From Bacteroidales bacterium (lineage in GTDB: Bacteria > Bacteroidota > Bacteroidia > Bacteroidales > P3): a stretch of 64,000 nt of DNA. The translations under genes and the position numbers were made by a program. A model generated the notes under the pieces. The model was not told where the DNA came from. It did not search any database and worked only from the letters and a program-made list of their open reading frames with translations. This document shows positions 1-64,000 of the stretch, in pieces. The stretch spans positions 124,001 through 188,000 of the forward strand of contig JAFZXE010000010.1 of NCBI GenBank assembly GCA_017616895.1. Direction: 5' to 3'. Each line of letters opens with the position of its first letter. Positions within the stretch are counted from its first letter, which is position 1.

Positions 1-317
1 GAGCCGGGATGGCAGCAGCCCTGCCGGGTGTGATAGCGGCCGAAACGCCGCTGCCAGTCATAGGCGTGCCCATCAGCGGCAGCGTACTTGACGGTATGGA
101 CGCCACCTTCGCCATCATGCAGATGCCTCCGGGAATACCTGTGGCCACAGTCGCGATAAACGGCGCTCAAAACGCCGCGGTGCTCGCAATGCAGATTATG
201 GCAACCGGCGACAAAGCAATGCAGCAGAAAGTGTTGGAATACAAGGCTGGCCTGAAAAAGAAAATAGTGAAAGCCAACGAGGAACTCGCCAAACTGGAAT
301 ACAAATACAAAGTGTAA
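1..317 (+). CDS. purE: PurE, N5-carboxyaminoimidazole ribonucleotide mutase, C-terminal part (5' truncated by window edge)
   Basis: The reading frame is open from the window edge (codons from base 3) to TAA at 315-317, so only about the last 104 residues are present and the true start lies outside. The text [23 protein letters not shown], followed by a [24 protein letters not shown] block, is the conserved core of class I PurE, which converts N5-CAIR to CAIR in purine synthesis in the cytosol. The segment around [13 protein letters not shown] is the usual C-terminal helix of the family. The internal ATG at base 9 is not a plausible start because the family needs the upstream half. The stop codon shares one base with the ATG of the next gene, which suggests translational coupling. 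Confidence 0.93.
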
Positions 318-1345
318 TGATAACCATCGGTATAACAGGCACCATCGGGGCCGGTAAGGGCACCATTGTTGACTATCTGCTCAAGGAGAAGGGCTTCCGC
401 CACTATTCGGTGCGCGCATTCCTTACGGAGGAGATAAAAAGACGCGGCCTCCCGGTTGATCGCGACAGCATGACGGCGGTCGGCAACGACCTTCGCAGTA
501 AGCACAGCCCTTCCTATATTGTGGAGCAGCTGTATGAACAAGCCAGCGCTTCGGGATGCAACTGCATCATAGAGAGTGTACGCACTCCTGGCGAGGTGGA
601 GGCTCTGCGCAACAAGCCTAACTTCTACCTCTTTGCTGTCGATGCCGACCCCAAGGTACGCTATGAAAGGGTGGTGCTGCGAGGGTCGGAGACCGACCAT
701 ATATCGTATGAGACGTTTCTCGCCAACGAACAGCGCGAGATGGACAATACCGACCCGAACAAACAAAATCTGGGCGTCTGTATCAAACAGGCGGACTTCC
801 ATTTCGACAACGGCGGCTCGATAGAAGATCTGCACCGTCAGGTGGAAGAGGTGCTGCAGAAGATAACATACCATCGTCCTTCGTGGGACGAGTATTTTAT
901 GGAGTTGGCCAACACCGCCAGCAAACGTGCCACATGTGACCGCGGTCGCAGCGGCTGTGTGATAGTGAAAGACCGCCAACTTCTAGTGACGGGATATGTC
1001 GGCTCGCCCGCTGGCTTACCACACTGCGACGAGGTGGGTCATCTGTTCCGCCAGTCGATAGACGCGGACGGCAAAATTACGAATCACTGTGTACGTACCG
1101 TTCATGCCGAGCAGAACGCAATATGCCAAGCAGCCCGCAGGGGAATCGCACTCGACGGAGCTACGCTCTACTGCCGCATGACTCCGTGCCGCACTTGCGC
1201 TATGATGATTATCAACTGTGGCATCAAACGGGTGGTGTGCGAACGCAAATACCACGCCGGAGAGGAAAGCGAGGAACTGTTCAGACAGGCCGGTGTGAAG
1301 CTGGAGTTCTTCAACGACGAAATCGAGAAATACGAGAATCAGTAA
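317..1345 (+). CDS. P-loop nucleotide kinase-like domain fused to a dCMP/cytidine deaminase domain
   Basis: This 342-residue protein has two domains. Residues 1-185 look like a P-loop nucleotide kinase of the dephospho-CoA/adenylate kinase type, with Walker A GTIGAGKGT at 8-16. Residues 186-342 are a zinc-dependent deoxycytidylate deaminase: HAE at 263-265 (His263 zinc ligand, Glu265 proton shuttle) and PCRTC at 290-294 (Cys291 and Cys294 ligands). dCMP deaminases make dUMP for thymidylate synthesis. The ATG overlaps the purE stop, so the operon context is nucleotide metabolism. Anti-phage AvcD-type dC(M/T)P deaminases also pair an N-terminal P-loop kinase-like domain with a deaminase domain. 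This copy is shorter than I recall for AvcD and has no recognisable partner RNA or toxin. The role of the kinase half is unknown. Confidence 0.87.
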   Translation: MITIGITGTIGAGKGTIVDYLLKEKGFRHYSVRAFLTEEIKRRGLPVDRDSMTAVGNDLRSKHSPSYIVEQLYEQASASGCNCIIESVRTPGEVEALRNKPNFYLFAVDADPKVRYERVVLRGSETDHISYETFLANEQREMDNTDPNKQNLGVCIKQADFHFDNGGSIEDLHRQVEEVLQKITYHRPSWDEYFMELANTASKRATCDRGRSGCVIVKDRQLLVTGYVGSPAGLPHCDEVGHLFRQSIDADGKITNHCVRTVHAEQNAICQAARRGIALDGATLYCRMTPCRTCAMMIINCGIKRVVCERKYHAGEESEELFRQAGVKLEFFNDEIEKYENQ

Positions 1346-1387
1346 TCCGTGGTTAACAATCAGTAAAAAAATAACAACAAAAATATC

Positions 1388-2251
1388 ATGAAAAAATTCT
1401 TCAAAAAATTCTGGTGGGTCATTCTTATCGCTTTACTCCTTGTTGGAGGTGGTGTGTTTTTTGCATTGAAAGGATTGCCATGGGGAAACAAGGAAGCAGC
1501 CGAAGTAGTTGACACGACGCCTGTCTCGACCGACCCTTTCGATTTGGATTTGGAAAAAGACCTCGCTTTCAACCTCGACATCATCAAGCGCTACCTGGCC
1601 GAGGACGAGTGGGCTCTCACCCGTCTGTCGGTTTATAAAGACTATCTCGACCAGCATGTGGGCGAACTGACCGAGGAACAGATGCCCATATACAACCAGC
1701 TGGTGGCAAACTACAACTTCCGCAACCGCTTGAACAACGGACAATGGAACGAGCCAATCGGAGAGTCTCTGCTGGATTTGCAGTACGACACTAACCTGTA
1801 TGAACGTTCTGAGCTGCTTGCAGAGATGGCCGACTATAAAGCCGAGAAACGTTTCAACGAGTTCTATACACAGTATCAGGCAGACCTGCCAGGCATGTAT
1901 TTCTCGGCCATAAGAGACGCCTGGAACAACACCGAGGTGGAAGAAGAACCCGAGCCCGTTGTGAGAGAGCCGCGCGAACCCCGTGAGCCGAAGGAGAAAG
2001 AGATCGTGGAGACTCCGTCGCAAAAGCTACTGAAAGCCTTGCGCAACTACTCGCCTCAAACCCCAGAGGCCACGATACGCGAGCAGGTCTATCTGAACCG
2101 CTATCCCGAATACAAAGCCGATTTGCAACGACTCTCAAAAGCTGTACAGGCTGAGCGTAACAGCAGTGCCAACCACCGCGCCGAACATTATGAGAACTGC
2201 CTGAAAGGTGCCGAGAACTTCGAGGAGTTGCTAGTGAGATACGGAATATGA
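1388..2251 (+). CDS. single-pass membrane-anchored protein of unknown function
   Basis: I do not recognise this 287-residue protein. It starts with a basic stretch (MKKFFKKFW) followed by one hydrophobic segment at about residues 10-31, with no cleavage motif, so it is probably anchored in the inner membrane with the rest in the periplasm. The soluble part is rich in Glu, Tyr and Leu and looks helical. A charged Pro/Glu/Arg linker (EEEPEPVVREPREPREPKEKE) at about 187-207 separates two helical regions. The gene lies 42 bases after the deaminase and ends before a strong bidirectional hairpin, so it may be the last gene of the purE transcript. Confidence 0.7.
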   Translation: MKKFFKKFWWVILIALLLVGGGVFFALKGLPWGNKEAAEVVDTTPVSTDPFDLDLEKDLAFNLDIIKRYLAEDEWALTRLSVYKDYLDQHVGELTEEQMPIYNQLVANYNFRNRLNNGQWNEPIGESLLDLQYDTNLYERSELLAEMADYKAEKRFNEFYTQYQADLPGMYFSAIRDAWNNTEVEEEPEPVVREPREPREPKEKEIVETPSQKLLKALRNYSPQTPEATIREQVYLNRYPEYKADLQRLSKAVQAERNSSANHRAEHYENCLKGAENFEELLVRYGI

Positions 2252-2312
2252 TTGTTTGAAAATTTGAATTTTCAACAACCAGGGTGACAGCATGCCACCC
2301 ACAAAGAAAAAT

Positions 2313-2336
2313 AAGGCTGCTCAATCGAGCAGCCTT
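2313..2336. terminator. bidirectional intrinsic terminator between convergent genes
   Basis: A perfect 10-bp stem (AAGGCTGCTC / GAGCAGCCTT) with a four-base loop lies between the membrane protein and the ferredoxin gene. On the minus strand it is followed by TTATTTTTC, so it terminates ferredoxin well. On the plus strand it is followed by ACTTCATTTT. Confidence 0.8.
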
Positions 2337-2364
2337 ACTTCATTTTAGAGTAATCAAATAGTGA

Positions 2365-2532
2365 TTAAGCCTCTACGATAGCGCCGGTCGGGCAGGCGTC
2401 AGCGCAGGTGCCGCAGCTTGCGCAGGTGTCGGGGTCGATCTTATAGATGTCGCCTTCGGAGATTGCTCCAACGGGGCATTCGTCAATGCAGGTGCCGCAA
2501 GCAGCGCAGGAATCAGTGATTTTGTAAGCCAT
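2365..2532 (-). CDS. 2[4Fe-4S] bacterial ferredoxin
   Basis: This short frame encodes 55 residues: two CxxCxxxC...CP motifs (CAACGTCIDECP from residue 9 and CASCGTCADACP from residue 37) in an internally duplicated fold, the classic clostridial-type two-cluster ferredoxin. It carries low-potential electrons in the cytosol, for example for pyruvate:ferredoxin oxidoreductase. The start ATG (2530-2532) follows directly on the leader after the -7 box at 2565-2572. A strong hairpin terminator lies 28 bases past the stop. The gene appears to be monocistronic. Confidence 0.95.
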   Translation of the reverse strand: MAYKITDSCAACGTCIDECPVGAISEGDIYKIDPDTCASCGTCADACPTGAIVEA

Positions 2533-2564
2533 TGTTTTGTTTGTTTTAGGGTTAATAACTGATG

Positions 2565-2572
2565 CAAAGGTA
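2565..2572 (-). promoter_or_regulatory. Bacteroidetes -7 box upstream of ferredoxin
   Basis: Minus-strand TACCTTTG matches the Bacteroidetes -7 consensus TAnnTTTG, 33 bases before the ferredoxin ATG. I see no clear -33 TTTG at the usual spacing. Confidence 0.5.
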
Positions 2573-2670
2573 CAAAGATTTACAATATTATTGTTTATTC
2601 TATGGTAAATAATTTTAGCGGATATCGGTTAGTGTTATTATTCAACGAATTATAGCATCATAAACGACAT

Positions 2671-2707
2671 TAAAAAAAATACTCACACCCTTGCGAGTGT
2701 GAGTATT
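2671..2707 (-). terminator. intrinsic terminator of the DUF4878 lipoprotein gene
   Basis: A perfect 11-bp stem (AATACTCACAC / GTGTGAGTATT, loop of eight) is followed on the minus strand by a run of T. It lies just after the stop at 2729. Confidence 0.82.
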
Positions 2708-2728
2708 GAATCCAATGACTGGCAGATG

Positions 2729-3118
2729 TTAGACCTTCAACAACCAGCCTTTGTCGGTTTTCTCCAGTTTGCCCTCCGACTCTCTCTCCTCGCCGCTGCC
2801 GGTGGTGATCTTCATCTTGACGGTGGCGGTCATTCCGTCTTCCGAAATTTCCTCTCCGAGGATCTCGAAGTCCTTGAGTCCGCCTGCCATTTCGTAAACC
2901 ATGCCGATGAAAGCGGCCGCCTGATGCCGCTCTTCCTCAGTACTGGTACCATCGTCGAAATATTTAACCATGCCTTCATAGTCTTTGTCAACGGCGCATT
3001 GCATAGCTTTCTCGACCACTTTGGAGGGAGAATCGCTTTTAGCCGTACCTTTACAACCTACAAATGCGAACGAGCATACCACAAGGGCAGCAACTGCTAA
3101 TGAAACGAGTTTTTTCAT
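2729..3118 (-). CDS. DUF4878-family lipoprotein
   Basis: This 129-residue protein has a lipoprotein signal peptide ending in the lipobox FVGC (Cys at residue 22), so it is probably anchored to a membrane as a lipoprotein. The mature part, with a helix ending EKAMQCAVDKDYEGMVKYF followed by beta strands ending KTDKGWLLKV, matches the DUF4878 pattern, a small NTF2-like (cystatin-like) fold of unknown function that is common in Bacteroidales. It is flanked by its own -7 box and terminator and looks monocistronic. Confidence 0.85.
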   Translation of the reverse strand: MKKLVSLAVAALVVCSFAFVGCKGTAKSDSPSKVVEKAMQCAVDKDYEGMVKYFDDGTSTEEERHQAAAFIGMVYEMAGGLKDFEILGEEISEDGMTATVKMKITTGSGEERESEGKLEKTDKGWLLKV

Positions 3119-3164
3119 TGTTGTTTGTTTTTTAGTTTGTAATAATTTGAATTGTTGGATGGTG

Positions 3165-3172
3165 CAAAGGTA
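3165..3172 (-). promoter_or_regulatory. Bacteroidetes -7 box upstream of the DUF4878 lipoprotein
   Basis: Minus-strand TACCTTTG lies 47 bases before the start codon. It is the same octamer, in the same GCAAAGGTAC context, as the ferredoxin box. No good -33 element is seen. Confidence 0.5.
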
Positions 3173-3187
3173 CGAATAATAATTCGA

Positions 3188-3853
3188 TTAACCTATCAAC
3201 TTCAGCAATTCTTTCTCGGTGACTGCGGGGAGTATTTTTTTCAGATGTTTGACAATACGCTCATGCGACTGCTCTGGCGTGCGATTCACCAGGAATGAGT
3301 CCGACCCCAGAAGCTGTTCGGGAGTGGTGAGCAACGCCCAACCCCATCCGTAAGGTCTGTCGTGACGGTCGCGAGGATAGACGAAGTCCTCGGTAACCAC
3401 ACGGCAAGCCATCTGGAGCCGTGTGACGTAGGAGTCGAAGCGGCTACGCATCTTGGGACCGTCGAATCCGCAGGCGGCCCTCAGCTCTCGTGTAATCATG
3501 CTGCCGTTAACACGGAGCACGTCGAGTATGACGCCCTCTATCGAATCTTCCAACGGCGACGGCGACAAGCTGCGACGCCAGTTGCAGAAATCACCCCACC
3601 ACTCGCGGCTGATGAAACCGGCCTTCTTGTCGAAAAACTTGCCATAGACACAGTCGCTCTCGGTGATGATGGAGCCTTTCCATTTCCAAAGCGGCCACTC
3701 CCAGCCGCCGTCTGGCAAAACGTGGTAGCGGCATTGAGACGAGACCGACTCCTCGGCCGAGAATCCGTCAATACCGCTGTAGAGCAGCGGCAGGAAGCCG
3801 ACCTGCTGGATGTAGTCCATCAGCTGCGGACACGAGTTAATCTTGCGTTTCAT
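3188..3853 (-). CDS. AlkZ-related (YcaQ-like) winged-helix protein
   Basis: This 221-residue soluble protein resembles the Bacteroidetes family called AlkZ-related protein. The family-like features are the N-terminal MKRKINSCPQLMDYIQQVGFLPL, the KFFDKKAGFISREW block and the late YGWGWA segment. It is distantly like the winged-helix fold of the crosslink glycosylase AlkZ/YcaQ. It is much shorter than AlkZ itself, so DNA glycosylase activity should not be assumed. The gene is alone on its strand and is divergent from the acyltransferase gene that starts 67 bases away. Confidence 0.72.
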   Translation of the reverse strand: MKRKINSCPQLMDYIQQVGFLPLLYSGIDGFSAEESVSSQCRYHVLPDGGWEWPLWKWKGSIITESDCVYGKFFDKKAGFISREWWGDFCNWRRSLSPSPLEDSIEGVILDVLRVNGSMITRELRAACGFDGPKMRSRFDSYVTRLQMACRVVTEDFVYPRDRHDRPYGWGWALLTTPEQLLGSDSFLVNRTPEQSHERIVKHLKKILPAVTEKELLKLIG

Positions 3854-3919
3854 GGTATATTAACGAGAAGCGGCAATCATTATTTTGAAATAAAAGAGGT
3901 AAAAGTTCGTTATCTTTAC

Positions 3920-4480
3920 ATGAAAAAATTATGCATTGCCTTAGTCAAGCTCTTCGGGTGGAAATATGACGTGCCTCATCCGCACGGTTCCCGTCCCGAA
4001 ATAGAACATGCCGTATATATCATGGCCCCCCATACCAGCGTGTGGGATTTCCTGCTGGGTGTCACCTGCCTCTGGGTGCTGAAGGTAAACTACGGCGTCT
4101 TTATCAAAAAAGAGTTTTTCAATTTCTTCACCCGCCGAGTGCTCACCCACTACGGTGGAGTGCCCATCGACCGCGGCAACCGCAAGAACCACATGGTGGA
4201 ACAGGCGGTGAAGCTATACAACGAGAACGAGCGCCAGGTGATAGTGATAACCCCCGAAGGGACGCGCAAGCCTGTGAAACGTTGGAAACGCGGTTTCTAC
4301 GAGATAGCGACGCAGGCGAATGTGCCCATCGTGCTAACCTACGGCGACTACAAGAAAAAGATTATGGGAGTGGGACCGACCTTCTACCCGACGGGCGACT
4401 TCGACGCCGATATGGTGAAGATTAAAGAATACTACAAGCAGTTCACCGCCAGACATCCGGAGAAGTACATCAAGGATTGA
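3920..4480 (+). CDS. lysophospholipid acyltransferase family protein (PlsC-like)
   Basis: This 186-residue protein carries the acyltransferase HX4D motif (H38-TSVW-D43) and the PEGTRK motif at 112-117, which binds the glycerol phosphate. Members transfer acyl groups to lysophospholipids or related acceptors at the inner membrane. I chose the ATG at 3920 because family homology begins there. The open frame that runs back to 3362 is antisense to the AlkZ-related gene. A TATCTTTA sequence ends one base before the ATG. The stop codon runs straight into an octamer repeat array. Confidence 0.88.
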   Translation: MKKLCIALVKLFGWKYDVPHPHGSRPEIEHAVYIMAPHTSVWDFLLGVTCLWVLKVNYGVFIKKEFFNFFTRRVLTHYGGVPIDRGNRKNHMVEQAVKLYNENERQVIVITPEGTRKPVKRWKRGFYEIATQANVPIVLTYGDYKKKIMGVGPTFYPTGDFDADMVKIKEYYKQFTARHPEKYIKD

Positions 4481-4481
4481 T

Positions 4482-4516
4482 GCGTTGATATGTTGATACG
4501 TTGATATGTTGATATG
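4482..4516. repeat. octamer tandem repeat, family ATGTTGAT
   Basis: Four consecutive 8-base units (GCGTTGAT, ATGTTGAT, ACGTTGAT, ATGTTGAT) begin right after the acyltransferase stop codon. The family recurs at 5723-5786 and 26861-26936, and as reverse complement at 49916-49955 and 57593-57656. Confidence 0.85.
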
Positions 4517-4554
4517 GTTAGTGTCCGCCAACCACTAACTGCCGACTACTAATC

Positions 4555-4577
4555 GCCCTGTGCGGGCACGCACCTAA
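4555..4577. repeat. dispersed GTGCGGGCACGCAC element, copy 1
   Basis: The core CCTGTGCGGGCACGCACC is identical to part of 5921-5959, which flanks the other side of manC. It contains an imperfect inverted repeat (GTGCG/CGCAC). Its function is unknown. Confidence 0.7.
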
Positions 4578-4586
4578 CTGCTAATC

Positions 4587-4663
4587 ACTTAAAACTTACA
4601 GCTTACAGCTTAAAACTTACAATTTAAAACTTACAACTTACAGCTTAAAACTTACAGCTCAAG
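4587..4663. repeat. heptamer tandem repeat, family ACTTACA/GCTTAAA
   Basis: Eleven consecutive 7-base units alternate between ACTTACA, GCTTACA, GCTTAAA, ACTTAAA and ATTTAAA. The array runs into the manC stop codon (4659-4661). A 23-base stretch recurs as reverse complement at 41966-41988, upstream of nadD. Confidence 0.88.
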
Positions 4664-5702
4664 CACTAAACTCTTTGATATGCTGTTCCTCGCTTAGGCG
4701 GCATATCAGGAGGCGGCCGTCTTTCACCGCTACAATATAGTCTTTGAGGCCTTCGACAATCACACGGTTCATGTCGGACACATGCACCACGCAACCTTCG
4801 CAGTTGTGCAGGTCGGTATTCGATCCAATCACGGCGTTGCCTTGAGCGTCACGGGTTGCGTTCTGCAGCAGCGAACCCCAGGTACCCAGGTCGCTCCATC
4901 CGAGGTCGGCGGCTATGACATGTATGTTGTCGGCCTTCTCCATCACGGCATAGTCGATACTTATCTTCTCGTAGGTGGGGAAGAGTTTTTTCAGTGTCGC
5001 CTGCTCGTCGGCGGTGTAGAGCGACGGCTCGATATTGTCCATCACACATGCAATCTGCGGTGCGAAGGTGCGGAGCGAACGCTCTATCGTGGCAACACTC
5101 CACACGAAGATGCCGGCATTCCAGTAGTAGGAGCCGTTTTCGAGATAGTATTTCGCCGTCTCCAGGTCGGGTTTCTCCCTGAAAGCAGCCACCCGCTCCA
5201 CATCACCCGTCACCTTCTCTTGCGACGACTGGATGTAGCCGTAACCCGTTTCGGGACGACTGGGCTTGATGCCTATGGTGACGATGGCGTCGTGGTTTTC
5301 GGTAAATTCGAGCGCTTCACTCAGCACCCTGCGGTATTCGTCGGTCTTCAACACAAGGGCGTCGCTCGGAGTCACGATGATGCGGGCGTCGGCGTCACGT
5401 TTGGCTATCTTGCGGCTGGCGTAGGCTATACAGGGAGCTGTGTTGCGGGCTTCCGGCTCAGCCAAGATATTGTCAGACGGAATATCGGGAAGCTGCTCAC
5501 GCACTATGGTGACATATTTCTCCGACGTCACAATCCAGATATTTTCTATAGGACAAAGCGGCAGCAACCGGTCAACGGTCATCTGCAATAGAGTGCGACC
5601 CAATCCGAGTACGTCGATAAACTGTTTGGGGTATTCAGGGACGCTCATCGGCCAGAAGCGGCTTCCGATGCCGCCTGCCATTATAACTATGTGGGTGGAC
5701 AT
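4659..5702 (-). CDS. manC: mannose-1-phosphate guanylyltransferase
   Basis: This 347-residue nucleotidyltransferase makes GDP-mannose from mannose-1-phosphate and GTP in the cytosol, feeding glycan and polysaccharide synthesis. The N-terminus MAGGIGSRFWPMS is the GTP-binding signature, followed by PKQF at about 25-28, EPEARNTAPC and FREKPD with GSYYWNAGIFVW. It has the single-domain length and lacks the C-terminal phosphomannose isomerase domain found in longer bifunctional enzymes. The stop codon lies inside a heptamer array and the start follows an octamer array, so both flanks of the gene are repeat-filled. Confidence 0.92.
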   Translation of the reverse strand: MSTHIVIMAGGIGSRFWPMSVPEYPKQFIDVLGLGRTLLQMTVDRLLPLCPIENIWIVTSEKYVTIVREQLPDIPSDNILAEPEARNTAPCIAYASRKIAKRDADARIIVTPSDALVLKTDEYRRVLSEALEFTENHDAIVTIGIKPSRPETGYGYIQSSQEKVTGDVERVAAFREKPDLETAKYYLENGSYYWNAGIFVWSVATIERSLRTFAPQIACVMDNIEPSLYTADEQATLKKLFPTYEKISIDYAVMEKADNIHVIAADLGWSDLGTWGSLLQNATRDAQGNAVIGSNTDLHNCEGCVVHVSDMNRVIVEGLKDYIVAVKDGRLLICRLSEEQHIKEFSA

Positions 5703-5722
5703 TTTTTTCGTTGATAGGTTTT

Positions 5723-5786
5723 ATGTTGATACGTTGATATGTTTATATGTTGATACGTTGATATGTTGATATGTTTAAATGTTTGA
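5723..5786. repeat. octamer tandem repeat upstream of manC
   Basis: Eight exact-phase 8-base units of the ATGTTGAT/ACGTTGAT/ATGTTTAT family begin 20 bases upstream of the manC start. Confidence 0.88.
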
Positions 5787-5880
5787 AAGGTTTTAATGTT
5801 CAAGTGCTTAAAAGGTAACTGATAACTAACTGCTGTGTGCGAATTACTGCTGATAGGTTTATACAAGAGTTTCTATTGTC

Positions 5881-5910
5881 TATTCACTATTCACAACTTC
5901 ACAATTTCAC
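5881..5910. repeat. 7/8-base tandem repeat, family TATTCAC/AATTTCAC
   Basis: Units TATTCAC, TATTCAC, AACTTCAC and AATTTCAC follow each other. The family recurs at 7244-7280 and as reverse complement at 22396-22483 and 28082-28109. Confidence 0.75.
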
Positions 5911-5920
5911 AAAATTAATT

Positions 5921-5959
5921 GCCCTGTCGGGCACGACCCCTGTGCGGGCACGCACCTAA
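5921..5959. repeat. dispersed GTGCGGGCACGCAC element, copy 2 (with a partial duplicate)
   Basis: It shares CCTGTGCGGGCACGCACC with 4555-4577 and is preceded by a related CCCTGTCGGGCACGACC. Its right end contains the TAG stop codon (minus strand) of the membrane protein at 5956. Confidence 0.7.
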
Positions 5960-6222
5960 ACTTCCTCCATCAGATTCTCGTTCACGTCGAGCGGCTGGTA
6001 TTTCTCTTTCGACTTGCATCTGGCGTCCATACGCTTTCCACACACACATCCGTTCGACTCGCCCGTATAGGGGTCGCGGCTGGCGCAATGACGTTTGAAC
6101 TCGCCTTTCTTGCGCACCAGCACCTTCACGCCTAGCCCTACCATAAGCAAAGCTAAGGCGACGAAGGCAGCTATGAGTATGACGACAAACAGACGCATAA
6201 ACAGATACAAAAAAGGCCGCAT
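5956..6222 (-). CDS. small membrane protein of unknown function, conserved-looking in Bacteroidales
   Basis: This protein of 88 residues, or 80 if it starts at 6198, has one strong hydrophobic helix (about residues 9-32) followed by a basic, Cys-containing tail (HCASR, CVCGK, ARCKSK) and an end like PLDVNENLMEEV. It resembles short proteins annotated 'membrane or secreted protein' in Bacteroidales, but I cannot give a function. The ATG at 6222 lies in the loop of the tRNA-Asn terminator hairpin, so the start at 6198 (MRLFVVILIAAF) may be the real one. A longer frame reaching 6246 would overlap the tRNA and is rejected. It may be transcribed by read-through from tRNA-Asn. Confidence 0.6.
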   Translation of the reverse strand: MRPFLYLFMRLFVVILIAAFVALALLMVGLGVKVLVRKKGEFKRHCASRDPYTGESNGCVCGKRMDARCKSKEKYQPLDVNENLMEEV

Positions 6223-6231
6223 CTCTGCGGC
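6209..6231 (-). terminator. intrinsic terminator of tRNA-Asn
   Basis: On the minus strand, GCCGCA-GAGA-TGCGGC is followed by CTTTTTTG, starting eight bases after the tRNA 3' end. This is a compact stem with a tetraloop and T-run. Confidence 0.82.
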
Positions 6232-6238
6232 TTTCTTG

Positions 6239-6312
6239 CTCCCCAAGCAGGACTTGAACCTGCGACCCCCTGATTAACAGTCAGGTGCTCTAACCAACTG
6301 AGCTATTGAGGA
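6239..6312 (-). tRNA. tRNA-Asn (anticodon GTT)
   Basis: The 74-base cloverleaf has a 7-bp acceptor stem (TCCTCAA/TTGGGGA with one T-G pair), a D arm with AGCTCAGTTGGTTAGAGC, an anticodon loop reading CTGTTAA in the stem CCTGA/TCAGG, and the T arm GGTTCAAGTCC. The CCA end is not encoded. It has its own promoter and terminator. Confidence 0.97.
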
Positions 6313-6341
6313 AGGTTGACTTGTTTCTCTCAAATCGGGTG

Positions 6342-6372
6342 CAAAAGTACGCAGTTTTCCTGATATGGCAAA
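6342..6372 (-). promoter_or_regulatory. promoter of tRNA-Asn (TTTG-N19-TACTTTTG)
   Basis: The -7 element TACTTTTG (minus strand, 6349-6342) and -33 element TTTG (6372-6369) have the Bacteroidetes spacing of 19. The sequence downstream, GCACCCG, is shared with the region upstream of tRNA-Leu. Confidence 0.72.
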
Positions 6373-6418
6373 ATTTTTTTTGCAAATTAATTCAGCACAC
6401 AGCTTTACGCACTATCAC

Positions 6419-7213
6419 TCACCCTGTTACGAGTTTCAAGCCATCAATGATATCGCTGGCGATAATGGTGGCTTGAGGCTGAGAAGAGGCTGTTATGTCG
6501 GCAGATTTGCCATGAATATACACACCGAAACAGGCGGCATCGAACAAAGGCATCCGTTGTGCCAAAAGAGCCAGCAGAATACCCGTCAGCACATCGCCGC
6601 TGCCGGCAGTTGCCATACCGGGATTGCCCGTAGTGTTTTCATATATTTCGCCGTCGGGCGAATAGACTTTGGTGTGATGACCTTTCTTCACTATCACAAT
6701 GCCGTTCTCTTTCGCCGCAGACGAAGGGTCGGCGTCGCCGAACAGCCGTTCATACTCTTTGGCGTGTGGAGTCACGATGGTGTGGTCTTTCAGCAGCGGC
6801 AGCAGGTCGTTATGTTGAGCGACGATGTTGAGTGCGTCGGCGTCGAGCACCAGCGGCCGCTCGCCCCAGTCGGCAAGGAGCGTCTTCAGGACGAGATATG
6901 TCCTCTCGGCCGTACCTATACCAGGTCCGACAGCCAATGCGTTGTATCTAGAAAGGTTGGACGGCACATTTGCAAAGAGCATCCCGTCGTAGTCAATCGA
7001 CGTCATCGCTTCGGGCACCGCGCACTGGATGACGTTCAACCCCTTCTCCGGGAGATGAACCGTCAGAAGTCCGACACCGCTTCGCATACAGGCACGAGCC
7101 GCCAACACAGCGCATCCCATCTTCCCGTAGCTACCCGCCACAAGCAAAGCATGCCCATAGTCACCCTTGTGGGTGTCGTCGCGACGAGAGTTCCAAAATC
7201 CCGGAAAATTCAA
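6419..7213 (-). CDS. nnrD: ADP-dependent NAD(P)H-hydrate dehydratase
   Basis: This 264-residue ribokinase-fold enzyme repairs hydrated NAD(P)H (NADHX/NADPHX) in the cytosol. It shows the family signature NPGMATAGSGDVLTG at 197-211 and GDYGHALLVAGS near the N-terminus. Many bacteria fuse this domain to an NnrE epimerase. Here only the dehydratase is present, with no epimerase gene beside it. The start appears to be TTG at 7213, because no ATG precedes the first conserved block and TAA lies five codons upstream. That TTG sits in a heptamer-like sequence (GAAATTTTGAATTTT). The arginine decarboxylase gene ends 67 bases upstream on the same strand. Confidence 0.88.
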   Translation of the reverse strand: MNFPGFWNSRRDDTHKGDYGHALLVAGSYGKMGCAVLAARACMRSGVGLLTVHLPEKGLNVIQCAVPEAMTSIDYDGMLFANVPSNLSRYNALAVGPGIGTAERTYLVLKTLLADWGERPLVLDADALNIVAQHNDLLPLLKDHTIVTPHAKEYERLFGDADPSSAAKENGIVIVKKGHHTKVYSPDGEIYENTTGNPGMATAGSGDVLTGILLALLAQRMPLFDAACFGVYIHGKSADITASSQPQATIIASDIIDGLKLVTG

Positions 7214-7243
7214 AATTTCAAGTAATTAGTGGTAAGTATTGTC

Positions 7244-7280
7244 AATTCACTATTCACACTTTCACATCTTCACTATTCAC
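7244..7280. repeat. 7/8-base tandem repeat, family TATTCAC, abutting a stop codon
   Basis: Units AATTCAC, TATTCAC, ACTTTCAC, ATCTTCAC and TATTCAC end exactly where the decarboxylase stop codon begins at 7281. Confidence 0.8.
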
Positions 7281-8681
7281 CTAGTATCCCAAAATCTTCA
7301 GCATCGACTTGTGGCTCTGCTCTTTGGCGAAGAGTTTGGTGGTATATTCGCCGTTTTCGTCCTTATCTATTATAATATGTTTCGGAGCGGGGATGAGGCA
7401 ATGCTGTATGCCGCCATAACCGCCCAGCGACTCCTGGTAGGCACCCGTGTGGAAGAAGCCTATGTAGAGCGGCTCGTCCTTCTGCAACTTCGGCAGGAAT
7501 ATGGCGTTGGCGTGAGAGTCGGCGTTGTAGTAGTCCTCGCTGTCGCAGGTGAGACCCCCGAGGAATACGCGCTGGTATTCGCAATCCCAGTGGTTGATGG
7601 GCAGCATGATGAATCGCTGGTTGATGCCCCACGTGTCGGGCAGCGTCGTGATGAACGAGCTGTCTATCATATACCACAGCTCGCGGTCGTTCTGCTGTTT
7701 CTGTCCTAATATACTATATAAGGTGGCTCCGCTTTCGCCCACCGTGAACGATCCAAACTCGGTGAAGATGTTCGGCTCCTCCACTCCGCGGTTGGTGCAG
7801 ATGGTCTTTATCTGGTTCAGTATCTCCTCTGCCATATATTCGTAGTCGAAGTTGCTGGCCAGCGAAGTCTTCGACGGGAAGCCGCCTCCGATGTTCAGCG
7901 AGTCGAGCTCTGGACACACACGCTTCAGGTCGCAATACACGTTCAAACACTTGGAAAGCTCGTTCCAGTAGTAGGCGGTGTCGCGTATTCCGGTGTTGAT
8001 GAAGAAGTGAAGCATCTTGAAGGTAAACTTCTTGTTCGGCTTAATCTGTTCCTCGTAGAAACTCAGTATATCGTTGTATCTTATTCCCAGTCGCGAAGTG
8101 TAGAAGTCAAACTTCGGCTCTTCTTCAGCCGCAATGCGTATGCCGAGTTTCATCGGCACAGCCGGATTCTCCAGCATCTCGTCGAGCGCATAGTACTCGC
8201 TTTTGTTATCCAGAATGGGCACCACGTTGTAGAACCCCTCGTTATACAGGTTCACAATATTTTCAATATACTGCTGTTTCTTGAACCCATTGCATACGAT
8301 AAACTTGTCCTTGTCGATAAGTTGCTGAGCATAAAGCTCCTGTATCAGGTTGATGTCGAACGCCGACGACGTCTCGAGGTTCACGTCGTTCTTCAGCGCC
8401 TCCTCCATCACAAACGAGAAATGGCTGCTCTTGGTGCAGTAACAGTAGTTATACGTACCGTTATAGTCGGTCTTCGCTATAGCCACGTTAAACATACGCT
8501 TCGCCCTCTGTATCTGCGAACTTATCTTCGGCAGATAGGTGATTTTCAGAGGTGTGCCATACTGCTTGATGATTTCCATCAGCGGGATGTCGTGAAACAT
8601 CAGTTCGCCTTCCTCCGTGCGGAATTCATCCTGCGGAAAATCGAACGTCTGGTCAATTAAATCGTAATACTTGTTCTTCAT
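7281..8681 (-). CDS. speA: arginine decarboxylase (PLP-dependent, fold III, Bacteroidetes type)
   Basis: This 466-residue alanine-racemase-fold decarboxylase probably turns arginine into agmatine for polyamine synthesis. The N-terminal NYCYCTKSSH supplies the expected PLP lysine (Lys84), and the middle has LNIGGGFPSK, the phosphate-binding glycine loop. It matches the compact form of about 465 residues found in Bacteroidetes, shorter than the roughly 650-residue enterobacterial SpeA. No other polyamine gene lies nearby, so substrate assignment rests on family likeness only. A minus-strand -7 box lies 63 bases upstream. Confidence 0.87.
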   Translation of the reverse strand: MKNKYYDLIDQTFDFPQDEFRTEEGELMFHDIPLMEIIKQYGTPLKITYLPKISSQIQRAKRMFNVAIAKTDYNGTYNYCYCTKSSHFSFVMEEALKNDVNLETSSAFDINLIQELYAQQLIDKDKFIVCNGFKKQQYIENIVNLYNEGFYNVVPILDNKSEYYALDEMLENPAVPMKLGIRIAAEEEPKFDFYTSRLGIRYNDILSFYEEQIKPNKKFTFKMLHFFINTGIRDTAYYWNELSKCLNVYCDLKRVCPELDSLNIGGGFPSKTSLASNFDYEYMAEEILNQIKTICTNRGVEEPNIFTEFGSFTVGESGATLYSILGQKQQNDRELWYMIDSSFITTLPDTWGINQRFIMLPINHWDCEYQRVFLGGLTCDSEDYYNADSHANAIFLPKLQKDEPLYIGFFHTGAYQESLGGYGGIQHCLIPAPKHIIIDKDENGEYTTKLFAKEQSHKSMLKILGY

Positions 8682-8744
8682 TTTTGCAATCCAAGTTAAT
8701 TAGATTAATAAAAACCTCACAATCCGACTCACTCAAATCGCCTG

Positions 8745-8752
8745 CAAAAATA
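8745..8752 (-). promoter_or_regulatory. -7 box upstream of arginine decarboxylase
   Basis: Minus-strand TATTTTTG fits TAnnTTTG, 63 bases before the start codon. No -33 element is evident. Confidence 0.42.
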
Positions 8753-8905
8753 CAAAGAATTTTCATCAAGTGTATCATAAAATCACAAATCACCGAAGGA
8801 TAAAAGGCACAACATTTGATTATCCCACAGACAATCAATACCTTCATCTTGAAACAAAATTAAAGTGGAATAGGCTGCCAACCCAAAATCAGAGAGACCC
8901 AACCC

Positions 8906-11302
8906 CTAGTATCTCACCACTTTCCGGCTGATACCGCTGGCGGTTTTCAGAAGATAGACACCCTGCGTAAGGTGCGAGAGGTCGAGACGGTTAGTTCCAG
9001 CCGAGAGGTCTGCCGTCATCACAAGCCTGCCAATGGCGGAGAAGAGCCATGCGGTTGTGGCGACGTCACACTCCACCGTCACGACTCCGGTGGTCGGGTT
9101 GGGAAACACCGACAGCGAGCCGTTGTGCCGCTGTGCCGACACGTCCGTACCGATGCCTTCGTTACGGTCTATTGTGAGTATCAACGGCTTATAGCCCTGC
9201 GCTATGGACGAGAGCTTCATGTTGCCATGTTCTATCGGTGTGGTGCAGCTAAGCGAAGCCCTGCCCTCCTTATCGGCAAAAGCGGCCCCGACAAGAGTGT
9301 TATCGCTGTCGGTCACAGCTAGATATGCGTATGGAGCCGTGGTGACATATACAAGAGAGGAACCCTCGTCGGCACCCGAATATGCAAGCGGCATCTCCTT
9401 TGCCTGCGAGAGCCAAGGCATCATCGACGGGTCGCCGAAGAGGTGGTAAATCTGCCAATAATAAGAGTCAAGATAGCTTGCGGAGTACTCAACCGCCATG
9501 TTTCCGCCCATAAGCAACGCACCCAACGAGGTGGCCCACTGAGAGAAGTTCTCGCCGTGCGAGTGGAACAACCAGTCGTATGCACCACGGCTGGCCGGGT
9601 GGTATTCATGCGACATCCCGCCACCTATGGCAGGACGGATACCCACCGCCCAGTAGAAGTCCTCGTCCCAGTAGGTGGAGTTGCTGCCGCCGATATATGC
9701 CGCTGCACCGCAGTAGTTTCCGATGCGCATAAGAGCCTCGGCAAAGCATACCGGCTCGTCAAACTTAGCCGTGAGGCAGCAGTTGCCAATCATAACACCG
9801 CAGCGTTTCGAGTTGGTCATGTCCGACACATGGTCGTTGCTCATCTGCGGGCTGTACCATCGGTACCAATCGCCGTGTGCCGAGTAGTTAATCCAACCCG
9901 CGCCCTCCGAGTACAACGAGCGTATGTACTCCTCGTTATAGGTGGCGTTCGACTGAACCGACACGTTGGCGACATGGGGTGTGATGGCGGTATTGTTTTT
10001 GAATTCCTTGACCGAGCGGAATCCGTTGTAGCCGTTCACATAGAGGGTGGCTGCGTAATCCATCGCAGGGTCGGCGTGAGAGTAGCCATAGTCGCTCGCA
10101 TAGCCCCCATCGACACCAGCCACAAGCAGCGCTTTGTCGAGAAACGAGGGGTCGGGGAACTCGTAGCGCTCATACATAAGTATCTTCTGAAGCTGTGTCT
10201 GGAGCTGGTTGACGTTCTGAGCCGAGAGGCGTCCATAATAGCAGTCGGGCAGGTTGTCGCCAGGCGTCCAGCAGGCATAGTCGAGGTCCGACACATGATC
10301 CATATAGCCGTAGTAGCTCATATAGTACGAGTAGTTCGAGGTGGGCAGCTGCGCCGTGTCGCCCACGAGTATGAGGAACGTGGGAGCCGGACGGTCGGCT
10401 GTGGCACCCGTGTATTGGCTTCGGATGTACGAGGCGATGGAACGCACCGTCGAGCCCACCTCGGGTGTGCCCGTAAAGACGGTATCGACCAGGTAACCCA
10501 CGCTGCGTTTCCAATCGACAAACTCGGCAAGCGCCGCACGGAACATAGGATGCGAGACGATAAGGCAACGGATTGCCTGTGAGCCTGGATTCTTGGCCGA
10601 ATATGCTGATGAAGTCAAGCCGTTGATGGTTTCGACACCAGTCGAGAAGGCAAGCGAGCGGTGCATCGAGAGAGCCTTTGTGGCTTCGACGTCGATATCG
10701 AGGAAAGCCACCCTCGCCTCGATGCGTGTATATACCACAAACTGGTTGGTGACGGGGTTGTAGCGCACCGGTGAGAGTACGAGTTGTGCGAGCCTGCGGT
10801 CACGCGCGGTTCCGACCATACGCACCGTGAGGATGTCCGACCCCGAGAAAGCGTCGCTTTCATATATCCGACGGTCCATCACCAGCGAGTCGGCGTTGCG
10901 CGAAGAACTCTTGCACACCGACGGCTGACGTGGTGCTATCGGCAACGAGACACCCAGCGAGTCGCCGTCAACGACCATGTGTTCCTCGTAGAGCAGCTCC
11001 ACCCCTACCCTGCCGCACACCGGCACCTCAATCCACTCTCGCAGCGTGGGCAGCGAAGGCGAGCCAATCTCCGACGAGAAGTCAAGTCCCTCGATGGCTA
11101 CGGTATTGAAATCGACACCCTTTATCGACACCGAACCCACATCCAGCTTAGACGGCACCGAGAAAGCCACCCTGAAGGATTCGGGCGAAGATTCCGTCAC
11201 GTCGCACAGCCGCTGTCCAGCCGCAGGAACCGACAGTACAACCGCAAGCAGCGTGACACACAACCTGATGTCAGACATCAATCCGGAAAAGAATTTCATC
11301 AT
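8906..11302 (-). CDS. gingipain-like C25 cysteine peptidase with T9SS sorting domain (paralogue 1)
   Basis: This 798-residue secreted peptidase begins with a signal peptide ending near residue 30, followed by a propeptide-like region with GSPSLPTLREW (80-90) and YNPVTNQF (181-188). The C25 catalytic domain spans about 240-630. The catalytic His is His476 in YSAHGD, and the Cys is Cys509 in GNCCL (by alignment with the ACVNGDF motif of gingipains), followed by CFAEALMR as in gingipains. An Ig-like domain follows, and a type A T9SS sorting domain starts at SVFPNPTTG (731-739). It would be exported by Sec, moved through T9SS and attached to or released at the surface. The start is nine bases after the adhesin gene's stop, so the two are probably cotranscribed. 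Confidence 0.93.
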   Translation of the reverse strand: MMKFFSGLMSDIRLCVTLLAVVLSVPAAGQRLCDVTESSPESFRVAFSVPSKLDVGSVSIKGVDFNTVAIEGLDFSSEIGSPSLPTLREWIEVPVCGRVGVELLYEEHMVVDGDSLGVSLPIAPRQPSVCKSSSRNADSLVMDRRIYESDAFSGSDILTVRMVGTARDRRLAQLVLSPVRYNPVTNQFVVYTRIEARVAFLDIDVEATKALSMHRSLAFSTGVETINGLTSSAYSAKNPGSQAIRCLIVSHPMFRAALAEFVDWKRSVGYLVDTVFTGTPEVGSTVRSIASYIRSQYTGATADRPAPTFLILVGDTAQLPTSNYSYYMSYYGYMDHVSDLDYACWTPGDNLPDCYYGRLSAQNVNQLQTQLQKILMYERYEFPDPSFLDKALLVAGVDGGYASDYGYSHADPAMDYAATLYVNGYNGFRSVKEFKNNTAITPHVANVSVQSNATYNEEYIRSLYSEGAGWINYSAHGDWYRWYSPQMSNDHVSDMTNSKRCGVMIGNCCLTAKFDEPVCFAEALMRIGNYCGAAAYIGGSNSTYWDEDFYWAVGIRPAIGGGMSHEYHPASRGAYDWLFHSHGENFSQWATSLGALLMGGNMAVEYSASYLDSYYWQIYHLFGDPSMMPWLSQAKEMPLAYSGADEGSSLVYVTTAPYAYLAVTDSDNTLVGAAFADKEGRASLSCTTPIEHGNMKLSSIAQGYKPLILTIDRNEGIGTDVSAQRHNGSLSVFPNPTTGVVTVECDVATTAWLFSAIGRLVMTADLSAGTNRLDLSHLTQGVYLLKTASGISRKVVRY

Positions 11303-11311
11303 CGAATGTAT

Positions 11312-14164
11312 CTATTTCTTGACAACTTTCTTGACAGCGGTGTTGCCGTTGGCCATCACACGGACGGTGTAGATGCCGTTGGCGAGGTTGCTCATGTTGA
11401 CGACGTTGCCGTCGTTACGACTCATCACAACACGGCCCACAGCGTCGATAACATCAACCTTCTGCAAACCTTCGACCTCGATGTAGAGGTTGCCGGTGGT
11501 CGGGTTGGGGTAGAGTTTCACGTTGTTGGCAGACACATCGCCGATGCCCTGAGGCTCGGGATCAGGACCAGGACCGGGGCCTGGACCTGGGTCGGGTGTT
11601 TGCGAGCCCTCGTAAATATAGGCCGATTTTGTGGAGTTATACACCCGGCAGCCCAATAGGTTGTTGTTGAGAAGATTTTCCCCTACGAAAGCCACAAGAT
11701 AGCATTTGGTGGGGTCGAAGTTGGGAGTGATGGAGGTGGTGTAGTGCTGTGTGAAGGTTGACCCCGCCACAGGGCTCACTATACCGCCGTCACCCCATGC
11801 CTCCCAGGGGTCGCTGGCCAGGTTGGCGCGTAGCACACAGTTGTGGTAAAACGTACCCGAGGCACCCACCTGCATCGGCCCGTGTCCCACACCGTAACTG
11901 CCGTCGGCCAGGAGACTGTCCTCAAGCAGCCACACATTCAGCCTCACATCGTTGCTTACGAGGTCCACCAAAACATTGCCCTTCACCGTTGCGTTGAGTA
12001 TTTTTGTGGTGTTGTCGTAGCTGAGGTCGTCTATGGTAACCGTAACAAAAGCTGGCTCGGCGGTGGCGGTGGCAAGGGCGTTTGACATATTGTTGCTTGA
12101 GATGGGGTGAAACACAGGTCCCTGTTCGCCGCTGGTGAAGGCGCTGCCAGCCCAATAGGTGCGGTCAAGCATCACACCGGGTAAGAAGAAGTCATAGTCG
12201 TTGTAGAGACCTGCGATTTCATATTCGAAATCCTGAGTCAAATAGTCTTCATAGTCGCCTAAGAAATGGTTCACACGAACCACCTGGTCGTCATAGTTGG
12301 CCATTGCCGCATCCATCATCGTGTTGATGCCGGCGCAGCTCGATTCCTCCGGGCTCACGAAAGTCTCCATCAAGACGGTGCGCGACGGGAGTGTTGAGGC
12401 ATCGTAGATATAAACCGTTGACGACTGGCTGTTGTCGGCCTCGTTGTCGGCAACACCGTTGGGGCTGCTCACCGTGATTGTTATGTTTTTGCTGCCTATG
12501 GTGGCGAGGGCAGGCGAGTTTACGTCAAACTGATACGACTGCAGGCAGCCGACATTTATGCCGCTCACCTGTTGTGTTGCACTTTCGCCGTCTATCTCGT
12601 AGGTTACGCTGAATTGAGTCAAGGGAGTCGAACTGTTATTGGTCACATTGCATCCGACGGAAAAGGGAGTGTTGAGTGCGACGTGGGTTGGCGCCGTTAT
12701 GGAGGCCAGCACTATTTCCGGTTCCGAGCTGATGGGGTTGAGCGAGAACTGGTCGAGCAGCAGGTAGTACTGGTCCTCACAGTTCCAGTGACGGAAGGCG
12801 ATATAGACGGTTTGTCCGGCATAGTCGGCCAGCGATACAGTATGCGATTGAAACTCTCCCGTAGGATATCCTTCAAATATTGGCTCTGTAGCCAGGAAAG
12901 AGTTTATATCGTTGTTCGTGGCGACATATACGGAATAGTATTCACGGAATTCGTCGTAGGCGCTGCTTGCAAACCAGCTCGCCGACACCATCGTCTCCGA
13001 CGGCAGCACTATCGCCGGCGACACCAGCCAGTTGTCCGGTTCGTAGGCATAGCCCACCATATCGTCATACGAAAGCGACATCGCGCAGTCGGCCGAGCCG
13101 TCGTATGCCACCTCTGTCGGGTCGTCGAAATACTCGCTTGCCATCATCCAGTTCTGCCCGTCGTCATCTCCGTCTATGGCGTTCCAGCAGCCGAATCCGT
13201 AGTCGAAATCCTCGCTGTACGGAATGGAACTTATGGCGCTGCAGCCGCTAATCCGTGCTGTAAGGGTGTTGTTGGCCAGGTTGTCTGATTCTCTATTGGG
13301 GTTGCTTATGGTAACGACCACTGTGTGCTGACCTTCCGAGACAGACGGGACGGTAACGGGGTGGGTGAAATCGCGGCTTTCACCGTAAAGGAGGTTAACG
13401 TTGCTCACCGTGTATGTCTCCGACGGCGTTCCGTCGAACGTATATTGCACATCATACGAGTTGATAGCGACAGCTCCGTTGTTCTTCACCGTGCCGCTTA
13501 CGGAGAACGAGCCACCCGCGGTGACTGTGGAGGGGATGTTGAGCTGTGTGAGCTCTATGTCGAGTGGTGTGGAAACGGCAGAGATGGTCACGTTATCGAT
13601 AGAGACGACGTATCCGTCCTCAGAGTTGTGATGACGAAACGCGAGATAGACGGTTTGTCCGGCGAACGCTGCAAGTGATGCGGTATGCAGCACCGGACCG
13701 TAGTCCTGGTTTTCGTCGTATGAGTATGCCGCCACAGGAGCGGTTGCCAAAAAGGCGCTGACATCGTCCGACGTGGCGACATATACCGAGACAAAGTCCT
13801 CTTCAAACGAGACCGACGAATACCACGAGAGTTCGCAGGCACCCGACGAAGGAATGACTATTGCCGGCGATATGAGCCAGTTGTCGGGGGTTAGAGCATA
13901 ATAGTCGTCATCGGTAAATGTATAGGAAATCGAGACGGCGGCATTGCCGGTTCCGCCCACTGCGAAATCCTCAAGAGCCTCGAGGGCGTCCCACTCGTTG
14001 AGAAGAGTCACGGCGTCGGTCCACCCGTAGCCGTCCTCGTCTTGGTCGAGGGATATCCAAGTGTGGGGTATGCCGTTATCGAACGACTCCTCAAATATAA
14101 CATTCTGTGCATTGGCAGCAAGTCCCGACGCAAGGATTACAGCAAACAATAGCAGTTTTTTCAT
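11312..14164 (-). CDS. secreted double cleaved-adhesin (choice-of-anchor J) protein with CARDB and Omp28-like domains, T9SS substrate
   Basis: This 950-residue protein starts at MKKLLLF (14164); the open frame upstream is not needed. A signal peptide ends near ANAQ (20). Two cleaved-adhesin/MAM-like lectin-fold domains (about 22-198 and 312-478) alternate with CARDB-like domains (about 200-306 and 480-587). From RTVLMETF (595) comes an Omp28/thioredoxin-like region whose usual CxxC is missing (ETFVSPEESSC). A Pro-Gly linker leads to a T9SS sorting domain with LYPNPTTG. In gingipains, adhesin domains of this kind are on the protease polypeptide. Here the adhesin is a separate gene directly before peptidase 1, so they may act together at the cell surface. 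Confidence 0.88.
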   Translation of the reverse strand: MKKLLLFAVILASGLAANAQNVIFEESFDNGIPHTWISLDQDEDGYGWTDAVTLLNEWDALEALEDFAVGGTGNAAVSISYTFTDDDYYALTPDNWLISPAIVIPSSGACELSWYSSVSFEEDFVSVYVATSDDVSAFLATAPVAAYSYDENQDYGPVLHTASLAAFAGQTVYLAFRHHNSEDGYVVSIDNVTISAVSTPLDIELTQLNIPSTVTAGGSFSVSGTVKNNGAVAINSYDVQYTFDGTPSETYTVSNVNLLYGESRDFTHPVTVPSVSEGQHTVVVTISNPNRESDNLANNTLTARISGCSAISSIPYSEDFDYGFGCWNAIDGDDDGQNWMMASEYFDDPTEVAYDGSADCAMSLSYDDMVGYAYEPDNWLVSPAIVLPSETMVSASWFASSAYDEFREYYSVYVATNNDINSFLATEPIFEGYPTGEFQSHTVSLADYAGQTVYIAFRHWNCEDQYYLLLDQFSLNPISSEPEIVLASITAPTHVALNTPFSVGCNVTNNSSTPLTQFSVTYEIDGESATQQVSGINVGCLQSYQFDVNSPALATIGSKNITITVSSPNGVADNEADNSQSSTVYIYDASTLPSRTVLMETFVSPEESSCAGINTMMDAAMANYDDQVVRVNHFLGDYEDYLTQDFEYEIAGLYNDYDFFLPGVMLDRTYWAGSAFTSGEQGPVFHPISSNNMSNALATATAEPAFVTVTIDDLSYDNTTKILNATVKGNVLVDLVSNDVRLNVWLLEDSLLADGSYGVGHGPMQVGASGTFYHNCVLRANLASDPWEAWGDGGIVSPVAGSTFTQHYTTSITPNFDPTKCYLVAFVGENLLNNNLLGCRVYNSTKSAYIYEGSQTPDPGPGPGPGPDPEPQGIGDVSANNVKLYPNPTTGNLYIEVEGLQKVDVIDAVGRVVMSRNDGNVVNMSNLANGIYTVRVMANGNTAVKKVVKK

Positions 14165-14189
14165 GGTCAACATTATTAATAAGCCGATA

Positions 14190-14197
14190 CAAAAATA
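14190..14197 (-). promoter_or_regulatory. -7 box upstream of the adhesin gene
   Basis: Minus-strand TATTTTTG lies 25 bases before the adhesin ATG, between the divergent adhesin and rmuC genes. Confidence 0.45.
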
Positions 14198-14273
14198 CGA
14201 AAACTTTTTCAAAACACGGAATATCGTCCGCCCAGAAGCCCAATCGGCATGTCGCCGTGAACTTTGAAACACC

Positions 14274-14305
14274 CTTGCGCATTATGCGAAAGATGTGTAT
14301 CTTTG
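14274..14305 (+). promoter_or_regulatory. promoter of rmuC (CTTG-N20-TATCTTTG)
   Basis: TATCTTTG at 14298-14305 matches the -7 consensus exactly. CTTG at 14274-14277 is 20 bases upstream, close to the -33 TTTG. The predicted leader before the ATG is about 15 bases. Confidence 0.68.
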
Positions 14306-14326
14306 CATCGTTAAAACATTATCGCC

Positions 14327-15934
14327 ATGACAGTATTTTACATTGTATCAATCATCGTCATCGTCCTTATGAGTGCGCTCGGCTACTTTATCGGCAACCG
14401 AGGCAAGAAAGCCATTGAGCAAGACAAAAACCGGCTTGAAAACGACATAGTGGAGCTGAAAAAAGAGAAAGCCGAGAAGGAGTCCGAACTGTCACGCCGA
14501 GGTGATGAGATAACGGCCCTGACCGCCGAGCGCGACGTGCAGAAAGCCAACGCCGAGAACTACGAGAAAAAAATAGCCGACCAGCAAAAGGACTACGAGC
14601 AGCGCATCGAAGATGCAAAAACCGACTTCGCCACACGCACGGAAGAGCAGAAAGTGTCGTTCACAAAACAATATAACGAGCTGAAGCAGACCTACGAGAA
14701 GCAGATAACCGACCTGAAGACTTCCTACGACAGCCAGCTCAAGCAGACAAAAGAGGCGCACGAAGGGCAGATTCAGGCGCTGAAGGAGATGAACCAGAAG
14801 CAGGTGGACAGCCAGCTGGAACTCATCAAGGAACAGATGCAGACCACCTCGGAAAAGGTGCTCAAGCTGAGGGAGGAGGAACTTGGCGAGAAGAACAAAG
14901 ACCAGGTGTCAAAAATCATCGACCCCCTGCAAAAGAGCCTGAACGACATGCGTGAAGCGCTCGAGAAAAACAAAAGCCAGCAAAAGGAGGCACTCGACCG
15001 ACTCGACCAGACCATCAAGGTTAACATGGAGAAAAGCAACGCCATAGGCGAGACCGCAGACCGGCTCACACGGGCGCTGACCGGCGAGGTGAAGGTGCAG
15101 GGAAACTTCGGCGAGCTGAAACTGAAACAGCTGCTCGAAGACCTCGAACTGAAAGAAGGGGAGCAATACGACACCCAGGAAACCCTGCGCGACAAAGGCG
15201 GAAAGATACTCAAAGGCGACGACGACAAAGGGCTGATACCCGACTTCATACTCCATTTCCCCAACAACCGCCACGTCGTGGTTGACTCCAAGATGTCGCT
15301 GACGGACTTTGAGCGCTATATGAACGCCGAGGACGGCACGCCCGAAAAAAGCGACTATCTGAAAGCGCACATACGAAGCGTGCGGGCGCAGGTTGACCGA
15401 CTGGCCAAGAAAGGCTACACCAGATACCTGCCCGAAGGCTACAACCGACTGACGTTCGCCATCATGTACATACCCATCGAGGGAGCCTTGAACCTCGCAT
15501 TACTCAACGACACCTCCCTCTGGAGGGAAGCCTACGACCAAGGAGTCATGATACTTGGCCCCCAAACGATGTATATGAACCTGCGAGTCTTGGAGATGAT
15601 GTGGACGCAAGTGCGGCAACTAAACAACCAGCAAGCCATGATGGATGCCGCCAACACAATCATCGACCGCGTCCAGGATTTCAACACACGTTTCGCTGCC
15701 GTCGAGTCGAGCATGAACACCACCATCGACAAGATGTCGAAGCTGAAAATCACCACAGCCGACAGCGGCCAGAGCATCATCACCGCAGCGAGGAAGCTGC
15801 TGAAAGCCGGCGCCAGCGGAAACAAGAAAAGCAAGAAAGCCCTGGACGACTTCAGCGACACCACGTTCCTTGAGGACGACAGCACCCCGATGCTGCCAGA
15901 CGAAGCCCCGAAAGAGCCCGAAACCGAGGAGTAA
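14327..15934 (+). CDS. rmuC: RmuC family DNA recombination protein
   Basis: This 535-residue protein has an N-terminal transmembrane anchor (about 2-22), a long coiled coil (about 30-215) rich in Lys, Glu and Gln, and a C-terminal RmuC nuclease-like domain (about 225-480) containing GNFGELKLKQLLED, HVVVDSKMSL and YIPIEGAL. RmuC is thought to limit recombination of inverted or short repeats in E. coli. It has its own promoter and no cotranscribed neighbour. It splits the two peptidase clusters. Its presence in a repeat-rich genome is suggestive only. Confidence 0.93.
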   Translation: MTVFYIVSIIVIVLMSALGYFIGNRGKKAIEQDKNRLENDIVELKKEKAEKESELSRRGDEITALTAERDVQKANAENYEKKIADQQKDYEQRIEDAKTDFATRTEEQKVSFTKQYNELKQTYEKQITDLKTSYDSQLKQTKEAHEGQIQALKEMNQKQVDSQLELIKEQMQTTSEKVLKLREEELGEKNKDQVSKIIDPLQKSLNDMREALEKNKSQQKEALDRLDQTIKVNMEKSNAIGETADRLTRALTGEVKVQGNFGELKLKQLLEDLELKEGEQYDTQETLRDKGGKILKGDDDKGLIPDFILHFPNNRHVVVDSKMSLTDFERYMNAEDGTPEKSDYLKAHIRSVRAQVDRLAKKGYTRYLPEGYNRLTFAIMYIPIEGALNLALLNDTSLWREAYDQGVMILGPQTMYMNLRVLEMMWTQVRQLNNQQAMMDAANTIIDRVQDFNTRFAAVESSMNTTIDKMSKLKITTADSGQSIITAARKLLKAGASGNKKSKKALDDFSDTTFLEDDSTPMLPDEAPKEPETEE

Positions 15935-16449
15935 CCGATGCGTACCAGCACTATGACGCAAGCCCGACCCACATAGATTAGTGTCGGCATAGAGCGTACT
16001 GTCTAATGATTAGACATCCGATAGGCGGGGAATGGAAGCCCCATACAACGGACAAACCAGAAGCCGGTTCGGAGCCATACCCGAGTTAAATCGAAGTTTA
16101 GTCGAAGTTAGGTAGGAGTTAAGTCGGAGTTGTGTCGATGTTGAGTAGGAGTTGACTAGGGGTTGAGTAGGCTTTGACCTAGAACTACCCTAGAATTAAC
16201 CTAGAGTTACCCTAGAATTACCCTAGAATTAGAAGTAACTACATTTTAATAAAAAATTGGGGATTATTATATCATAGATATAATAATGGAACGAGGCCGA
16301 ACTGAGCGATATTGTATTAGACAGGAAAAATATTTTCGGTAGGTCAGATACCCTAAAAGGCATTCAACCTATGACTGTTTTTTTGTAAAATCCATTCAAC
16401 TTTTTCTAGGGAAATACCAATGACAGCTGTCAGTTGTTGTGCCGAGTCG
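15935..16449. other. 515-base intergenic region without a gene, holding an 11-base-period array
   Basis: I see no coding frame of note. The left part (to about 16080) is plain sequence. The 11-mer array fills 16083-16236, followed by AT-rich DNA to 16410 and a perfect 12-base palindrome TGACAGCTGTCA at 16421-16432 just past the peptidase 2 stop. The genes on both sides point into this region. Confidence 0.7.
16083..16236. repeat. 14-unit degenerate tandem repeat with exact 11-base period
   Basis: Fourteen consecutive 11-base units keep phase without a gap. Early units look like GAGTTAAGTCG and GAGTTGAGTAG, late ones like GAATTACCCTA and GAATTAACCTA. The GARTT start of each unit is conserved throughout, while the last five bases change from AGTCG-like to CCCTA-like midway. 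Confidence 0.88.
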
Positions 16450-18846
16450 CTAACGCGCTACGAGTATCTTGGTTGAGGCGTTGAAGTCGTCGCCTTTGGC
16501 ACGGACGAGGTAGGTGCCGGGGATGAGGGATGAGACATCGACGGTGTGGGGCATGCTGGCGTTCTCGACGGATTCGGTGTAGAGCTTGCGTCCGCTTACG
16601 TCAACGATTTCGTACTGCACGCTTTTCTCGTACAGCGTCACCATAAGGGTGACGGTGGTGACGGCGGGGTTGGGATAGCATTTCAGCGTGGCTGTGGTCT
16701 CGTTCCACGTAGAGCTTATCACCGTGGAGTCGTTGACCGAGAGTTCGATAAGCGAGGGCTTGTAGTTCTGTGCGGTGGCTGCTATGACGTAGCTGCCGCT
16801 GTCCATAACGCGGCTAAGCGTGAGGGAGGCAACACCGTCGGAGCCGGCTATGGCAGCTGCCAGAAGTGCTGTGTCGGCATCGGTCAACGCAACGTATGAA
16901 TAAGGTGCGGCGGTGATGGTAACGCTGGTGGCGCCGACTCGGAATCCATCGTAGGAGAGCGGCATGTCCTTGGCTTGGGTGAGCCACGGTATGAGCGAGG
17001 GGTCGCCGAAGGCGTGGTAGATACGCCAATAGTAGTTTTTCAGGGATGAGTTGGAACTCTGCACCGCCATGTTGCCATACATGACGAGTGAACCCAGCGT
17101 GGGTGCCCATTCGGAGAAGGCTTCGCCGTGGGTGTGGAAGAGGTGGTCGTAGGCTCCGGTGTTGCTGGAGTTGTACTGCTGGGTCATGTTGGCGCTGATG
17201 GAGCTGCGATAGCCGACGGCCCAATAGACATCCTCGCCCCAGTAGGTGTAGCTTGAGCCTCCGATATAGCCGGCTGCACCGCAGTAGTTGTCGCGACGTA
17301 GGAGCGCCTCGCCGAAGCAGGTGTTGTCGTCGAACTTGCCCGACTGGCAGCAGTTGCCTACCATGATGCCCAACCTCTTGCTGTTGTTGAGGCTCGACAC
17401 CTGGCTGTTGTTGAACTCGGGCGTCGCCCAGCAGTTGGAGCCGCCGTGGGCGGAATAGTTCATCCATCCCGCTCCGCGGACATATAAGCTACGGATTTCG
17501 GTGTCGAAGGAGTTGCTCTTGACCGTCACATTGGTGGCGTTCATGTTGATGGAGGTGTTGTTCTTATACTCTACGACGTAGCCGTACTTGTAGAAGTCGC
17601 CGCCGCCGATTTGAGACTTGCTGTCGCCGTTGACGTATAACTTGGCGGCATAGTCCATAGTGGGGTCGGCATGGGTGTAGCCGTGGTCGCCCGTGTTGCC
17701 GCCATCGACTCCGGCTATGAGTAGGGCCCTATCGAGATAGGTCGGGTCGGGAAACTCGTAACGCTCGTAGAGGAGTGTTTTCTCTATCTGCGGGGTGAGC
17801 TGGGTGATGGTCTGAGCCGAGAAACGTCCGTAGTAGCAGTCGGGTATGTTGTCGCCCGATGTCCAGAGTGCGTAGTCGAGGTCGGAGACGAAGGATTCGC
17901 CGTCGTCGGAATAGGTCTTGGCGGGCAACTGCGCCACATCGCCTACGAGGAGCAAGAAGGTGGGTGCGGGACGGTCAGCGGTGGCACCTGTGTATTGCTG
18001 ACGGATGTAGTTGCGGATGGAGGTCTGGGTGCTTCCCACCGCAGCGTCGTCGGTATAGACGACATCAACCAGGAAGCCTGTGCGGCGTTTCCAGTTGACG
18101 AACTCGTCGAGCTTGCCTCGGAACAACGAGTAAGACACTATAAGGTAACGTATAGGGGCGTTGAGGGTGATGGCTTTGGAGTTGTCGAGGGTGTTGATGG
18201 TTTTGGCACCGCTCGAGAAGGCCGGCGAGTAGTGGAGTCGCTTCATGGCTTTGGTGCCTGCGACATCGGGGTTGACATAGGTCAGCACGACCTCGACCTG
18301 GGTATAAACCAGGAACTGGTTGGTGACGGGATTGTACTGAACCGGCGAGAAGACCACCTCGGCGAGGTTGCGGTCGCGCGCCACACCCACATGGGCTGTT
18401 GTGACGGGGGCAAGTCCGAAGAATGTGTCGGAGGTATATGCCTTGCTGTTGAGGGCAAGGGTGTTGGAGTTGCGCGATGCGGTCTTGCAGAGGGAGGGCT
18501 GGACGGGAGCCACCTTGTGGGTGACGCCGAGGCTGTCGCCATCGAGGACGACGTGGCTCTCGCTGACGACCTGCACCCTGATGCCGTCGCAGAGGGGTGC
18601 CTCAATCATGTAGCGCATGGTTGGAAGCGACGGGGAGCCGATTTCGGAGGACTGGCCAAAGCCGTCGATTGTCACAAGTGAGAAAGGGCTGCCGAAAAGG
18701 GACACCTCGCCGACACTAAGTTTTTCGGGTGCCGAGAACGAGAGTTCGAGACGCTCGTAACTGGACATCTTCACTTCGCAGCTACCCTGCGCAAAACCAT
18801 AAACGGACAACAGTAGCAGCGCTACCGACAACAACCCTTTTTTCAT
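16450..18846 (-). CDS. gingipain-like C25 cysteine peptidase with T9SS sorting domain (paralogue 2)
   Basis: This 798-residue protein is closely related to paralogue 3 in the first 300 residues (shared DGFGQSSEIGSPSLPTMR-like and YNPVTNQF blocks). The signal peptide ends near YGFAQ (20). The C25 domain has His467 in YSAHGG and Cys500 in GNCCQ, with CFGEALLR following. The C-terminal sorting domain begins at CYPNPA (723-728) and ends STKILVAR. Where the other two have AHGDW, this copy reads AHGGSNCW, so its specificity pocket may differ. It starts 40 bases after the paralogue 3 stop and is probably cotranscribed with it. Confidence 0.93.
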   Translation of the reverse strand: MKKGLLSVALLLLSVYGFAQGSCEVKMSSYERLELSFSAPEKLSVGEVSLFGSPFSLVTIDGFGQSSEIGSPSLPTMRYMIEAPLCDGIRVQVVSESHVVLDGDSLGVTHKVAPVQPSLCKTASRNSNTLALNSKAYTSDTFFGLAPVTTAHVGVARDRNLAEVVFSPVQYNPVTNQFLVYTQVEVVLTYVNPDVAGTKAMKRLHYSPAFSSGAKTINTLDNSKAITLNAPIRYLIVSYSLFRGKLDEFVNWKRRTGFLVDVVYTDDAAVGSTQTSIRNYIRQQYTGATADRPAPTFLLLVGDVAQLPAKTYSDDGESFVSDLDYALWTSGDNIPDCYYGRFSAQTITQLTPQIEKTLLYERYEFPDPTYLDRALLIAGVDGGNTGDHGYTHADPTMDYAAKLYVNGDSKSQIGGGDFYKYGYVVEYKNNTSINMNATNVTVKSNSFDTEIRSLYVRGAGWMNYSAHGGSNCWATPEFNNSQVSSLNNSKRLGIMVGNCCQSGKFDDNTCFGEALLRRDNYCGAAGYIGGSSYTYWGEDVYWAVGYRSSISANMTQQYNSSNTGAYDHLFHTHGEAFSEWAPTLGSLVMYGNMAVQSSNSSLKNYYWRIYHAFGDPSLIPWLTQAKDMPLSYDGFRVGATSVTITAAPYSYVALTDADTALLAAAIAGSDGVASLTLSRVMDSGSYVIAATAQNYKPSLIELSVNDSTVISSTWNETTATLKCYPNPAVTTVTLMVTLYEKSVQYEIVDVSGRKLYTESVENASMPHTVDVSSLIPGTYLVRAKGDDFNASTKILVAR

Positions 18847-18886
18847 TGCTTGATGCTTAATTGTGTAATGTTTGAGTATCGTATTT

Positions 18887-21703
18887 TTACTTCTTGACCA
18901 CCTTCTTCACGGTCACTGTGTCGCCGGCAAAGACGCGGACGGTGTAGATGCCGTTGTTGAGGGCACTCATGTTGACGGTGCCGCCGGAGGTCTGGGATAT
19001 GACAACACGGCCCACGACATCGATAACCTCAATTCTATCGAGGCCGTCGAGTTCGACGTGGAGGATGCCGGTAGTCGGGTTGGGATAGAGTTTAATGTTG
19101 AATTCTGAATTTTGAATATCGATGTCGTCGATGCCCTGAACGGGGATGAGTTCGAAGGTAGCCGTGAAGGTGGTGTCGGAGGTGACGGTCATCTGACGGA
19201 GGGCGTCGGTGTTGCCGTCGTTCCAGCTCACAAAGCGGTAGCCTTCAAGCGGGTTGGCGGCAATGGTGATGGTGCTGTTCTCAAGATACTGGCCAGAGCC
19301 GCTGGCGGAACCCATCTGCTCGTTGTTTGAGAGGACGGTGACGGTGTAGTAGGTATCGTCGGGGTCGTTGGCCTCGAAATAGGCGGTGAAGGTGGAGTCG
19401 GCGGTGACAACCACGGAACGGGTGGCGTTGAGGTCGTTGTCGTTCCAACGGACGAAGTGGTAGCCGGCGTTGGAGCTGGCGGAGATGACAGCGGTGGAGT
19501 TCTCGTTATATAAGCCGCTACCGTGGACGCTGCCCATAGCCTCATCGTCGGAGAGGACGGTGATGGTGTAGGTCACATTGACCACATCGACGTTGACAAG
19601 GGCTGTCTTGTAGTTCTGAGCGGAAGCCGCTATGACATAGCTTCCGACGGGAAGCGGCTGGGCACATACGATGGTTGCCTCGCCGTTTTCATCGGCAAAG
19701 GCGGCTCCGTAGAGGGTGTAATCCTCGTCGGTGAGAGCCACGTAGGCGTAGGGCACGCAGGTGACGGTGACGGTGGTGGAACCGTTGAAGACTCCGTCGT
19801 AGGTGAGAGGCATATCGTCAGCCTGAGTGAGCCAAGGCATCATAGAGGGGTCGCCGAAGGTGTGGTAGATTTCCCAGTAGTAGAGTTTGTCGGCGGTCTC
19901 GGAATTTGACGTCTCGACGGCCATGTTGCCGTTGAACATCATGGAGCCCAGAGTGACGGCCCAGAGTGAGTGGTCCTCGCCGTGGGTGTGGAAAAGACGG
20001 TCGTAGAGACCGAGATTGTCGGCCATATACTGATGATTCATATTGGCGCTAATCGAAGAGCGGAAACCGATACCCCAATAGAAGTCCTGATTCCAGTAGG
20101 TGGAGTTGCTGGCTCCGATATATGCAGCCGCGCCACAGTTGTTGTCCTTACGCATCAGGGCTTCGCCGAAACAGGTGGTCTCGTCGAACTTGCCCGAGAG
20201 GCAGCAGTTGCCTATCATGATGCCGCATTTGTCTTTGTTGGTCATCTGTGCAACCTGGGAGACAGTGAGCTCAGGCCCGTGCCAACGATCCCAGTCGCCG
20301 TGAGCCGAGTAGTTAATCCAGCCGGCACCCTCGGAGTATTTCGCACGGATAGTGGCGGCTGCCGAAGTAGCGTTGGAACTCACAGTGACATTGGTGGCAT
20401 TGGGGTTGATGGAGGTGTTGTTCTTGTATTCATACACGTTGGCGTAGCCATAGTCGCCGTTGACGTAAAACTTTGCTATATAGTCCATTGTCGGGTCGCA
20501 CACTTTATATCCGTTGTCGCCACTACGCCCTTGGTCCTGACCGGCCACGAGAACCGCCACATCGAGGAACGACGGGTCGGAGAACTCGTAGCGTTCATAA
20601 AGGAGGATTTTATCGAGCTGCGGGGTGAGCTGATCAACCGTTTGAGCCGACAGGCGGCCATAGTAGCAGTCGGGGATGTTGTCGCCGTCGGTCCAGCAGG
20701 AATAGTAGAGGTCGGAAGCCTGGATTGTTGTGTCCTGGAAAAAGCCCCAATAATCGACAATATCAATTTTCATAGTAGTGGGCATCTGCTCCTTATCACC
20801 GACAAACAGGACAAAGGTAGGAGCCGGATTCTCGGCGGTTGCCTCGGTGTATTGGCGTTTGATATAGGCTTTGATGCTTTCGAGCGAGTCGCCGACCTCG
20901 GTATTGTCGGTATAGACCTCGTCAACGATGAAACCGGTACGTTTCTTCCAGTTGACAAACTCGTCGAGTTCGCCACGGAACATGGGGTTGGCGACGATAA
21001 GATAACGTATGGGGGCAGAAACCGTGGGGTTCTTGGCGCTGCCGAGAGAGTTGATAGTATTGATGCCGTTGCCGAAAGCGGGTGAATAGTAGCGACGCTT
21101 CATAGCTTTGGTGCCTTCGACGTCGGCGTTCTCGTAGGTAAGCACAGCCTCGACCTGGGTGTAGATGATGAACTGGTTGGTGACGGGGTTGTACTGAACC
21201 GGCGAGAAGACCACCTCGGCGAGGTTGCGGTCGCGTGCAACACCAACTTTTTCCGTAGTGACCACGTCGATACCATAGAAGGCGTCGGCATTGTATATTT
21301 CATCACGAAGGAACAGCATGTCGTGGTTGCGGCTTGCGGTCTTGCACTCAGACGGCTGGGCAGGCGCAATCCTGTGTGTAACGCCGATGTTTCCACCGTC
21401 GATCACGATGTGGTTTTCGCTTGCGATGCGTACCGAGATGCCGCTACAAAGAGGAGCCTCAATCAAGCAACGCATGGTGGGCAGCGACGGACATCCCAAC
21501 ACGGACGACTGGCCGAAACCATCCATTGTAACCATCGAGAAGTCGCCACCTTTGACGGTGACGTTCTCAACATTCAAAGTAGCCGGAGCCTTGAACGAGA
21601 GCTCAAGACGGTGGTAGTCGGATGATTTGACATCATAACCCGACTGTGCGTAGGCACAGAGTCCCAAGAAAAGAACTGCTAATGACAATAAAATCTTTTT
21701 CAT
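18887..21703 (-). CDS. gingipain-like C25 cysteine peptidase with two InlB-type repeats and T9SS sorting domain (paralogue 3)
   Basis: This 938-residue protein has a signal peptide ending AYAQ (20), a propeptide-like region, and a C25 domain with His468 in YSAHGD and Cys501 in GNCCL followed by CFGEALMR. Between the peptidase and the sorting domain it adds two repeats of about 70 residues (YTITVLSDDEAMGSVHGSG... and YTVTVLSNNEQMGSASGSG...) like the divergent InlB B-repeat/bacterial repeat fold. These explain its extra 140 residues. The linker before LYPNPTTG reads IDIQNSEFNIK, encoded by a heptamer-like sequence. It starts 11 bases after the RluA gene and may be read from that operon. Confidence 0.93.
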   Translation of the reverse strand: MKKILLSLAVLFLGLCAYAQSGYDVKSSDYHRLELSFKAPATLNVENVTVKGGDFSMVTMDGFGQSSVLGCPSLPTMRCLIEAPLCSGISVRIASENHIVIDGGNIGVTHRIAPAQPSECKTASRNHDMLFLRDEIYNADAFYGIDVVTTEKVGVARDRNLAEVVFSPVQYNPVTNQFIIYTQVEAVLTYENADVEGTKAMKRRYYSPAFGNGINTINSLGSAKNPTVSAPIRYLIVANPMFRGELDEFVNWKKRTGFIVDEVYTDNTEVGDSLESIKAYIKRQYTEATAENPAPTFVLFVGDKEQMPTTMKIDIVDYWGFFQDTTIQASDLYYSCWTDGDNIPDCYYGRLSAQTVDQLTPQLDKILLYERYEFSDPSFLDVAVLVAGQDQGRSGDNGYKVCDPTMDYIAKFYVNGDYGYANVYEYKNNTSINPNATNVTVSSNATSAAATIRAKYSEGAGWINYSAHGDWDRWHGPELTVSQVAQMTNKDKCGIMIGNCCLSGKFDETTCFGEALMRKDNNCGAAAYIGASNSTYWNQDFYWGIGFRSSISANMNHQYMADNLGLYDRLFHTHGEDHSLWAVTLGSMMFNGNMAVETSNSETADKLYYWEIYHTFGDPSMMPWLTQADDMPLTYDGVFNGSTTVTVTCVPYAYVALTDEDYTLYGAAFADENGEATIVCAQPLPVGSYVIAASAQNYKTALVNVDVVNVTYTITVLSDDEAMGSVHGSGLYNENSTAVISASSNAGYHFVRWNDNDLNATRSVVVTADSTFTAYFEANDPDDTYYTVTVLSNNEQMGSASGSGQYLENSTITIAANPLEGYRFVSWNDGNTDALRQMTVTSDTTFTATFELIPVQGIDDIDIQNSEFNIKLYPNPTTGILHVELDGLDRIEVIDVVGRVVISQTSGGTVNMSALNNGIYTVRVFAGDTVTVKKVVKK
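19100..19122. repeat. heptamer-like sequence inside the peptidase 3 linker
   Basis: The coding strand reads ATATTCAAAATTCAGAATTC-like sequence, units of the TTCAAAA family, translated as IQNSEFNI directly before the sorting domain. Confidence 0.6.
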
Positions 21704-21714
21704 ATTGATATTAT

Positions 21715-22395
21715 TTAATTAATCGTATTGAATGTCATATTCCAAGAGGGTTCGGCCTCGACATTTATCTTTATGTGGCTCACGGGGTGTTCGAAACATA
21801 CACGACGAGAGTGGAGCGAGATGCTGCCGTCGGGGTTGGAGCGAGGAGCTCCGTATTTGAGGTCGCCTTTGATGGGACAGCCGATATTGGCCAGCTGGCA
21901 GCGTATCTGGTGGTGACGGCCAGTGTGGAGGTTGACCTCTATGAGGTAGTAGCCGCCATCTGATTTTCCTATGACCTTATAATCCAAAACAGCTTCCTTT
22001 GCACCTTCTTTAGTACCGTCGGCAACCACAAAACTTTTATTCATCTTCTCGTTACGCACCAGCCAGTTGCGGAGTTCGCCCTCCATGGGCTCGGGGCAGG
22101 TCTTAGAGACAGCCCAATAGGTCTTCTCTATGGCACGTTCTTTCACCAGCGCGTTCATGCGGGAGAGAGCTTTGGAGGTCTTGGCGAATATTACCACGCC
22201 GCTGACCGGGCGGTCGATGCGGTGTACAAGTCCGCAGAAGACATTTCCAGGTTTATGGTCACGCTCTTTTATGTATGCCTTCAATTCGTCAACCAGACAT
22301 GAGTCGCCACTCTTGTCGCCTTGCACAAGTTCACCCGCACGTTTGTTGACGAGCAGCAGGTGGTTGTCCTCATATATGATCTGATCGGCGGTCAT
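21715..22395 (-). CDS. RluA-family pseudouridine synthase
   Basis: This 226-residue protein has the RluA catalytic motif HRIDRPVSG (58-66), with Asp61 as the nucleophile, and the later LHTGRHHQIRCQLA block. It converts specific uridines in rRNA or tRNA to pseudouridine. It has no S4 domain and is short, like the single-domain RluA members, so the exact target is unknown. The start codon directly abuts an 88-base octamer array that separates it from cdsA. Confidence 0.92.
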   Translation of the reverse strand: MTADQIIYEDNHLLLVNKRAGELVQGDKSGDSCLVDELKAYIKERDHKPGNVFCGLVHRIDRPVSGVVIFAKTSKALSRMNALVKERAIEKTYWAVSKTCPEPMEGELRNWLVRNEKMNKSFVVADGTKEGAKEAVLDYKVIGKSDGGYYLIEVNLHTGRHHQIRCQLANIGCPIKGDLKYGAPRSNPDGSISLHSRRVCFEHPVSHIKINVEAEPSWNMTFNTIN

Positions 22396-22483
22396 GTGAA
22401 TTTGTGTAGGTGTGAAGGAGTGTAGGTGTGAAGGTGTGTAGTTGTGAATTTGTGAAGGTGTGTAGTTGTGAATTTGTGAATTA
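22396..22483. repeat. 11-unit octamer array filling the cdsA-rluA gap exactly
   Basis: Eleven 8-base units (GTGAATTT, GTGTAGGT, GTGAAGGA, GTGAAGGT, GTGTAGTT and others) occupy every base between the RluA-gene start codon (22393-22395) and the cdsA stop codon (22484-22486). Confidence 0.93.
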
Positions 22484-23368
22484 TTAGGCTATGCTTCCGA
22501 TAATGAAATACAGCAATAGTGCGGCAAAGGGCATTAGTATAAGTAAACTGTCGAAGCGGTCGAGGAATCCACCGTGACCAGGGAGGAACTTGCCCGAATC
22601 CTTTAATCCAGCCGAGCGCTTGTACATCGACTCGACCAGGTCGCCCAATGTTCCAATCACACCGCACAACACTCCGAGTATTGCGCCACCATACCAATCC
22701 AACATTTTGAACATCGGCAACAGCGTAGCCAATCCCCCAACCAATGCCGCACATAAGACACCTATGACGGTGCCTTCCCACGACTTGCCCGGAGAGAGGC
22801 GCTCCCACATCTTGTGTTTACCTATCAGCGAACCAGACATATATGCACAAGCATCGTTTACCCACACCAACGCCACAACCATAAACAGCAAATTGGTTTG
22901 CGTCATCTGCGCTAACTGCATCAAACCAAGAGGTATTCCGATATAGAAAACCGGAACAAATGTATAGGAGATGTCGCCAAAAGGATTGTTGCTTTTACGC
23001 CAAAGCTGTATGATTGCCGTGAGCGGCAACCCCAGCAGGAGCAAAATCAGTACGGCAATCACTGCAATATCCAACGTGTCGTTCAAGACGCCGTGTCCTC
23101 CGATGGAATACATATATCCCAAATCGAGAAAACTCAAAATCACGAGCAACGACGCAAGATATCCCATCCACTCAAGAGGACGGGTACCTTTGAGCTTGCT
23201 TATCTTGTAGAATTCCCGTGTGCATCCTATCGCCACGAGAAACAGAAATGCAACAAACACAAGCGCTCCTACCAGATTGTCGCCGAAAATCCTTCCGCTG
23301 AACATTGTCCCGAGGAACAATGCTACGTAAACTACAGAGCTGGCTGTGCGTATCCAGAATTTCTTCAT
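22484..23368 (-). CDS. cdsA: phosphatidate cytidylyltransferase
   Basis: This 294-residue polytopic membrane protein makes CDP-diacylglycerol from phosphatidic acid and CTP at the inner membrane. The CdsA signature is near the C-terminus: SMYKRSAGLKDSGK followed by PGHGGFLDRFDS. About seven or eight hydrophobic segments are visible. Its ATG overlaps the ftsH stop (ATGA), so the two are coupled. The ftsH-cdsA order is common in Bacteroidetes. Confidence 0.95.
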   Translation of the reverse strand: MKKFWIRTASSVVYVALFLGTMFSGRIFGDNLVGALVFVAFLFLVAIGCTREFYKISKLKGTRPLEWMGYLASLLVILSFLDLGYMYSIGGHGVLNDTLDIAVIAVLILLLLGLPLTAIIQLWRKSNNPFGDISYTFVPVFYIGIPLGLMQLAQMTQTNLLFMVVALVWVNDACAYMSGSLIGKHKMWERLSPGKSWEGTVIGVLCAALVGGLATLLPMFKMLDWYGGAILGVLCGVIGTLGDLVESMYKRSAGLKDSGKFLPGHGGFLDRFDSLLILMPFAALLLYFIIGSIA

Positions 23369-25455
23369 TGCTGTGAGGTTGGATTGTTTTCGGAGTTTTC
23401 TGATTGTTCAGAGTTATCAGAGGGTTCTGATTGTTCGGTGGTTTCTGCTATCACAGAGGGTTCGGGATTTTCAATTTGTTTAGGTTCCTCATCCCACGGG
23501 CGTTTACCGTAGATGCGTTCCAGGTCTTCGCGGAAGAGCACCTCTTTGTCGAAGAGCTGACCAGCGAGCTGGTCGAGTTGGTCGCGGTGTTCGATGATGA
23601 GACGTTTGGCAGTACTGTAAGCCTCCTCGACTATGCGGCGCACCTCGGCGTCGATCTTCTCGGCGGTCTTCTCGCTGAACGGTTTGGTGAAGCCGAAGTC
23701 GTTCTGTCCGCTGGCGTCATAGTAGCTTATGTTGCCGAGTTCGGGGCTCATGCCGTAATATACCACCATCGACTGAACCATCTTGGTTGCACGCTCCATA
23801 TCGTTGAGAGCGCCAGTGCTTATCTTGCCGAACACCACATCCTCGGCAGCGCGGCCAGCCATAAGCGAAGTAAGTTCGTCGAACATCTGCTCGTAGGTGG
23901 TTATCTGACGTTCCTCCGGCAGGTACCATGCGGCACCGAGAGCACGACCACGCGGCACGATGGTTACCTTCACCAACGGCGACGCCCAACGTGACAGCCA
24001 GCTGACGGAAGCATGGCCCGACTCGTGGTAGGCGATGGTACGTTTCTCGTTCTCGGTGAGGACCTTGGTGCGTTTCTCAAGTCCGCCGACTATACGGTCA
24101 ACAGCATCGAGGAAGTCCTGTTTCTCGATAATCTTCTTATTCTTGCGAGCAGCGCAGAGAGCAGCCTCGTTGCAGACGTTGGCGATGTCGGCACCCGAAA
24201 AGCCTGGTGTCTGCTTGGCGAGGAACTCGCGGTCAACATAGCCCTCGGCATCCTTATCTTTGCAGAGTTTCAATCCTTTCATGTGGACCTCGAAGATAGC
24301 CTTGCGTTCTTCGATATCGGGCAGCTCGACATATATCTGACGGTCGAAACGACCAGCGCGCAGAAGAGCTTTGTCGAGTACGTCGGCACGGTTGGTGGCG
24401 GCCAGCACGATGACGTTGGTACCGCTGCTGAAGCCGTCCATCTCGGTGAGAAGTTGGTTGAGCGTGTTCTCACGTTCGTCGTTTGCGTTGCTCAATCCGC
24501 TATGACCGCGGGCGCGACCCACAGCGTCGATCTCGTCGATGAATATGATGCAAGGAGCTTTCTTTTTAGCCTCCTCGAAGAGGTCTCGGACACGCGAAGC
24601 GCCGACTCCGACGAACATCTCGACGAAGTCGCTTCCCGACATAGAGAAGAACGGCACGTTGGCTTCGCCAGCCACAGCTTTGGCGAGAAGAGTCTTTCCC
24701 GTACCCGGAGGGCCTACAAGCAGCACACCCTTGGGTATCTTACCGCCGAGGTCGGTATAGCGTTTAGGATTCTTCAAGAAATCGACTACCTCGACCACTT
24801 CCTCCTTAGCGCCAGCAAGGCCAGCCACATCCTTGAAGGTGACGTTGGTCTTGAGGTTCTTGCCATCGTACATCTTGGCTTTTGAGCGACCGACGCCGAA
24901 TATACCGCCACCGCCGCCCATCTGGCGAGTGGTGACACGAGTCATGATGTAGAAGAAGAGAATCAACATCAGCAGCGGGCCGAACAGCACGAGGATATCC
25001 TTCCAGGCGTTCTTACGTTTCTCAATCTGATAGGAGATATGCGCCCCGTCGAGTTTCTCCTCGACGCCAGAGAGTTCTTTGTCGAAATGTTCAAGATTGC
25101 CGATGTTGTATTTGTAGAACATGTTTTCGGGCTTGGCTTTGCCGAATATCGGCGCCGCACCCTTCAAGTCCTTGTATTTGGTTTCAACCAGCTCGTCTTT
25201 GATATGGATTTCCGCAAACTCCTGGTTGACCACCACAATCTTGTCGTAGTCGTGGTTGAGCAGTATCGGCTCGAACTCTTCCCAAGTCAGTTCTTTCGAT
25301 GCAGAGTTTTTCTCGGTCGGGAAAAGCAGATAGCCCAAACCTAGTATCACGATACCGTAGATGACATAGAGCATCACATTCTTACCCGACTTCTTGGGCT
25401 GCTGTCCTTGCGGGTTTTGCTGCTTGTTGCCGTTATTTGTATTTTGATCGCTCAT
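23365..25455 (-). CDS. ftsH: ATP-dependent zinc metalloprotease FtsH
   Basis: This 696-residue protein starts at ATG 25455, preceded by GAAAGAAGAA; the longer frame begins with TTG. It has two membrane segments (about 27-46 and 154-172) around a periplasmic domain, an AAA domain with Walker A GPPGTGKT (248-255) and FIDEIDAVG, and a zinc protease site HESGH (477-481). The C-terminus is a low-complexity tail rich in Glu, Ser, Asn and Gln ([18 protein letters not shown]...). FtsH degrades misfolded membrane proteins and regulatory substrates. It is in the rsfS-ftsH-cdsA order typical of the phylum. Confidence 0.97.
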
Positions 25456-25463
25456 TTCTTCTT

Positions 25464-25844
25464 TCAATTTTCAACTTTTAATTCGTTACCATCTGCCCAG
25501 AGCTGTTCGAGACGGTAGTAGTCGCGTTTCTCTTTCTGGAAGATATGCACCACCACGTCGAAGTAGTCCATCAGAATCCACTCGGCGTTGTTGTATCCCT
25601 CAACTTTTGAGGGATTCTGTCCGAACATCTTCTTCACCGCCTCGTGGACAGCGTCACACAGGGCCGACACATGCGATGGCACATTACCAGATGCTATCAC
25701 AAAAAACCGTGCTGGAGCCGACTGTAGGTCACGTAGGTCGAGTATCTTCACATCCATGCCTTTCTTGTCACCAAGAGCCTTGGCAGCCACTCGTGCCAGC
25801 ATCTCGGCTTCGCTCTTCTGAGTATTCTTATCCATTGTTCTCAT
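25464..25844 (-). CDS. rsfS: ribosomal silencing factor RsfS
   Basis: This 126-residue Iojap-family protein binds uL14 on the 50S subunit and blocks subunit joining under starvation. Family marks are the ILDLRDL segment, FFVIASG and the C-terminal WILMDYFDVVVHIFQKEKRDYYRLEQLW. The gene begins directly after the tsaE stop, with no spacer. The ATG at 25835 (MDKNTQ) is an alternative start. Its last residues, NELKVEN, are encoded by a heptamer-like tail (TTGAAAA) that continues to the ftsH start. Confidence 0.95.
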   Translation of the reverse strand: MRTMDKNTQKSEAEMLARVAAKALGDKKGMDVKILDLRDLQSAPARFFVIASGNVPSHVSALCDAVHEAVKKMFGQNPSKVEGYNNAEWILMDYFDVVVHIFQKEKRDYYRLEQLWADGNELKVEN

Positions 25845-26285
25845 CTATTTGTCAGTTATCAGTTGTGCGCTCAAGGTGCGAACGCCATTGGTTTCAGTTA
25901 TTTCAACCCTCACATAGCGTTCGGGCAAGAGAGGTTCGATCTTCTCTGTCCACTCGGTGAAGCAGTAGTCGCCCGAATAGAAATACTCCTCATAGCCGAT
26001 GTCGTAAGCCTCGTCGAGGTTCTTCAGACGGTAGAAGTCGAAGTGGTAGATGGGGTCGCCATCAGCAGTCGAGTATTGGTTGATGATGGCGAAGGTGGGG
26101 CTGCAGACGTTGTCGGTGGAGCCCAACGAAGCGCACATCTCTTTGATGAGGGTGGTCTTGCCGACGCCCATGCTTCCGAAGAAGGCGAAGAAGCGATCTT
26201 GAGGGAAGGCGTCGAACAAGCCGCGAGCGACGTCGCAGAGCTGCGACACGCTGTCGAATGTAGTGTTATAAACCGAGTTTTTCAA
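25845..26285 (-). CDS. tsaE: tRNA threonylcarbamoyladenosine biosynthesis ATPase TsaE
   Basis: This 146-residue P-loop ATPase is needed with TsaB and TsaD for t6A37 modification of ANN-decoding tRNAs. Walker A is GSMGVGKT (37-44), followed by SPTFAIINQY, HFDFYRL and YFYSGDYCFTEWTEKI, all typical of TsaE. The only usable start is TTG at 26285 (TTGAAAAAC), because an in-frame TGA lies two codons upstream and no ATG precedes the core. The gene is packed eight bases after DUF4293. Confidence 0.95.
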   Translation of the reverse strand: MKNSVYNTTFDSVSQLCDVARGLFDAFPQDRFFAFFGSMGVGKTTLIKEMCASLGSTDNVCSPTFAIINQYSTADGDPIYHFDFYRLKNLDEAYDIGYEEYFYSGDYCFTEWTEKIEPLLPERYVRVEITETNGVRTLSAQLITDK

Positions 26286-26293
26286 TATTCAAG

Positions 26294-26851
26294 TTATCTT
26301 ATTCTGTCGGCCTCACGGACTTTCTTCTCGTCACGTTTTATGGCGTTCTGGGCGAGGAATAGCAGGATGACGCTCACGACAGGAGCCCATGTTGCGACGG
26401 AGTAGGTTGTCGTCCATTCGTAGTTGGAGAAGGCTTGCTTAATCGGTTTCAGGAAGGCGTCGGCCGCCCAGATGAAAATCAAGAAGATGTAGATGACGTT
26501 GAGCAGAAAACCGACCGCGACCACACGCACCTGACGGATGCGGTTGGAGTAGAGGAAGATGCTCACCACCGCGATGGCGATGACGACTACGACAAGAGCC
26601 ATAAGAGACCACACCGGAGCTTTGGCGTAGCCGAGCTTGCTCATATTGCCGCCCACCAACTCGAAGTCGTCGGCGACAAGGGCGTCATCCGACTGTTCGG
26701 CCGTCTTGTCGAGAGCCTGGCTCTTAACCAAGCTGTATTGCGCATAGACTTGTTTGTCGGGGGTCTTGTACTTGGCCACAGGGAACATGAAGCAGAGCGC
26801 CATAGCGCAGGCGGCCAGGATGAGGTAGAAAGATTGGATACGTTGGATCAT
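26294..26851 (-). CDS. DUF4293 family membrane protein
   Basis: This 185-residue protein has four transmembrane segments and begins MIQRIQSFYLIL, the hallmark of the Bacteroidetes-specific DUF4293 family. A soluble loop of about 50 residues follows the first helix. Function is unknown. It is the gene before tsaE in this minus-strand run, and its start is followed upstream by an octamer repeat that fills the gap to the next gene. Confidence 0.87.
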   Translation of the reverse strand: MIQRIQSFYLILAACAMALCFMFPVAKYKTPDKQVYAQYSLVKSQALDKTAEQSDDALVADDFELVGGNMSKLGYAKAPVWSLMALVVVVIAIAVVSIFLYSNRIRQVRVVAVGFLLNVIYIFLIFIWAADAFLKPIKQAFSNYEWTTTYSVATWAPVVSVILLFLAQNAIKRDEKKVREADRIR

Positions 26852-26860
26852 TGTTTTTTT

Positions 26861-26936
26861 GTTGATATGTTGATACGTTGATATGTTGATATGTTGATAG
26901 GGTTTTTGTTGATGGGTTGATATGTGGATATGTTGA
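26861..26936. repeat. octamer tandem repeat, family GTTGATAT, filling a gene gap
   Basis: Five in-phase units (GTTGATAT, GTTGATAC, GTTGATAT, GTTGATAT, GTTGATAG) are followed by looser copies up to the stop of the DoxX-like gene at 26942. Almost the whole 90-base gap is repeat. Confidence 0.85.
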
Positions 26937-26941
26937 GGGGG

Positions 26942-28075
26942 TTATTTTTCGAAATCGTATTCTAGGAGTTTGCGGAAGTTGCGGTAGTGCCACTTGCCCA
27001 TGACGACGCCGTCTTTCATGAGCACGAAGGCGGGGTTGGCGCGAGCCATCACGAGGATAGCCTTCTCGTCGGCGCCGTAGAAGTCGAGTTGAATCTCGTT
27101 ATCATATAGGAACGACTGCACGTCCTCGCTCAGCGCCGATGCCAGCACAACCATCTGGACATCGTTATCCATCGCGAACTGGTTAACCGACTTGAGCGCA
27201 CGCAGACCCTTCTCGCTCATCTTTTTCAGGTCAGGGTGCGGCAGGGTTGCGATAATCAGATAGTCGGGAGAGCTGAGGAGATCGACCGACATATCGGTGC
27301 CGTCGAGGTCGAGCATCGAGAAGCCGTCGGCGTCAATCTCGTGCGGATCGACCACACGCGTTCCCGTGAGTTCCCACACCGTAGCGTCTTGGTAGGCCTC
27401 CCAGTCTTTCGTCTCAATCTCTACTTCTTCTCCAGTTTGGAGGTTCTTGTAGGACATATAGCTCTTAAGCTGGAGGTTCTCGTCTGTCTGCAACATACGC
27501 TTGCCGACCTTCCAGGAACGGAAGTCGATGCAGGGCTCGTTGTTGATATTATAAACTTCGAAACCAATCATCAACGCCATCGAGACAAGCAGCACTATCA
27601 TGTCGCGTTCGAAACGGCGACGGTAGCGCAGCTTCTGTGTAAGGAATATCCAGACGGTAGGCACGTCGAGGACGACGTTCTTCCAGAAGGTCTGCCAGTT
27701 GGTGAGCTTGACGGCATCGCCAAAGCAGCCACAGTCGGTGACCTTGTTGGTAATGGCGTCGATAAGGGTGGTGACGGTGAAGAAAAGCATCATAGCAGCG
27801 AGGAGCCAAGCCGAAAGACGACGGAAGGAGCCCGTGATGAGGAGCACGCCGACGACGAACTCGGCACAAATGAGAGCCACCGAGAGGAAGTTGGCCAGCG
27901 GCAAAGCCCACTCGAAGGTGAAGCTTCCGATGGACCATGCGGTCATATATTCCTGTACTTTGAAGCCCGTGCCCAGCGGGTCAACGCCTTTAGAGAAGCT
28001 GGAGAAAAGGAACACAAGCCCGACAAACCAGCGGGCGATGATATTAAGCGTGTAGTTGAGTTTTGTGTCTTTCAT
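26942..28075 (-). CDS. DoxX/MauE-like membrane protein with a C-terminal periplasmic domain (BT_3928-like)
   Basis: This protein has 377 residues from the ATG at 28075. Residues 1-180 hold about five hydrophobic segments in a DoxX/MauE-like arrangement with a CGCFGD motif, seen in MauE-type quinone-linked redox proteins. The second half (about 185-377) is probably periplasmic and ends in a thioredoxin-like pattern (NPAFVLMKDGVVMGKWHYRNF) without CxxC. It resembles the Bacteroidetes BT_3928 family, whose function is unproven. The upstream in-frame extension (SIHYSLFTIH) is translated heptamer repeat and is excluded. Confidence 0.82.
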   Translation of the reverse strand: MKDTKLNYTLNIIARWFVGLVFLFSSFSKGVDPLGTGFKVQEYMTAWSIGSFTFEWALPLANFLSVALICAEFVVGVLLITGSFRRLSAWLLAAMMLFFTVTTLIDAITNKVTDCGCFGDAVKLTNWQTFWKNVVLDVPTVWIFLTQKLRYRRRFERDMIVLLVSMALMIGFEVYNINNEPCIDFRSWKVGKRMLQTDENLQLKSYMSYKNLQTGEEVEIETKDWEAYQDATVWELTGTRVVDPHEIDADGFSMLDLDGTDMSVDLLSSPDYLIIATLPHPDLKKMSEKGLRALKSVNQFAMDNDVQMVVLASALSEDVQSFLYDNEIQLDFYGADEKAILVMARANPAFVLMKDGVVMGKWHYRNFRKLLEYDFEK

Positions 28076-28081
28076 GGGTTT

Positions 28082-28109
28082 GTGAATTGTGAATAGTGAA
28101 TAGTGAATT
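28082..28109. repeat. heptamer tandem repeat, family GTGAATA
   Basis: Four in-phase units (GTGAATT, GTGAATA, GTGAATA, GTGAATT) lie in the 49-base gap between DUF1599 and the DoxX-like gene. Confidence 0.82.
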
Positions 28110-28124
28110 GACAAATGAGATTGT

Positions 28125-28670
28125 TTAACGGGAGGATTCTTCGAGTCTTATCAGGCAGAAGATTGAGTAGTTGATGATGTCCTGGTAGCTGCCTTCGACG
28201 CCTTCGGAGATGATGGTCTTGCCGTCGTTGTCCTCTATCTGCTTGATGCGGCGAATCTTCATAAGGATGAGGTCAACCATAGAGCTGACACGCATCTGAC
28301 GCCACGCCTCGCCGTAGTCGTGGTTTTTGGCGGTCATCAGGTCGGTGGTGGATTTGATGTGTTTGTCATAGAGAGACATCGCCTGGTCAATGGGAAGCTC
28401 GTCGTCGCCGCTACCACCCAGCTCTATCTGGATGAGAGCCATCGTGGCGTAGTTGACCATAGCGACGAACTCGGGCACTACACCTTCTTCAACGAGGTGG
28501 GAGCCTTTCTCCTGGATGCTGCGGATGCGGTTGGCCTTGATATAAATCTGGTCGGTGAGAGAAGGCAGACGGAGAATACGCCACGAGGTGCCGTAGTCGC
28601 GAGCCTTTTTTTCGAATATCTCCCTGCAACGTCCTATCTCTCTTTTAAATTCACCTGCAGTGTCTGGCAT
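28125..28670 (-). CDS. DUF1599 domain-containing protein
   Basis: This 181-residue protein contains two copies of a helical motif: FEKKARDYGTSWRILR near the start and TAKNHDYGEAWRQMR near 117, each followed by DxIxxKxxRI. That doubled pattern is characteristic of DUF1599. The fold is likely all-helical and related to nucleotide pyrophosphohydrolases, but activity is unknown. The ATG at 28670 is chosen over a TTG at 28697. It is divergent from folP, a neighbour order found in other Bacteroidales. Confidence 0.85.
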   Translation of the reverse strand: MPDTAGEFKREIGRCREIFEKKARDYGTSWRILRLPSLTDQIYIKANRIRSIQEKGSHLVEEGVVPEFVAMVNYATMALIQIELGGSGDDELPIDQAMSLYDKHIKSTTDLMTAKNHDYGEAWRQMRVSSMVDLILMKIRRIKQIEDNDGKTIISEGVEGSYQDIINYSIFCLIRLEESSR

Positions 28671-28727
28671 AGGTATTTTTTTAATGTTGATATACAATTA
28701 ATAAACAAAGATGGCGTTTTTATAGCA

Positions 28728-29573
28728 ATGAGCAAAGATACAAAATTTTCAGCATTCACCCTATGTGTCCACAAAAAATTGGTCACATTCGACCGTCCTG
28801 CGGTGATGGCCATACTCAATATCGGCAATGACTCGTTCTATGACGGCGGTCGCTACACTACCGTTGACGAAGCCGCACGACAAGCCGAGAAACTTATAGC
28901 CGACGGGGCCGACATCATAGACATAGGAGCCACATCGTCGAAACCCGGCAACCGACTGGCCGACGCAAAAGACGAGATTGCCCGTTTCCGACCCGTCATA
29001 GAGCGCTTACGCAGCATGTTTCCAGACATAATCATCTCGGTTGACACCTATCTTTCCGAGAGTGCCGAAGCTGCCATCGAATGTGGCGCAGACATCATAA
29101 ACGACATCAGCGGAGGGCAGTTGGACGACCGTATGTTCGACACCGTAGCCAAGCTACAGGTGCCATACATCCTGATGCACACAACCGGACGCCCCGACGA
29201 GATGCAGCAAAAATGCGAATATGACGACATAGTGCAAGACATCTGCCTTTACCTCTCCGAACGGCTCAACCGACTTTATGAACTGGGTGTGAAAGACGTA
29301 TGGATTGACCCGGGATTCGGATTCGGAAAGACCGTTGAGCAGAACTACGAACTCCTCGACAGGCTTGACGAGCTCACGTCGGTGTTCCGCGAGCCTTTGC
29401 TGGCAGGACTCTCCCGTAAGTCGATGATATACCGAAAACTCGGCATCACCCCAGCAGACGCGTTGAACGGCACCACAGTGCTTAACACAAAGGCGTTGAT
29501 CCGCGGAGCGAGGATACTGCGAGTACACGACCCCAAGGAGGCTTTGGAAGCCGTAAAGCTCCTGTATGAATAG
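28728..29573 (+). CDS. folP: dihydropteroate synthase
   Basis: This 281-residue TIM-barrel enzyme joins p-aminobenzoate to dihydropterin pyrophosphate in folate synthesis and is the sulfonamide target. Motifs: NIGNDSFYDGG (31-41) where the family usually has NVTPDSFSDGG, then ADIIDIGATSSKPG, DTYLSE, INDISGG, ILMH, DPGFGFGKT and GLSRKSM. The ATG at 28728 is chosen because homology begins soon after; the open frame back to 28320 is antisense to DUF1599. It is followed by cdaA, a common Bacteroidales pair. Confidence 0.94.
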   Translation: MSKDTKFSAFTLCVHKKLVTFDRPAVMAILNIGNDSFYDGGRYTTVDEAARQAEKLIADGADIIDIGATSSKPGNRLADAKDEIARFRPVIERLRSMFPDIIISVDTYLSESAEAAIECGADIINDISGGQLDDRMFDTVAKLQVPYILMHTTGRPDEMQQKCEYDDIVQDICLYLSERLNRLYELGVKDVWIDPGFGFGKTVEQNYELLDRLDELTSVFREPLLAGLSRKSMIYRKLGITPADALNGTTVLNTKALIRGARILRVHDPKEALEAVKLLYE

Positions 29574-29647
29574 CCGCCCTATCGACAAGCCGAAATTTCA
29601 AACCCTTCCCGAACAACAAAGTTACAACTTTCAATTTTCAATCAACA

Positions 29648-30442
29648 ATGGTTACACTCATAGCTGGACTTCATTCCATACGATTTGTCGATATAATCGA
29701 CATATTGCTGGTTGCAGCATTGTTTTTCTACCTCTATCGCCTAGTGCGCGGAACTAACGTCATCCGCATCTTCTGGGCCATATTGGTCATTGTAATAGCA
29801 CGACAGATAGCCTATTTCCTCAATATGCGGCTTTCAGGAGCACTCCTGGGTGAGATTGTGAGCGTGGGATTGGTGGCGCTGGTTATCATATTCCAACCAG
29901 AGATAAGGAAATTCCTACTGCTAGTTGGAACCAAGACGACCCTGGCCGGCGACTCGTTCAAGAAACGATTCCTGTTTTGGAAGCACAATATATCACAGAG
30001 CTCCACCCTCAACGTTGAGCCATACATACAAGCCTGTATGCACATGTCGCAATCGAAAACCGGCGCACTTATCATCTTCAAACGCCAAAACGAACTGGAC
30101 GACATCATTGCCACAGGCGAGCGTATAGACGCCACCACCTCAGCGGCATTGCTGGAGGCTCTGTTTTTCAAGAACTCACCGCTGCACGACGGAGCCGTGA
30201 TAGTACGAAAAAACACCATCCTCGCGGCACGCTGCATACTACCCGTGTCGTCCAATCCAGCCATAGACGCCAACCTTGGTTTGCGCCACCGTTCCGCCAT
30301 CGGCATCAGCGAGCAGATTGACGTGATAAGCGTTGTGGTGAGCGAAGAGACAGGCGCCATATCATACGTTGTGGATGGAGAGATACACCACGATGTATCT
30401 CCAGTGGAATTAAGGCAGTTTTTGGAGAAAAACATTTCATAA
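29648..30442 (+). CDS. cdaA: diadenylate cyclase CdaA
   Basis: This 264-residue membrane enzyme makes c-di-AMP from two ATP. Three N-terminal transmembrane helices (about 13-33, 39-57, 65-83) precede the DAC domain with DGA at 181-183 (LHDGAVIV) and RHR at 213-215 (GLRHRSAIG), the two catalytic signatures. c-di-AMP controls potassium and osmotic balance and envelope stress. The 74-base gap from folP includes a TTTCAATTTTCAATC heptamer-like tail just before the ATG. Confidence 0.95.
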   Translation: MVTLIAGLHSIRFVDIIDILLVAALFFYLYRLVRGTNVIRIFWAILVIVIARQIAYFLNMRLSGALLGEIVSVGLVALVIIFQPEIRKFLLLVGTKTTLAGDSFKKRFLFWKHNISQSSTLNVEPYIQACMHMSQSKTGALIIFKRQNELDDIIATGERIDATTSAALLEALFFKNSPLHDGAVIVRKNTILAARCILPVSSNPAIDANLGLRHRSAIGISEQIDVISVVVSEETGAISYVVDGEIHHDVSPVELRQFLEKNIS

Positions 30443-30488
30443 ATCCGGTTTCAACATCCCCATGTGAATAAAGTATTTCGACCAAATA

Positions 30489-30519
30489 CTTGCGTATCTA
30501 AACGAAATCACTATCTTTG
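30489..30519 (+). promoter_or_regulatory. promoter of the small Cys-rich lipoprotein cluster (CTTG-N19-TATCTTTG)
   Basis: A perfect -7 TATCTTTG at 30512-30519 has CTTG at 30489-30492, 19 bases upstream. The leader to the ATG at 30585 is about 60 bases. Confidence 0.68.
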
Positions 30520-30584
30520 CCCTATTCAATGGAAGTATATCCATCAAACAAAAATAATTACAAACATAACAAATTAAACAAATT

Positions 30585-30809
30585 ATGAAGAAAATCGTAT
30601 TGGCTTTGGCCGCTATCGCAATGGTTGCAATGTTCACCACATCATGCAACAAGAAATGCACCTGCAAAACCTATGCCGCTGGTATCGTTGTAACCACTCA
30701 TGAAGACATCGAAATCGAGAGTGGTAAAAAGTGCAAAGACATGGGCACTATCTACTCCGACGACGAGGGTAACAACAAGACTGGTGTTGAGTGCAAAACC
30801 AGCTGGTAA
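30585..30809 (+). CDS. small Cys-rich lipoprotein (tandem family member 1)
   Basis: This 74-residue protein has a lipoprotein signal peptide with lipobox TTSC (Cys21), followed by a short mature part with four more cysteines (KKCTCKTY, KKCKD, VECK). I do not recognise a named family. The layout CxCxxY...KKC...xxC is shared with the next two genes and loosely with the gene at 39557, so these form a local paralogous family of small membrane-anchored proteins. Disulfide bonds in the periplasm are likely. The cluster has a strong promoter and is the first of three genes in a row. Confidence 0.8.
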   Translation: MKKIVLALAAIAMVAMFTTSCNKKCTCKTYAAGIVVTTHEDIEIESGKKCKDMGTIYSDDEGNNKTGVECKTSW

Positions 30810-30891
30810 GCCAAACTTTAGATTGTAACTAACTATTGGGGTCGCCGAAAACCATTTAGAGTAGGCATAAATTAAACAAATCAATAAAACT

Positions 30892-31125
30892 ATGAAGAAA
30901 GTTTTCTGAGCACTTGCCGCCATCGCTATGGTTGCTGCATTCACATCCTGCAAAAAGGTCTGCAACTGCACCACTTACGTTGCTGATGACGAAGGTACCA
31001 CCTATGAGTACACCGTGTCGCAGCTTAACGACCTCTTCCCGGATATCGAGGTTAAAAAGTGCACCGATGTTAACACCGTTGAGACCCTTGAAATCGTTGG
31101 TAAGAACGGCACTGAGTGCAAATAA
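30892..31125 (+). pseudogene. small Cys-rich lipoprotein (member 2) with a TGA stop inside the signal peptide
   Basis: Reading from ATG 30892 gives MKKVF, then TGA (30907-30909), then ALAAIAMVAAFTSCKKVCNCTTY and an intact rest to TAA at 31123-31125. Member 1 has MKKIVLALAAIAMVAMF, so the TGA replaces a Leu codon (one base change from TTA) in an otherwise preserved signal peptide. The remaining 71 codons keep all family cysteines and show no other damage. The internal ATG at 30928 would give a 65-residue product with too short a signal peptide. So this is a very recent pseudogene or a sequencing error; recoding is unlikely. Confidence 0.72.
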
Positions 31126-31150
31126 GAGTTAACGACTTTTATTAACCAGG

Positions 31151-31185
31151 AACAGCGGCCGCTATATGGCGGTTGCTGTTTTTTT
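31151..31185 (+). terminator. intrinsic terminator after lipoprotein member 2
   Basis: The stem AACAGC-GG-CCGC / GGCGG-TT-GCTGTT with a TATAT loop is followed by a run of T. It separates members 2 and 3. Confidence 0.75.
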
Positions 31186-31201
31186 ACAAAAAAACTATAC
31201 C

Positions 31202-31429
31202 ATGAAAAAAATCCTATTACTTATATCCGCAATAGCAGGAATTGCCGCCATGACCTCCTGCACAAAGATTTGCCATTGCACTGACCATATCGCCGGTAGC
31301 GAGTTCACTATGGATTACACCCTCAAGGAGTTACAGGAGGATTACCCAAATGATGACATCAAAAAATGCAGCGATTTCGACCACACCAGCGAAAACGCAG
31401 GCATTCTGATTGGCATGAAATGTAAATAA
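31202..31429 (+). CDS. small Cys-rich lipoprotein (member 3)
   Basis: This protein has 75 residues from the ATG at 31202; the longer frame from 31166 runs through the preceding terminator. Signal peptide with lipobox MTSC, then KICHCTDH, KKCSD and a final GMKCK, matching the cysteine layout of members 1 and 2. Like member 2 it has an acidic middle (TLKELQEDYPNDDIKKC against SQLNDLFPDIEVKKC), so members 2 and 3 are the closest pair. Function is unknown. A long hairpin follows the stop. Confidence 0.8.
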   Translation: MKKILLLISAIAGIAAMTSCTKICHCTDHIAGSEFTMDYTLKELQEDYPNDDIKKCSDFDHTSENAGILIGMKCK

Positions 31430-31450
31430 TCGCTGCAACGATTAAAGAAG

Positions 31451-31486
31451 TTAGACGCCAGTCGCCAATGTGTGGCCGGCGTCTAA
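31451..31486. terminator. long hairpin terminator between convergent genes
   Basis: A 9-bp outer stem (TTAGACGCC/GGCGTCTAA) holds an inner GCCA/TGGC stem. It lies between lipoprotein member 3 and the beta-propeller gene, which point toward each other. Confidence 0.68.
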
Positions 31487-31543
31487 TCGTTATATAATAT
31501 CCAAAACGTGAACCCTAACAGGTAATCGCTAATATATCCAACC

Positions 31544-32983
31544 TTATTTCAGGTTGAACTGCAGGGATTTTTCACCTTTCGCTGTTCTGATGTATAGGGT
31601 ATATGGAGCTTTGGGCATCTTGGCTATGGTTATCTTCGACCCGTTCTTGTAGTTTGGCAGAGTGCGTACCGACTCGCCTTTGGCGTTGACGAACTCCACC
31701 TCAGCGGTGGGACATTCGAGCGATATGGTGATATAGCCTTCAGCCAGATATGGCGTCACGACCACTTTCTCCTTTGAATTGCCTTTGGCCACAAGCGCTG
31801 TCGAGACGGTGAAGTCCTTGACGAAAAGGAATCCGTTGAGGCTGTTGAAGGTATAGTTGGCAGGCTCGACCGTAGCGTCGGTGGCAAGCGTTATCTCACC
31901 AGCAGCGTCGGACGGAAGTTCGAAATAGTAGAGGCCGTCGGCATCGGTAGTGGTTGTGCGTGTACCGCAACGGACAGTCATATTCGGTTTCGGATTGCCT
32001 TTCTCATCGACCACACGTCCCTTAACACCATAGCCGTCGAAACGCACCAATCCCCCACCCTGCGTGCCGAACCACTTGACGCCTTTCTGGTCGATCATCA
32101 TGCAGCGCACGGCAGCGTTGGGCAGCTTGGAGTTTTTATGGTCGTACACCTGCCACTTATCCTTGCCGTTAAAGACAGCCACACCCTTTTGCGTAGCCAT
32201 CCAGATAGCTCCGCGAGAGTCGATGCAGAGTGCGTTTATCTGGTTGTCGGGCAAGGGAGAGTTCTTGGTATCGAAAATCTGCCAATCTGTGCCGTCAAAT
32301 CGACACAATCCCGCTATTGTGCCTATCCACTTCACATCCTTTCTGTCTATCGCTATCGCCGGCACATTACCTATCGGCAGCTTCGAGTTCGATGGTGTAA
32401 ACGACGTCCATCGTGAGCCGTCGAACTTCGACACGCCCTCGTTCGTCGCAACCCACTTGGCGTTGTCCTTGTCGATGGCGATATCCATTATGAAGTCGCT
32501 CTTGAGACCTCCTTGGTCGGCGGTATATTTCTGCCAACTCGACCTCTCTATTCTCACCAACCCGCTCAGCGTCACTCCAATCCACACCACACCGTCCTGA
32601 TCGACGGCGATGTCGCGGATGAGAGCCATATTGTATTTCTGCATCTCTTTCGGATGCTCCGTCCAGTGGGTGCCGTTGAACTCGAACACTCCGTAGTCGT
32701 CGGTACCAATCCACAGCACTCCCCGCTTGTCGATAGCGATGCAGTTGATGAACTGGTCTTTCAGCTTCTGGTTGAACATCGAATAATCCGTCCAAGTGCG
32801 ACCCGAAAGACGGCAAAGCCCCAATGTCGTTCCCACCCATACTGCACCCTTCGAGTCGGCCGCCACCGCCATAATGTCGTCTCCCACAATCTCCGACGAG
32901 CGTACGGTATAAACCGACCAACTCTGCGAGTGAGCAACACTCACACTCAAAAGAAGCAGTATTATGACCAATAAACGTTTCAA
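31544..32983 (-). CDS. secreted two-component-regulator-propeller repeat protein with T9SS-like C-terminus
   Basis: This 479-residue protein starts with a signal peptide ending AHSQ (20). Seven repeats follow, each with a W-[IVMF]-[GA]-[TV] core (WVGT, WIGT, WIGV, WVAT, WIGT, WMAT, WFGT), the Reg_prop motif that builds a seven-bladed beta-propeller (about 21-325). Next is a carboxypeptidase-regulatory-like beta-sandwich (GVKGRVVDEKGNPKPNMTV) and a final beta domain resembling a T9SS sorting domain (VEFVNAKGESVRTL...YTLYIRTAKGEKSLQFNLK). In hybrid two-component systems such propellers sense glycans; here there is no kinase, so it is a stand-alone surface or periplasmic protein. Confidence 0.85.
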   Translation of the reverse strand: MKRLLVIILLLLSVSVAHSQSWSVYTVRSSEIVGDDIMAVAADSKGAVWVGTTLGLCRLSGRTWTDYSMFNQKLKDQFINCIAIDKRGVLWIGTDDYGVFEFNGTHWTEHPKEMQKYNMALIRDIAVDQDGVVWIGVTLSGLVRIERSSWQKYTADQGGLKSDFIMDIAIDKDNAKWVATNEGVSKFDGSRWTSFTPSNSKLPIGNVPAIAIDRKDVKWIGTIAGLCRFDGTDWQIFDTKNSPLPDNQINALCIDSRGAIWMATQKGVAVFNGKDKWQVYDHKNSKLPNAAVRCMMIDQKGVKWFGTQGGGLVRFDGYGVKGRVVDEKGNPKPNMTVRCGTRTTTTDADGLYYFELPSDAAGEITLATDATVEPANYTFNSLNGFLFVKDFTVSTALVAKGNSKEKVVVTPYLAEGYITISLECPTAEVEFVNAKGESVRTLPNYKNGSKITIAKMPKAPYTLYIRTAKGEKSLQFNLK

Positions 32984-32998
32984 TTCTCAATTTTCAAT
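32980..32998. repeat. heptamer tandem repeat, family TTCAATT
   Basis: Units TTCAATT, CTCAATT and TTCAATT begin at the start-codon side of the propeller gene. Confidence 0.6.
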
Positions 32999-33023
32999 TA
33001 AATCACCTTGTCCGAACAAGGGC

Positions 33024-34295
33024 TCAGGTCTTGTGCTTTTCCTTTTTTGCGGCGGGGAAGAGTATGTTGTTAAGTATAAGTCGATATCCAGGTGAGTTGG
33101 GGTAGAGCGACAAATCGGTCGGCGGGTCGCCCACATAGTGACGGTAGTCCTCCGGGTCGTGTCCGCCGAGAAACGTCCAGGTGCCTTTGCCGAAGTCGCC
33201 GTGAAGGTAGCGCACCTCGCCCAGTTCCTTGTTTTCGGCGAGGATGACGGCGGAGGTCTTGACGGTCTCCTTGCGGAAGGCCGTCGTCTGCCCCATGAAG
33301 CCGTGTATGACGCGTGTGTGGTTCTGCGTGAGCATCGTCGGCACCCAATCCCACTTCGCCGAAAACTCGAAGAGGGTGAAGAAGTCGGTCTTCTCATTCA
33401 CGATGCGTCCCCGCGTCTGCTGGTCGATGTCGATGGTCGAAATCTCGTATTCAGCGGGGTTGGTGCTTATGCGGAAATCTTTGAAGGCGAAAGTCTTCGA
33501 GTAGTCGAGGTGGTTCTGAGCGTCGGGTTGCATCGGGTCGCCGTCGAACATCACGTCACATATATCGACGTTCTCCGCCGAGAGCGCCACATCGTAGCTG
33601 TCGGGTGCCGAACACATAGCGAAGAGGAATCCGCCTCCGGCCACGAAGTCGCGAATCTTGTGGGTTACGGCGAGCTTGAGCTGCGACACCTTGGAGAAGC
33701 CGAGCTTGTGCGCCATCGCCTCCTGGGTTTTGACATCCTCGATATACCATTGCTGCGAACGGTAGTTGCCCCAGAACTTGCCGTACTGACCGGTGAAGTC
33801 CTCATGGTGAAGGTGCAGCCAGTCGTATCTGGGCAGCACCCCCGAGATAACCTCCTCGTCGTATATCACATCGTACGGGATTTCTGAGTATGTGAGCACA
33901 AGTGTGACGGCATCGTCCCACGGAAGCTTGTTCTTGGGCGAATAGACGGCAATCTTAGGTGCTTTTTGGAGGCGCACCGCGTCCATATTCACCCCTGGGT
34001 CGGCAATGTATGATAGTATGTCAGCTGACTGTCCGTCGGCGATAACCTCGTAGGAGACGCCGCGCAGACGGCACTCCTTCTCGAGTGCGTCGGCGTGTTT
34101 CATCATGAACGAGCCGCCGCGATAGTTGAGGAGCCAGGTGACCTCCACCTCGCGCTCAAGCGCCCAGTAGGCGACACCGTAGGCCTTCAGGTGGTTGCGC
34201 TGCACGTCGTCCATCGGCACCAGCAGATAGGAAGCCTGCGCACGGAAGGAGAGCAGACAGGAGAGCAGAAGAAGTATATAACAGCGGTAGCGCAT
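33024..34295 (-). CDS. exported protein of the family labelled 'asparagine synthetase B' in Bacteroidetes
   Basis: This protein has 423 residues from ATG 34295 (upstream in-frame TTG not used). A signal peptide ends near FRAQA. The body contains YDWLHLHHEDFTGQYGKF, AGGGFLFAMCSAPDSYD and a late FLGGHDPEDYRHYVGDPPTDLSLYPNSPGYRLILNNILFPA, which I recall from a Bacteroidetes exported family that carries the database name asparagine synthetase B. The name is probably wrong: no Ntn-hydrolase or ATP-pyrophosphatase motif is seen. The fold looks like class I glutamine amidotransferase/ThuA, with Cys in FAMCSA. Function is unknown. Confidence 0.72.
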   Translation of the reverse strand: MRYRCYILLLLSCLLSFRAQASYLLVPMDDVQRNHLKAYGVAYWALEREVEVTWLLNYRGGSFMMKHADALEKECRLRGVSYEVIADGQSADILSYIADPGVNMDAVRLQKAPKIAVYSPKNKLPWDDAVTLVLTYSEIPYDVIYDEEVISGVLPRYDWLHLHHEDFTGQYGKFWGNYRSQQWYIEDVKTQEAMAHKLGFSKVSQLKLAVTHKIRDFVAGGGFLFAMCSAPDSYDVALSAENVDICDVMFDGDPMQPDAQNHLDYSKTFAFKDFRISTNPAEYEISTIDIDQQTRGRIVNEKTDFFTLFEFSAKWDWVPTMLTQNHTRVIHGFMGQTTAFRKETVKTSAVILAENKELGEVRYLHGDFGKGTWTFLGGHDPEDYRHYVGDPPTDLSLYPNSPGYRLILNNILFPAAKKEKHKT

Positions 34296-34337
34296 ACGGA
34301 TTATAATAACGCTCAAGTACGGAAATTATTATAAAGA

Positions 34338-34364
34338 AAGAGATGCCCGATGTTGGCATCTCTT
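34338..34364 (-). terminator. intrinsic terminator of tRNA-Leu
   Basis: A perfect 10-bp stem (AAGAGATGCC/GGCATCTCTT, seven-base loop) is followed on the minus strand by TCTTTATAATAATTT, ten bases past the tRNA 3' end. Confidence 0.8.
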
Positions 34365-34373
34365 GGAAAGCGG

Positions 34374-34455
34374 TGCGGATAAACGGACTCGAACCGTTAC
34401 GGCTTTCGCCACTAGATCCTAAGTCTAGCGCGGCTACCAATTACGCCATATCCGC
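34374..34455 (-). tRNA. tRNA-Leu (anticodon TAG)
   Basis: The 82-base tRNA has the acceptor stem GCGGATA/TATCCGC (with U-rich closure), an anticodon loop CTTAGGA in the stem GCTAGA/TCTAGT, a long variable arm (TGGCGAAAGCCG) as expected for Leu, and the T arm GGTTCGAGTCC. CCA is not encoded. Confidence 0.95.
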
Positions 34456-34481
34456 ATTTTCGTCTGCCGCGAAAGCGGGTG

Positions 34482-34489
34482 CAAAAGTA
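34482..34489 (-). promoter_or_regulatory. -7 box of tRNA-Leu
   Basis: Minus-strand TACTTTTG is followed by GCACCCG, the same string as in front of tRNA-Asn. It partly faces the SMR transporter promoter on the other strand. Confidence 0.6.
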
Positions 34490-34519
34490 CATCTTTTTTT
34501 CAAATTTTGGCATTATTTG

Positions 34520-34527
34520 TATTTTTG
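34520..34527 (+). promoter_or_regulatory. -7 box upstream of the SMR transporter
   Basis: TATTTTTG lies 20 bases before the ATG at 34548, giving a leader of about 15 bases. Confidence 0.45.
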
Positions 34528-34547
34528 CAAGCAATAATTGTAACTAT

Positions 34548-34874
34548 ATGAACTGGATAGTGCTAATATTGGCGGGGTTTTGCGAGGTGGGGTTTACGTT
34601 TTGCTTGGGTAAGTCGAAGGGGCTGGAAGGGCTTCAGTGGTGGCTGTGGATAGGAGGGTTCGTGGCGTTTTATGTGCTGAGCATGATACTGCTGATGAAG
34701 GCTGTGAAGACGATACCGATAGGGACGGCATATCCCGTGTGGACGGGGATAGGCGCGGTGGGGTCGGTGCTGGTGGGGATATTCATCTTCCACGAGCCCG
34801 CGACATTCTGGCGGCTGTTTTTTATCACGACGCTGATTGCGTCGATAGTGGGATTGAAGATGGTAGCGAACTGA
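34548..34874 (+). CDS. SugE-like small multidrug resistance (SMR) transporter
   Basis: This 108-residue protein has four transmembrane helices and the essential membrane Glu13 in GFCEVGF. The sequence ILAGFCEVGF...KGLEGLQWW...KTIPIGTAYPVWTGIGAVGSVLVG is typical of the SugE/Gdx branch, which exports guanidinium and quaternary ammonium ions by proton exchange as an antiparallel dimer. No guanidine riboswitch is evident in the short leader. The frame upstream of 34548 crosses the promoter and is not used. Confidence 0.92.
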   Translation: MNWIVLILAGFCEVGFTFCLGKSKGLEGLQWWLWIGGFVAFYVLSMILLMKAVKTIPIGTAYPVWTGIGAVGSVLVGIFIFHEPATFWRLFFITTLIASIVGLKMVAN

Positions 34875-34881
34875 AGAAGAA

Positions 34882-34905
34882 GTGCCGGATTTGGAAATCC
34901 GGCAC
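34882..34905. terminator. palindromic terminator-like element GTGCCGGATTT, copy 1
   Basis: GTGCCGGATTT and AAATCCGGCAC form an 11-bp inverted repeat with a tiny loop, flanked by CAACGGG. On the minus strand it is followed by CTTCTTCTTC. A near-identical copy is at 61287-61310. Both lie just past the stop of a minus-strand lipoprotein gene. Confidence 0.72.
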
Positions 34906-34920
34906 AACGGGATGCTCAAC

Positions 34921-35823
34921 TTAGTTTAGGTATTCGTATTCGTAACTTGTTGTGCCGCTATCAGATGCGATTTTCACTATGCAGGATGTTGGATAATCGC
35001 CCTTGTAGGTGTAGGTATAGGTGACACTCTCAGTAGTGTTGCGATTGATGTCTTGATATTTACTGGCAAGGATGTTGTTTTTGTCAAACACTTTAAACGT
35101 TGAACCAAGAAGATAGTAATCCTCGTTAAGGTCATTGAGCCACGAGACGCCCAATCCACAGAAAGGATTGCGCTTATTGTCGTAGGTGAACTCATTTGTC
35201 TTAATGTATCCATCATAATCCCACACCATCTTTGATATGTTGTTCCCATCCCAAGTTATAGAGACTTTGAAGATTAACTCACCCGATTTGCTGTTTGCTT
35301 TGAGTTGCTGGCAGGCTTCGTTCTGCTGCAGGTCTAACGGCATAAGCATGTCGAGCATCAGATTGTTATCAAACGAGCCTTTCGAGCCATCGGGAAGATT
35401 CAGGTAGATGAAGTCGATGGCTGTTATTTTGCCGTCGGTTTGAGTGAACTTTGCTGTACTTCTAAGGATTCCTCTAACATAGTAATCGGCTTGTTGAAGA
35501 TATTTGCCGTCGTAGGTAAAATCAGTTTTACAGTAGTGGTCATTGAGGAAATCTTTATAGATAATACTCGCAAGGCGTTTGCCATCATAAGAATAAGTAT
35601 ATAAATAAGTCGTATCGGGAGGGCAGTATAATATTGCTCTTGATACAAGCTTGTTGCCGTCCCACTTCCACAGTTCTCTATAAGAGCCTTGCATCGAAAG
35701 ACCTTCTCCTGAGTAAACTATCTTGCTGATTTTCTTTTTGGGGTTGTAAACGCCGTCTTTTTGGCAGGATGAGGCGGCGAGGAGCAGCAGGGCTGCCGTT
35801 GCGATTAGAAGGGTTCTTTTCAT
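34921..35823 (-). CDS. YD-repeat-like lipoprotein (tandem pair, copy A)
   Basis: This protein has 300 residues from the ATG at 35823. The signal peptide MKRTLLIATAALLLLAASSC ends at lipobox ASSC (Cys20). The mature part is mostly short beta repeats of the kind WKWDGNKLVSR, YSYDGKRLASI, FTYDGKYLQQA, ITWDGNNISKM, FTYDNKRNPF, reminiscent of RHS/YD or MORN-like beta-meander repeats in Bacteroidales surface lipoproteins. It ends TYTYKGDYPTSC...YEYEYLN. Copy B lies directly upstream on the same strand and has the same architecture. Confidence 0.8.
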   Translation of the reverse strand: MKRTLLIATAALLLLAASSCQKDGVYNPKKKISKIVYSGEGLSMQGSYRELWKWDGNKLVSRAILYCPPDTTYLYTYSYDGKRLASIIYKDFLNDHYCKTDFTYDGKYLQQADYYVRGILRSTAKFTQTDGKITAIDFIYLNLPDGSKGSFDNNLMLDMLMPLDLQQNEACQQLKANSKSGELIFKVSITWDGNNISKMVWDYDGYIKTNEFTYDNKRNPFCGLGVSWLNDLNEDYYLLGSTFKVFDKNNILASKYQDINRNTTESVTYTYTYKGDYPTSCIVKIASDSGTTSYEYEYLN

Positions 35824-35843
35824 AATTATGGGGGTGTTTTGAC

Positions 35844-36806
35844 TTAGTTCAGGTATTCGTATTGGTAGCGGAAAGTTCTGTAGGCATGTTCGTCCATCCA
35901 ATTTACGGTACATGTTGTCGGATAATCGTCCTCATAGGTGTAGGTGTAAGTGGTGTTTGTGCGAGCAGACGAATGAGTGTATTCGCATGTCAAGACGTTG
36001 TTTCTGTCGTACACAAAATAGCTTGGTTCTTGCCTCCAGTCGTCAATATCAACTAACAGATGAAGGTACATAACACCCATTCCACAAAAAGGATTTCTTT
36101 TATCATCGTAGGTGAAAACACCTGTCTGCACATCACCCTCAAGGGTTGACACCATTTTTGTAATATTGTTTCCATCCCATGTAAGTTCAATTCTGGATGT
36201 GGGGTTATCAGCCCACGACTTTTCGTTTTTAGCCAAGGGGCTTTCTAATTCGCCTTTAGCATTGACCTGACGACACACTTCGCTCATTTGTATATCCAAT
36301 GGCAACAACATATCAAGCATGGACACTCCCGTGCAAACATTTTTTTCATCCCATAGATGATATGAAATATCGATGGCTGATATTTTCCCGTCGGTATGAG
36401 AAAATTGAACACTACAATAATGACGGCCATCAGAATAGTGTTCGGCCGACGAGAGTTTTTTACCATCATACGAAAAGTCAGTCTTACAAAAATAGCCATT
36501 AGCCGTGTAGGCGATACTCGTAAGGCGTTTGCCGTCGTAAGAATAAGTTAACTGGGCTTCAGCCTCGCCATCAGCGTTGAACATAGTTCTGGAGACAAGT
36601 TTGTCGCCATCCCACGTCCATTGTTCGTTCAAGAGCATTGGGTTATCATACGAATAGCCAACTGCATCAGAAGGAGTTGCGCTACTTGAACTGCTGATTT
36701 TGCTGATTTTCTTTTTGGGGTTGTACACTCCGTCCTGGTCTTTTTGGCAGGATGAAGCGGCGAGGAGCAGCAGGGCTGCCGTTGCGATTAGAAGGGTTCT
36801 TTTCAT
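35844..36806 (-). CDS. YD-repeat-like lipoprotein (tandem pair, copy B)
   Basis: This protein has 320 residues from the ATG at 36806. Its first 23 residues (through SSCQKD) are the same as in copy A, and the DNA over the signal peptide is nearly identical. The mature proteins have diverged clearly, though they keep the same repeat plan (WTWDGDKLVSR, YSYDGKRLTSI, FSYDGKKLSSA, LTWDGNNITKM, FTYDDKRNPFCG) and the same end (YQYEYLN). Probably a surface or periplasmic lipoprotein; function unknown. It precedes copy A by 20 bases, so one transcript is likely. Confidence 0.8.
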   Translation of the reverse strand: MKRTLLIATAALLLLAASSCQKDQDGVYNPKKKISKISSSSSATPSDAVGYSYDNPMLLNEQWTWDGDKLVSRTMFNADGEAEAQLTYSYDGKRLTSIAYTANGYFCKTDFSYDGKKLSSAEHYSDGRHYCSVQFSHTDGKISAIDISYHLWDEKNVCTGVSMLDMLLPLDIQMSEVCRQVNAKGELESPLAKNEKSWADNPTSRIELTWDGNNITKMVSTLEGDVQTGVFTYDDKRNPFCGMGVMYLHLLVDIDDWRQEPSYFVYDRNNVLTCEYTHSSARTNTTYTYTYEDDYPTTCTVNWMDEHAYRTFRYQYEYLN

Positions 36807-36840
36807 AACGATATGTTTTGGGGGGTAATCTTTCATGTTG

Positions 36841-36848
36841 CAAAGATA
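36841..36848 (-). promoter_or_regulatory. -7 box upstream of lipoprotein copy B
   Basis: Minus-strand TATCTTTG, an exact consensus match, lies 34 bases before the ATG. Confidence 0.52.
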
Positions 36849-37128
36849 GACAAAAAATGTCGCGTATATAATATAATAGACGCAAAGGGGTGCAAAAATT
36901 GACAAAGGGGGTGAAATTTTAACATTTTTTTTTACGGGGAACGCTTTTTTTTGATTGCGAAACCGGAGAAAAGTTCGTATATTTGTAGTGTCGAAATGAT
37001 GATTGTGTTCTTTTGCAAAGACATATATATCAATTTGTTGAGATGTATTCAAGAAATACTGATGTCAACGACGGCACAAAACTTGCGGTTTCAACCGACT
37101 GAAACAGAAAGCCAAACAACATTCACCC

Positions 37129-37260
37129 CCGTATCAAGGACGTATCACCTCCGTATTAACGCCGTATCAACGCCGTACCACCTCTAAGATTCATCCAGGA
37201 TTCATTAAGGGTAACTTAAGGGTTTCTCCATGTTGGCTCTAGGATTTCTCTATGGTGGCT
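37129..37260. repeat. 12-unit degenerate tandem repeat with exact 11-base period
   Basis: Twelve 11-base units run without phase change: five like CCGTATCAACG, then CTAAGATTCAT, CCAGGATTCAT, TAAGGGTAACT, TAAGGGTTTCT, CCATGTTGGCT, CTAGGATTTCT and CTATGGTGGCT. Neighbouring units are most alike, and the motif drifts along the array while the period stays fixed. Confidence 0.85.
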
Positions 37261-37498
37261 TCGATGTGGAACCTGGGGTTGGTCGGGAGGGAGAAAGAGA
37301 GGGAGGGTTTGTCGCTGGATGATGGATGGTTTGTCGCTGGGAATTGAGAGGACGGGAGTTTTTTGAATCGGGGCTATGCCTTGCAGAGGGCGGATTGGAG
37401 GGTGAAGTGGAGCGAAACGACAGCGCGTGTGGAAGGTTTTTAACAATGGCGGTGGATTTCTTTTTTTGAAGATGTGGTTAAAGCGCATTTTTTTATAT

Positions 37499-37506
37499 TA
37501 TTTTTG
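37499..37506 (+). promoter_or_regulatory. -7 box upstream of parE
   Basis: TATTTTTG lies 29 bases before the parE ATG. No well-spaced -33 element is seen. Confidence 0.42.
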
Positions 37507-37535
37507 CAAAATGTTTTGATAACTACTCAACAGCG

Positions 37536-39440
37536 ATGGAACTAGACGAGGAACTGAACATACAACCTGCCCACGACTACGGCGACGACAGCATAGTGCA
37601 CCTTGAGGACATGGAGCACATAAGGCTCCGTCCGGGTATGTATATAGGCAAGCTGGGAGACGGCTCAAGCCACGACGACGGAATATATGTGCTGATAAAA
37701 GAGGTTATCGACAACGCGATAGACGAGTTTTCGTCGGGATTCGGAAAGAAGATATCGGTGAAGATAAACTTCGGGGAGAAGAAGGTGTCGATAAGAGACT
37801 ATGGCCGCGGAATACCGCTGGGGAAGATGGTGGAGGCTGTGTCGAAGCTGAACACAGGAGCGAAATACGACAGCAAGGTGTTCCAGAAGAGTGTGGGATT
37901 GAACGGAGTGGGTACGAAGGCGGTGAACGCGCTGAGCAGCTGGTTCAAGGTGCAGTCGGTGAGAGACGGGAAGACGAGGATAGCGGAGTTCAGCGAAGGG
38001 AAGCTGACGGAAGACAGCGGCATCATAAACTGCAAGAACGAGGAGAACGGCACGCTGGTGGAGTTTATTCCTGATGCGGCGCTGTTTGGCAACTACCACT
38101 TCATAAACGAGTATGTGGAGAAGAGGGTGTGGAACTACTGCTACCTGAACAGAGGGTTGACGGTATATTACAACGACAAGAGGTACTACTCGAAGAACGG
38201 GTTGCTGGATTTGCTGGAGCACAACATGGATGCCGAGCCGCTGTACCCGATAATACACATCAAGGACGACGACTTCGAGGCGGCGTTCACACACGTGAAC
38301 GGACAGTCGAACGACTACTACTACTCGTTTGTGAACGGGCAGCACACAACGGAAGGCGGCACGCACCAGAGTGCGTTCAAGGAGGCGTATGCGAGGGTGG
38401 TGAAAGATTTCTATAAGAAAGACTGCGAGCCGTCGGACGTGAGGCAAGGACTTGTGTGCGCACTGTGTGTGAGGATACAGGAGCCCGTGTTTGAGGCGCA
38501 GACGAAGACGAAGCTGGGTTCGACCCACATGGCGCCGAACAAGAAAGACGGCACGAACGACAGCCCGCTGGTGAAGACATACGTGCTGGACATACTGAAG
38601 AAACATCTGGACGACTATCTGCACATACATTCGGAGACGGCCGAGATACTGCTGCAGAAGATAAACCAGAACGAGAAAGAGAGAAAAGAGATAGCCGGCA
38701 TCAAGAAGATAGCACGCGAGGCGAGAAAGGGCGCAAGCCTGAACAACCCGAAGCTGAGAGACTGCCACGTACACTATAACAGCAGCCACCCGAGAAGGCT
38801 GGAATCGACGATATTCATCACAGAGGGACTTTCGGCATCGGGCTCGATTACGAAGTCGAGAGACGTGGAGACGCAGGCGGTGTTTAGCTTGCGCGGAAAG
38901 CCGAAGAACACGGTATCGACGGGCAAAGAGTTTGTTTATAAGAACGACGAGCTGAACCTGCTGCACAACGCGCTGGACATAGACGAAGGGATAGAGAACC
39001 TGCGGTACAACAACGTGGTGATCGCGACGGATGCCGATGTCGATGGTATGCACATAAGGCTGCTGCTGCTGACGTTCTTCCTGAGGTTCTATCCAGATTT
39101 GGTGAGACAAGGACACGTGTATATACTGCAGACGCCGCTGTTCAGGGTGAGGAACAAGCAGAAGACGATATACTGCTACAGCGACGAAGAGAGGGTGAAC
39201 GCGATAAACACGCTGAAGGGTGCGGAAATTACGCGATTCAAAGGATTGGGAGAGATTTCGCCCGACGAGTTCAAAGGATTTATAAACCAAGACATGAGGC
39301 TTGACCCCGTGATACTGCACAAAGACTTCGACACGAAAGGAGTGCTGCACTTCTATATGGGCGAAAACACGATGGAGAGACGCGACTTCATCATGGCGAA
39401 CCTGAAGGTGGAGGATGACGAGAGTATAATGGTGGGGTGA
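37536..39440 (+). CDS. parE: DNA topoisomerase IV subunit B (GyrB/ParE family)
   Basis: This 634-residue type IIA topoisomerase ATPase subunit shows [10 protein letters not shown], the GHKL ATP site ([34 protein letters not shown]), the transducer QTKTKLG and the TOPRIM motifs EGLSASGS and [10 protein letters not shown], then [11 protein letters not shown]. The length fits the short ParE of Bacteroidetes. ParE with ParC decatenates daughter chromosomes. In related genomes parC usually follows parE; here a repeat array and a small lipoprotein follow, and parC is not in the window. Frequent AGA/AGG and ATA codons stand out by eye. Confidence 0.93.
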
Positions 39441-39539
39441 AAGGTTTGAAAGGGTTGAAGGGTTCGAGAGTTCAAGAGTTCAAGGGGTTCAAGGGGTTCA
39501 AGGTGTTCGAGGGGTTCAAGGAGTTTTGAGTTTTGAGTC
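39439..39539. repeat. 7/8/9-base tandem repeat, family GGTTCAAG, downstream of parE
   Basis: About twelve units (GAAGGGTT, CGAGAGTT, CAAGAGTT, CAAGGGGTT, CAAGGTGTT, CGAGGGGTT, TTGAGTT and others) begin at the parE stop codon and fill the gap nearly to the next start. Confidence 0.85.
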
Positions 39540-39556
39540 AATAAAAAAAATATGAT

Positions 39557-39787
39557 ATGAAAAAAGTAATCTTATTAATGGTAGTTATTGCGGCGACGGC
39601 GATTCTTTCGTCGTGCGACAGCAAGGTTTGTATCTGCTACGAACGAGTGAACGGAACCGTCACAAAAACCGAGACAATGGGCGATCCGGCGGCAAGATGC
39701 AGCACTTTGTCAACGAGCCGCAGAACCTGCGTAGAAGAGTACGAAGAAGTAGATCCGAGCCAGATTGCAATTGACTATAAACGTTAA
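39557..39787 (+). CDS. small Cys-containing lipoprotein (member 4, distant)
   Basis: This 76-residue protein has a lipoprotein signal peptide with lipobox LSSC (Cys20), then KVCICYERVNG and two later cysteines. The CxCxxY spacing matches the 30585-31429 family (KCTCKTY, VCNCTTY, ICHCTDH), but the C-terminal half differs (ARCSTLSTSRRTCVEEY). I infer a distant paralogue. Function is unknown. It occupies the place after parE where parC often sits. Confidence 0.7.
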   Translation: MKKVILLMVVIAATAILSSCDSKVCICYERVNGTVTKTETMGDPAARCSTLSTSRRTCVEEYEEVDPSQIAIDYKR

Positions 39788-39863
39788 TATGTTGATAAGT
39801 CGTTGAGGCACACTATTGATTGTTGAATGATTAGTGCTATTATTGCAGAAAATTTAACAGACG

Positions 39864-41225
39864 ATGCCATCCAATCATAGACACAAGAAGAACCTGATAG
39901 TCAGCTTAAAAAACCTCTCGGAAGAGTTGAAAAATCTCTTTGCGGAGATGTATCCAGACGGCTACAGAGACCATATCCAAAAGACAATCAAGCCAAATGG
40001 AGAGCCAATGTTCTCGGTTCCGATGGAGACAGAGGACACGATGTACATGGTAAAAGTGGAGATGAAAGTCGATACGCTGATAGGTGATGACGACCTCGAC
40101 AAAGACATCTACGAAGATGAGAAAGACGAGGACAGCGAGTTCGCTCCCATCTCTGAAGCCCTCGAGAAAGACGAAGACAACGACAGCCACACAGAGCGAG
40201 TTCTCAAACATGGCGATGCCTTCGAGGAATTCCTTCTGAAAGAAGAGAAGGCCAAAAACTCGAAAAAGAAAGGGAAACAAGTTGATGATGATGACGACGA
40301 CTTCGACGATGATGACGATGAAAGCGACGACTTTGGCTCGTATGACGACGATGAAGTGGAAATAGAGCCATCAGAAGAAGACTTGATGGAGCTGGACGAC
40401 TATATCGTGAGCCTGAAAGCGGACAATCCAATGGAAATCGATAATAAACAAGGTAATAAAACCAAAAAGGAAACTATGAAAAAAGAAGCTACTACAGCAA
40501 AGAAAGCAGCTCCTGTGAAGAAAACAGCGACTGCACAGACAAAGAAAACCGCCGCTCCGGCTAAGAAAGCTGCCGCTCCGGCTAAAAAAGCTGCTCCAGC
40601 AAAGAAGGCTGCTCCGGCTAAAAAGGCTGCCGCTCCTGCAAAGAAGGCTGCTCCCGCAAAGAAAGCCGCTCCTGTGAAGAAGGCTGCTCCGGCTAAGAAA
40701 GCTGCCCCTGCAAAGAAAGCTGCTCCTGTGAAGAAGGCTGCTCCGGCTAAGAAAGCTGCTCCTGTGAAGAAAGCTGCTCCCGCCAAGAAGGCTGCTCCGG
40801 CTAAGAAAGCTGCTCCTGCTAAGAAAGCCGCTCCTGTGAAGAAGGCTGCTCCGGCTAAGAAAGCTGCCCCAGCTAAGAAAGCCGCTCCCGTGAAGAAGGC
40901 TGCTCCCGTGAAGAAGGCTGCTCCTGCGAAGAAAGCCGCTCCTGCAAAGAAAGCTGCTCCTGTGAAGAAAGCTGCTCCCGCTAAGAAAGCCGCTCCTGCT
41001 AAGAAAGCCGCTCCTGTGAAGAAAGCTGCTCCTGCTAAGAAAGCTGCTCCGGCCAAGAAGGCTGCCCCTGTGAAGAAAGCTGCTCCTGCAAAGAAAGCCG
41101 CCCCTGCTAAGAAGGCTGCTCCTGTGAAGAAAGCTGCCCCGGCTAAGAAAGCTGCTCCTGTGAAGAAGGCTGCTCCGGCTAAGAAGGCCCCCGCAAAACC
41201 GCAGGCAAAAGCCAAGAAAAAATAA
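39864..41225 (+). CDS. acidic Bacteroidales protein fused to a histone-H1-like Lys/Ala/Pro repeat tail
   Basis: This 453-residue protein has three parts. Residues 1-95 (KKNLIVSLKNLSEELKNLF...MFSVPMETEDTMYMVKVEMKVD) resemble a small conserved Bacteroidales protein of unknown role. Residues 95-195 are very acidic, with DDDDDDFDDDDDESDD. Residues 205-453 are about 38 tandem KKAAPA/KKAAPV hexapeptides like the C-terminal tail of histone H1, bacterial Hc1 or AlgP, so they should bind DNA or RNA. An internal ATG at 40476 begins exactly at the basic part (MKKEATTAKKAAP) and is preceded by AATAAAACC...AAGGAAACT, so the tail may also be made separately or once was its own gene. Confidence 0.8.
   Translation: MPSNHRHKKNLIVSLKNLSEELKNLFAEMYPDGYRDHIQKTIKPNGEPMFSVPMETEDTMYMVKVEMKVDTLIGDDDLDKDIYEDEKDEDSEFAPISEALEKDEDNDSHTERVLKHGDAFEEFLLKEEKAKNSKKKGKQVDDDDDDFDDDDDESDDFGSYDDDEVEIEPSEEDLMELDDYIVSLKADNPMEIDNKQGNKTKKETMKKEATTAKKAAPVKKTATAQTKKTAAPAKKAAAPAKKAAPAKKAAPAKKAAAPAKKAAPAKKAAPVKKAAPAKKAAPAKKAAPVKKAAPAKKAAPVKKAAPAKKAAPAKKAAPAKKAAPVKKAAPAKKAAPAKKAAPVKKAAPVKKAAPAKKAAPAKKAAPVKKAAPAKKAAPAKKAAPVKKAAPAKKAAPAKKAAPVKKAAPAKKAAPAKKAAPVKKAAPAKKAAPVKKAAPAKKAPAKPQAKAKKK
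40492..41205. repeat. 18-base coding tandem repeat (KKAAPA/V hexapeptides)
   Basis: About 38 copies of an 18-base unit (roughly AAGAAAGCTGCTCCTGYN) with frequent synonymous differences between copies, so the peptide is kept although the DNA varies. Minus-strand frames through this block are shadows. Confidence 0.9.
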
Positions 41226-41244
41226 TAAAACACTTTTACACGCA

Positions 41245-41283
41245 AACGGGCGGCAGCGACCTAACAATGTTCTGCCGCCCGTT
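41245..41283 (+). terminator. intrinsic terminator of the histone-like gene
   Basis: A perfect 12-bp GC-rich stem (AACGGGCGGCAG/CTGCCGCCCGTT), 20 bases after the stop codon, followed by GTGTTGTTTC. Confidence 0.78.
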
Positions 41284-41355
41284 GTGTTGTTTCAATAAAG
41301 GAAACACAATATTTTCATAGCATTGCCGTTAAGTTAATAGATAATACAGGAAAAA

Positions 41356-41952
41356 ATGAAACGGATATTAATGCTGATATGCCTTGCCGCCACAATAGGA
41401 ACGGCATGGTCGCAAGAAGTAAGCTCGAGAGCCAAAGCCATGAGGATGATGGCATTTGCGAAGCCCGAGTACCAGGTGAAAGACATCAAGATATTCGCCG
41501 ACACGATGACGATATATTCGCTGTCGAACTATGTGATATACCCGTTCGGAGTATGGGACAATGTGGAACAGTTTATCACCAACAGCGGGTTGCAATGGTA
41601 CCGCGAGTCGGGATACAAGCAGTTCTACGACACGATGTCGGTATCGGTGAACACCATGAAACGCATTGACGGCAGCTATCTGGACATCTATCGCTCTATT
41701 TGGACAAACAAAGTGGAGATGGTGGGTGCAAAGATAACCGACCCCGAGATTGTACTCACAAACGGATTGCATGTGGGTGTAAGCAAACAAGAAGTATTTG
41801 ACAAATTCTTTAATAAACACCCGAGGTCATACACAATCGAGGTGAGCGTTATTAAGATCATCTCCGGAGCAAACGAAGTGGGCGAGATATACACCTTCAA
41901 AGGCAACAAACTCCGCAAAATAGAGGTGGTGAGCAAGTATAAGTATTACTAG
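41356..41952 (+). CDS. exported protein of unknown function
   Basis: This 198-residue protein has a signal peptide (MKRILMLICLAATIGTAWSQ, cleavage near 20) and a soluble body rich in aromatic residues. The second half (ITNGLHVGVSKQEVFDKFF and EIYTFKGNKLRKIEVVSKYKYY) looks like a small beta-rich domain such as a PepSY- or SmpA-like fold, but I cannot name a family. It ends 58 bases before nadD, with a heptamer array between. Presumed periplasmic. Confidence 0.7.
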   Translation: MKRILMLICLAATIGTAWSQEVSSRAKAMRMMAFAKPEYQVKDIKIFADTMTIYSLSNYVIYPFGVWDNVEQFITNSGLQWYRESGYKQFYDTMSVSVNTMKRIDGSYLDIYRSIWTNKVEMVGAKITDPEIVLTNGLHVGVSKQEVFDKFFNKHPRSYTIEVSVIKIISGANEVGEIYTFKGNKLRKIEVVSKYKYY

Positions 41953-41965
41953 TGGTCAGTGTTTA

Positions 41966-42009
41966 GTTTTAAGCTGTAAGTTTTAAGTATTAAGTGCTTT
42001 TAGTTTTAC
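41966..42009. repeat. heptamer tandem repeat, family GTTTTAA/GCTGTAA, upstream of nadD
   Basis: Units GTTTTAA, GCTGTAA, GTTTTAA, GTATTAA and GTGCTTT run up to the nadD start. The first 23 bases are the exact reverse complement of part of the manC-side array at 4587-4663. Confidence 0.85.
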
Positions 42010-42010
42010 G

Positions 42011-42589
42011 TTGAAAAAGACCGGACTTTTCTTCGGGTCGTTCAATCCAATACATGTAGGGCACCTGATTATAGCCAACACCATGCTTACGAGTAGTGAG
42101 CTGGAGGAAGTATGGTTTGTAGTGTCGCCACAAAATCCGCTAAAAGAGAGAAGCACCCTTTTGGCAGATCACCACAGGCTCCAGATGGTGCGTGTAGCCA
42201 TTGAGGACAACTTCCACATGAGGGCCTGCGACATCGAATTCCACCTGCCAGTGCCATCATATACGGTAGTGACATTGGCGCACCTGGGTGAGCAGTACCC
42301 CGAGCGCGAGTTCTGTCTTATCATGGGGTCGGACAACCTTGACAACCTACACCGCTGGCGCAACTACGAGTACATCCTCAACAACTATAAAATATACGTA
42401 TATCCCCGTCCGGGCCACCTCGGAGGCGATTTCGCCTCACATCCCAATGTAACGATGGTTGACGTACCCATGATGGATATCTCATCGAGCTATATCCGAG
42501 AACAGATACGCAACCACCGCTCGGTAGAGTACCTGCTTACCGAGCCGGTATATAAATACTTGACGGAGATGCATTTCTACGAAAAATAA
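42011..42589 (+). CDS. nadD: nicotinate-nucleotide adenylyltransferase
   Basis: This 192-residue enzyme makes deamido-NAD from nicotinate mononucleotide and ATP. It has the nucleotidyltransferase signature GLFFGSFNPIHVGHL near the start and ISSSYIREQI near the end, as in NadD. The start is TTG at 42011 (TTGAAAAAG); no ATG precedes the conserved GSFNPIH core and the upstream sequence is heptamer repeat. It overlaps nothing but lies two bases before the MATE gene, so the two are probably coupled. Confidence 0.95.
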   Translation: MKKTGLFFGSFNPIHVGHLIIANTMLTSSELEEVWFVVSPQNPLKERSTLLADHHRLQMVRVAIEDNFHMRACDIEFHLPVPSYTVVTLAHLGEQYPEREFCLIMGSDNLDNLHRWRNYEYILNNYKIYVYPRPGHLGGDFASHPNVTMVDVPMMDISSSYIREQIRNHRSVEYLLTEPVYKYLTEMHFYEK

Positions 42590-42591
42590 TT

Positions 42592-44004
42592 ATGGACGAC
42601 ATAAAAGACCTTGAAACCAAACCCATCGGTAAATTGCTATGGATATTCGCACTACCTGCGGTTGTGACCCAGGTAGTTGCCTCCATATACAATATCGTTG
42701 ACCGCGTGTTTTTGGGGCAATATGTAGGCGAGATGGCCATTGCCGGGCTTGCTATAACGCTGCCGTTGATGAACATCATACATGCGTTTGGAGCGATGGT
42801 GGGAGTCGGAGCATCGGCGAGAATGAGCATAGTGTTGGGGCGGAAAGACATAAAGTGGGCAGAGAAGATACTTGGCAACAGCGTTCTGCTGACGTTTTTC
42901 TTTGGTTTTTTGTTTGTCTCAGCCGGATATCTGTTCATGGACCAAATACTTGAACTATTCGGAGCCTCGTCCGACACAATCAGCTACGCCCGCGAATATA
43001 TGCAGATAGTACTGCCAGGTATGTTTTTCACTACATTGGCCTTCAATCTTACCGGACTTATCCGCGCTTCGGGATACCCCACCAAATCGATGTGGATAAT
43101 GGCTGGCGGAGCAATCTTGAATATAATCCTTGACGCATTGTTTATATGCTTTCTTGGATGGGGAATAGCCGGCGCAGCATGGGCCACGACAATATCTATG
43201 GTCACAATGGCAATGGTGGCTGTGGCACATTTTGTGCAGCCTCGGTCATTCATACGATTCAAGCGACACGCATGGTCGCCAAAACTGTATATATTCCGAA
43301 ATGTGCTACTGATAGGATTGAGCCCTTTCCTGATGAACTTTGCCGCATCGTTTGTTGTAGCGCTACTTAACAGGCAGTTGATACACTATGGAGGAGACCT
43401 TGCGGTAGGAGCTTACGGAGTAGTGAACACCTACTGTGCGTTCCTTGTGATGTTCATCCTCGGTATCTGCCAAGGGATGCAGCCAATAGCAGGCTACAAC
43501 TATGGTGCCGGACATAACCACCGATTAAAGGAGACTTACCTGCTGACAATGAAATGGTCGGTGGCCGTAGGGCTGATGGGAGCCGCATTGGCACTAGCAA
43601 TACCACAACTCATAATGAGAGCCTTCACTACCGGAGATGAAATGATTAGCATCGGAACGCCAGCAATGAGATGGCTTAACGTAATGATGCCACTCATAGC
43701 CTTCACCATCACCAACTCACAGTTTTTCCAAAGCATAGACAAACCGTGGATAGCAATAGCCACCAGCTTATCCAGGCAGCTAATATTCCTTATCCCGATG
43801 ATGTACATAGTGCCCTATTTCATGGTAGGAGCGGGCGGCAGCGGCCTTCAGGGAGTGTGGGTATCGTGTACTATATGCGATGTACTTGGAGCGGCTTTGG
43901 CGGCGATTCTGCTAAGCACGCAGTTGAAGGTATTCAAACCAGGATATGTCGCGCCTGAACGAGGGCCAAAGAAAGAATATGGCCCAAGCCATAGTGAGAA
44001 TTGA
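42592..44004 (+). CDS. MATE family efflux transporter
   Basis: This 470-residue protein has about twelve transmembrane helices and the MATE features IGKLLWIFALPAVVTQVVASIYNIVDRVFLGQYVG at the start and GICQGMQPIAGYNYGA in the middle. This branch (MepA/NorM-like) exports cationic drugs and metabolites with sodium or proton exchange; the natural substrate is not evident. It follows nadD by two bases. Confidence 0.92.
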   Translation: MDDIKDLETKPIGKLLWIFALPAVVTQVVASIYNIVDRVFLGQYVGEMAIAGLAITLPLMNIIHAFGAMVGVGASARMSIVLGRKDIKWAEKILGNSVLLTFFFGFLFVSAGYLFMDQILELFGASSDTISYAREYMQIVLPGMFFTTLAFNLTGLIRASGYPTKSMWIMAGGAILNIILDALFICFLGWGIAGAAWATTISMVTMAMVAVAHFVQPRSFIRFKRHAWSPKLYIFRNVLLIGLSPFLMNFAASFVVALLNRQLIHYGGDLAVGAYGVVNTYCAFLVMFILGICQGMQPIAGYNYGAGHNHRLKETYLLTMKWSVAVGLMGAALALAIPQLIMRAFTTGDEMISIGTPAMRWLNVMMPLIAFTITNSQFFQSIDKPWIAIATSLSRQLIFLIPMMYIVPYFMVGAGGSGLQGVWVSCTICDVLGAALAAILLSTQLKVFKPGYVAPERGPKKEYGPSHSEN

Positions 44005-44055
44005 CATTATTCCGACATAACAGTTTTGTTATGCCGAGATAGATAAAACCAGCTT

Positions 44056-45330
44056 ATGAAAAAATACCTGCTCCTTTTCGGAATCGCATGCCTTGCCACT
44101 TTCACACATGCGCAAGAAACTGCAAAGAAAGTCCTTTTCATCGGGAACAGTTACACCTATGTAAACGACTTGCCTTCCATGATAAAGCAAATGGGAGAGA
44201 GTACCGGCGACTTGATTGACTACCAACAGGTGACATCTGGCGGAGCCTCTTTCAACAGCCACTGCAACACCACAGGAGCGATGGAAATGATAGGCCAAGG
44301 AGGATGGGATGCCGTAGTGCTGCAAGGGCAAAGCCAGGAGCCATCGTTTCCCTGGGGGCAGTTTATGGAACAAACTTATCCATACGCCTGCCAATTAGCT
44401 GATGCAATATATGAGAAGAACGACTGCGCAGAGGTTGTATTTTACATGACATGGGGGAGAAAAAACGGCGATTCGTATAACGCACAGTTCTTCGACTCGC
44501 TGGCGACCTACGAAGGAATGGATGACTTACTCTGTGCGAGATACACTTATATGGCGCAGCAAAACAAGGCATCTGTAAGCCCGGTAGGCAAGGTGTGGAG
44601 AAAACTTCGCGCCGACTACCCTGACATTGAACTATACCAGAGCGACGAGAGCCATCCATCTGTTTATGGCAGCTATGCGGCAGCGTGCACTTTCTATACT
44701 CTGTTTTTTCTCAAAGACCCATCTTTAATAGCCACCAATCTATCGATTGACGCCGCAACAGCACAGGTTATAAGGGACGTTGCAAAATCTGTAGTATATG
44801 ATTCATTGTATCTCTATTCATGCCATTCATTCGCTTCGGCAAAACCTGTGACCGACAGCCTCCACTGGCAGTTTGAATGTCTTTCCTCTACCACACCGGA
44901 AACCTGCACATGGGATTTTGGCGACGGAGAGACATCCACAGAGACGAATCCATCACACACGTTTGAACCAGGAACTTACACCGTAACACTTGTCGCCGGC
45001 AAAGCCTGTGACCCCGACACATTAAGTATTGAGATTGTGGCCGTAAACGATACGGTTTCACCGGAGAATCCCGACCCACAAAACTACATCGACGAGTCCT
45101 TCGAACTACAGAATTCGAAATTCAAATTTTTCCCAAACCCAGCCAACACCCACTTCACAGTAAGAACCGACAAGGCGGGAACCCTAACAATCATTGACAG
45201 TAGAGGCAGAATGGTAAAACAAATCGCTGTTTTTGATTTCAAAACAGTGGACATCGAAGACCTTCCAGCCGGAGTTTATCATATACGGATTGACAATCGT
45301 ATCGCAGGCAAACTCATAAAAACAAAATAA
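44056..45330 (+). CDS. secreted SGNH-type hydrolase (DUF4886-like) with PKD domain and T9SS sorting domain
   Basis: This 424-residue protein has a signal peptide ending THAQ (20), then an SGNH hydrolase domain with VLFIGNSYTY (block I, likely nucleophile Ser32), GGASF (block II), LQGQSQEP (block III) and SDESHPSVYG (catalytic Asp/His). A PKD domain follows (WDFGDGETSTETNPSHTFEPGTYTVTL), then a T9SS sorting domain beginning FFPNPANTHF. It probably removes ester groups from glycans at the cell surface. The linker ELQNSKFK before the sorting domain is encoded by a heptamer-like sequence. Confidence 0.88.
   Translation: MKKYLLLFGIACLATFTHAQETAKKVLFIGNSYTYVNDLPSMIKQMGESTGDLIDYQQVTSGGASFNSHCNTTGAMEMIGQGGWDAVVLQGQSQEPSFPWGQFMEQTYPYACQLADAIYEKNDCAEVVFYMTWGRKNGDSYNAQFFDSLATYEGMDDLLCARYTYMAQQNKASVSPVGKVWRKLRADYPDIELYQSDESHPSVYGSYAAACTFYTLFFLKDPSLIATNLSIDAATAQVIRDVAKSVVYDSLYLYSCHSFASAKPVTDSLHWQFECLSSTTPETCTWDFGDGETSTETNPSHTFEPGTYTVTLVAGKACDPDTLSIEIVAVNDTVSPENPDPQNYIDESFELQNSKFKFFPNPANTHFTVRTDKAGTLTIIDSRGRMVKQIAVFDFKTVDIEDLPAGVYHIRIDNRIAGKLIKTK
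45108..45134. repeat. heptamer-like sequence inside the SGNH-hydrolase linker
   Basis: AGAATTCGAAATTCAAATTT, of the TTCAAAA/TTCGAAA family, encodes QNSKFK directly before the sorting domain. The same placement occurs in peptidase 3. Confidence 0.55.
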
Positions 45331-45356
45331 CAACACCGTTGAGTGGCATTCCAAAC

Positions 45357-45389
45357 AAAAGCGGACATATAATAAAGCCCGCTTTTTTT
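45357..45389 (+). terminator. intrinsic terminator of the SGNH-hydrolase gene
   Basis: AAAAGCGG pairs with CCGCTTTT across 14 bases and is followed by a T-run, 27 bases after the stop codon. Confidence 0.75.
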
Positions 45390-45479
45390 AGTTATATATA
45401 TATTTAGTCACAAAGTCAAATCAAACGGGCCGGTAAAATAACATTACGTATTGTCGCCTACACGGCGCTTACCATCTAT

Positions 45480-48400
45480 GTGATGGTGGCTTTGCTCAAC
45501 TATTCGGTTGTTCAGTCACTAGTAGGTTCTGCCATTGGCAGCCATTTCAGCCACGAATGGGGCGGCACAGTTAAGGTGGGCTCAGTACATATCAATCCGT
45601 TCACGCACCTGACTCTGCACAACGTACAACTGATTTCGCCCGAGAACGACACCATACTCTCAGCCGAACGCATCGCATGCCGGTTTAATGGGTTGCCCGT
45701 CGCAGACGGTGGAATAAAGATGCGCAGCGTGCTTATACGCAACACCACATTTCACCTGACAGCTTGGGATAGGGACATCTGTTTCAAGTACATTATTGAC
45801 TACTACCGCGAGCGAAGCCATAAGAAAGAGAAAAAGAAAAGGAACGGAGAGCCTTTTGTAGTTGACATAAAAAGTGTCGCGCTGGACAACGTTCGATACA
45901 AGATGACACTGAAACCCATAGAATACTATGCGAACCGAGAGCATGGGGTTGATGTGGCAAATATGGATATGGACTCGATATGTGCGCATATCATAAACCT
46001 GCATGTGGTGAACGATGCCGTGAAATGCAAGATAGTGAAGATGTCAACCGTGGAGCGGTCAGGATGGAGGATGAAGAAACTTGTTGGAAACGTGGATGTG
46101 TCGGGCAAAGGAATCCATGTAACTGACATGCAGCTGCAGACAGGAAATATGAATATGCTGAGCGACGTACACTTGGTGTATGACAGCTGGAAATCTCTCG
46201 ACTGGTATTGCGACAGCGTAGATATGGATGTGACATTCAAGCCAGGCAATGTGTTGTCGATGATGGATGCTGCATACTGGGCACCATCGCTATGGGGATG
46301 CGATACTCCTGTAAAAATAGAAGGCCATGTAACCGGTCCTGTATCGAACCTACGGGTTGAGGATTTCAGGGTGGATTTCGGGAGAATAAGCCACCTGTAT
46401 ATGGACGGAACAGCGGAAGGCCTGCCATACGTGGAGGGTACGTTTTTCGACATACACCTACACCAGATTCGCACCGACATCGGCGACCTTATGGCGATAA
46501 ACCATCCAGGAGAACTGAACGTAGGCAACATAAAACTGTTCGAAGAGCTGGGCCTTGTAGATTTTACTGCCGACCTGGTTGGAGGTGCCAGCCAGTGTTT
46601 CACCAATATGGATGTTCGAACTGCGCTAGGCAGCATAAGCGGGCAACTAACGGCCGCCAGCAGCAAACGGCCATCAGGAAAACGCCAATCCCAAGTTCAA
46701 CTATGGCTAGCATCGAAGAGACTTGACCTTCCGTCGATAGCAAAAAACGAATGGGTCAGCCATGCAGGATTTGACATAACCGCAGATGCCAAGTGGAGCA
46801 GCTTTGACGACATGAGAGCAAATCTGGAGGCAACGCTGCACAACACAAGTTTGATGGGTAACGACATCGCTCACGCCCAAGTAAATGCCGAACTTGCAGA
46901 AAGGATATGCGACCTGGCCCTGGACATCAACGACACAGTGCTAGACATTGCGGCAACTGGGCGTTTGGCATTCCCCAAGACAGGGGACCATCGTTACAGC
47001 ATAGATATCGATCTAACCCAAGCCAACATGGGGAAGCTACGACTGATGGAGTGCGATAGTGTCTGTACGTTGACCACACATGTGCAAGCCGACCTAAGCG
47101 GTAAGAAATCAGAAATACCCACAGGTTACGCCTGGGTGAGCAACACTCGTTTGATACGCGATGGAAAAAGTCTCTGCGTTGACAACCTGAACATAACAGC
47201 CCAAGAAGAAAACCAGCGAAAGAAACTCACACTGTCGTCCGACATAGTCAACATGACAGCGACAGGATACTTTGACTACAGCGATTTACCAATAATCATA
47301 CGGAAATTCCGACACGACTTTACCCCCAACTATTGGCAACAGAGCCTGAAGGATCTCAGCGAAAAAGAGATGCAACAAATAGCGGACGCCTCCATTGACA
47401 TCGACCTAAGATGGAGTGACCGTCGAAAACAGATTCATTTCTTCATGCCAACACTCGATATTGCAGAAGGAACGACACTCTCAGCCAGATACAATCATAC
47501 GGAATCGCTAAACATGGTGTTGAGAAGCGACTCGGTAAATATTGGCAGCATAGGACTGCACAGTATAGGAATAACGACCAAAAGCCGTGGTGAACGGTTC
47601 CACCTAGCTGCCGATATATCAGAACTGGCCATGAAAGGGAAAGGTGCCTTGGATAACCTGAGAGTGGATGCGTCAAGCGGACGAGAGGGAGCTGGGCTAG
47701 CAACTCGGTGGGAAGCTGCACCAGGAGCAATCGACACTCGGGGAGACCTAGCACTTGAGATGATAAGCGACAGCACAGACAACATGGTAAACATCATACG
47801 GCCTCATTTCTACCTGAATGGTGAGCAGTGGACTCTTTCGAAGAAAGGCAATTTGTGTTTCAATAAAAACCGAATCGAAGCAGAAGAGGTTGAACTGGTC
47901 AACGGAGATCAATCACTAGTTGTAGGTTACCACCATACGGCAGCCAAAACCGACGATAACATACAAGCCCAGTTTGCCAATGTTAACCTTACAACGCTGA
48001 GCGACCTTTTTCTAAAAGAGACTGGTTTTTCTGCCTCGGGGAGAATCAATGGAGACGGAAACATACAATGGATAGCCAATAGCAAATCGCCATATATCAA
48101 AGCCAATCTGATGGTTGACAGCTGCATGGTAAACAGCCATTCACTAGGAGACATGAACCTTCGCATCAACCACGACATTGAGAAACGCCGCATGCACTTA
48201 TTCGTCAACACAGAGTTGAATGAAGCATATAACTTGACCCATCCTTTGCAGGCATCGGGATATATGGATTTCACCGACAAAGAGACTATGCTGAACCTTG
48301 CAGCCAACTTCGAACGATTCGACCTAGAAGCTGTCAGCCCGTTGCTCAAGTCCTTCTCTTCAAGGTTCGAAGGATTTCTTACAGGCGACATAACTGTAAA

Positions 48401-49901
48401 CGGAACACTTAAGAAACCACAAATACTTGGAAAAGCATGGGTGCAGAACGGCCTAATCAATATTGATGCTACAAACGTGGCATACCTTTTTGACGATACC
48501 ATAAACTTCACTAACAATCAAATACAGCTCAACCAGTTTAAGCTACGCGACATAACTGGAAATACGAGCCAAATTAGCGGAACCATAGACCACAACGGGT
48601 TCTCTAACATACGCACCGACCTCCGACTGAGGACGGACAGACTAATGGTATATAATAACCAGAATAGCGGTACCAGCGGAACCATATTCGCAGCACTTAA
48701 CGGAACTGTGAAAGGACCGTTGGCGGCACTTGAGATAAACGCCAACGCCAGGACTCTAAGCGGAAGCTCTCTTTCCATACCAATAAACTCTCAGAAGAAT
48801 ATCAAATCAAGCGATTTCATAACATTCGTTTCAGATGAAGACTACACGCGGAAAGACGACTCCCCAATCCAGAAACAAAAGAAAAAAAGTGTATCGAGCA
48901 CAATAAATCTCGGGCTTTCACTAACGCCTGACCTGAAACTGCACATCCCGATGGACTTGTCGGGCGTAGGGTTGGATATCGATGGCAGCGGAAACGGCGA
49001 GCTGACTGTCAACCTGGCACCACAAAGGGATTTGCAAGTAGTTGGAGACTACCGCATAGCCGACGGAACTATCAAGCTCGACCTGCTGTCTGTTGTAAGC
49101 AAGGAATTCCGCATAGAAGAAGGCAGCTCGGTAGAATTTCCCGGCAGCATAGGATCGGCAAACCTCGACGTGAACGCAATATACAGCCAACGAGTAGAAC
49201 TCAGTTCGCTGCTTGGCTCTGACGAGAACACTATTGCACAGAAACCTGTGCCGGTTGAAAGTGTAGTATCGCTGAACGGAAGCATCAGTTCTCCTAATGT
49301 AAAATTTGACATCAGACTCCCCAACGCCGACCAGAGCATTCAAGACGAAGTATTCGCATATATCGACCGCAGCAACGAACGCGACCTGATGAACCAGACG
49401 CTTTATCTATTGGTAAGGGGCAAATTCTATAACGCCAACCAAGCGAGCACCCAAACCACAGATGAAACCAATCTGACCTCGAGCGGGATTGCGTTGGTCG
49501 CCAATTCACTTGGAAGTGTACTTTCCAGTATGATTGAGTTTGTCGATATTGAATTCGACTATTCTGCCGCCACTGCGTCACGTTCGGAACAATACAGTGT
49601 GGGAATCAACAAAGAATGGAACAAATTCTATATTGAGTCAACGCTGGGATACGGAGGATACGACCGAGAACTGAGCTCAAACGAAGCATTGGCGAACAAT
49701 ATCGTGGGAGACGTTCTGGTCGGATATAAATTCAATCCCAGATTGCACATGTTCGTTTTCAACCGCAGCAACACAAACGACTACACACGCTTTGAAATGC
49801 CGTACAAACAAGGTGTAGGACTAAAATACACACGAGATTTCGACAAATGGAAAGACCTTTTCAAACGGAAGGAGAAGAAGAAAGTGGCTAGTGGTCGGTA
49901 G
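45480..49901 (+). CDS. tamB: TamB-like translocation/assembly module protein
   Basis: This very long beta-helical protein (1473 residues) has the C-terminal TamB/DUF490 domain: LSLTPDLKLHIPMDLSGVGLDIDGSGNGELTVNL, then SPNVKFDIRLPNADQSIQDEVFAYIDRSNERDLMNQTLYLLVRGKF. TamB-type proteins bridge the inner membrane to outer-membrane assembly or lipid transport. The start is unclear: GTG 45480 or ATG 45483 cut into the expected N-terminal anchor, whose first half (KITLRIVAYTALTIY) is open upstream back to 45408 but without ATG, GTG or TTG in frame. The last residues VASGR are encoded in a heptamer repeat that continues past the stop. Confidence 0.88.
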   Translation: MMVALLNYSVVQSLVGSAIGSHFSHEWGGTVKVGSVHINPFTHLTLHNVQLISPENDTILSAERIACRFNGLPVADGGIKMRSVLIRNTTFHLTAWDRDICFKYIIDYYRERSHKKEKKKRNGEPFVVDIKSVALDNVRYKMTLKPIEYYANREHGVDVANMDMDSICAHIINLHVVNDAVKCKIVKMSTVERSGWRMKKLVGNVDVSGKGIHVTDMQLQTGNMNMLSDVHLVYDSWKSLDWYCDSVDMDVTFKPGNVLSMMDAAYWAPSLWGCDTPVKIEGHVTGPVSNLRVEDFRVDFGRISHLYMDGTAEGLPYVEGTFFDIHLHQIRTDIGDLMAINHPGELNVGNIKLFEELGLVDFTADLVGGASQCFTNMDVRTALGSISGQLTAASSKRPSGKRQSQVQLWLASKRLDLPSIAKNEWVSHAGFDITADAKWSSFDDMRANLEATLHNTSLMGNDIAHAQVNAELAERICDLALDINDTVLDIAATGRLAFPKTGDHRYSIDIDLTQANMGKLRLMECDSVCTLTTHVQADLSGKKSEIPTGYAWVSNTRLIRDGKSLCVDNLNITAQEENQRKKLTLSSDIVNMTATGYFDYSDLPIIIRKFRHDFTPNYWQQSLKDLSEKEMQQIADASIDIDLRWSDRRKQIHFFMPTLDIAEGTTLSARYNHTESLNMVLRSDSVNIGSIGLHSIGITTKSRGERFHLAADISELAMKGKGALDNLRVDASSGREGAGLATRWEAAPGAIDTRGDLALEMISDSTDNMVNIIRPHFYLNGEQWTLSKKGNLCFNKNRIEAEEVELVNGDQSLVVGYHHTAAKTDDNIQAQFANVNLTTLSDLFLKETGFSASGRINGDGNIQWIANSKSPYIKANLMVDSCMVNSHSLGDMNLRINHDIEKRRMHLFVNTELNEAYNLTHPLQASGYMDFTDKETMLNLAANFERFDLEAVSPLLKSFSSRFEGFLTGDITVNGTLKKPQILGKAWVQNGLINIDATNVAYLFDDTINFTNNQIQLNQFKLRDITGNTSQISGTIDHNGFSNIRTDLRLRTDRLMVYNNQNSGTSGTIFAALNGTVKGPLAALEINANARTLSGSSLSIPINSQKNIKSSDFITFVSDEDYTRKDDSPIQKQKKKSVSSTINLGLSLTPDLKLHIPMDLSGVGLDIDGSGNGELTVNLAPQRDLQVVGDYRIADGTIKLDLLSVVSKEFRIEEGSSVEFPGSIGSANLDVNAIYSQRVELSSLLGSDENTIAQKPVPVESVVSLNGSISSPNVKFDIRLPNADQSIQDEVFAYIDRSNERDLMNQTLYLLVRGKFYNANQASTQTTDETNLTSSGIALVANSLGSVLSSMIEFVDIEFDYSAATASRSEQYSVGINKEWNKFYIESTLGYGGYDRELSSNEALANNIVGDVLVGYKFNPRLHMFVFNRSNTNDYTRFEMPYKQGVGLKYTRDFDKWKDLFKRKEKKKVASGR

Positions 49902-49955
49902 TTAGCAATCAGTAAACGTATCAACATATCAACGTATCAACTTTTAACACTTAAC
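49885..49955. repeat. heptamer then octamer repeats at the tamB 3' end
   Basis: Heptamers GTGGCTA, GTGGTCG, GTAGTTA, GCAATCA, GTAAACG (49885-49919) span the tamB stop codon and belong to the same family as the first ileS insert. They are followed by octamers ACGTATCA, ACATATCA, ACGTATCA. Confidence 0.8.
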
Positions 49956-49969
49956 ATTACAACGCCATA

Positions 49970-50809
49970 ATGAAAATACCAAAATTAGTATATAACCTTA
50001 AAGACAACATCATTTTCTGCCTCTCGCTTCCCATCTTTGTTTTAGCGTTTGCGATACTCTACACCCCAACTTTTGGCAACGGAACCCTTATCGACTGGCC
50101 GCACTTTGAATACTCTTCGATGTGTATTGCCATCATGGCAGCGATTGTGCTGTTCACAACATCTCTATCGAGGTTCCTGTTGTGGCTCACCACAAGAAAA
50201 AAACGTCTCAGCGAGTTTGAATACCTTATTTGGCAGTTTGGGGAAGTCCTTGTGGGATGTCTGTTTTGCGCCATGTTTATGTCGTTGTTTCTGCACAGAC
50301 CCTATTTTTCCATACTTCCCATCACCATATTGATTGGATTGGCGGTGGCCTTATTCCCATACACCGTCTATTGGCTCTATGCCGAGCGATGTGAACGCGA
50401 CCAGCGCATCGCCGATGCTCAGAAAACCATCATGGAACTACGAAGCGGGATGCAGCACGAAGGTCCCAACGCTATTAAATTTACTGACGAAAAAGGAACT
50501 GTGAGGCTAATTGTCAGCGCCGAAAAAGTAATCTCTATTGAGGCCGCAGGTAACTATGTCAACATACTTTACGACAAATCCGGACAACTCGTAAAATTCA
50601 GCCTTCGCAACACCCTGAAAGGAATCGAAGAACTCTGCAACAACTATGACATCGTTCGCTGCCATCGTTCTTTCTTCGTAAACATCCACAAGATTAAGCT
50701 TATCCGGAAAGACACCGACGGCTTCTTCGCCGAACTTGATATAGACAGCGCCAATCGCATCCCAATTTCCAAACTCTACGCCAGCGAGCTGATTGACAAA
50801 ATCGAATAA
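49970..50809 (+). CDS. membrane-bound LytTR-domain transcription regulator
   Basis: This 279-residue protein has four hydrophobic segments (about 14-31, 50-71, 87-107, 113-134), a short helical linker and a C-terminal LytTR DNA-binding domain (about 167-279) with ISIEAAGNYVNIL, LRNTLKGIEELC and IVRCHRSFFVNIHKI. This is the layout of Bacteroidetes regulators that join a membrane sensor directly to LytTR DNA binding without a kinase. Targets are unknown. It starts after a repeat array and ends just before the phosphodiester glycosidase gene. Confidence 0.9.
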   Translation: MKIPKLVYNLKDNIIFCLSLPIFVLAFAILYTPTFGNGTLIDWPHFEYSSMCIAIMAAIVLFTTSLSRFLLWLTTRKKRLSEFEYLIWQFGEVLVGCLFCAMFMSLFLHRPYFSILPITILIGLAVALFPYTVYWLYAERCERDQRIADAQKTIMELRSGMQHEGPNAIKFTDEKGTVRLIVSAEKVISIEAAGNYVNILYDKSGQLVKFSLRNTLKGIEELCNNYDIVRCHRSFFVNIHKIKLIRKDTDGFFAELDIDSANRIPISKLYASELIDKIE

Positions 50810-50828
50810 GACTTTAGTAAACTTGTTT

Positions 50829-51728
50829 ATGAAACCACGCCACATTCTTTTCATCTTAACACTTGCACTCTACAGCTTCATTTCAACATCCTGCAGGGCT
50901 CACAACATAGCAGACACATCTGCAAACGCCGATTCTATAGCATTCTGCTCTGCACAATGGGAAGTAGATGAACATCCAGGATTCTCCGTTAAACGACTAT
51001 CCATATCTGACAAGTCGCTTTTCGCAAGCAACCAGTATATCACCATGATAGTGATACCACCGGACTCAAAACGCCGCCTTGCGTTTGCTCTGGCCAAAGA
51101 CACCTTGCTGCCCACTTCCGAACTAGCTCAAAGAACAGACGCCCTTGCCGCTGTCAACGGTTCATTTTTCGATATGAAGTACTACAACCCCATCTGTTAT
51201 CTGCGCATCGACGGTGAAGAGGTTGGCATTAACACACCCGGAAAAGACGACACCATAAACCGGAAATACTACCAATACGCATCTATCAAGCTACGCAACG
51301 GCAAGCCTAAGCTATTCATTCCTGACAGCAGCCGCTTTGCCGAACAAAGCAGACCCGACAGCAACATCATGACCGCTGGTCCGATGCTGCTATGGCACGG
51401 CGAAAGGTCACCACAACGTGACGACCGAACCTTCGTAACATATCGACATAACCGAACAGCACTCGGCACCAAAGCAGACGGCACCGTCATCATACTTACC
51501 GCCGACGGTCGTTTCCGCAACGTTGCCGAAGGGCTTTCACTTCCCGAACTGACATCTATTATGAAATGGCTCGGATGTGTGAATGCAATAAACCTTGACG
51601 GCGGTGGCAGCACCACCATGTTTGTGAAAGGACGGCCCAACGGTGGACTCCTCACCCACCCCAGCGACAACGGAAAATTCGACTATCAAGGCGAACGGCC
51701 TGTTTCAAACGCAATATTGATACTCTGA
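50829..51728 (+). CDS. phosphodiester glycosidase family lipoprotein (NAGPA-like)
   Basis: This protein has 299 residues from ATG 50829, a lipobox STSC near residue 22, and the phosphodiester glycosidase (NAGPA/DUF2233) domain: AAVNGSFFDM, TAGPMLLWHG, RTALGTKADG and the signature NAINLDGGGSTTMFV. Members cleave phosphodiester-linked sugars such as GlcNAc-1-phosphodiester. It would act in the periplasm or at the surface. Its TGA stop overlaps the phoH ATG by one base. Confidence 0.9.
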   Translation: MKPRHILFILTLALYSFISTSCRAHNIADTSANADSIAFCSAQWEVDEHPGFSVKRLSISDKSLFASNQYITMIVIPPDSKRRLAFALAKDTLLPTSELAQRTDALAAVNGSFFDMKYYNPICYLRIDGEEVGINTPGKDDTINRKYYQYASIKLRNGKPKLFIPDSSRFAEQSRPDSNIMTAGPMLLWHGERSPQRDDRTFVTYRHNRTALGTKADGTVIILTADGRFRNVAEGLSLPELTSIMKWLGCVNAINLDGGGSTTMFVKGRPNGGLLTHPSDNGKFDYQGERPVSNAILIL

Positions 51729-52666
51729 TGGAAAAACTATTCTCACTCGACGATATCGACTACCAACACTTTTGGGGGACCAACGAACACACCCTTGATT
51801 TTCTCAAGGTTCTTTTCCCGAAGTTGAAACTCATCGTGCGCGGTGAAATGCTGAAAGTTATCGGTAGCGATGAAGAACTCGAGGTGTTCGAGCTCAAATT
51901 CACAGCTATGAAACAGCATTTCGAGCGTTTGGGACGACTCTCCGAAAACGACATCATGCAGATAATGGAATCGGTGTCGCCCAACGGCGAAATAGAGCTC
52001 AGCGACGATATACTGGTTCACGGACGCAACGGCAATATCGTCAAGGCACAAACCGCAAACCAGAGACGACTGGTCGATGCCGTCGCCAACAACGACATGG
52101 TGTTCGCCATAGGTCCTGCCGGAACCGGTAAAACCTACACCGCCGTCGCTTTGGCGGTGAGAGCCCTCAAAAACAAGCAGATTCGTCGTATCGTACTTAC
52201 CCGACCTGCCGTAGAAGCAGGTGAGAATCTAGGGTTTCTTCCTGGCGACATGCGGGAGAAACTTGACCCATATCTGCAGCCCCTTTATGATGCCCTGCGG
52301 GATATGATACCTCAGCAGAAACTCCTCTCCTACTGGGAGGATGGCACCATCGAGATAGCGCCCCTCGCCTTCATGCGCGGACGTACACTCGACAACGCTT
52401 TCGTGATACTCGACGAAGCGCAAAACGCCACTTCCACACAGCTCAAGATGTTCCTCACCCGTATGGGTCGCAACGCCAAGTTCGTCATCACAGGCGACCT
52501 CACTCAGATTGACCTTCCCCGCCACCAGCAGTCGGGATTACTCAAAGCCACCCAGTTGCTTGGCGGCATCAAGGGAATCGAAGTCATCGAGCTCGACGAG
52601 ACCGACGTTGTACGACACCGTCTGGTAACCGAAATCATCAAAGCCTATTCCACCATAGAGCAATGA
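51728..52666 (+). CDS. phoH: PhoH family protein
   Basis: This 312-residue P-loop ATPase of the PhoH/PhoL type has an N-terminal KH-like region, Walker A GPAGTGKT (129-136), the LTRPAVEAGENLGFLPGD block, Walker B AFVILDEAQNA and a final TGDLTQIDLP, all typical. PhoH proteins are linked to RNA metabolism and stress. The start overlaps the previous stop and the end overlaps the ispE start by four bases (ATGA), so the three genes form a coupled operon. Confidence 0.95.
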   Translation: MEKLFSLDDIDYQHFWGTNEHTLDFLKVLFPKLKLIVRGEMLKVIGSDEELEVFELKFTAMKQHFERLGRLSENDIMQIMESVSPNGEIELSDDILVHGRNGNIVKAQTANQRRLVDAVANNDMVFAIGPAGTGKTYTAVALAVRALKNKQIRRIVLTRPAVEAGENLGFLPGDMREKLDPYLQPLYDALRDMIPQQKLLSYWEDGTIEIAPLAFMRGRTLDNAFVILDEAQNATSTQLKMFLTRMGRNAKFVITGDLTQIDLPRHQQSGLLKATQLLGGIKGIEVIELDETDVVRHRLVTEIIKAYSTIEQ

Positions 52667-53458
52667 CCACCCACCCCAACTGCAAGATAAACATCGGCCT
52701 GCACGTAACCTCACACCGTGCAGACGGCTATCACGAGCTGGAAACCGTGTTCATGCCTGTTCCTCTGTGCGACACACTCACCATCGAACCTGCTGCCGAT
52801 TTCCGTTTTACGCAAAGCGGTATAGCCGTTGACTGTCCTGCGGAAGAGAATATCTGTGTCAAAGCCTATCGAATGATGCAGAACCGTTATCCGCAGATTG
52901 GCGACATCCACCTGCACCTCAAAAAAAACATACCCTTCGGAGCCGGACTTGGCGGAGGTAGCAGCGATGCAGCACATGTAATCACAATGCTCAACGAGCT
53001 GTTCGACTTAAACCTGAGCCAGGCAGAATTATGCAGCCTTGCTAAGAATATAGGCGCCGACTGCCCGTTTTTCATTTTGAACCGCCCCTGCTACGCCACA
53101 GGCATAGGCGACCGACTGGAACCCCTCAACTTTCAACTTTCAACTCATACTCCTAAAGCCCCCTGTGTCGGTCTCCACCGCCGACGCCTACCGTGGAATA
53201 ACCCCACATCCCTCAAACATCGACCTAAGGAACGCCTTCAACGACCCCGTGGAAGATTGGCGCAAACTTATCGTGAACGACTTCGAGTCCACGGTATTTC
53301 CCAAGTATCCCATAATTGCAGAGCTGAAACAACAGCTCTACGAAAGAGGTGCCGTCTATGCCAGCATGTCAGGCAGCGGCAGCGCGCTCTTCGGACTTTT
53401 CAAAGAGTTGCCTGAAGAAAAGCTGCCCTTTGAGATTTATAGGAGCAATGATTTCTAG
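52663..53458 (+). pseudogene. ispE: 4-diphosphocytidyl-2-C-methyl-D-erythritol kinase, frameshifted in a heptamer repeat
   Basis: IspE phosphorylates CDP-ME in the MEP isoprenoid pathway. The first frame (from ATG 52663) gives a normal GHMP kinase to about residue 161, with the ATP motif PFGAGLGGGSSDAA and YATGIGDRLEPL. It then runs out of frame. The C-terminal third (LLKPPVSVSTADAYRGITP...SGSGSALFGLF) continues in another frame to TAG at 53456-53458. The junction is the heptamer series CTTTCAA at 53128-53149. Removing one 7-base unit gives EPLNFQLILLKPPVSVST and a clean 262-residue IspE. So it is one repeat unit away from intact: a real slip, a phase-variable state or an assembly error. Confidence 0.85.
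53128..53149. repeat. CTTTCAA heptamer repeat at the ispE frameshift
   Basis: TCAACTT, TCAACTT, TCAACTC: three in-phase units. Loss or gain of one unit changes the frame by one, because 7 is not a multiple of 3. Confidence 0.85.
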
Positions 53459-53490
53459 ATAATCTAGAGACTCTAGATATACTAGACATA
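53454..53490. repeat. 8/9-base tandem repeat, family CTAGATA, between convergent genes
   Basis: TCTAGATA, ATCTAGAGA, CTCTAGATA, TACTAGACA and TACTAGAA fill the space between the ispE stop codon and the patatin gene's stop codon at 53491. Confidence 0.82.
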
Positions 53491-55821
53491 CTAGAATATA
53501 TATCCCAGCGAGAGGTAAACCCCGAAACGCTTATACACGTTCGACCAGAAGCCCGTCAACGACAACGGCCCCACAGGACTGTCGTAGGCATACTGCAAAC
53601 CGAAACCGTAGCGATCCTCGTAGTCCTTGCCGAAGTAATGCCAGTAGGCGTCGGACGAGGCTAAATAGTTAGCCATCGCCGTGAGGTAGTGCTTGCCCTT
53701 CACGTTGCAGCGGATATCGAGACGCACCACTGTGGCACACCTTTCTGCCTGCTGTGGAGTGAGGACTCCTATAAACGGCATCTGATGGGCGATATAGCGA
53801 CCTGCCACCTCGCCACCCACAAGGTTACGGTAAGCGAAGTGGTAATCCGAGCCGATGATGAAACGGGTGTACAACTGCGGTATCAAGGTAAAGCGTCCGC
53901 CTAGCGGAGTGATAAAATGCTGGTATGCTACGCTGATATCGGCAAATCCCGGTGCTTTTATCGAGTCGGGATGCACCAGGTCGTGGTTGTTGATACGCCA
54001 GCGAGCGTCGAGGTCCACGTTGGCCCCGTTTCGGGCAAAGTAGCTGTCGTCGCGCGAGTCGTATTTAAACGTGACAAACGTGCCGAGACTACCCGTTCTA
54101 AGGTTGTCGTCGCCAAACAGCAGCGCATTGCCTCCCTGCAGACGGTCAAACAGCAAAAACTCTTCATCCACACCCGCGGTACCCGAGAAACGGAAAAGGT
54201 AGAATTCCGAGAAGAAGAAACTGAAGTCGTGACGGTAGAAATGCGTCGAATAGTATCTCTGCGAAAGCAGGCTGCCCATGTCGAACCTACTGTTGTAAAG
54301 CCTGTACGCCAGGTTTATCTTGGCAAACTTGCGGGCAGCGTATGTGCCCACCAGGTCGAGGTGATAGTTCTGTGCCAGACGCAGCGACACGTCGGCCTTG
54401 AATCCTCTCAGCGTGTTGCGGTTGAACCCCACGTTGAGCAACACGGCGGCTGCCTCTTCCGAGTCGAAGCGCGCTCCTATCGCAAACGCATGACGGGGCG
54501 ACGGCTCAAAGTCAAATACCAAGTCGTAGCTCTTGACAGAATCCTTGACGTCGGCATCCTGCCCTTTCACGTCCGACAGGCGGTAGCTCACCGCCGAGTA
54601 GGCGCCCGTGCCTTTGAATATGTTCACCGCGTCGATGATGTCCTTGCCCGACACAGGCACGCCCGTCCTGAGTTTGGTTTTTGAGAGCAGCCATTTCTTG
54701 TCCGACTCCGACATCTTACCCATATCTATCGACATGAGGGCCAGTCGGTCGTTTTCGATACTCGACTCACGACGGTGTCCTCTCATCTCGGCGGCAGACT
54801 CCATCTCACGTCCTCTCGCCATCAGCTCCTGTTTCAGAGCCTCTATCTCTTCGGCGTGGGCTTTTGCGCACTCGTATCCGCGACGCACCAAGCTGTCGAT
54901 TGCCGACTTGTTGAAACTCATCGTGCCGAAGCCGCCGATGTCCGGATGCAGGTAAATTCTGCACCCGCCTCGGTTTTGAGCCGACTTGGCCTGCACCGTA
55001 ACGCTCACCAGCTGGTTGAAAATCTGGGGCAGCGATTTCAGCTGCGATGCGTCTGTCGCCATCTCGTCCGACACCTCCACTCCTATCACATAGTCGGCAC
55101 CCATCTCACGACACACATCCACCGGGAAGTTGTTCGTCATTCCGCCATCCACAAGCACCTTGCCGTCAAGCTCTACGGGCGAGAACACACCCGGTATAGC
55201 CATACTGGCACGTATTGCTGTCGGAAACCGACCGCTGCGCATCACATATTCCTCACCGCTTATCACGTCGGTGGCAACGCAGGCAAACGGTACGGGGAAA
55301 TTATTGAAATCCATCGAATCCTGAAAGCCGAGACTCAGGTTGTTAAACAGGTTGGTAATATTGTTTCCACCCATAAACGAACCCGGCAGCGAGGCGATGA
55401 AGCCGTTGTTCCTACGTCTCACCTCGCTGATGTTCGAGTCGAGAGTGCCCAGGTTAAACGGCACCGAAAGCAGATACGCGCTCCTTTCCATACGTGACGA
55501 CGCCGAGCGGTAGCGGCGGTCGAGCACACCGGTGATATATTGCGACCAGTCGAGGTTGCTTATCAGCGAGTCGAGCTGCTCGGCGGTATATCCGATAGAG
55601 TATAAGCCACCCACTATCGAACCCATACTTGTACCAGAGATATAGTCGATAGGGATTCCCTGCTCCACCAAGTATTTCAACACACCGATATGAGCAGCAC
55701 CTTTAGCACCGCCACCACTAAGCGTGAGGCCGACTTTAGGAGAGCCCGACGACTGACCATACGTAAAGCCCGATGCCATCAACATCAAACACAATATAAG
55801 TATGGGCAATATTCTTTTCAT
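53491..55821 (-). CDS. patatin-like phospholipase with BamA-type outer-membrane barrel
   Basis: This protein has 776 residues from ATG 55821. After a signal peptide ending TYGQ (23) comes a patatin domain with oxyanion loop GGGAKG (36-41), nucleophile Ser65 in GTSMGS (63-68) and Asp225 in DGG. A POTRA-like region (about 350-450) and a C-terminal beta-barrel (about 460-776) ending in aromatic YLSLGYIF follow, as in PlpD/type Vd-like secreted phospholipases of Bacteroidetes. It likely sits in the outer membrane and displays or releases the lipase. Convergent with ispE. Confidence 0.92.
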   Translation of the reverse strand: MKRILPILILCLMLMASGFTYGQSSGSPKVGLTLSGGGAKGAAHIGVLKYLVEQGIPIDYISGTSMGSIVGGLYSIGYTAEQLDSLISNLDWSQYITGVLDRRYRSASSRMERSAYLLSVPFNLGTLDSNISEVRRRNNGFIASLPGSFMGGNNITNLFNNLSLGFQDSMDFNNFPVPFACVATDVISGEEYVMRSGRFPTAIRASMAIPGVFSPVELDGKVLVDGGMTNNFPVDVCREMGADYVIGVEVSDEMATDASQLKSLPQIFNQLVSVTVQAKSAQNRGGCRIYLHPDIGGFGTMSFNKSAIDSLVRRGYECAKAHAEEIEALKQELMARGREMESAAEMRGHRRESSIENDRLALMSIDMGKMSESDKKWLLSKTKLRTGVPVSGKDIIDAVNIFKGTGAYSAVSYRLSDVKGQDADVKDSVKSYDLVFDFEPSPRHAFAIGARFDSEEAAAVLLNVGFNRNTLRGFKADVSLRLAQNYHLDLVGTYAARKFAKINLAYRLYNSRFDMGSLLSQRYYSTHFYRHDFSFFFSEFYLFRFSGTAGVDEEFLLFDRLQGGNALLFGDDNLRTGSLGTFVTFKYDSRDDSYFARNGANVDLDARWRINNHDLVHPDSIKAPGFADISVAYQHFITPLGGRFTLIPQLYTRFIIGSDYHFAYRNLVGGEVAGRYIAHQMPFIGVLTPQQAERCATVVRLDIRCNVKGKHYLTAMANYLASSDAYWHYFGKDYEDRYGFGLQYAYDSPVGPLSLTGFWSNVYKRFGVYLSLGYIF

Positions 55822-55841
55822 CGCTGACAAACTTATCTATC

Positions 55842-57044
55842 TTATTTCTTTATCCTGTTCTCCAGCGCCTTGATTGCGTTATATGCTATCAGGCCGTTGG
55901 CGAGTTCGATGCTTCTTTCGTCAACCATCAGGTTAGGACGGTGGAGGTTGCAGAACGGTGTGCCAGGTTCGTGTATGCCGATACGGAAATAGCAGGCGGG
56001 AATCTTCTGTGCAAAGAAGGCAAAGTCTTCTGCCGTCATACGCAGGTCGAGCCACTGCACCTTGTCTTCACCGAGGAAAGCGACAGCGTTGTCGTGTACC
56101 TGCTGGGTACATTCGTCGTCGTTGAACACATACGGATAGCCGTAGTCGATAAAGAGGTCGCATTCGCCTCCCATGCTCTCGGCTATACCGCAGCTTATCT
56201 TACGTATCTTCTCGTGGCATTCGAGGCGCCATTTCTCGTCGAAGGTGCGTATGATGCCTTCCATCTTCACCTCATCGGGGATGATGTTGGTGCGGCCGCT
56301 GCCGATAAACTTGCCGAACGAAAGTGTGGTGGGCATCATGGGTGCGGCGTTGCGGCTCACAATCTGCTGCAGCGCTACGACAATATGACTGGCGATGAGT
56401 ATCGGGTCGACGCTGAGGTGCGGAGTGGCACCGTGTCCTCCCCTACCCTTCACCGTCCAATAGAGTTCATCGGTCGAAGCCATATACTTTCCTTTGCGCA
56501 TACCCACATAGCCGTAATCCATCTCGGGTAGACAATGGAACGAGTAGATCTCGTTGGGAGTGACTTCGTCGAAGAGTCCGTCGTCCATCATCATGCGGGC
56601 ACCGCCTGGGTACATCTCCTCCGACGGCTCGAAGATAAGCATTATGCTTCCACGCAGCTGCTCTTTCAACGCCACCAATATCTTGGCTGCCCCAAGCAGC
56701 GAGCTGGTGTGCATATCGTGTCCGCAGGCATGCATCACGCCGGGGTTCTCCGATGCGAAAGGCAACCCTGTGGCCTCCTGCAACGGCAGAGCATCGTAGT
56801 CGGAACGGAGCGCCACACAGTAGCTGTCGGGTTCGATGCCACCACGTATCATAGCCATACATCCGGTCTTTCCGATGCCGGTCTTGGGTGTAAGCCCCAT
56901 CTCGCGCAGCCGTTCGGCGACGTAGTTCATTGTGCCGTATTCCTGTTGCGAGAGGTCGGGATGACGATGCAGCCAACGACGCATCTCTATCACCGAAGCG
57001 AAGTTTTCGTGGGCAAGCTTTTTTATCTGTTCAATGGTGGGCAT
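55842..57044 (-). CDS. M20 family amidohydrolase
   Basis: This protein has 400 residues from ATG 57044. It belongs to the M20D aminoacylase/carboxypeptidase group (HipO/amhX-like): zinc and active-site motifs HACGHDMH (105-112), EPSEEMYPGGARMM and RMTAEDFAFFAQ with a dimerisation domain between. Such enzymes release acyl groups from amino acids such as hippurate or N-acetyl-L,L-diaminopimelate. The substrate cannot be told from sequence. No signal peptide, so cytosolic. It is in a tight row with DUF456 upstream and the patatin gene downstream. Confidence 0.92.
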   Translation of the reverse strand: MPTIEQIKKLAHENFASVIEMRRWLHRHPDLSQQEYGTMNYVAERLREMGLTPKTGIGKTGCMAMIRGGIEPDSYCVALRSDYDALPLQEATGLPFASENPGVMHACGHDMHTSSLLGAAKILVALKEQLRGSIMLIFEPSEEMYPGGARMMMDDGLFDEVTPNEIYSFHCLPEMDYGYVGMRKGKYMASTDELYWTVKGRGGHGATPHLSVDPILIASHIVVALQQIVSRNAAPMMPTTLSFGKFIGSGRTNIIPDEVKMEGIIRTFDEKWRLECHEKIRKISCGIAESMGGECDLFIDYGYPYVFNDDECTQQVHDNAVAFLGEDKVQWLDLRMTAEDFAFFAQKIPACYFRIGIHEPGTPFCNLHRPNLMVDERSIELANGLIAYNAIKALENRIKK

Positions 57045-57063
57045 TGGGTAATGATGAATAGTA

Positions 57064-57576
57064 TTATGCAAAAATATCGACTATGACGTAGATAAAGAGT
57101 GCGAGTGCGAAAAAGAATTTAACCAAGGTGCTGCCGAGCAGTCCCAAAAAGGAACCGAAGGCTGCCTTGAGAGCAACGTCCCCCTCGGCCCCTGTGGTAA
57201 GCTCACCGATATAGGCACCCACGAAAGGTCCCAAGATGATGCCGATGATATTGGCCGGACCTATGGCTATGCCCAGTATGGGGAACAGGATAAGCGAGAC
57301 AACAGCTCCAATGTTGGCTCCACGCATACCGCGTTTCGAACCTCCGTGATGCTTGGCAGCCCATCCCGGCATGAGGTAGTCGAGGAAAACGAGGAAGAGC
57401 GTGATTGCTCCGGTTATGCCTACCACCCACCAAATATTGTGCCAAGCCTGCGCGGTGAAGGCAAAGACCAGAAGTCCCACCCAGCTGACAGGAGGACCTG
57501 GAAGGACCGGCAAGACAGAACCCACCAATCCTATCACAACACAGACAATAGCGATAATCAGCAATGCAGTATTCAT
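57064..57576 (-). CDS. DUF456 family membrane protein
   Basis: This 170-residue protein is mostly hydrophobic, with about five or six membrane segments and Gly-rich loops, including VLPVLPGPPVSWVGLL near the start and IGPANIIGIILGPFVGAYIGEL in the middle. These are typical of DUF456, whose function is unknown. It lies between the M20 hydrolase and ileS on the same strand; the upstream gap is an octamer repeat. Confidence 0.9.
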   Translation of the reverse strand: MNTALLIIAIVCVVIGLVGSVLPVLPGPPVSWVGLLVFAFTAQAWHNIWWVVGITGAITLFLVFLDYLMPGWAAKHHGGSKRGMRGANIGAVVSLILFPILGIAIGPANIIGIILGPFVGAYIGELTTGAEGDVALKAAFGSFLGLLGSTLVKFFFALALFIYVIVDIFA

Positions 57577-57592
57577 AACCTTGAACTTTACA

Positions 57593-57656
57593 ACATATCA
57601 ACTCATCAACTTATCCACCTATCAACATATAAACATATCAACCTATCCACCTACCA
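57593..57656. repeat. eight-unit octamer array, family ACATATCA, between ileS and DUF456
   Basis: Eight in-phase units (ACATATCA, ACTCATCA, ACTTATCC, ACCTATCA, ACATATAA, ACATATCA, ACCTATCC, ACCTACCA) lie in the 92-base gap. They are the reverse complement of the GTTGATAT family. Confidence 0.88.
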
Positions 57657-57668
57657 ACAAACTCAAAA

Positions 57669-60600
57669 CTATTTCTTCCTCACCCAAATCTCGGTGTTCA
57701 TGCCGTCGAGCAGCTCTATCGCCTGTTTCTCGGTCGAAGCGATATTATCGACAAAGTTGAACTCCGTGCAGAGTGTCTCGTTGCAGATATACTCCATGTG
57801 CTGCTTCACCGCCTCGTCCCATTCGCCATGCAGCAGATCGACGGCGATGCGGTCGGTCACGTCGAAGCCCTCCTTGCGGATGTTCTGTATGCGGTTGACC
57901 AGCTCGCGGGCGATACCTTCGGCTTTGAGTTCGTCGGTGACGGTTATGTCGAGCGCCACGGTGAGGCTGCCCTCGTTGGCGACCACCCAACCCGGGATGT
58001 CCTGGGTGGCGATCTCCACGTCGGCCAGCGTCAGCTCCACCGGCTGTCCTTCGACGGTCATCTCGTATCTACCGTCGGCCTCGAGGGCGTTAATCTGTTC
58101 CTGCGAGAAGGCAGTGACTGCGGCGTTGATGGACTTCATAATCTTGCCGTAGCGAGGGCCGAGAGTCTTGAAGTTGGGTTTTATGCGTTTCACCAGCAGG
58201 TTGTTGTCGGCAGCGAGGAACTCCACTCCCTTGATGTTCAACTCTGAGCAGATGAGGTTGGAGACAGCCTCCACCTGATGCTGGAAGTGCTCGCCGTGAA
58301 CGGGTATGGAAATCTTCGAGAGCGGCTGACGCACACGCAGGTTGCTCTTCTTGCGGAGCGAGAGTCCCATCGAACAGATATGCTGAGCCAGCTGCATGCG
58401 CTCTTCGAGCTCTTTGTCTATCATCTCCTCGTGTACTGCGGGGAATGCGGCATGGTGTACCGATTCCACATCGAGACGGTGGGTGACGTTGTTCAGGTCG
58501 AGGAACATGCGCTCGCTGAAGAAGGGCGCGATGGGAGCCATCAGTCGGCTGAGTGTTTCAAGACATGTGTAAAGTGTCTGATAGGCCGAAATCTTGTCGT
58601 CGCTGTAGTCGCCCTTCCAGAAACGGCGGCGGCAGAGACGCACATACCAGTTGCTGAGGTAAGCATCGACAAACTCCTGAATGGCACGCCCCGCGCGGGT
58701 AGGCTCATAGTCGGCCAGCGCCTCATCGACGGTCTTGGTCAGCGTGTTGAGCTCCGAGAGAATCCAGCGGTCGATCTCGGGACGTTTCTCTATCGGCAGG
58801 TCGGCCTCCTTGTATTCAAAGCCGTCGATATTGGCGTAGAGTGCGAAGAAGCTGTAGGTGTTGTAGAGTGTGCCGAAAAACTTTCTTCTGACCTCATCGA
58901 CACCTTCTACGTCGAACTTGAGGTTGTCCCATGGCTGCGAGTTGGTAATCATATACCAGCGGGTGGCGTCGGGGCCCTGCTTGCCGAGTGTCTCGAAGGG
59001 GTCGATGGCGTTGCCGAGTCGCTTGGACATCTTGTTGCCGTTCTTGTCGAGCACCAACCCGTTCGACACCACGTTCTTGAACGCCACCGAGTCGAAACAC
59101 ATCGTGGCGATGGCGTGGAGGGTGTAGAACCAGCCTCGTGTCTGGTCAACGCCCTCGGCAATGAAGTCGGCCGGGAACTGCTCGGCTTTCAGCTGCTCGC
59201 CCATATAGTGAATCTGGGCGTAAGGCATAGCGCCGCTGTCGAACCACACGTCTATCAGGTCGGGCTCGCGACGCATCGGCTTGCCGCTGTCGGACACGAG
59301 GACCACTCCGTCGATATATGGACGGTGAAGGTCGAATTTTGAATTTTGAACTTTGGATTCTGAATAGCCCAACTTGTCCACATCTTCAGCTGACATCACG
59401 CCGGCTTTGACGGCTTTCTCTATCTCGCTGCATAGTTCCTTGACGCTGCCTATGCACTTCTCCTCCTTGCCGTCCTCGGTGCGCCAGATGGGGAGCGGGG
59501 TGCCCCAGTAGCGGCTGCGGCTGAGGTTCCAATCGACGATGTTCTCCAGCCAGTTGCCGAAGCGTCCGCTTCCGGTGGCTTCGGGTTTCCAGTTGATGGT
59601 CTTGTTGAGTTCTATCATGCGGTCTTTCACCGCGGTGGTGCGGATAAACCAGCTGTCGAGCGGATAGTAGAGAACCGGCTTGTCGGTACGCCAGCAATGG
59701 GGATAGCTGTGGGTGTGCTTCTCGCTCCTGAAGAGTTTGCCCTCGCCTTTGAGCATAACCACTATATCGACGTCCAGCGACGGGTCTTTGTCAGTCTTGG
59801 CGGGGTCGTAGGCGTTCTTCACAAATTTGCCTGCGTATGGGGCGTAGAGGTCGGTGTTCACGTTTGCCTTCACCCACTCGGGGTCGAGGTCTTCGACTGG
59901 TGCGAAGCGACCTTTCTTATCGACCATCGGCATCTGCTTGCCGTCGCGGTCGAAGAGGAGCAGCTCGCCGATGCCGGCTTTCTTGGCCACACGGGCGTCG
60001 TCGGCACCGAAGGTGGGCGCGATATGCACTATGCCCGTACCGTCCTCGGTGGTGACATAGTCGCCCAGAATTATGCGGAAGGCGTCGTCGCCCGTAGGCT
60101 TAACCCACGGTATCAGCTGCTCGTAGCGGATGCCCTCCAGGTCTTTACCCTTGCACTCTGCGACAATCTTACCGGTCAATTTTGAATTTTGAATTTTGGA
60201 TTTTGAATCAGCCGCGTCAGCATCTTCACAATTCGAAATTCTATTTTCACAATTAAAGAAGCTGCCAACAAGGGCTTTCGCCATGATGATGCGGCAAGGT
60301 TCTTCCTTATAGGGGTGCGTCGTCTCAATGAGCACATAGTCAATCGAAGGACCGACGCAGAGAGCGGTGTTCGACGGCAACGTCCACGGAGTCGTCGTCC
60401 AAGCGATGGCGTATGTGGGGATGTCCGCCTGCGAAACACACTGGCTGCCGACCACTGACTGCTGACCGCTAATTATCTTAAACATCGCCACGCAGGTCAG
60501 ATCCTTCACATCCCTGTAGCATCCGGGCATGTTGAGCTCGTGGCTCGAAAGGCCGGTGCCGGCGGCAGGCGAATAGGGCTGTATGGTGTAGCCTTTGTAA

Positions 60601-61115
60601 AGCAGCCCCTTGTCGTAGAGCTTCTTCAGCAGGAACCACAAGGTCTCGATATACTCGTTGTCGAAGGTGATATAGGGGTGCTCGAGGTCAACCCAATAAC
60701 CCATCTGACGGGTGAGCTCGTCCCAAAGGTCTTTGTATTTGAGCACCTCGGTGCGGCAGGCGCGGTTGTAGTCGTCCACCGAAATCTTCTTACCGATGTC
60801 CTCCTTGGTGATGCCAAGGTTTTTCTCGACGCCCAGCTCGACGGGGAGGCCGTGGGTGTCCCAGCCGGCCTTGCGGTCAACGAAAAAGCCCTTCTGCGCC
60901 TTGTAGCGGCAGAAGACGTCCTTGATGGTGCGGGCCATCACGTGGTGGATGCCCGGCTTGCCGTTAGCCGACGGAGGGCCGTCGTAGAAGACGAAGGCGG
61001 GATGCCCTTCGGCGAGTTTCTGTCCTTTCTCGAAAGTCTTGTTTTCCTCCCAGAAGCGGCGGATATCGTTGCCGATCTGAGTCATACTAAGCTGCTTATA
61101 CTCTTTGTAACTCAT
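57669..61115 (-). CDS. ileS: isoleucyl-tRNA synthetase carrying three repeat-derived in-frame inserts
   Basis: This 1148-residue class I synthetase has the HIGH-type motif GIHH (55-58, in GKPGIHHVMART), the editing-domain blocks AWTTTPWTLPSNTAL and TFGADD, and the KMSKR signature later on. It charges tRNA-Ile and corrects valine. Three segments look foreign: residues 216-229 (SGQQSVVGSQCVSQ), 286-313 (ending SKSKIQNSKL) and 584-594 (YSESKVQNSKF). Each is encoded by 7-base tandem repeats found elsewhere in intergenic gaps, and each keeps the frame. The first two are in or near the editing region. The gene has its own -7 box upstream. Confidence 0.95.
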   Translation of the reverse strand: MSYKEYKQLSMTQIGNDIRRFWEENKTFEKGQKLAEGHPAFVFYDGPPSANGKPGIHHVMARTIKDVFCRYKAQKGFFVDRKAGWDTHGLPVELGVEKNLGITKEDIGKKISVDDYNRACRTEVLKYKDLWDELTRQMGYWVDLEHPYITFDNEYIETLWFLLKKLYDKGLLYKGYTIQPYSPAAGTGLSSHELNMPGCYRDVKDLTCVAMFKIISGQQSVVGSQCVSQADIPTYAIAWTTTPWTLPSNTALCVGPSIDYVLIETTHPYKEEPCRIIMAKALVGSFFNCENRISNCEDADAADSKSKIQNSKLTGKIVAECKGKDLEGIRYEQLIPWVKPTGDDAFRIILGDYVTTEDGTGIVHIAPTFGADDARVAKKAGIGELLLFDRDGKQMPMVDKKGRFAPVEDLDPEWVKANVNTDLYAPYAGKFVKNAYDPAKTDKDPSLDVDIVVMLKGEGKLFRSEKHTHSYPHCWRTDKPVLYYPLDSWFIRTTAVKDRMIELNKTINWKPEATGSGRFGNWLENIVDWNLSRSRYWGTPLPIWRTEDGKEEKCIGSVKELCSEIEKAVKAGVMSAEDVDKLGYSESKVQNSKFDLHRPYIDGVVLVSDSGKPMRREPDLIDVWFDSGAMPYAQIHYMGEQLKAEQFPADFIAEGVDQTRGWFYTLHAIATMCFDSVAFKNVVSNGLVLDKNGNKMSKRLGNAIDPFETLGKQGPDATRWYMITNSQPWDNLKFDVEGVDEVRRKFFGTLYNTYSFFALYANIDGFEYKEADLPIEKRPEIDRWILSELNTLTKTVDEALADYEPTRAGRAIQEFVDAYLSNWYVRLCRRRFWKGDYSDDKISAYQTLYTCLETLSRLMAPIAPFFSERMFLDLNNVTHRLDVESVHHAAFPAVHEEMIDKELEERMQLAQHICSMGLSLRKKSNLRVRQPLSKISIPVHGEHFQHQVEAVSNLICSELNIKGVEFLAADNNLLVKRIKPNFKTLGPRYGKIMKSINAAVTAFSQEQINALEADGRYEMTVEGQPVELTLADVEIATQDIPGWVVANEGSLTVALDITVTDELKAEGIARELVNRIQNIRKEGFDVTDRIAVDLLHGEWDEAVKQHMEYICNETLCTEFNFVDNIASTEKQAIELLDGMNTEIWVRKK
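59334..59370. repeat. heptamer repeat inside ileS, insert 3
   Basis: On the coding strand TTCAGAA, TCCAAAG, TTCAAAA, TTCAAAA, TTCGACC: five near-units translated as SESKVQNSKFD. Confidence 0.82.
60177..60260. repeat. heptamer repeats inside ileS, insert 2
   Basis: The coding strand has AATTGTGAA twice around AATAGAATTTCG, then about 20 ordinary bases, then TTCAAAA, TCCAAAA, TTCAAAA, TTCAAAA. The peptide is NCENRISNCEDADAADSKSK followed by IQNSKL. Confidence 0.8.
60429..60470. repeat. heptamer repeats inside ileS, insert 1
   Basis: The coding strand reads GCGGTCA, GCAGTCA, GTGGTCG, GCAGCCA, the family seen across the tamB stop codon at 49885-49919. Translated as SGQQSVVGSQ. Confidence 0.8.
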
Positions 61116-61180
61116 CTGATTTTATGATTACATTTTGATATTCTAATACTTATGCTTTCATATTTATAAAAAGCAAGATG

Positions 61181-61188
61181 CAAATATA
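61181..61188 (-). promoter_or_regulatory. -7 box upstream of ileS
   Basis: Minus-strand TATATTTG fits TAnnTTTG, 65 bases before the ileS ATG. Confidence 0.45.
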
Positions 61189-61259
61189 CGAAAATATTGG
61201 CAATCAAGCGAAGGGAAAATGTGCAAAGCGGGATTACAAAATCCGGATTGTACTGGGGT

Positions 61260-61274
61260 GGGATTACGAATCCC
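61260..61274. repeat. short palindrome GGGATTACGAATCCC
   Basis: A 6-bp inverted repeat with a three-base loop. A related GGATTACAAAATCC lies 30 bases to the left, and it is next to the larger palindrome at 61287. Probably the same kind of dispersed palindromic element. Confidence 0.55.
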
Positions 61275-61286
61275 GAGAAAAAAGAA

Positions 61287-61310
61287 GTGCCGGATTCGGA
61301 AATCCGGCAC
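61287..61310 (-). terminator. palindromic terminator-like element GTGCCGGATT, copy 2
   Basis: A near-exact copy of 34882-34905, with the same flanks (AGAAGT on the left, CAACGGG on the right). On the minus strand it is followed by TTCTTTTTTCTC and lies seven bases after the Ig-like lipoprotein stop. Confidence 0.75.
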
Positions 61311-61316
61311 AACGGG

Positions 61317-62285
61317 TCAGTTCTGAGAACGCACCGCGCGGACAGATCGTCCATAGAGGCGGTTGCCGCTGCCCACGTCATGGCTGTGCGAACTGAAGTA
61401 CATGCCCCACGCACGGCCCGGGGAGTCCTCATCGAGCGACGACGACCAGTAGGCGCCGTACTCGCCGGTGACGTAGAGTTCCGAGCTACCCCGATAGCCG
61501 GCGACGGGCAAGAACAGGCTATTGCCGTTAGTGGCGGTGTACTTGCGACCGTAAACGCCGTTCTGAGTCGTCCAGGTAGCGGTGGTATTGTCAAGCAACT
61601 CCTGCCACTCGGCTTTGGTCGGAATCCTTGCTCCGTTTCCGAGTATGGATGTAGCAGCATCGTCAGCGACCTCCAGCGTGGTCTTGTTATCCACCATGCC
61701 GTAATCTGCACTGGTATTGTACTTGTACATCGTGTAGGTTTGGGAGGCTGAATTGTAGTCGCCGAGAGAGTATGTTTCCCAAGTATATACGCTTCTCGGA
61801 TGGGTCTCTCCCCATGCATAATAGTCGCCATAATGCTCTGGTGCGGTAGCTCCAAGGTTGACGCTATACCATTTCAATCCGCTCGGCAGCCCAAGGTCTA
61901 TCCATTGACCCCGCGTTGGATTTGGGGCAATTGTCGTGGGGTCTATTGGATTTTCTTGATTCCCATCCACGACCCTAACGTGGCACACGTCGCTCTTGTC
62001 ACTGGCATATACCGTGATGTCGCATTCGCCAACGGCGACTGTCGTCACCAAGCCGCTCGCGTTCACGTTAGCCACAGCTGGACGGCTGCTCGTCCACACC
62101 AACTCTTGCGGCGCATCGCTCGGCAGCACCACAGCCGAAAGCTGATAGGTGGAACCCACTGTCAGCTCAACCGAAGCTGGGCGAATGGTGACGCTGTCAA
62201 CATCAACCGTCTCCGGACGGCATCCGAAAAATCCCAGCAGCGCCAACGAAAGCACCACCATCAAAGTTAGTCTTTTTGTTTTCAT
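61317..62285 (-). CDS. lipoprotein with Ig-like (BIG2) and FISUMP-like domains
   Basis: This protein has 322 residues from ATG 62285, chosen because the signal peptide MKTKRLTLMVVLSLALLGFFGC with lipobox GFFGC begins there. A bacterial Ig-like group 2 domain follows (VDSVTIRPASVELTVGSTYQLSAVVLPSDA...VTTVAVGECDITVYA). The second half (WIDLGLPSGLKWYSVNLGA...YYAWGET...IPTKAEWQELLDN...LFLPVAGYRG...YWSSSL...GRSVRAVR) is the Fibrobacter-type major paralogous/DUF1566-like domain common in Bacteroidales surface lipoproteins. Role unknown, probably surface-exposed. Confidence 0.88.
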   Translation of the reverse strand: MKTKRLTLMVVLSLALLGFFGCRPETVDVDSVTIRPASVELTVGSTYQLSAVVLPSDAPQELVWTSSRPAVANVNASGLVTTVAVGECDITVYASDKSDVCHVRVVDGNQENPIDPTTIAPNPTRGQWIDLGLPSGLKWYSVNLGATAPEHYGDYYAWGETHPRSVYTWETYSLGDYNSASQTYTMYKYNTSADYGMVDNKTTLEVADDAATSILGNGARIPTKAEWQELLDNTTATWTTQNGVYGRKYTATNGNSLFLPVAGYRGSSELYVTGEYGAYWSSSLDEDSPGRAWGMYFSSHSHDVGSGNRLYGRSVRAVRSQN

Positions 62286-62327
62286 TGTTGATATTTTCAT
62301 ACGTTTGTATTTCATTATTACCAAGTG

Positions 62328-62335
62328 CAAAGATA
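62328..62335 (-). promoter_or_regulatory. -7 box upstream of the Ig-like lipoprotein
   Basis: Minus-strand TATCTTTG, 43 bases before the chosen ATG. It argues against the upstream start at 62330. Confidence 0.5.
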
Positions 62336-62393
62336 CGATTTTTTTTTCAAATCAAAAGCACAACATTGCGGTTGTTAAAGAGGTGGATACGTG

Positions 62394-62427
62394 ACGAAAA
62401 AAAGCTCCGGTTCTTGCGAACCGAAGC
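62394..62427 (-). terminator. intrinsic terminator of the rpmG-DUF4295 operon
   Basis: On the minus strand GCTTCGGTTC-GCAA-GAACCGGAGC (one mismatch) is followed by TTTTTTTCG. Confidence 0.78.
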
Positions 62428-62464
62428 CAAAACAAAAGCGTATGAAAAAAATGATGTTTTCGGT

Positions 62465-62620
62465 TTATTTTTTCTTGAGGTATTCCTGGACGTTGTCGGC
62501 GGGGACGATTTCCTCGCTGAACATGTAGGCATTGGTCTTGGGAGAGCGGACCATGCGGATAACCTTAGCGAAACTTTTTCCGGTGCTTGTCTTAAGTGTT
62601 GCAACAACTTTCTTTGCCAT
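62465..62620 (-). CDS. DUF4295 family protein
   Basis: This 51-residue basic protein (MAKKVVATLKTSTGKS...AKVIRMVRSPKTNAYMF...VPADNVQEYLKKK) matches the Bacteroidetes-specific DUF4295 family, which is almost always encoded after bL33 and is probably ribosome-associated. It lies 17 bases after rpmG. The usual next gene, ftsY, is not here. Confidence 0.92.
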   Translation of the reverse strand: MAKKVVATLKTSTGKSFAKVIRMVRSPKTNAYMFSEEIVPADNVQEYLKKK

Positions 62621-62637
62621 AGTCGATATCTCCTATA

Positions 62638-62826
62638 CTATTTGATTTCTTTGTGAACGGTTACTTTCTTGAGGTACGGATTGTACTTCTTGAGCTCAAT
62701 GCGCTCGGGGGTGTTCTTCTTGTTCTTGGTGGTGACGTAACGTGACATACCGGGAACACCGCTTGCTTTCTGCTCTGTGCACTCGAGTATCACCTGTACT
62801 CTTGCATCCTTGTTTTTCTTTGCCAT
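62638..62826 (-). CDS. rpmG: 50S ribosomal protein bL33
   Basis: This 62-residue protein ([19 protein letters not shown]...[35 protein letters not shown]) is bL33 of the large subunit. It has only the single Cys in ILECTEQ, so it is the non-zinc (C-minus) form. In many Bacteroidetes rpmB precedes rpmG; here the operon starts with rpmG, with its own promoter upstream. Confidence 0.97.
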
Positions 62827-62896
62827 AGCTTTCTTTCGTTTTTTATGCGCTTCTCAGCGTTAATATTTTATCTTTTTTTCCTCTAAAATTGGACTG

Positions 62897-62927
62897 CAAA
62901 AGTACTACTATTTTTTTAATGCACAAT
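62897..62927 (-). promoter_or_regulatory. promoter of rpmG-DUF4295 (ATTG-N19-TACTTTTG)
   Basis: -7 TACTTTTG at 62904-62897 and ATTG at 62927-62924 on the minus strand, spacing 19. The -7 variant is the same as for both tRNA genes. Confidence 0.62.
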
Positions 62928-63026
62928 AAAATTGTTGAAAAAAATATCCATCACCCCGTCCTCAAGGCTGAAAAACAAAGATTTAAGCTACAGGCTTTGT
63001 GCAACTAAAAATGATTTTTCAAATAA

Positions 63027-63266
63027 TTAATTGAATTTCACGGGCGGAATTCCAAGCTGTTTACAAATAGCTCGCGCTGTCGGCTCCGCTATATCATTAT
63101 GCATCGGAGCTCGATCCTCAAGCACCAACTCGATTGCCTCACGGATATTGGCCATCAATTCATCCTCCGTGCTTCCTTGCGATATAGCCTCTGGCAACTG
63201 CTGACACTGCCCGCAATACAACCCTGTTTCAGGGTCTTTCTCAATTATAACGGTGTATTCTGCCAT
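63027..63266 (-). CDS. orphan HicB-like antitoxin-fold protein
   Basis: This protein has 79 residues from ATG 63266 (84 from 63281). The N-terminal half (YTVIIEKDPETGLYCGQCQQLPEAISQGSTEDELMANIREAIELVLED) is the HicB partial RNase-H fold. No DNA-binding domain follows; it ends KQLGIPPVKFN. No HicA-like toxin gene is found on either side within a few hundred bases, so toxin-antitoxin function is doubtful. It could be a solitary HicB-fold regulator. Confidence 0.85.
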   Translation of the reverse strand: MAEYTVIIEKDPETGLYCGQCQQLPEAISQGSTEDELMANIREAIELVLEDRAPMHNDIAEPTARAICKQLGIPPVKFN

Positions 63267-63354
63267 TCCTTTTTCACCCATAACGTCACCCGCTCCTTTT
63301 TATTGTTTTACACATCTTTTCTAATTACAACTTTCTATATTCAATTTCTATTCG

Positions 63355-63362
63355 TACCTTTG
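63355..63362 (+). promoter_or_regulatory. -7 box upstream of the MFS transporter
   Basis: TACCTTTG lies 40 bases before the ATG at 63402, giving a leader of about 33 bases. Confidence 0.5.
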
Positions 63363-63401
63363 CACTCTCTTTTCCGCATTTAATCATCAACAATAATTAC
63401 A

Positions 63402-64000
63402 ATGAACGAGAAAATCAAAACCTTACGAGACAGCGCCGGAATGCGCTGGACGGCGCTGCTGCTTCTGGCTTTGGCCATGTTCTGCGCCTACATTTTCATG
63501 GACATCCTGTCGCCCATCAAAGACCTGATGCAGGAACAGCGCGGCTGGGACAGCGAGGCCTTCGGCACCATGCAGGGAGCTGAGACCTTCCTCAACGTCT
63601 TCGTCTTCTTCCTCATCTTCGCGGGCATCATCCTCGACAAGATGGGTGTACGTTTCACCGCCGTACTCTCCGGCGCCGTGATGCTTTTCGGCGGATTGAT
63701 CAAATTCTACGCCGTGAGCGACTATTTCGTCGGCACCAGCCTTGAGACCTGGTTCACCAACAACCTGAACTACATACCCGGATTCGACGAACTCGGCGTG
63801 AGCCCGTTCTATCGCGGCATGCCCGCCAGCGCCAAACTGGCCGCCATCGGCTTTATGTTCTTCGGATGCGGAGCCGAGATGGCCGGCATCACCGTCAGCC
63901 GCGGTATCGTGAAGTGGTTCAAAGGCCGCGAGACCGCCCTCGCTATGGGTTCCGAGATGGCACTCGCCCGCCTGGGTGTCGCTACCTGCATGATCTTCTC
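63402..64000 (+). CDS. MFS transporter, N-terminal part (truncated by window edge)
   Basis: The frame is open from ATG 63402 to the window end (199 codons). The sequence starts MNEKIKTLRDSAGMRWTALLLLALAMFCAYIFMD and shows several membrane helices with FVFFLIFAGIILDKMGVRFTAVLSGAVML, the MFS motif A region between helices 2 and 3 (DKMGVR), and FMFFGCGAEMAGITVSRGIVKWFKGRETALAMG, as in nitrate/oxalate-type or sugar MFS members of Bacteroidales. The substrate cannot be told from this half. Confidence 0.9.
   Translation, partial: MNEKIKTLRDSAGMRWTALLLLALAMFCAYIFMDILSPIKDLMQEQRGWDSEAFGTMQGAETFLNVFVFFLIFAGIILDKMGVRFTAVLSGAVMLFGGLIKFYAVSDYFVGTSLETWFTNNLNYIPGFDELGVSPFYRGMPASAKLAAIGFMFFGCGAEMAGITVSRGIVKWFKGRETALAMGSEMALARLGVATCMIF

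What the first reader, a model, noticed from the sequence alone, without database searches (positions are those of the whole stretch)
4482..57656. Degenerate 7-, 8- and 9-base tandem arrays fill many short intergenic gaps
At 4482, 4587, 5723, 5881, 7244, 22396, 26861, 28082, 39439, 41966, 49885, 53454 and 57593 the gap between genes consists of in-phase short units. The families are few and occur in both orientations: GTTGATAT with ATATCAAC, ACTTACA/GCTTAAA with GTTTTAA/GCTGTAA (a 23-base exact reverse-complement match between 4587-4663 and 41966-41988), GTGAATT with TATTCAC, and TTCAAAA with TTTTGAA. Heptanucleotide 'STRR' repeats are established in heterocystous cyanobacteria; I know of no described equivalent system in Bacteroidales. 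Recurrence at unlinked sites implies copying between loci, not only local slippage.
Basis: partly seen in the sequence, partly recalled or inferred. Interest (0 to 1): 0.8.

Follow-up and report, generated by a model that had tools for sequence, protein, structure and literature searches.

The report
Polarised short tandem repeats between genes
The gaps between genes in this bacterium, a relative of rumen Bacteroidales, are filled with a few recurring kinds of short tandem repeat that come and go quickly between species and lie in a preferred direction before gene starts, which looks like spreading repeat DNA that is kept only where it does not disturb gene expression.

Summary
In 848 kb of the own genome TRF finds 400 mostly intergenic arrays of period up to 15, against 51 in order-2 Markov versions of the gaps. 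GTTGATATx2 occurs 308 times against 5 in the control, and 0 to 353 times in 36 genus relatives.

Composite segments recur between gaps with unrelated flanking genes.

New here: arrays within 40 bp before a start codon are nearly always in the AC-rich orientation, poor in start codons and weakly folding (GT-rich in 3 of 65, 1 of 17 and 5 of 38 in three species; strict 4/49, 5/21, 2/22). A GT-rich preference after stops holds only in part. I explain this as dispersing, locally amplified arrays filtered by selection on mRNA: a new variant of a known kind (STRR/LSSR/TAACTGA-type repeats).

The parts
4484..4516 (+). GTTGATAT period-8 array; begins about 4 bp after the stop of the + gene ending at 4480 (acyltransferase); GT-rich on the sense strand of that gene
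   Evidence: 0/1000
4555..4573 (-). copy of the 19-nt hairpin element GTGCGTGCCCGCACAGGGC
4587..4656 (-). GTTTTAA/GCTGTAA period-7 (also 21) array next to the stop of the - gene 4659-5702; GT-rich in - sense
   Evidence: 0/1000
5710..5783 (-). ATATCAAC (GTTGATAT on +) array, about 8 bp upstream of the start of the - gene 4659-5702; AC-rich in sense. A short degenerate counterpart exists in the sister species
   Evidence: 0/1000
5882..5912 (-). TGTGAA-type array, period 7/8, downstream (in - sense) of a hairpin copy at 5937-5955
   Evidence: marginal, 16/1000
7245..7280 (-). irregular GTGAA units next to the stop of the - gene 7281-8681
   Evidence: not significant alone, 128/1000
16083..16231 (+). 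two adjoining period-11 arrays (AGTTAAGTCGA, then CCTAGAATTAC); similar segments in gaps of C1 and C11
   Evidence: 0/1000
22395..22480 (-). ACTTCACA array, period 8/16, filling the gap and reaching the ATG of the pseudouridine synthase gene (21715-22395, -); absent in the sister species
   Evidence: 0/1000
26860..26936 (-). TATCAACA array (period 8, with a 39-bp block repeat) filling the gap 26851-26942; absent in the sister species
   Evidence: 0/1000
28080..28110 (-). TTCACAA period-7 array about 5 bp upstream of the ATG of the - gene 26942-28075; absent in the sister species
   Evidence: 0/1000
37123..37260 (+). period-11 arrays (CCGTATCAACG and others) of a longer dispersed element
   Evidence: 0/1000 for both stretches
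39438..39525 (+). GGGTTCAAG period-9 array; its first TGA is the stop codon of the gene 37536-39440
   Evidence: 0/1000 for 39452-39525
41965..42012 (+). GTTTTAAGCTGTAAG array after the stop of the gene ending at 41952
   Evidence: 1/1000
49915..49941 (+). AACGTATC array about 29 bp before the start at 49970; AC-rich in sense
   Evidence: 0/1000
53455..53500 (.). CTAGATATA period-9 array with near-palindromic units in a convergent gap
   Evidence: 1/1000
57591..57659 (-). GTTGATAT-type array (period 8; 32-bp block repeat) in the gap beside the stop of the - gene 57669-61115; ambiguous against the polarity rule
   Evidence: 0/1000

Best explanation
These are dispersed, fast-turning-over intergenic short-tandem-repeat arrays of a genus of Bacteroidales related to rumen MAGs. 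Each well-sampled species carries a limited set of 7-, 8- and 9-base unit families and a more diverse set of 11-base units. Short seeds or whole composite segments are copied between gaps in either orientation by an agent not yet identified. Once in place they are lengthened by multi-unit tandem duplication and decay by point mutation. Which copies survive is set largely at the mRNA level. Before a start codon the AC-rich orientation lasts, since it carries few ATG/GTG/TTG and hardly self-pairs; the GT-rich orientation, which carries starts and folds through G-U pairs, is removed there and is found elsewhere, often behind stop codons. Shown: recurrence of families, intergenic location, species turnover, shared composite segments, orientation at starts. 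Inferred: the copying route, local duplication as the growth step, and that purifying selection (not biased insertion) makes the orientation.
For: Families: 14 and 11 families hold 100 and 93 arrays of period 7 and 8, against 42 and 44.5 for letter-shuffled units. GTTGATATx2: 308 against 5 in the reversed control. Copying: 56 gap pairs in G000, 63 in G034 and 9 in G014 share segments of at least 45 bp at 85% or more with non-homologous flanks and less than half of the segment in one array; among co-directional gaps 30 of 42, 20 of 45 and 4 of 8 lie in the same sense, so inverted copies are common. Block periods (24, 32, 39 bp) match better than the unit period at three window arrays. Polarity: before starts GT-rich 3/65, 1/17, 5/38 in G000, G014, G034 and 2/16 in pooled other genus samples; strict 4/49, 5/21, 2/22. 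Array-free 40-bp start flanks are GT-rich in 124/288, 69/154 and 56/134. Fold energy of array plus 30 nt in G000: native -5.6, flipped -12.9 kcal/mol; 0.41 against 5.70 start codons per array (n=80); G014 and G034 agree. Arrays in divergent gaps show no side preference in G000 (10 AC/11 GT left, 6/6 right) or G014 (4/4, 10/8), as expected if the constraint acts on transcripts.
Against: Array-free leaders show only a mild lack of sense start codons (0.039 against 0.061 per bp in G000), so the filter would have to act much harder on arrays. Base-shuffled arrays fold about as weakly as native ones in G000 and G034 (p 0.24 and 0.94; G014 p 0.04), and sense starts before genes are only a little below the composition expectation in G000 and G014 (52 against 65.8; 13 against 19.8), clearly so only in G034 (6 against 28.7); the rule is mostly one of strand composition. 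The GT preference after stops (81/96, 18/29, 38/52; convergent 16/16 in G000 and 11/11 in G034) falls to 45/65, 9/24 and 12/23 with strict gene ends, and the model gives no clear reason for it. In divergent gaps G034 does show a side preference (left 3 AC/10 GT, right 6/3), and in convergent gaps of G014 the right side is against the rule (1 AC/4 GT). Period 9 and period 11 arrays taken alone show no significant gradient, and pooled other genus samples only rho -0.25, p 0.07. Some shared segments are MITE-like elements, not arrays. No copying enzyme was found.
Confidence: 0.6

Rival explanations
1. Functional intercistronic elements: the arrays are domesticated 5' and 3' modules of operons, AC-rich arrays acting as unstructured leaders for SD-independent initiation and GT-rich arrays plus the post-stop hairpin acting as 3' insulators, kept by positive selection.
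For: In G000, 37 of 228 arrays in co-directional gaps end within 10 bp of the start, 23 overlap the stop and 38 begin within 10 bp of it; the hairpin directly follows a stop triplet in 30 of 66 G000 copies (6 of 25 in G014); within gaps the order GT then AC outnumbers the reverse 54 to 10. Bacteroidetes lack SD sequences and initiation is tuned by mRNA structure (PMC6847099, start of abstract in the search listing).
Confidence: 0.2
2. Local slippage alone: each gap makes its own array from local seeds, and recurrence of units is convergent.
For: Multi-unit block repeats; degenerate units.
Against: Few families against shuffled units; shared composite segments with non-homologous flanks; 308 against 5. 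MutS_I is present in G000, so simple loss of mismatch repair is not the cause there.
Confidence: 0.07
3. End-extension geometry: at breaks in gaps a telomerase-like or terminal-transferase-like enzyme adds GT-rich repeats outward from both sides, giving GT on the left and AC on the right of every gap whatever the gene directions.
For: Within gaps the order GT then AC prevails 54:10, 16:5 and 25:5 in three species.
Against: Divergent gaps show no such order in G000 (4:5) and G014 (3:4), though G034 has 5:1; the stop-side rule is weak in two species with strict gene ends. No such enzyme was searched for.
Confidence: 0.05
4. RAYT/REP-type mobility spreads the hairpin element and the arrays beside it.
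For: The hairpin is dispersed (107 copies in G000, 68 in G014), often lies at stop codons and has compensated variants.
Against: No Y1_Tnp (PF01797) match in G000 or G014, the two hairpin-rich genomes, while 17 of the 24 genus relatives searched carry one. The hairpin is found in only 4 of 41 genomes, once each in two of them, whereas arrays are wider. G034 was in neither search.
Confidence: 0.06

Closest known systems
TAACTGA heptamer direct repeats of Beggiatoaceae, cyanobacteria and some Bacteroidetes (MacGregor 2015, PMC4679880)
   Same: Short intergenic tandem heptamers, abundance that differs by species, preferred orientation near start codons in some species, present in some Bacteroidetes; the paper already says that coding potential and secondary structure will decide tolerated sites and orientations (section 24)
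   Different: One unit was studied there; here many units of period 7, 8, 9 and 11 lie in one genome. In the Beggiatoaceae the stop-bearing orientation lies before starts; here the AC-rich orientation, with fewer stops and very few starts, does
STRR repeats of filamentous cyanobacteria
   Same: Tandem repeats usually of 7 bp in promoter and intergenic regions, function unknown (one passage of PMC2670836 seen; the rest recalled)
   Different: Different lineage; here also 8-, 9- and 11-mers, and a measured polarity
Long simple sequence repeats of 5-11 nt (Mrazek 2007, as reported in PMC4679880 section 3)
   Same: Unit lengths 5-11, heptamers prominent, slippage proposed
   Different: These arrays are degenerate and occur as dispersed families with shared composite segments
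BrickBuilt minisatellite/MITE of Porphyromonas gingivalis (PMC4596501, abstract read)
   Same: Dispersed, intergenic tandem repeats in a member of Bacteroidales
   Different: 23-bp unit with leader and tail ends, 19 copies; here units of 7-11 bases in hundreds of arrays
REP elements (recalled)
   Same: Dispersed small hairpin beside stop codons (hairpin component only)
   Different: No Y1_Tnp found in the two carrier genomes

Membership tests
STRR (cyanobacterial) | heptanucleotide unit | tested here: inconclusive
   102 period-7 arrays in G000 but also 94 of period 8, 51 of period 9 and 81 of period 11
STRR (cyanobacterial) | intergenic and dispersed in many copies | tested here: met
STRR (cyanobacterial) | shared descent or unit sequences with cyanobacterial STRR | not tested
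   no cyanobacterial sequences compared
TAACTGA repeats | unit TAACTGA | tested here: not met
   not among the 12 listed of 14 period-7 families of G000
TAACTGA repeats | stop-bearing orientation just upstream of starts | tested here: not met
   before starts the sense strand of arrays bears fewer stops than the antisense strand (2.2 against 5.0 per array in G000) and the AC-rich orientation prevails
Long simple sequence repeats (5-11 nt) | tandem units of 5-11 nt in excess of chance | tested here: met
   400 against 51 in Markov versions of the gaps; 306 against 17 and 20
BrickBuilt MITE | 23-bp tandem unit | tested here: not met
   periods 7, 8, 9, 11 dominate (only periods up to 15 were counted)
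BrickBuilt MITE | leader and tail with inverted-repeat ends | not tested
   not looked for
REP/RAYT (hairpin only) | small hairpin dispersed in the genome | tested here: met
   107 copies against 0 in the control; compensated stem variants, but also broken pairs
REP/RAYT (hairpin only) | RAYT (Y1_Tnp) in the carrier genome | tested here: not met
   0 matches in G000 (88% complete) and G014 (97%)

The most novel reading that the evidence does not exclude
A genus of gut bacteria has turned intergenic repeat arrays into gene-boundary punctuation: interchangeable repeat families obey one RNA-level strand rule (GT-rich and stop-bearing behind genes, AC-rich and hardly foldable before them), so that selfish short repeats are continually recruited as SD-free leaders and 3' insulators of operons.
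Probability: 0.2. Interest if true: 0.8.

Novelty: new variant of a known kind. Interest (0 to 1): 0.6.

Why it matters
The orientation of many unrelated repeat families before start codons is a natural experiment on which leaders an SD-less bacterium tolerates. It also makes an old question testable: whether bacterial short tandem repeats such as STRR spread by copying, and what decides where they stay. Array content of gaps differs so fast between species that it might also mark lineages in rumen metagenomes.

Tried and rejected
Loss of mismatch repair as the cause: MutS_I is present in G000 and in 39 of 41 genomes searched; the two without a match are G021 (95 GTTGATATx2 hits) and G050. RAYT as mover of the hairpin: no Y1_Tnp in G000 or G014. 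A start-codon-only filter: composition explains most of the deficit in G000 and G014. A symmetric rule for stops and starts: I first believed it, but strict gene ends weaken the stop side. An end-extension (telomere-like) model: divergent gaps do not follow it in two of three species; tRNA ends gave only 3 arrays. Reading the two overlapping stems of the hairpin as a pseudoknot: compensated variants exist in both (10 copies at one pair of stem 1; 4, 1 and 1 at three pairs of stem 2), but they may be subfamilies, broken pairs also occur, and the loops look too short (recalled geometry). Literature searches for an account of such arrays in rumen or other Bacteroidales brought up only the papers cited; that is an absence in this library and with these terms.
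Full report
Check of the observation. TRF finds an array at or near each of the 13 places named. Against dinucleotide shuffles that may choose any period from 5 to 12, 11 of 13 sites are reached by at most 1 of 1000 shuffles; 5882 is marginal (16) and 7244 is not significant alone (128). The 23-base inverted match is 19 bases. Period-11 arrays at 16083-16231 and 37123-37260 were missed. Reading the 13 sites by eye against my gene calls, 11 fit the polarity described below (GT-rich after a stop, AC-rich before a start), 53455 has near-palindromic units, and 57591 is ambiguous.

Genome scale. The window is C22:124001-188000 of a 2.61-Mb, 31-contig assembly, 88% complete. In 451 kb I found 306 arrays of period up to 15 (score 36 or more, genic ones included) against 17 and 20 in Markov sequences. 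In 848 kb there are 400 arrays lying mostly outside called genes, against 51 in order-2 Markov versions of the same gaps; periods 7, 8, 9, 11, 14 and others give 102, 94, 51, 81, 43 and 29. About 10% of intergenic bases lie in arrays (451 kb). For period 7, 8 and 9 there are 14, 11 and 24 families among 100, 93 and 49 arrays, against 42, 44.5 and 45.1 when unit letters are shuffled; period 11 is more diverse (47 among 79 against 78).

Relatives. The nearest named matches to one window protein are Bacteroidales or Bacteroidetes MAGs, several of them from rumen. GTTGATATx2 with up to two mismatches gives 308 hits in G000. Among 36 genus relatives it gives 353 in G034, 246 in G011, 101 in G014 and 95 in G021; 11 of 36 have 20 or more and 3 of 36 none. 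Of 24 genomes of other families in the order only G052 exceeds 9 (27 hits, below its control of 34). Intergenic arrays per 100 kb: G000 47.2, G014 39.0, G034 47.7; the other genus samples (12-60 kb each) range from 0 to 120, in many mainly 11-mers. In 20 samples of other families the period 7, 8 and 11 classes total 10 arrays in about 336 kb. Unit families differ between species, but AACATATC is common to G000 (41), G034 (28) and G014 (8).

Turnover. A sister species (L021, genome G065; matched stretches 73-81% identical in DNA) is collinear over window 1-11230 and, inverted, over most of 16450-34852. The arrays at 22395 and 26860 sit in gaps that are 6 and 49 bp long and array-free in the sister. 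The sister genome has 135 GTTGATATx2 hits against 1 in the control.

Copying. After removing pairs with homologous flanking proteins, 226 gap pairs in G000 (of 231) share at least 45 bp at 85% or more. In 56 of them less than half of the segment lies in a single array, so composite order is shared too. G034 gives 164 and 63, G014 25 and 9. Among such composite pairs from co-directional gaps 30 of 42, 20 of 45 and 4 of 8 are in the same sense, so inverted copies are frequent. Some of these pairs are MITE-like elements rather than arrays. Within arrays, multi-unit block periods (24 at 5709, 32 at 57591, 39 at 26868) match better than the unit period, as expected of local block duplication.

Polarity. 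In co-directional gaps the position of arrays of period 7-9, 14 and 15 (0 at the upstream stop, 1 at the next start) correlates with their sense-strand keto skew: rho -0.56 (n=228), -0.53 (82) and -0.52 (139) in G000, G014 and G034; -0.25 (53, p 0.07) in the pooled other genus samples; period 9 alone (G000, G034) and period 11 alone are not significant. For arrays close to just one gene end, GT-rich sense strands number 3 of 65, 1 of 17 and 5 of 38 before starts, and 81 of 96, 18 of 29 and 38 of 52 after stops (other genus 2 of 16 and 10 of 16); array-free flanks are GT-rich in 124/288, 69/154, 56/134 before starts and 100/217, 39/100, 36/94 after stops. With strongly supported genes, ATG starts and arrays wholly outside genes, the start side stays (4/49, 5/21, 2/22) while the stop side falls to 45/65, 9/24 and 12/23. 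I therefore rest the case on the start side. Part of the stop-side signal may be ascertainment, since stop-bearing arrays end reading frames (23 of 228 arrays overlap the stop). Within one gap GT precedes AC 54:10, 16:5 and 25:5; divergent gaps show 4:5, 3:4 and 5:1. Family by family, the two orientations of one unit mostly occupy opposite sides of the gap.

Why orientation could matter. Four GTTGATAT units fold to -6.6 kcal/mol as RNA, with G-U pairs; the complement does not fold. Flipping arrays within 40 nt of a start lowers the fold energy of array plus 30 nt from -5.6 to -12.9 (n=80), -6.8 to -12.4 (29) and -5.2 to -9.7 (43) and raises start codons per array from 0.41 to 5.70, 1.83 to 5.90 and 0.21 to 3.23. 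Base-shuffled arrays fold like native ones in G000 and G034, so strand composition is what counts. Bacteroidetes initiate without SD pairing, tuned by mRNA structure (PMC6847099, start of abstract in listing). Array-free leaders show only a mild deficit of sense starts (0.039 against 0.061 per bp in G000; 0.038/0.058 and 0.039/0.048 in G014 and G034).

Hairpin companion. GTGCGTGCCCGCACAGGGC with up to two mismatches occurs 107 times in G000, 68 in G014 and once each in two of the other 39 genomes searched. In the samples, with up to three mismatches, 30 of 66 G000 copies directly follow a stop triplet (6 of 25 in G014), 21 lie exactly at a called stop, and 17 of 66 lie in called genes. Compensated changes occur at one pair of stem 1 (10 copies) and at three pairs of the overlapping stem 2 (4, 1, 1); every pair also has 2-13 broken cells of 91.

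Literature. Seen: PMC4679880 (abstract, sections 3, 9, 10, 24), PMC4596501 (abstract), passages of PMC2700814 (heptanucleotide elements in Geobacter) and PMC2670836; others only in search listings. Known kin exist, so I rate this a new variant of a known kind. New, as far as searches can tell, are the many-family, four-period make-up in one genus, the measured turnover and the start-side strand rule.

Limits: gene calls come from a simple codon-based caller of my own, not a standard annotator; there are no expression data; samples of most relatives are 20 kb or less; the genomes are MAGs or drafts.

Noticed in passing
window 4555-4573 and 5937-5955 (- strand); 107 places in G000: A 19-nt hairpin element GTGCGTGCCCGCACAGGGC, often directly behind a stop codon, found in 4 of 41 genomes searched and abundant only in G000 and G014.
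   Followed up: partly
own-genome gaps C1:110718-111005, C1:182343-182566, C3:56591-56796, C17:103222-103430: A MITE-like element of about 70-90 bp (ATTCACACATGCTTTAGCATTGATGAGCACC...AATTCAC) lying inside heptamer arrays in both orientations.
   Followed up: no
window 16083-16231 and 37123-37260; own-genome gaps C1:68546-69117, C11:50725-51590: Longer dispersed elements of about 100-300 bp built from successive 11-mer units of different sequence (for example GTATCAACGCC then TATACCCCTTA), frequent in divergent gaps of G000 and G014; 11-mers occur in many of the genus samples.
   Followed up: partly
window 40554-41185: Long period-18 tandem repeat (34.8 copies, GCTCCTGCTAAGAAAGCT) inside the ORF 39864-41225, an Ala/Lys/Pro repeat.
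   Followed up: no
window 8906-11302 and 16450-21667: Gingipain-like C25 peptidase with a Por secretion tail; DNA similarity of 65-67% between this gene and the two long genes at 16450-21667 through their sister copies.
   Followed up: no
window 34372-34461: tRNA-Leu gene region identical over 89 bp with the sister species while neighbouring matches are 74-81% identical.
   Followed up: no
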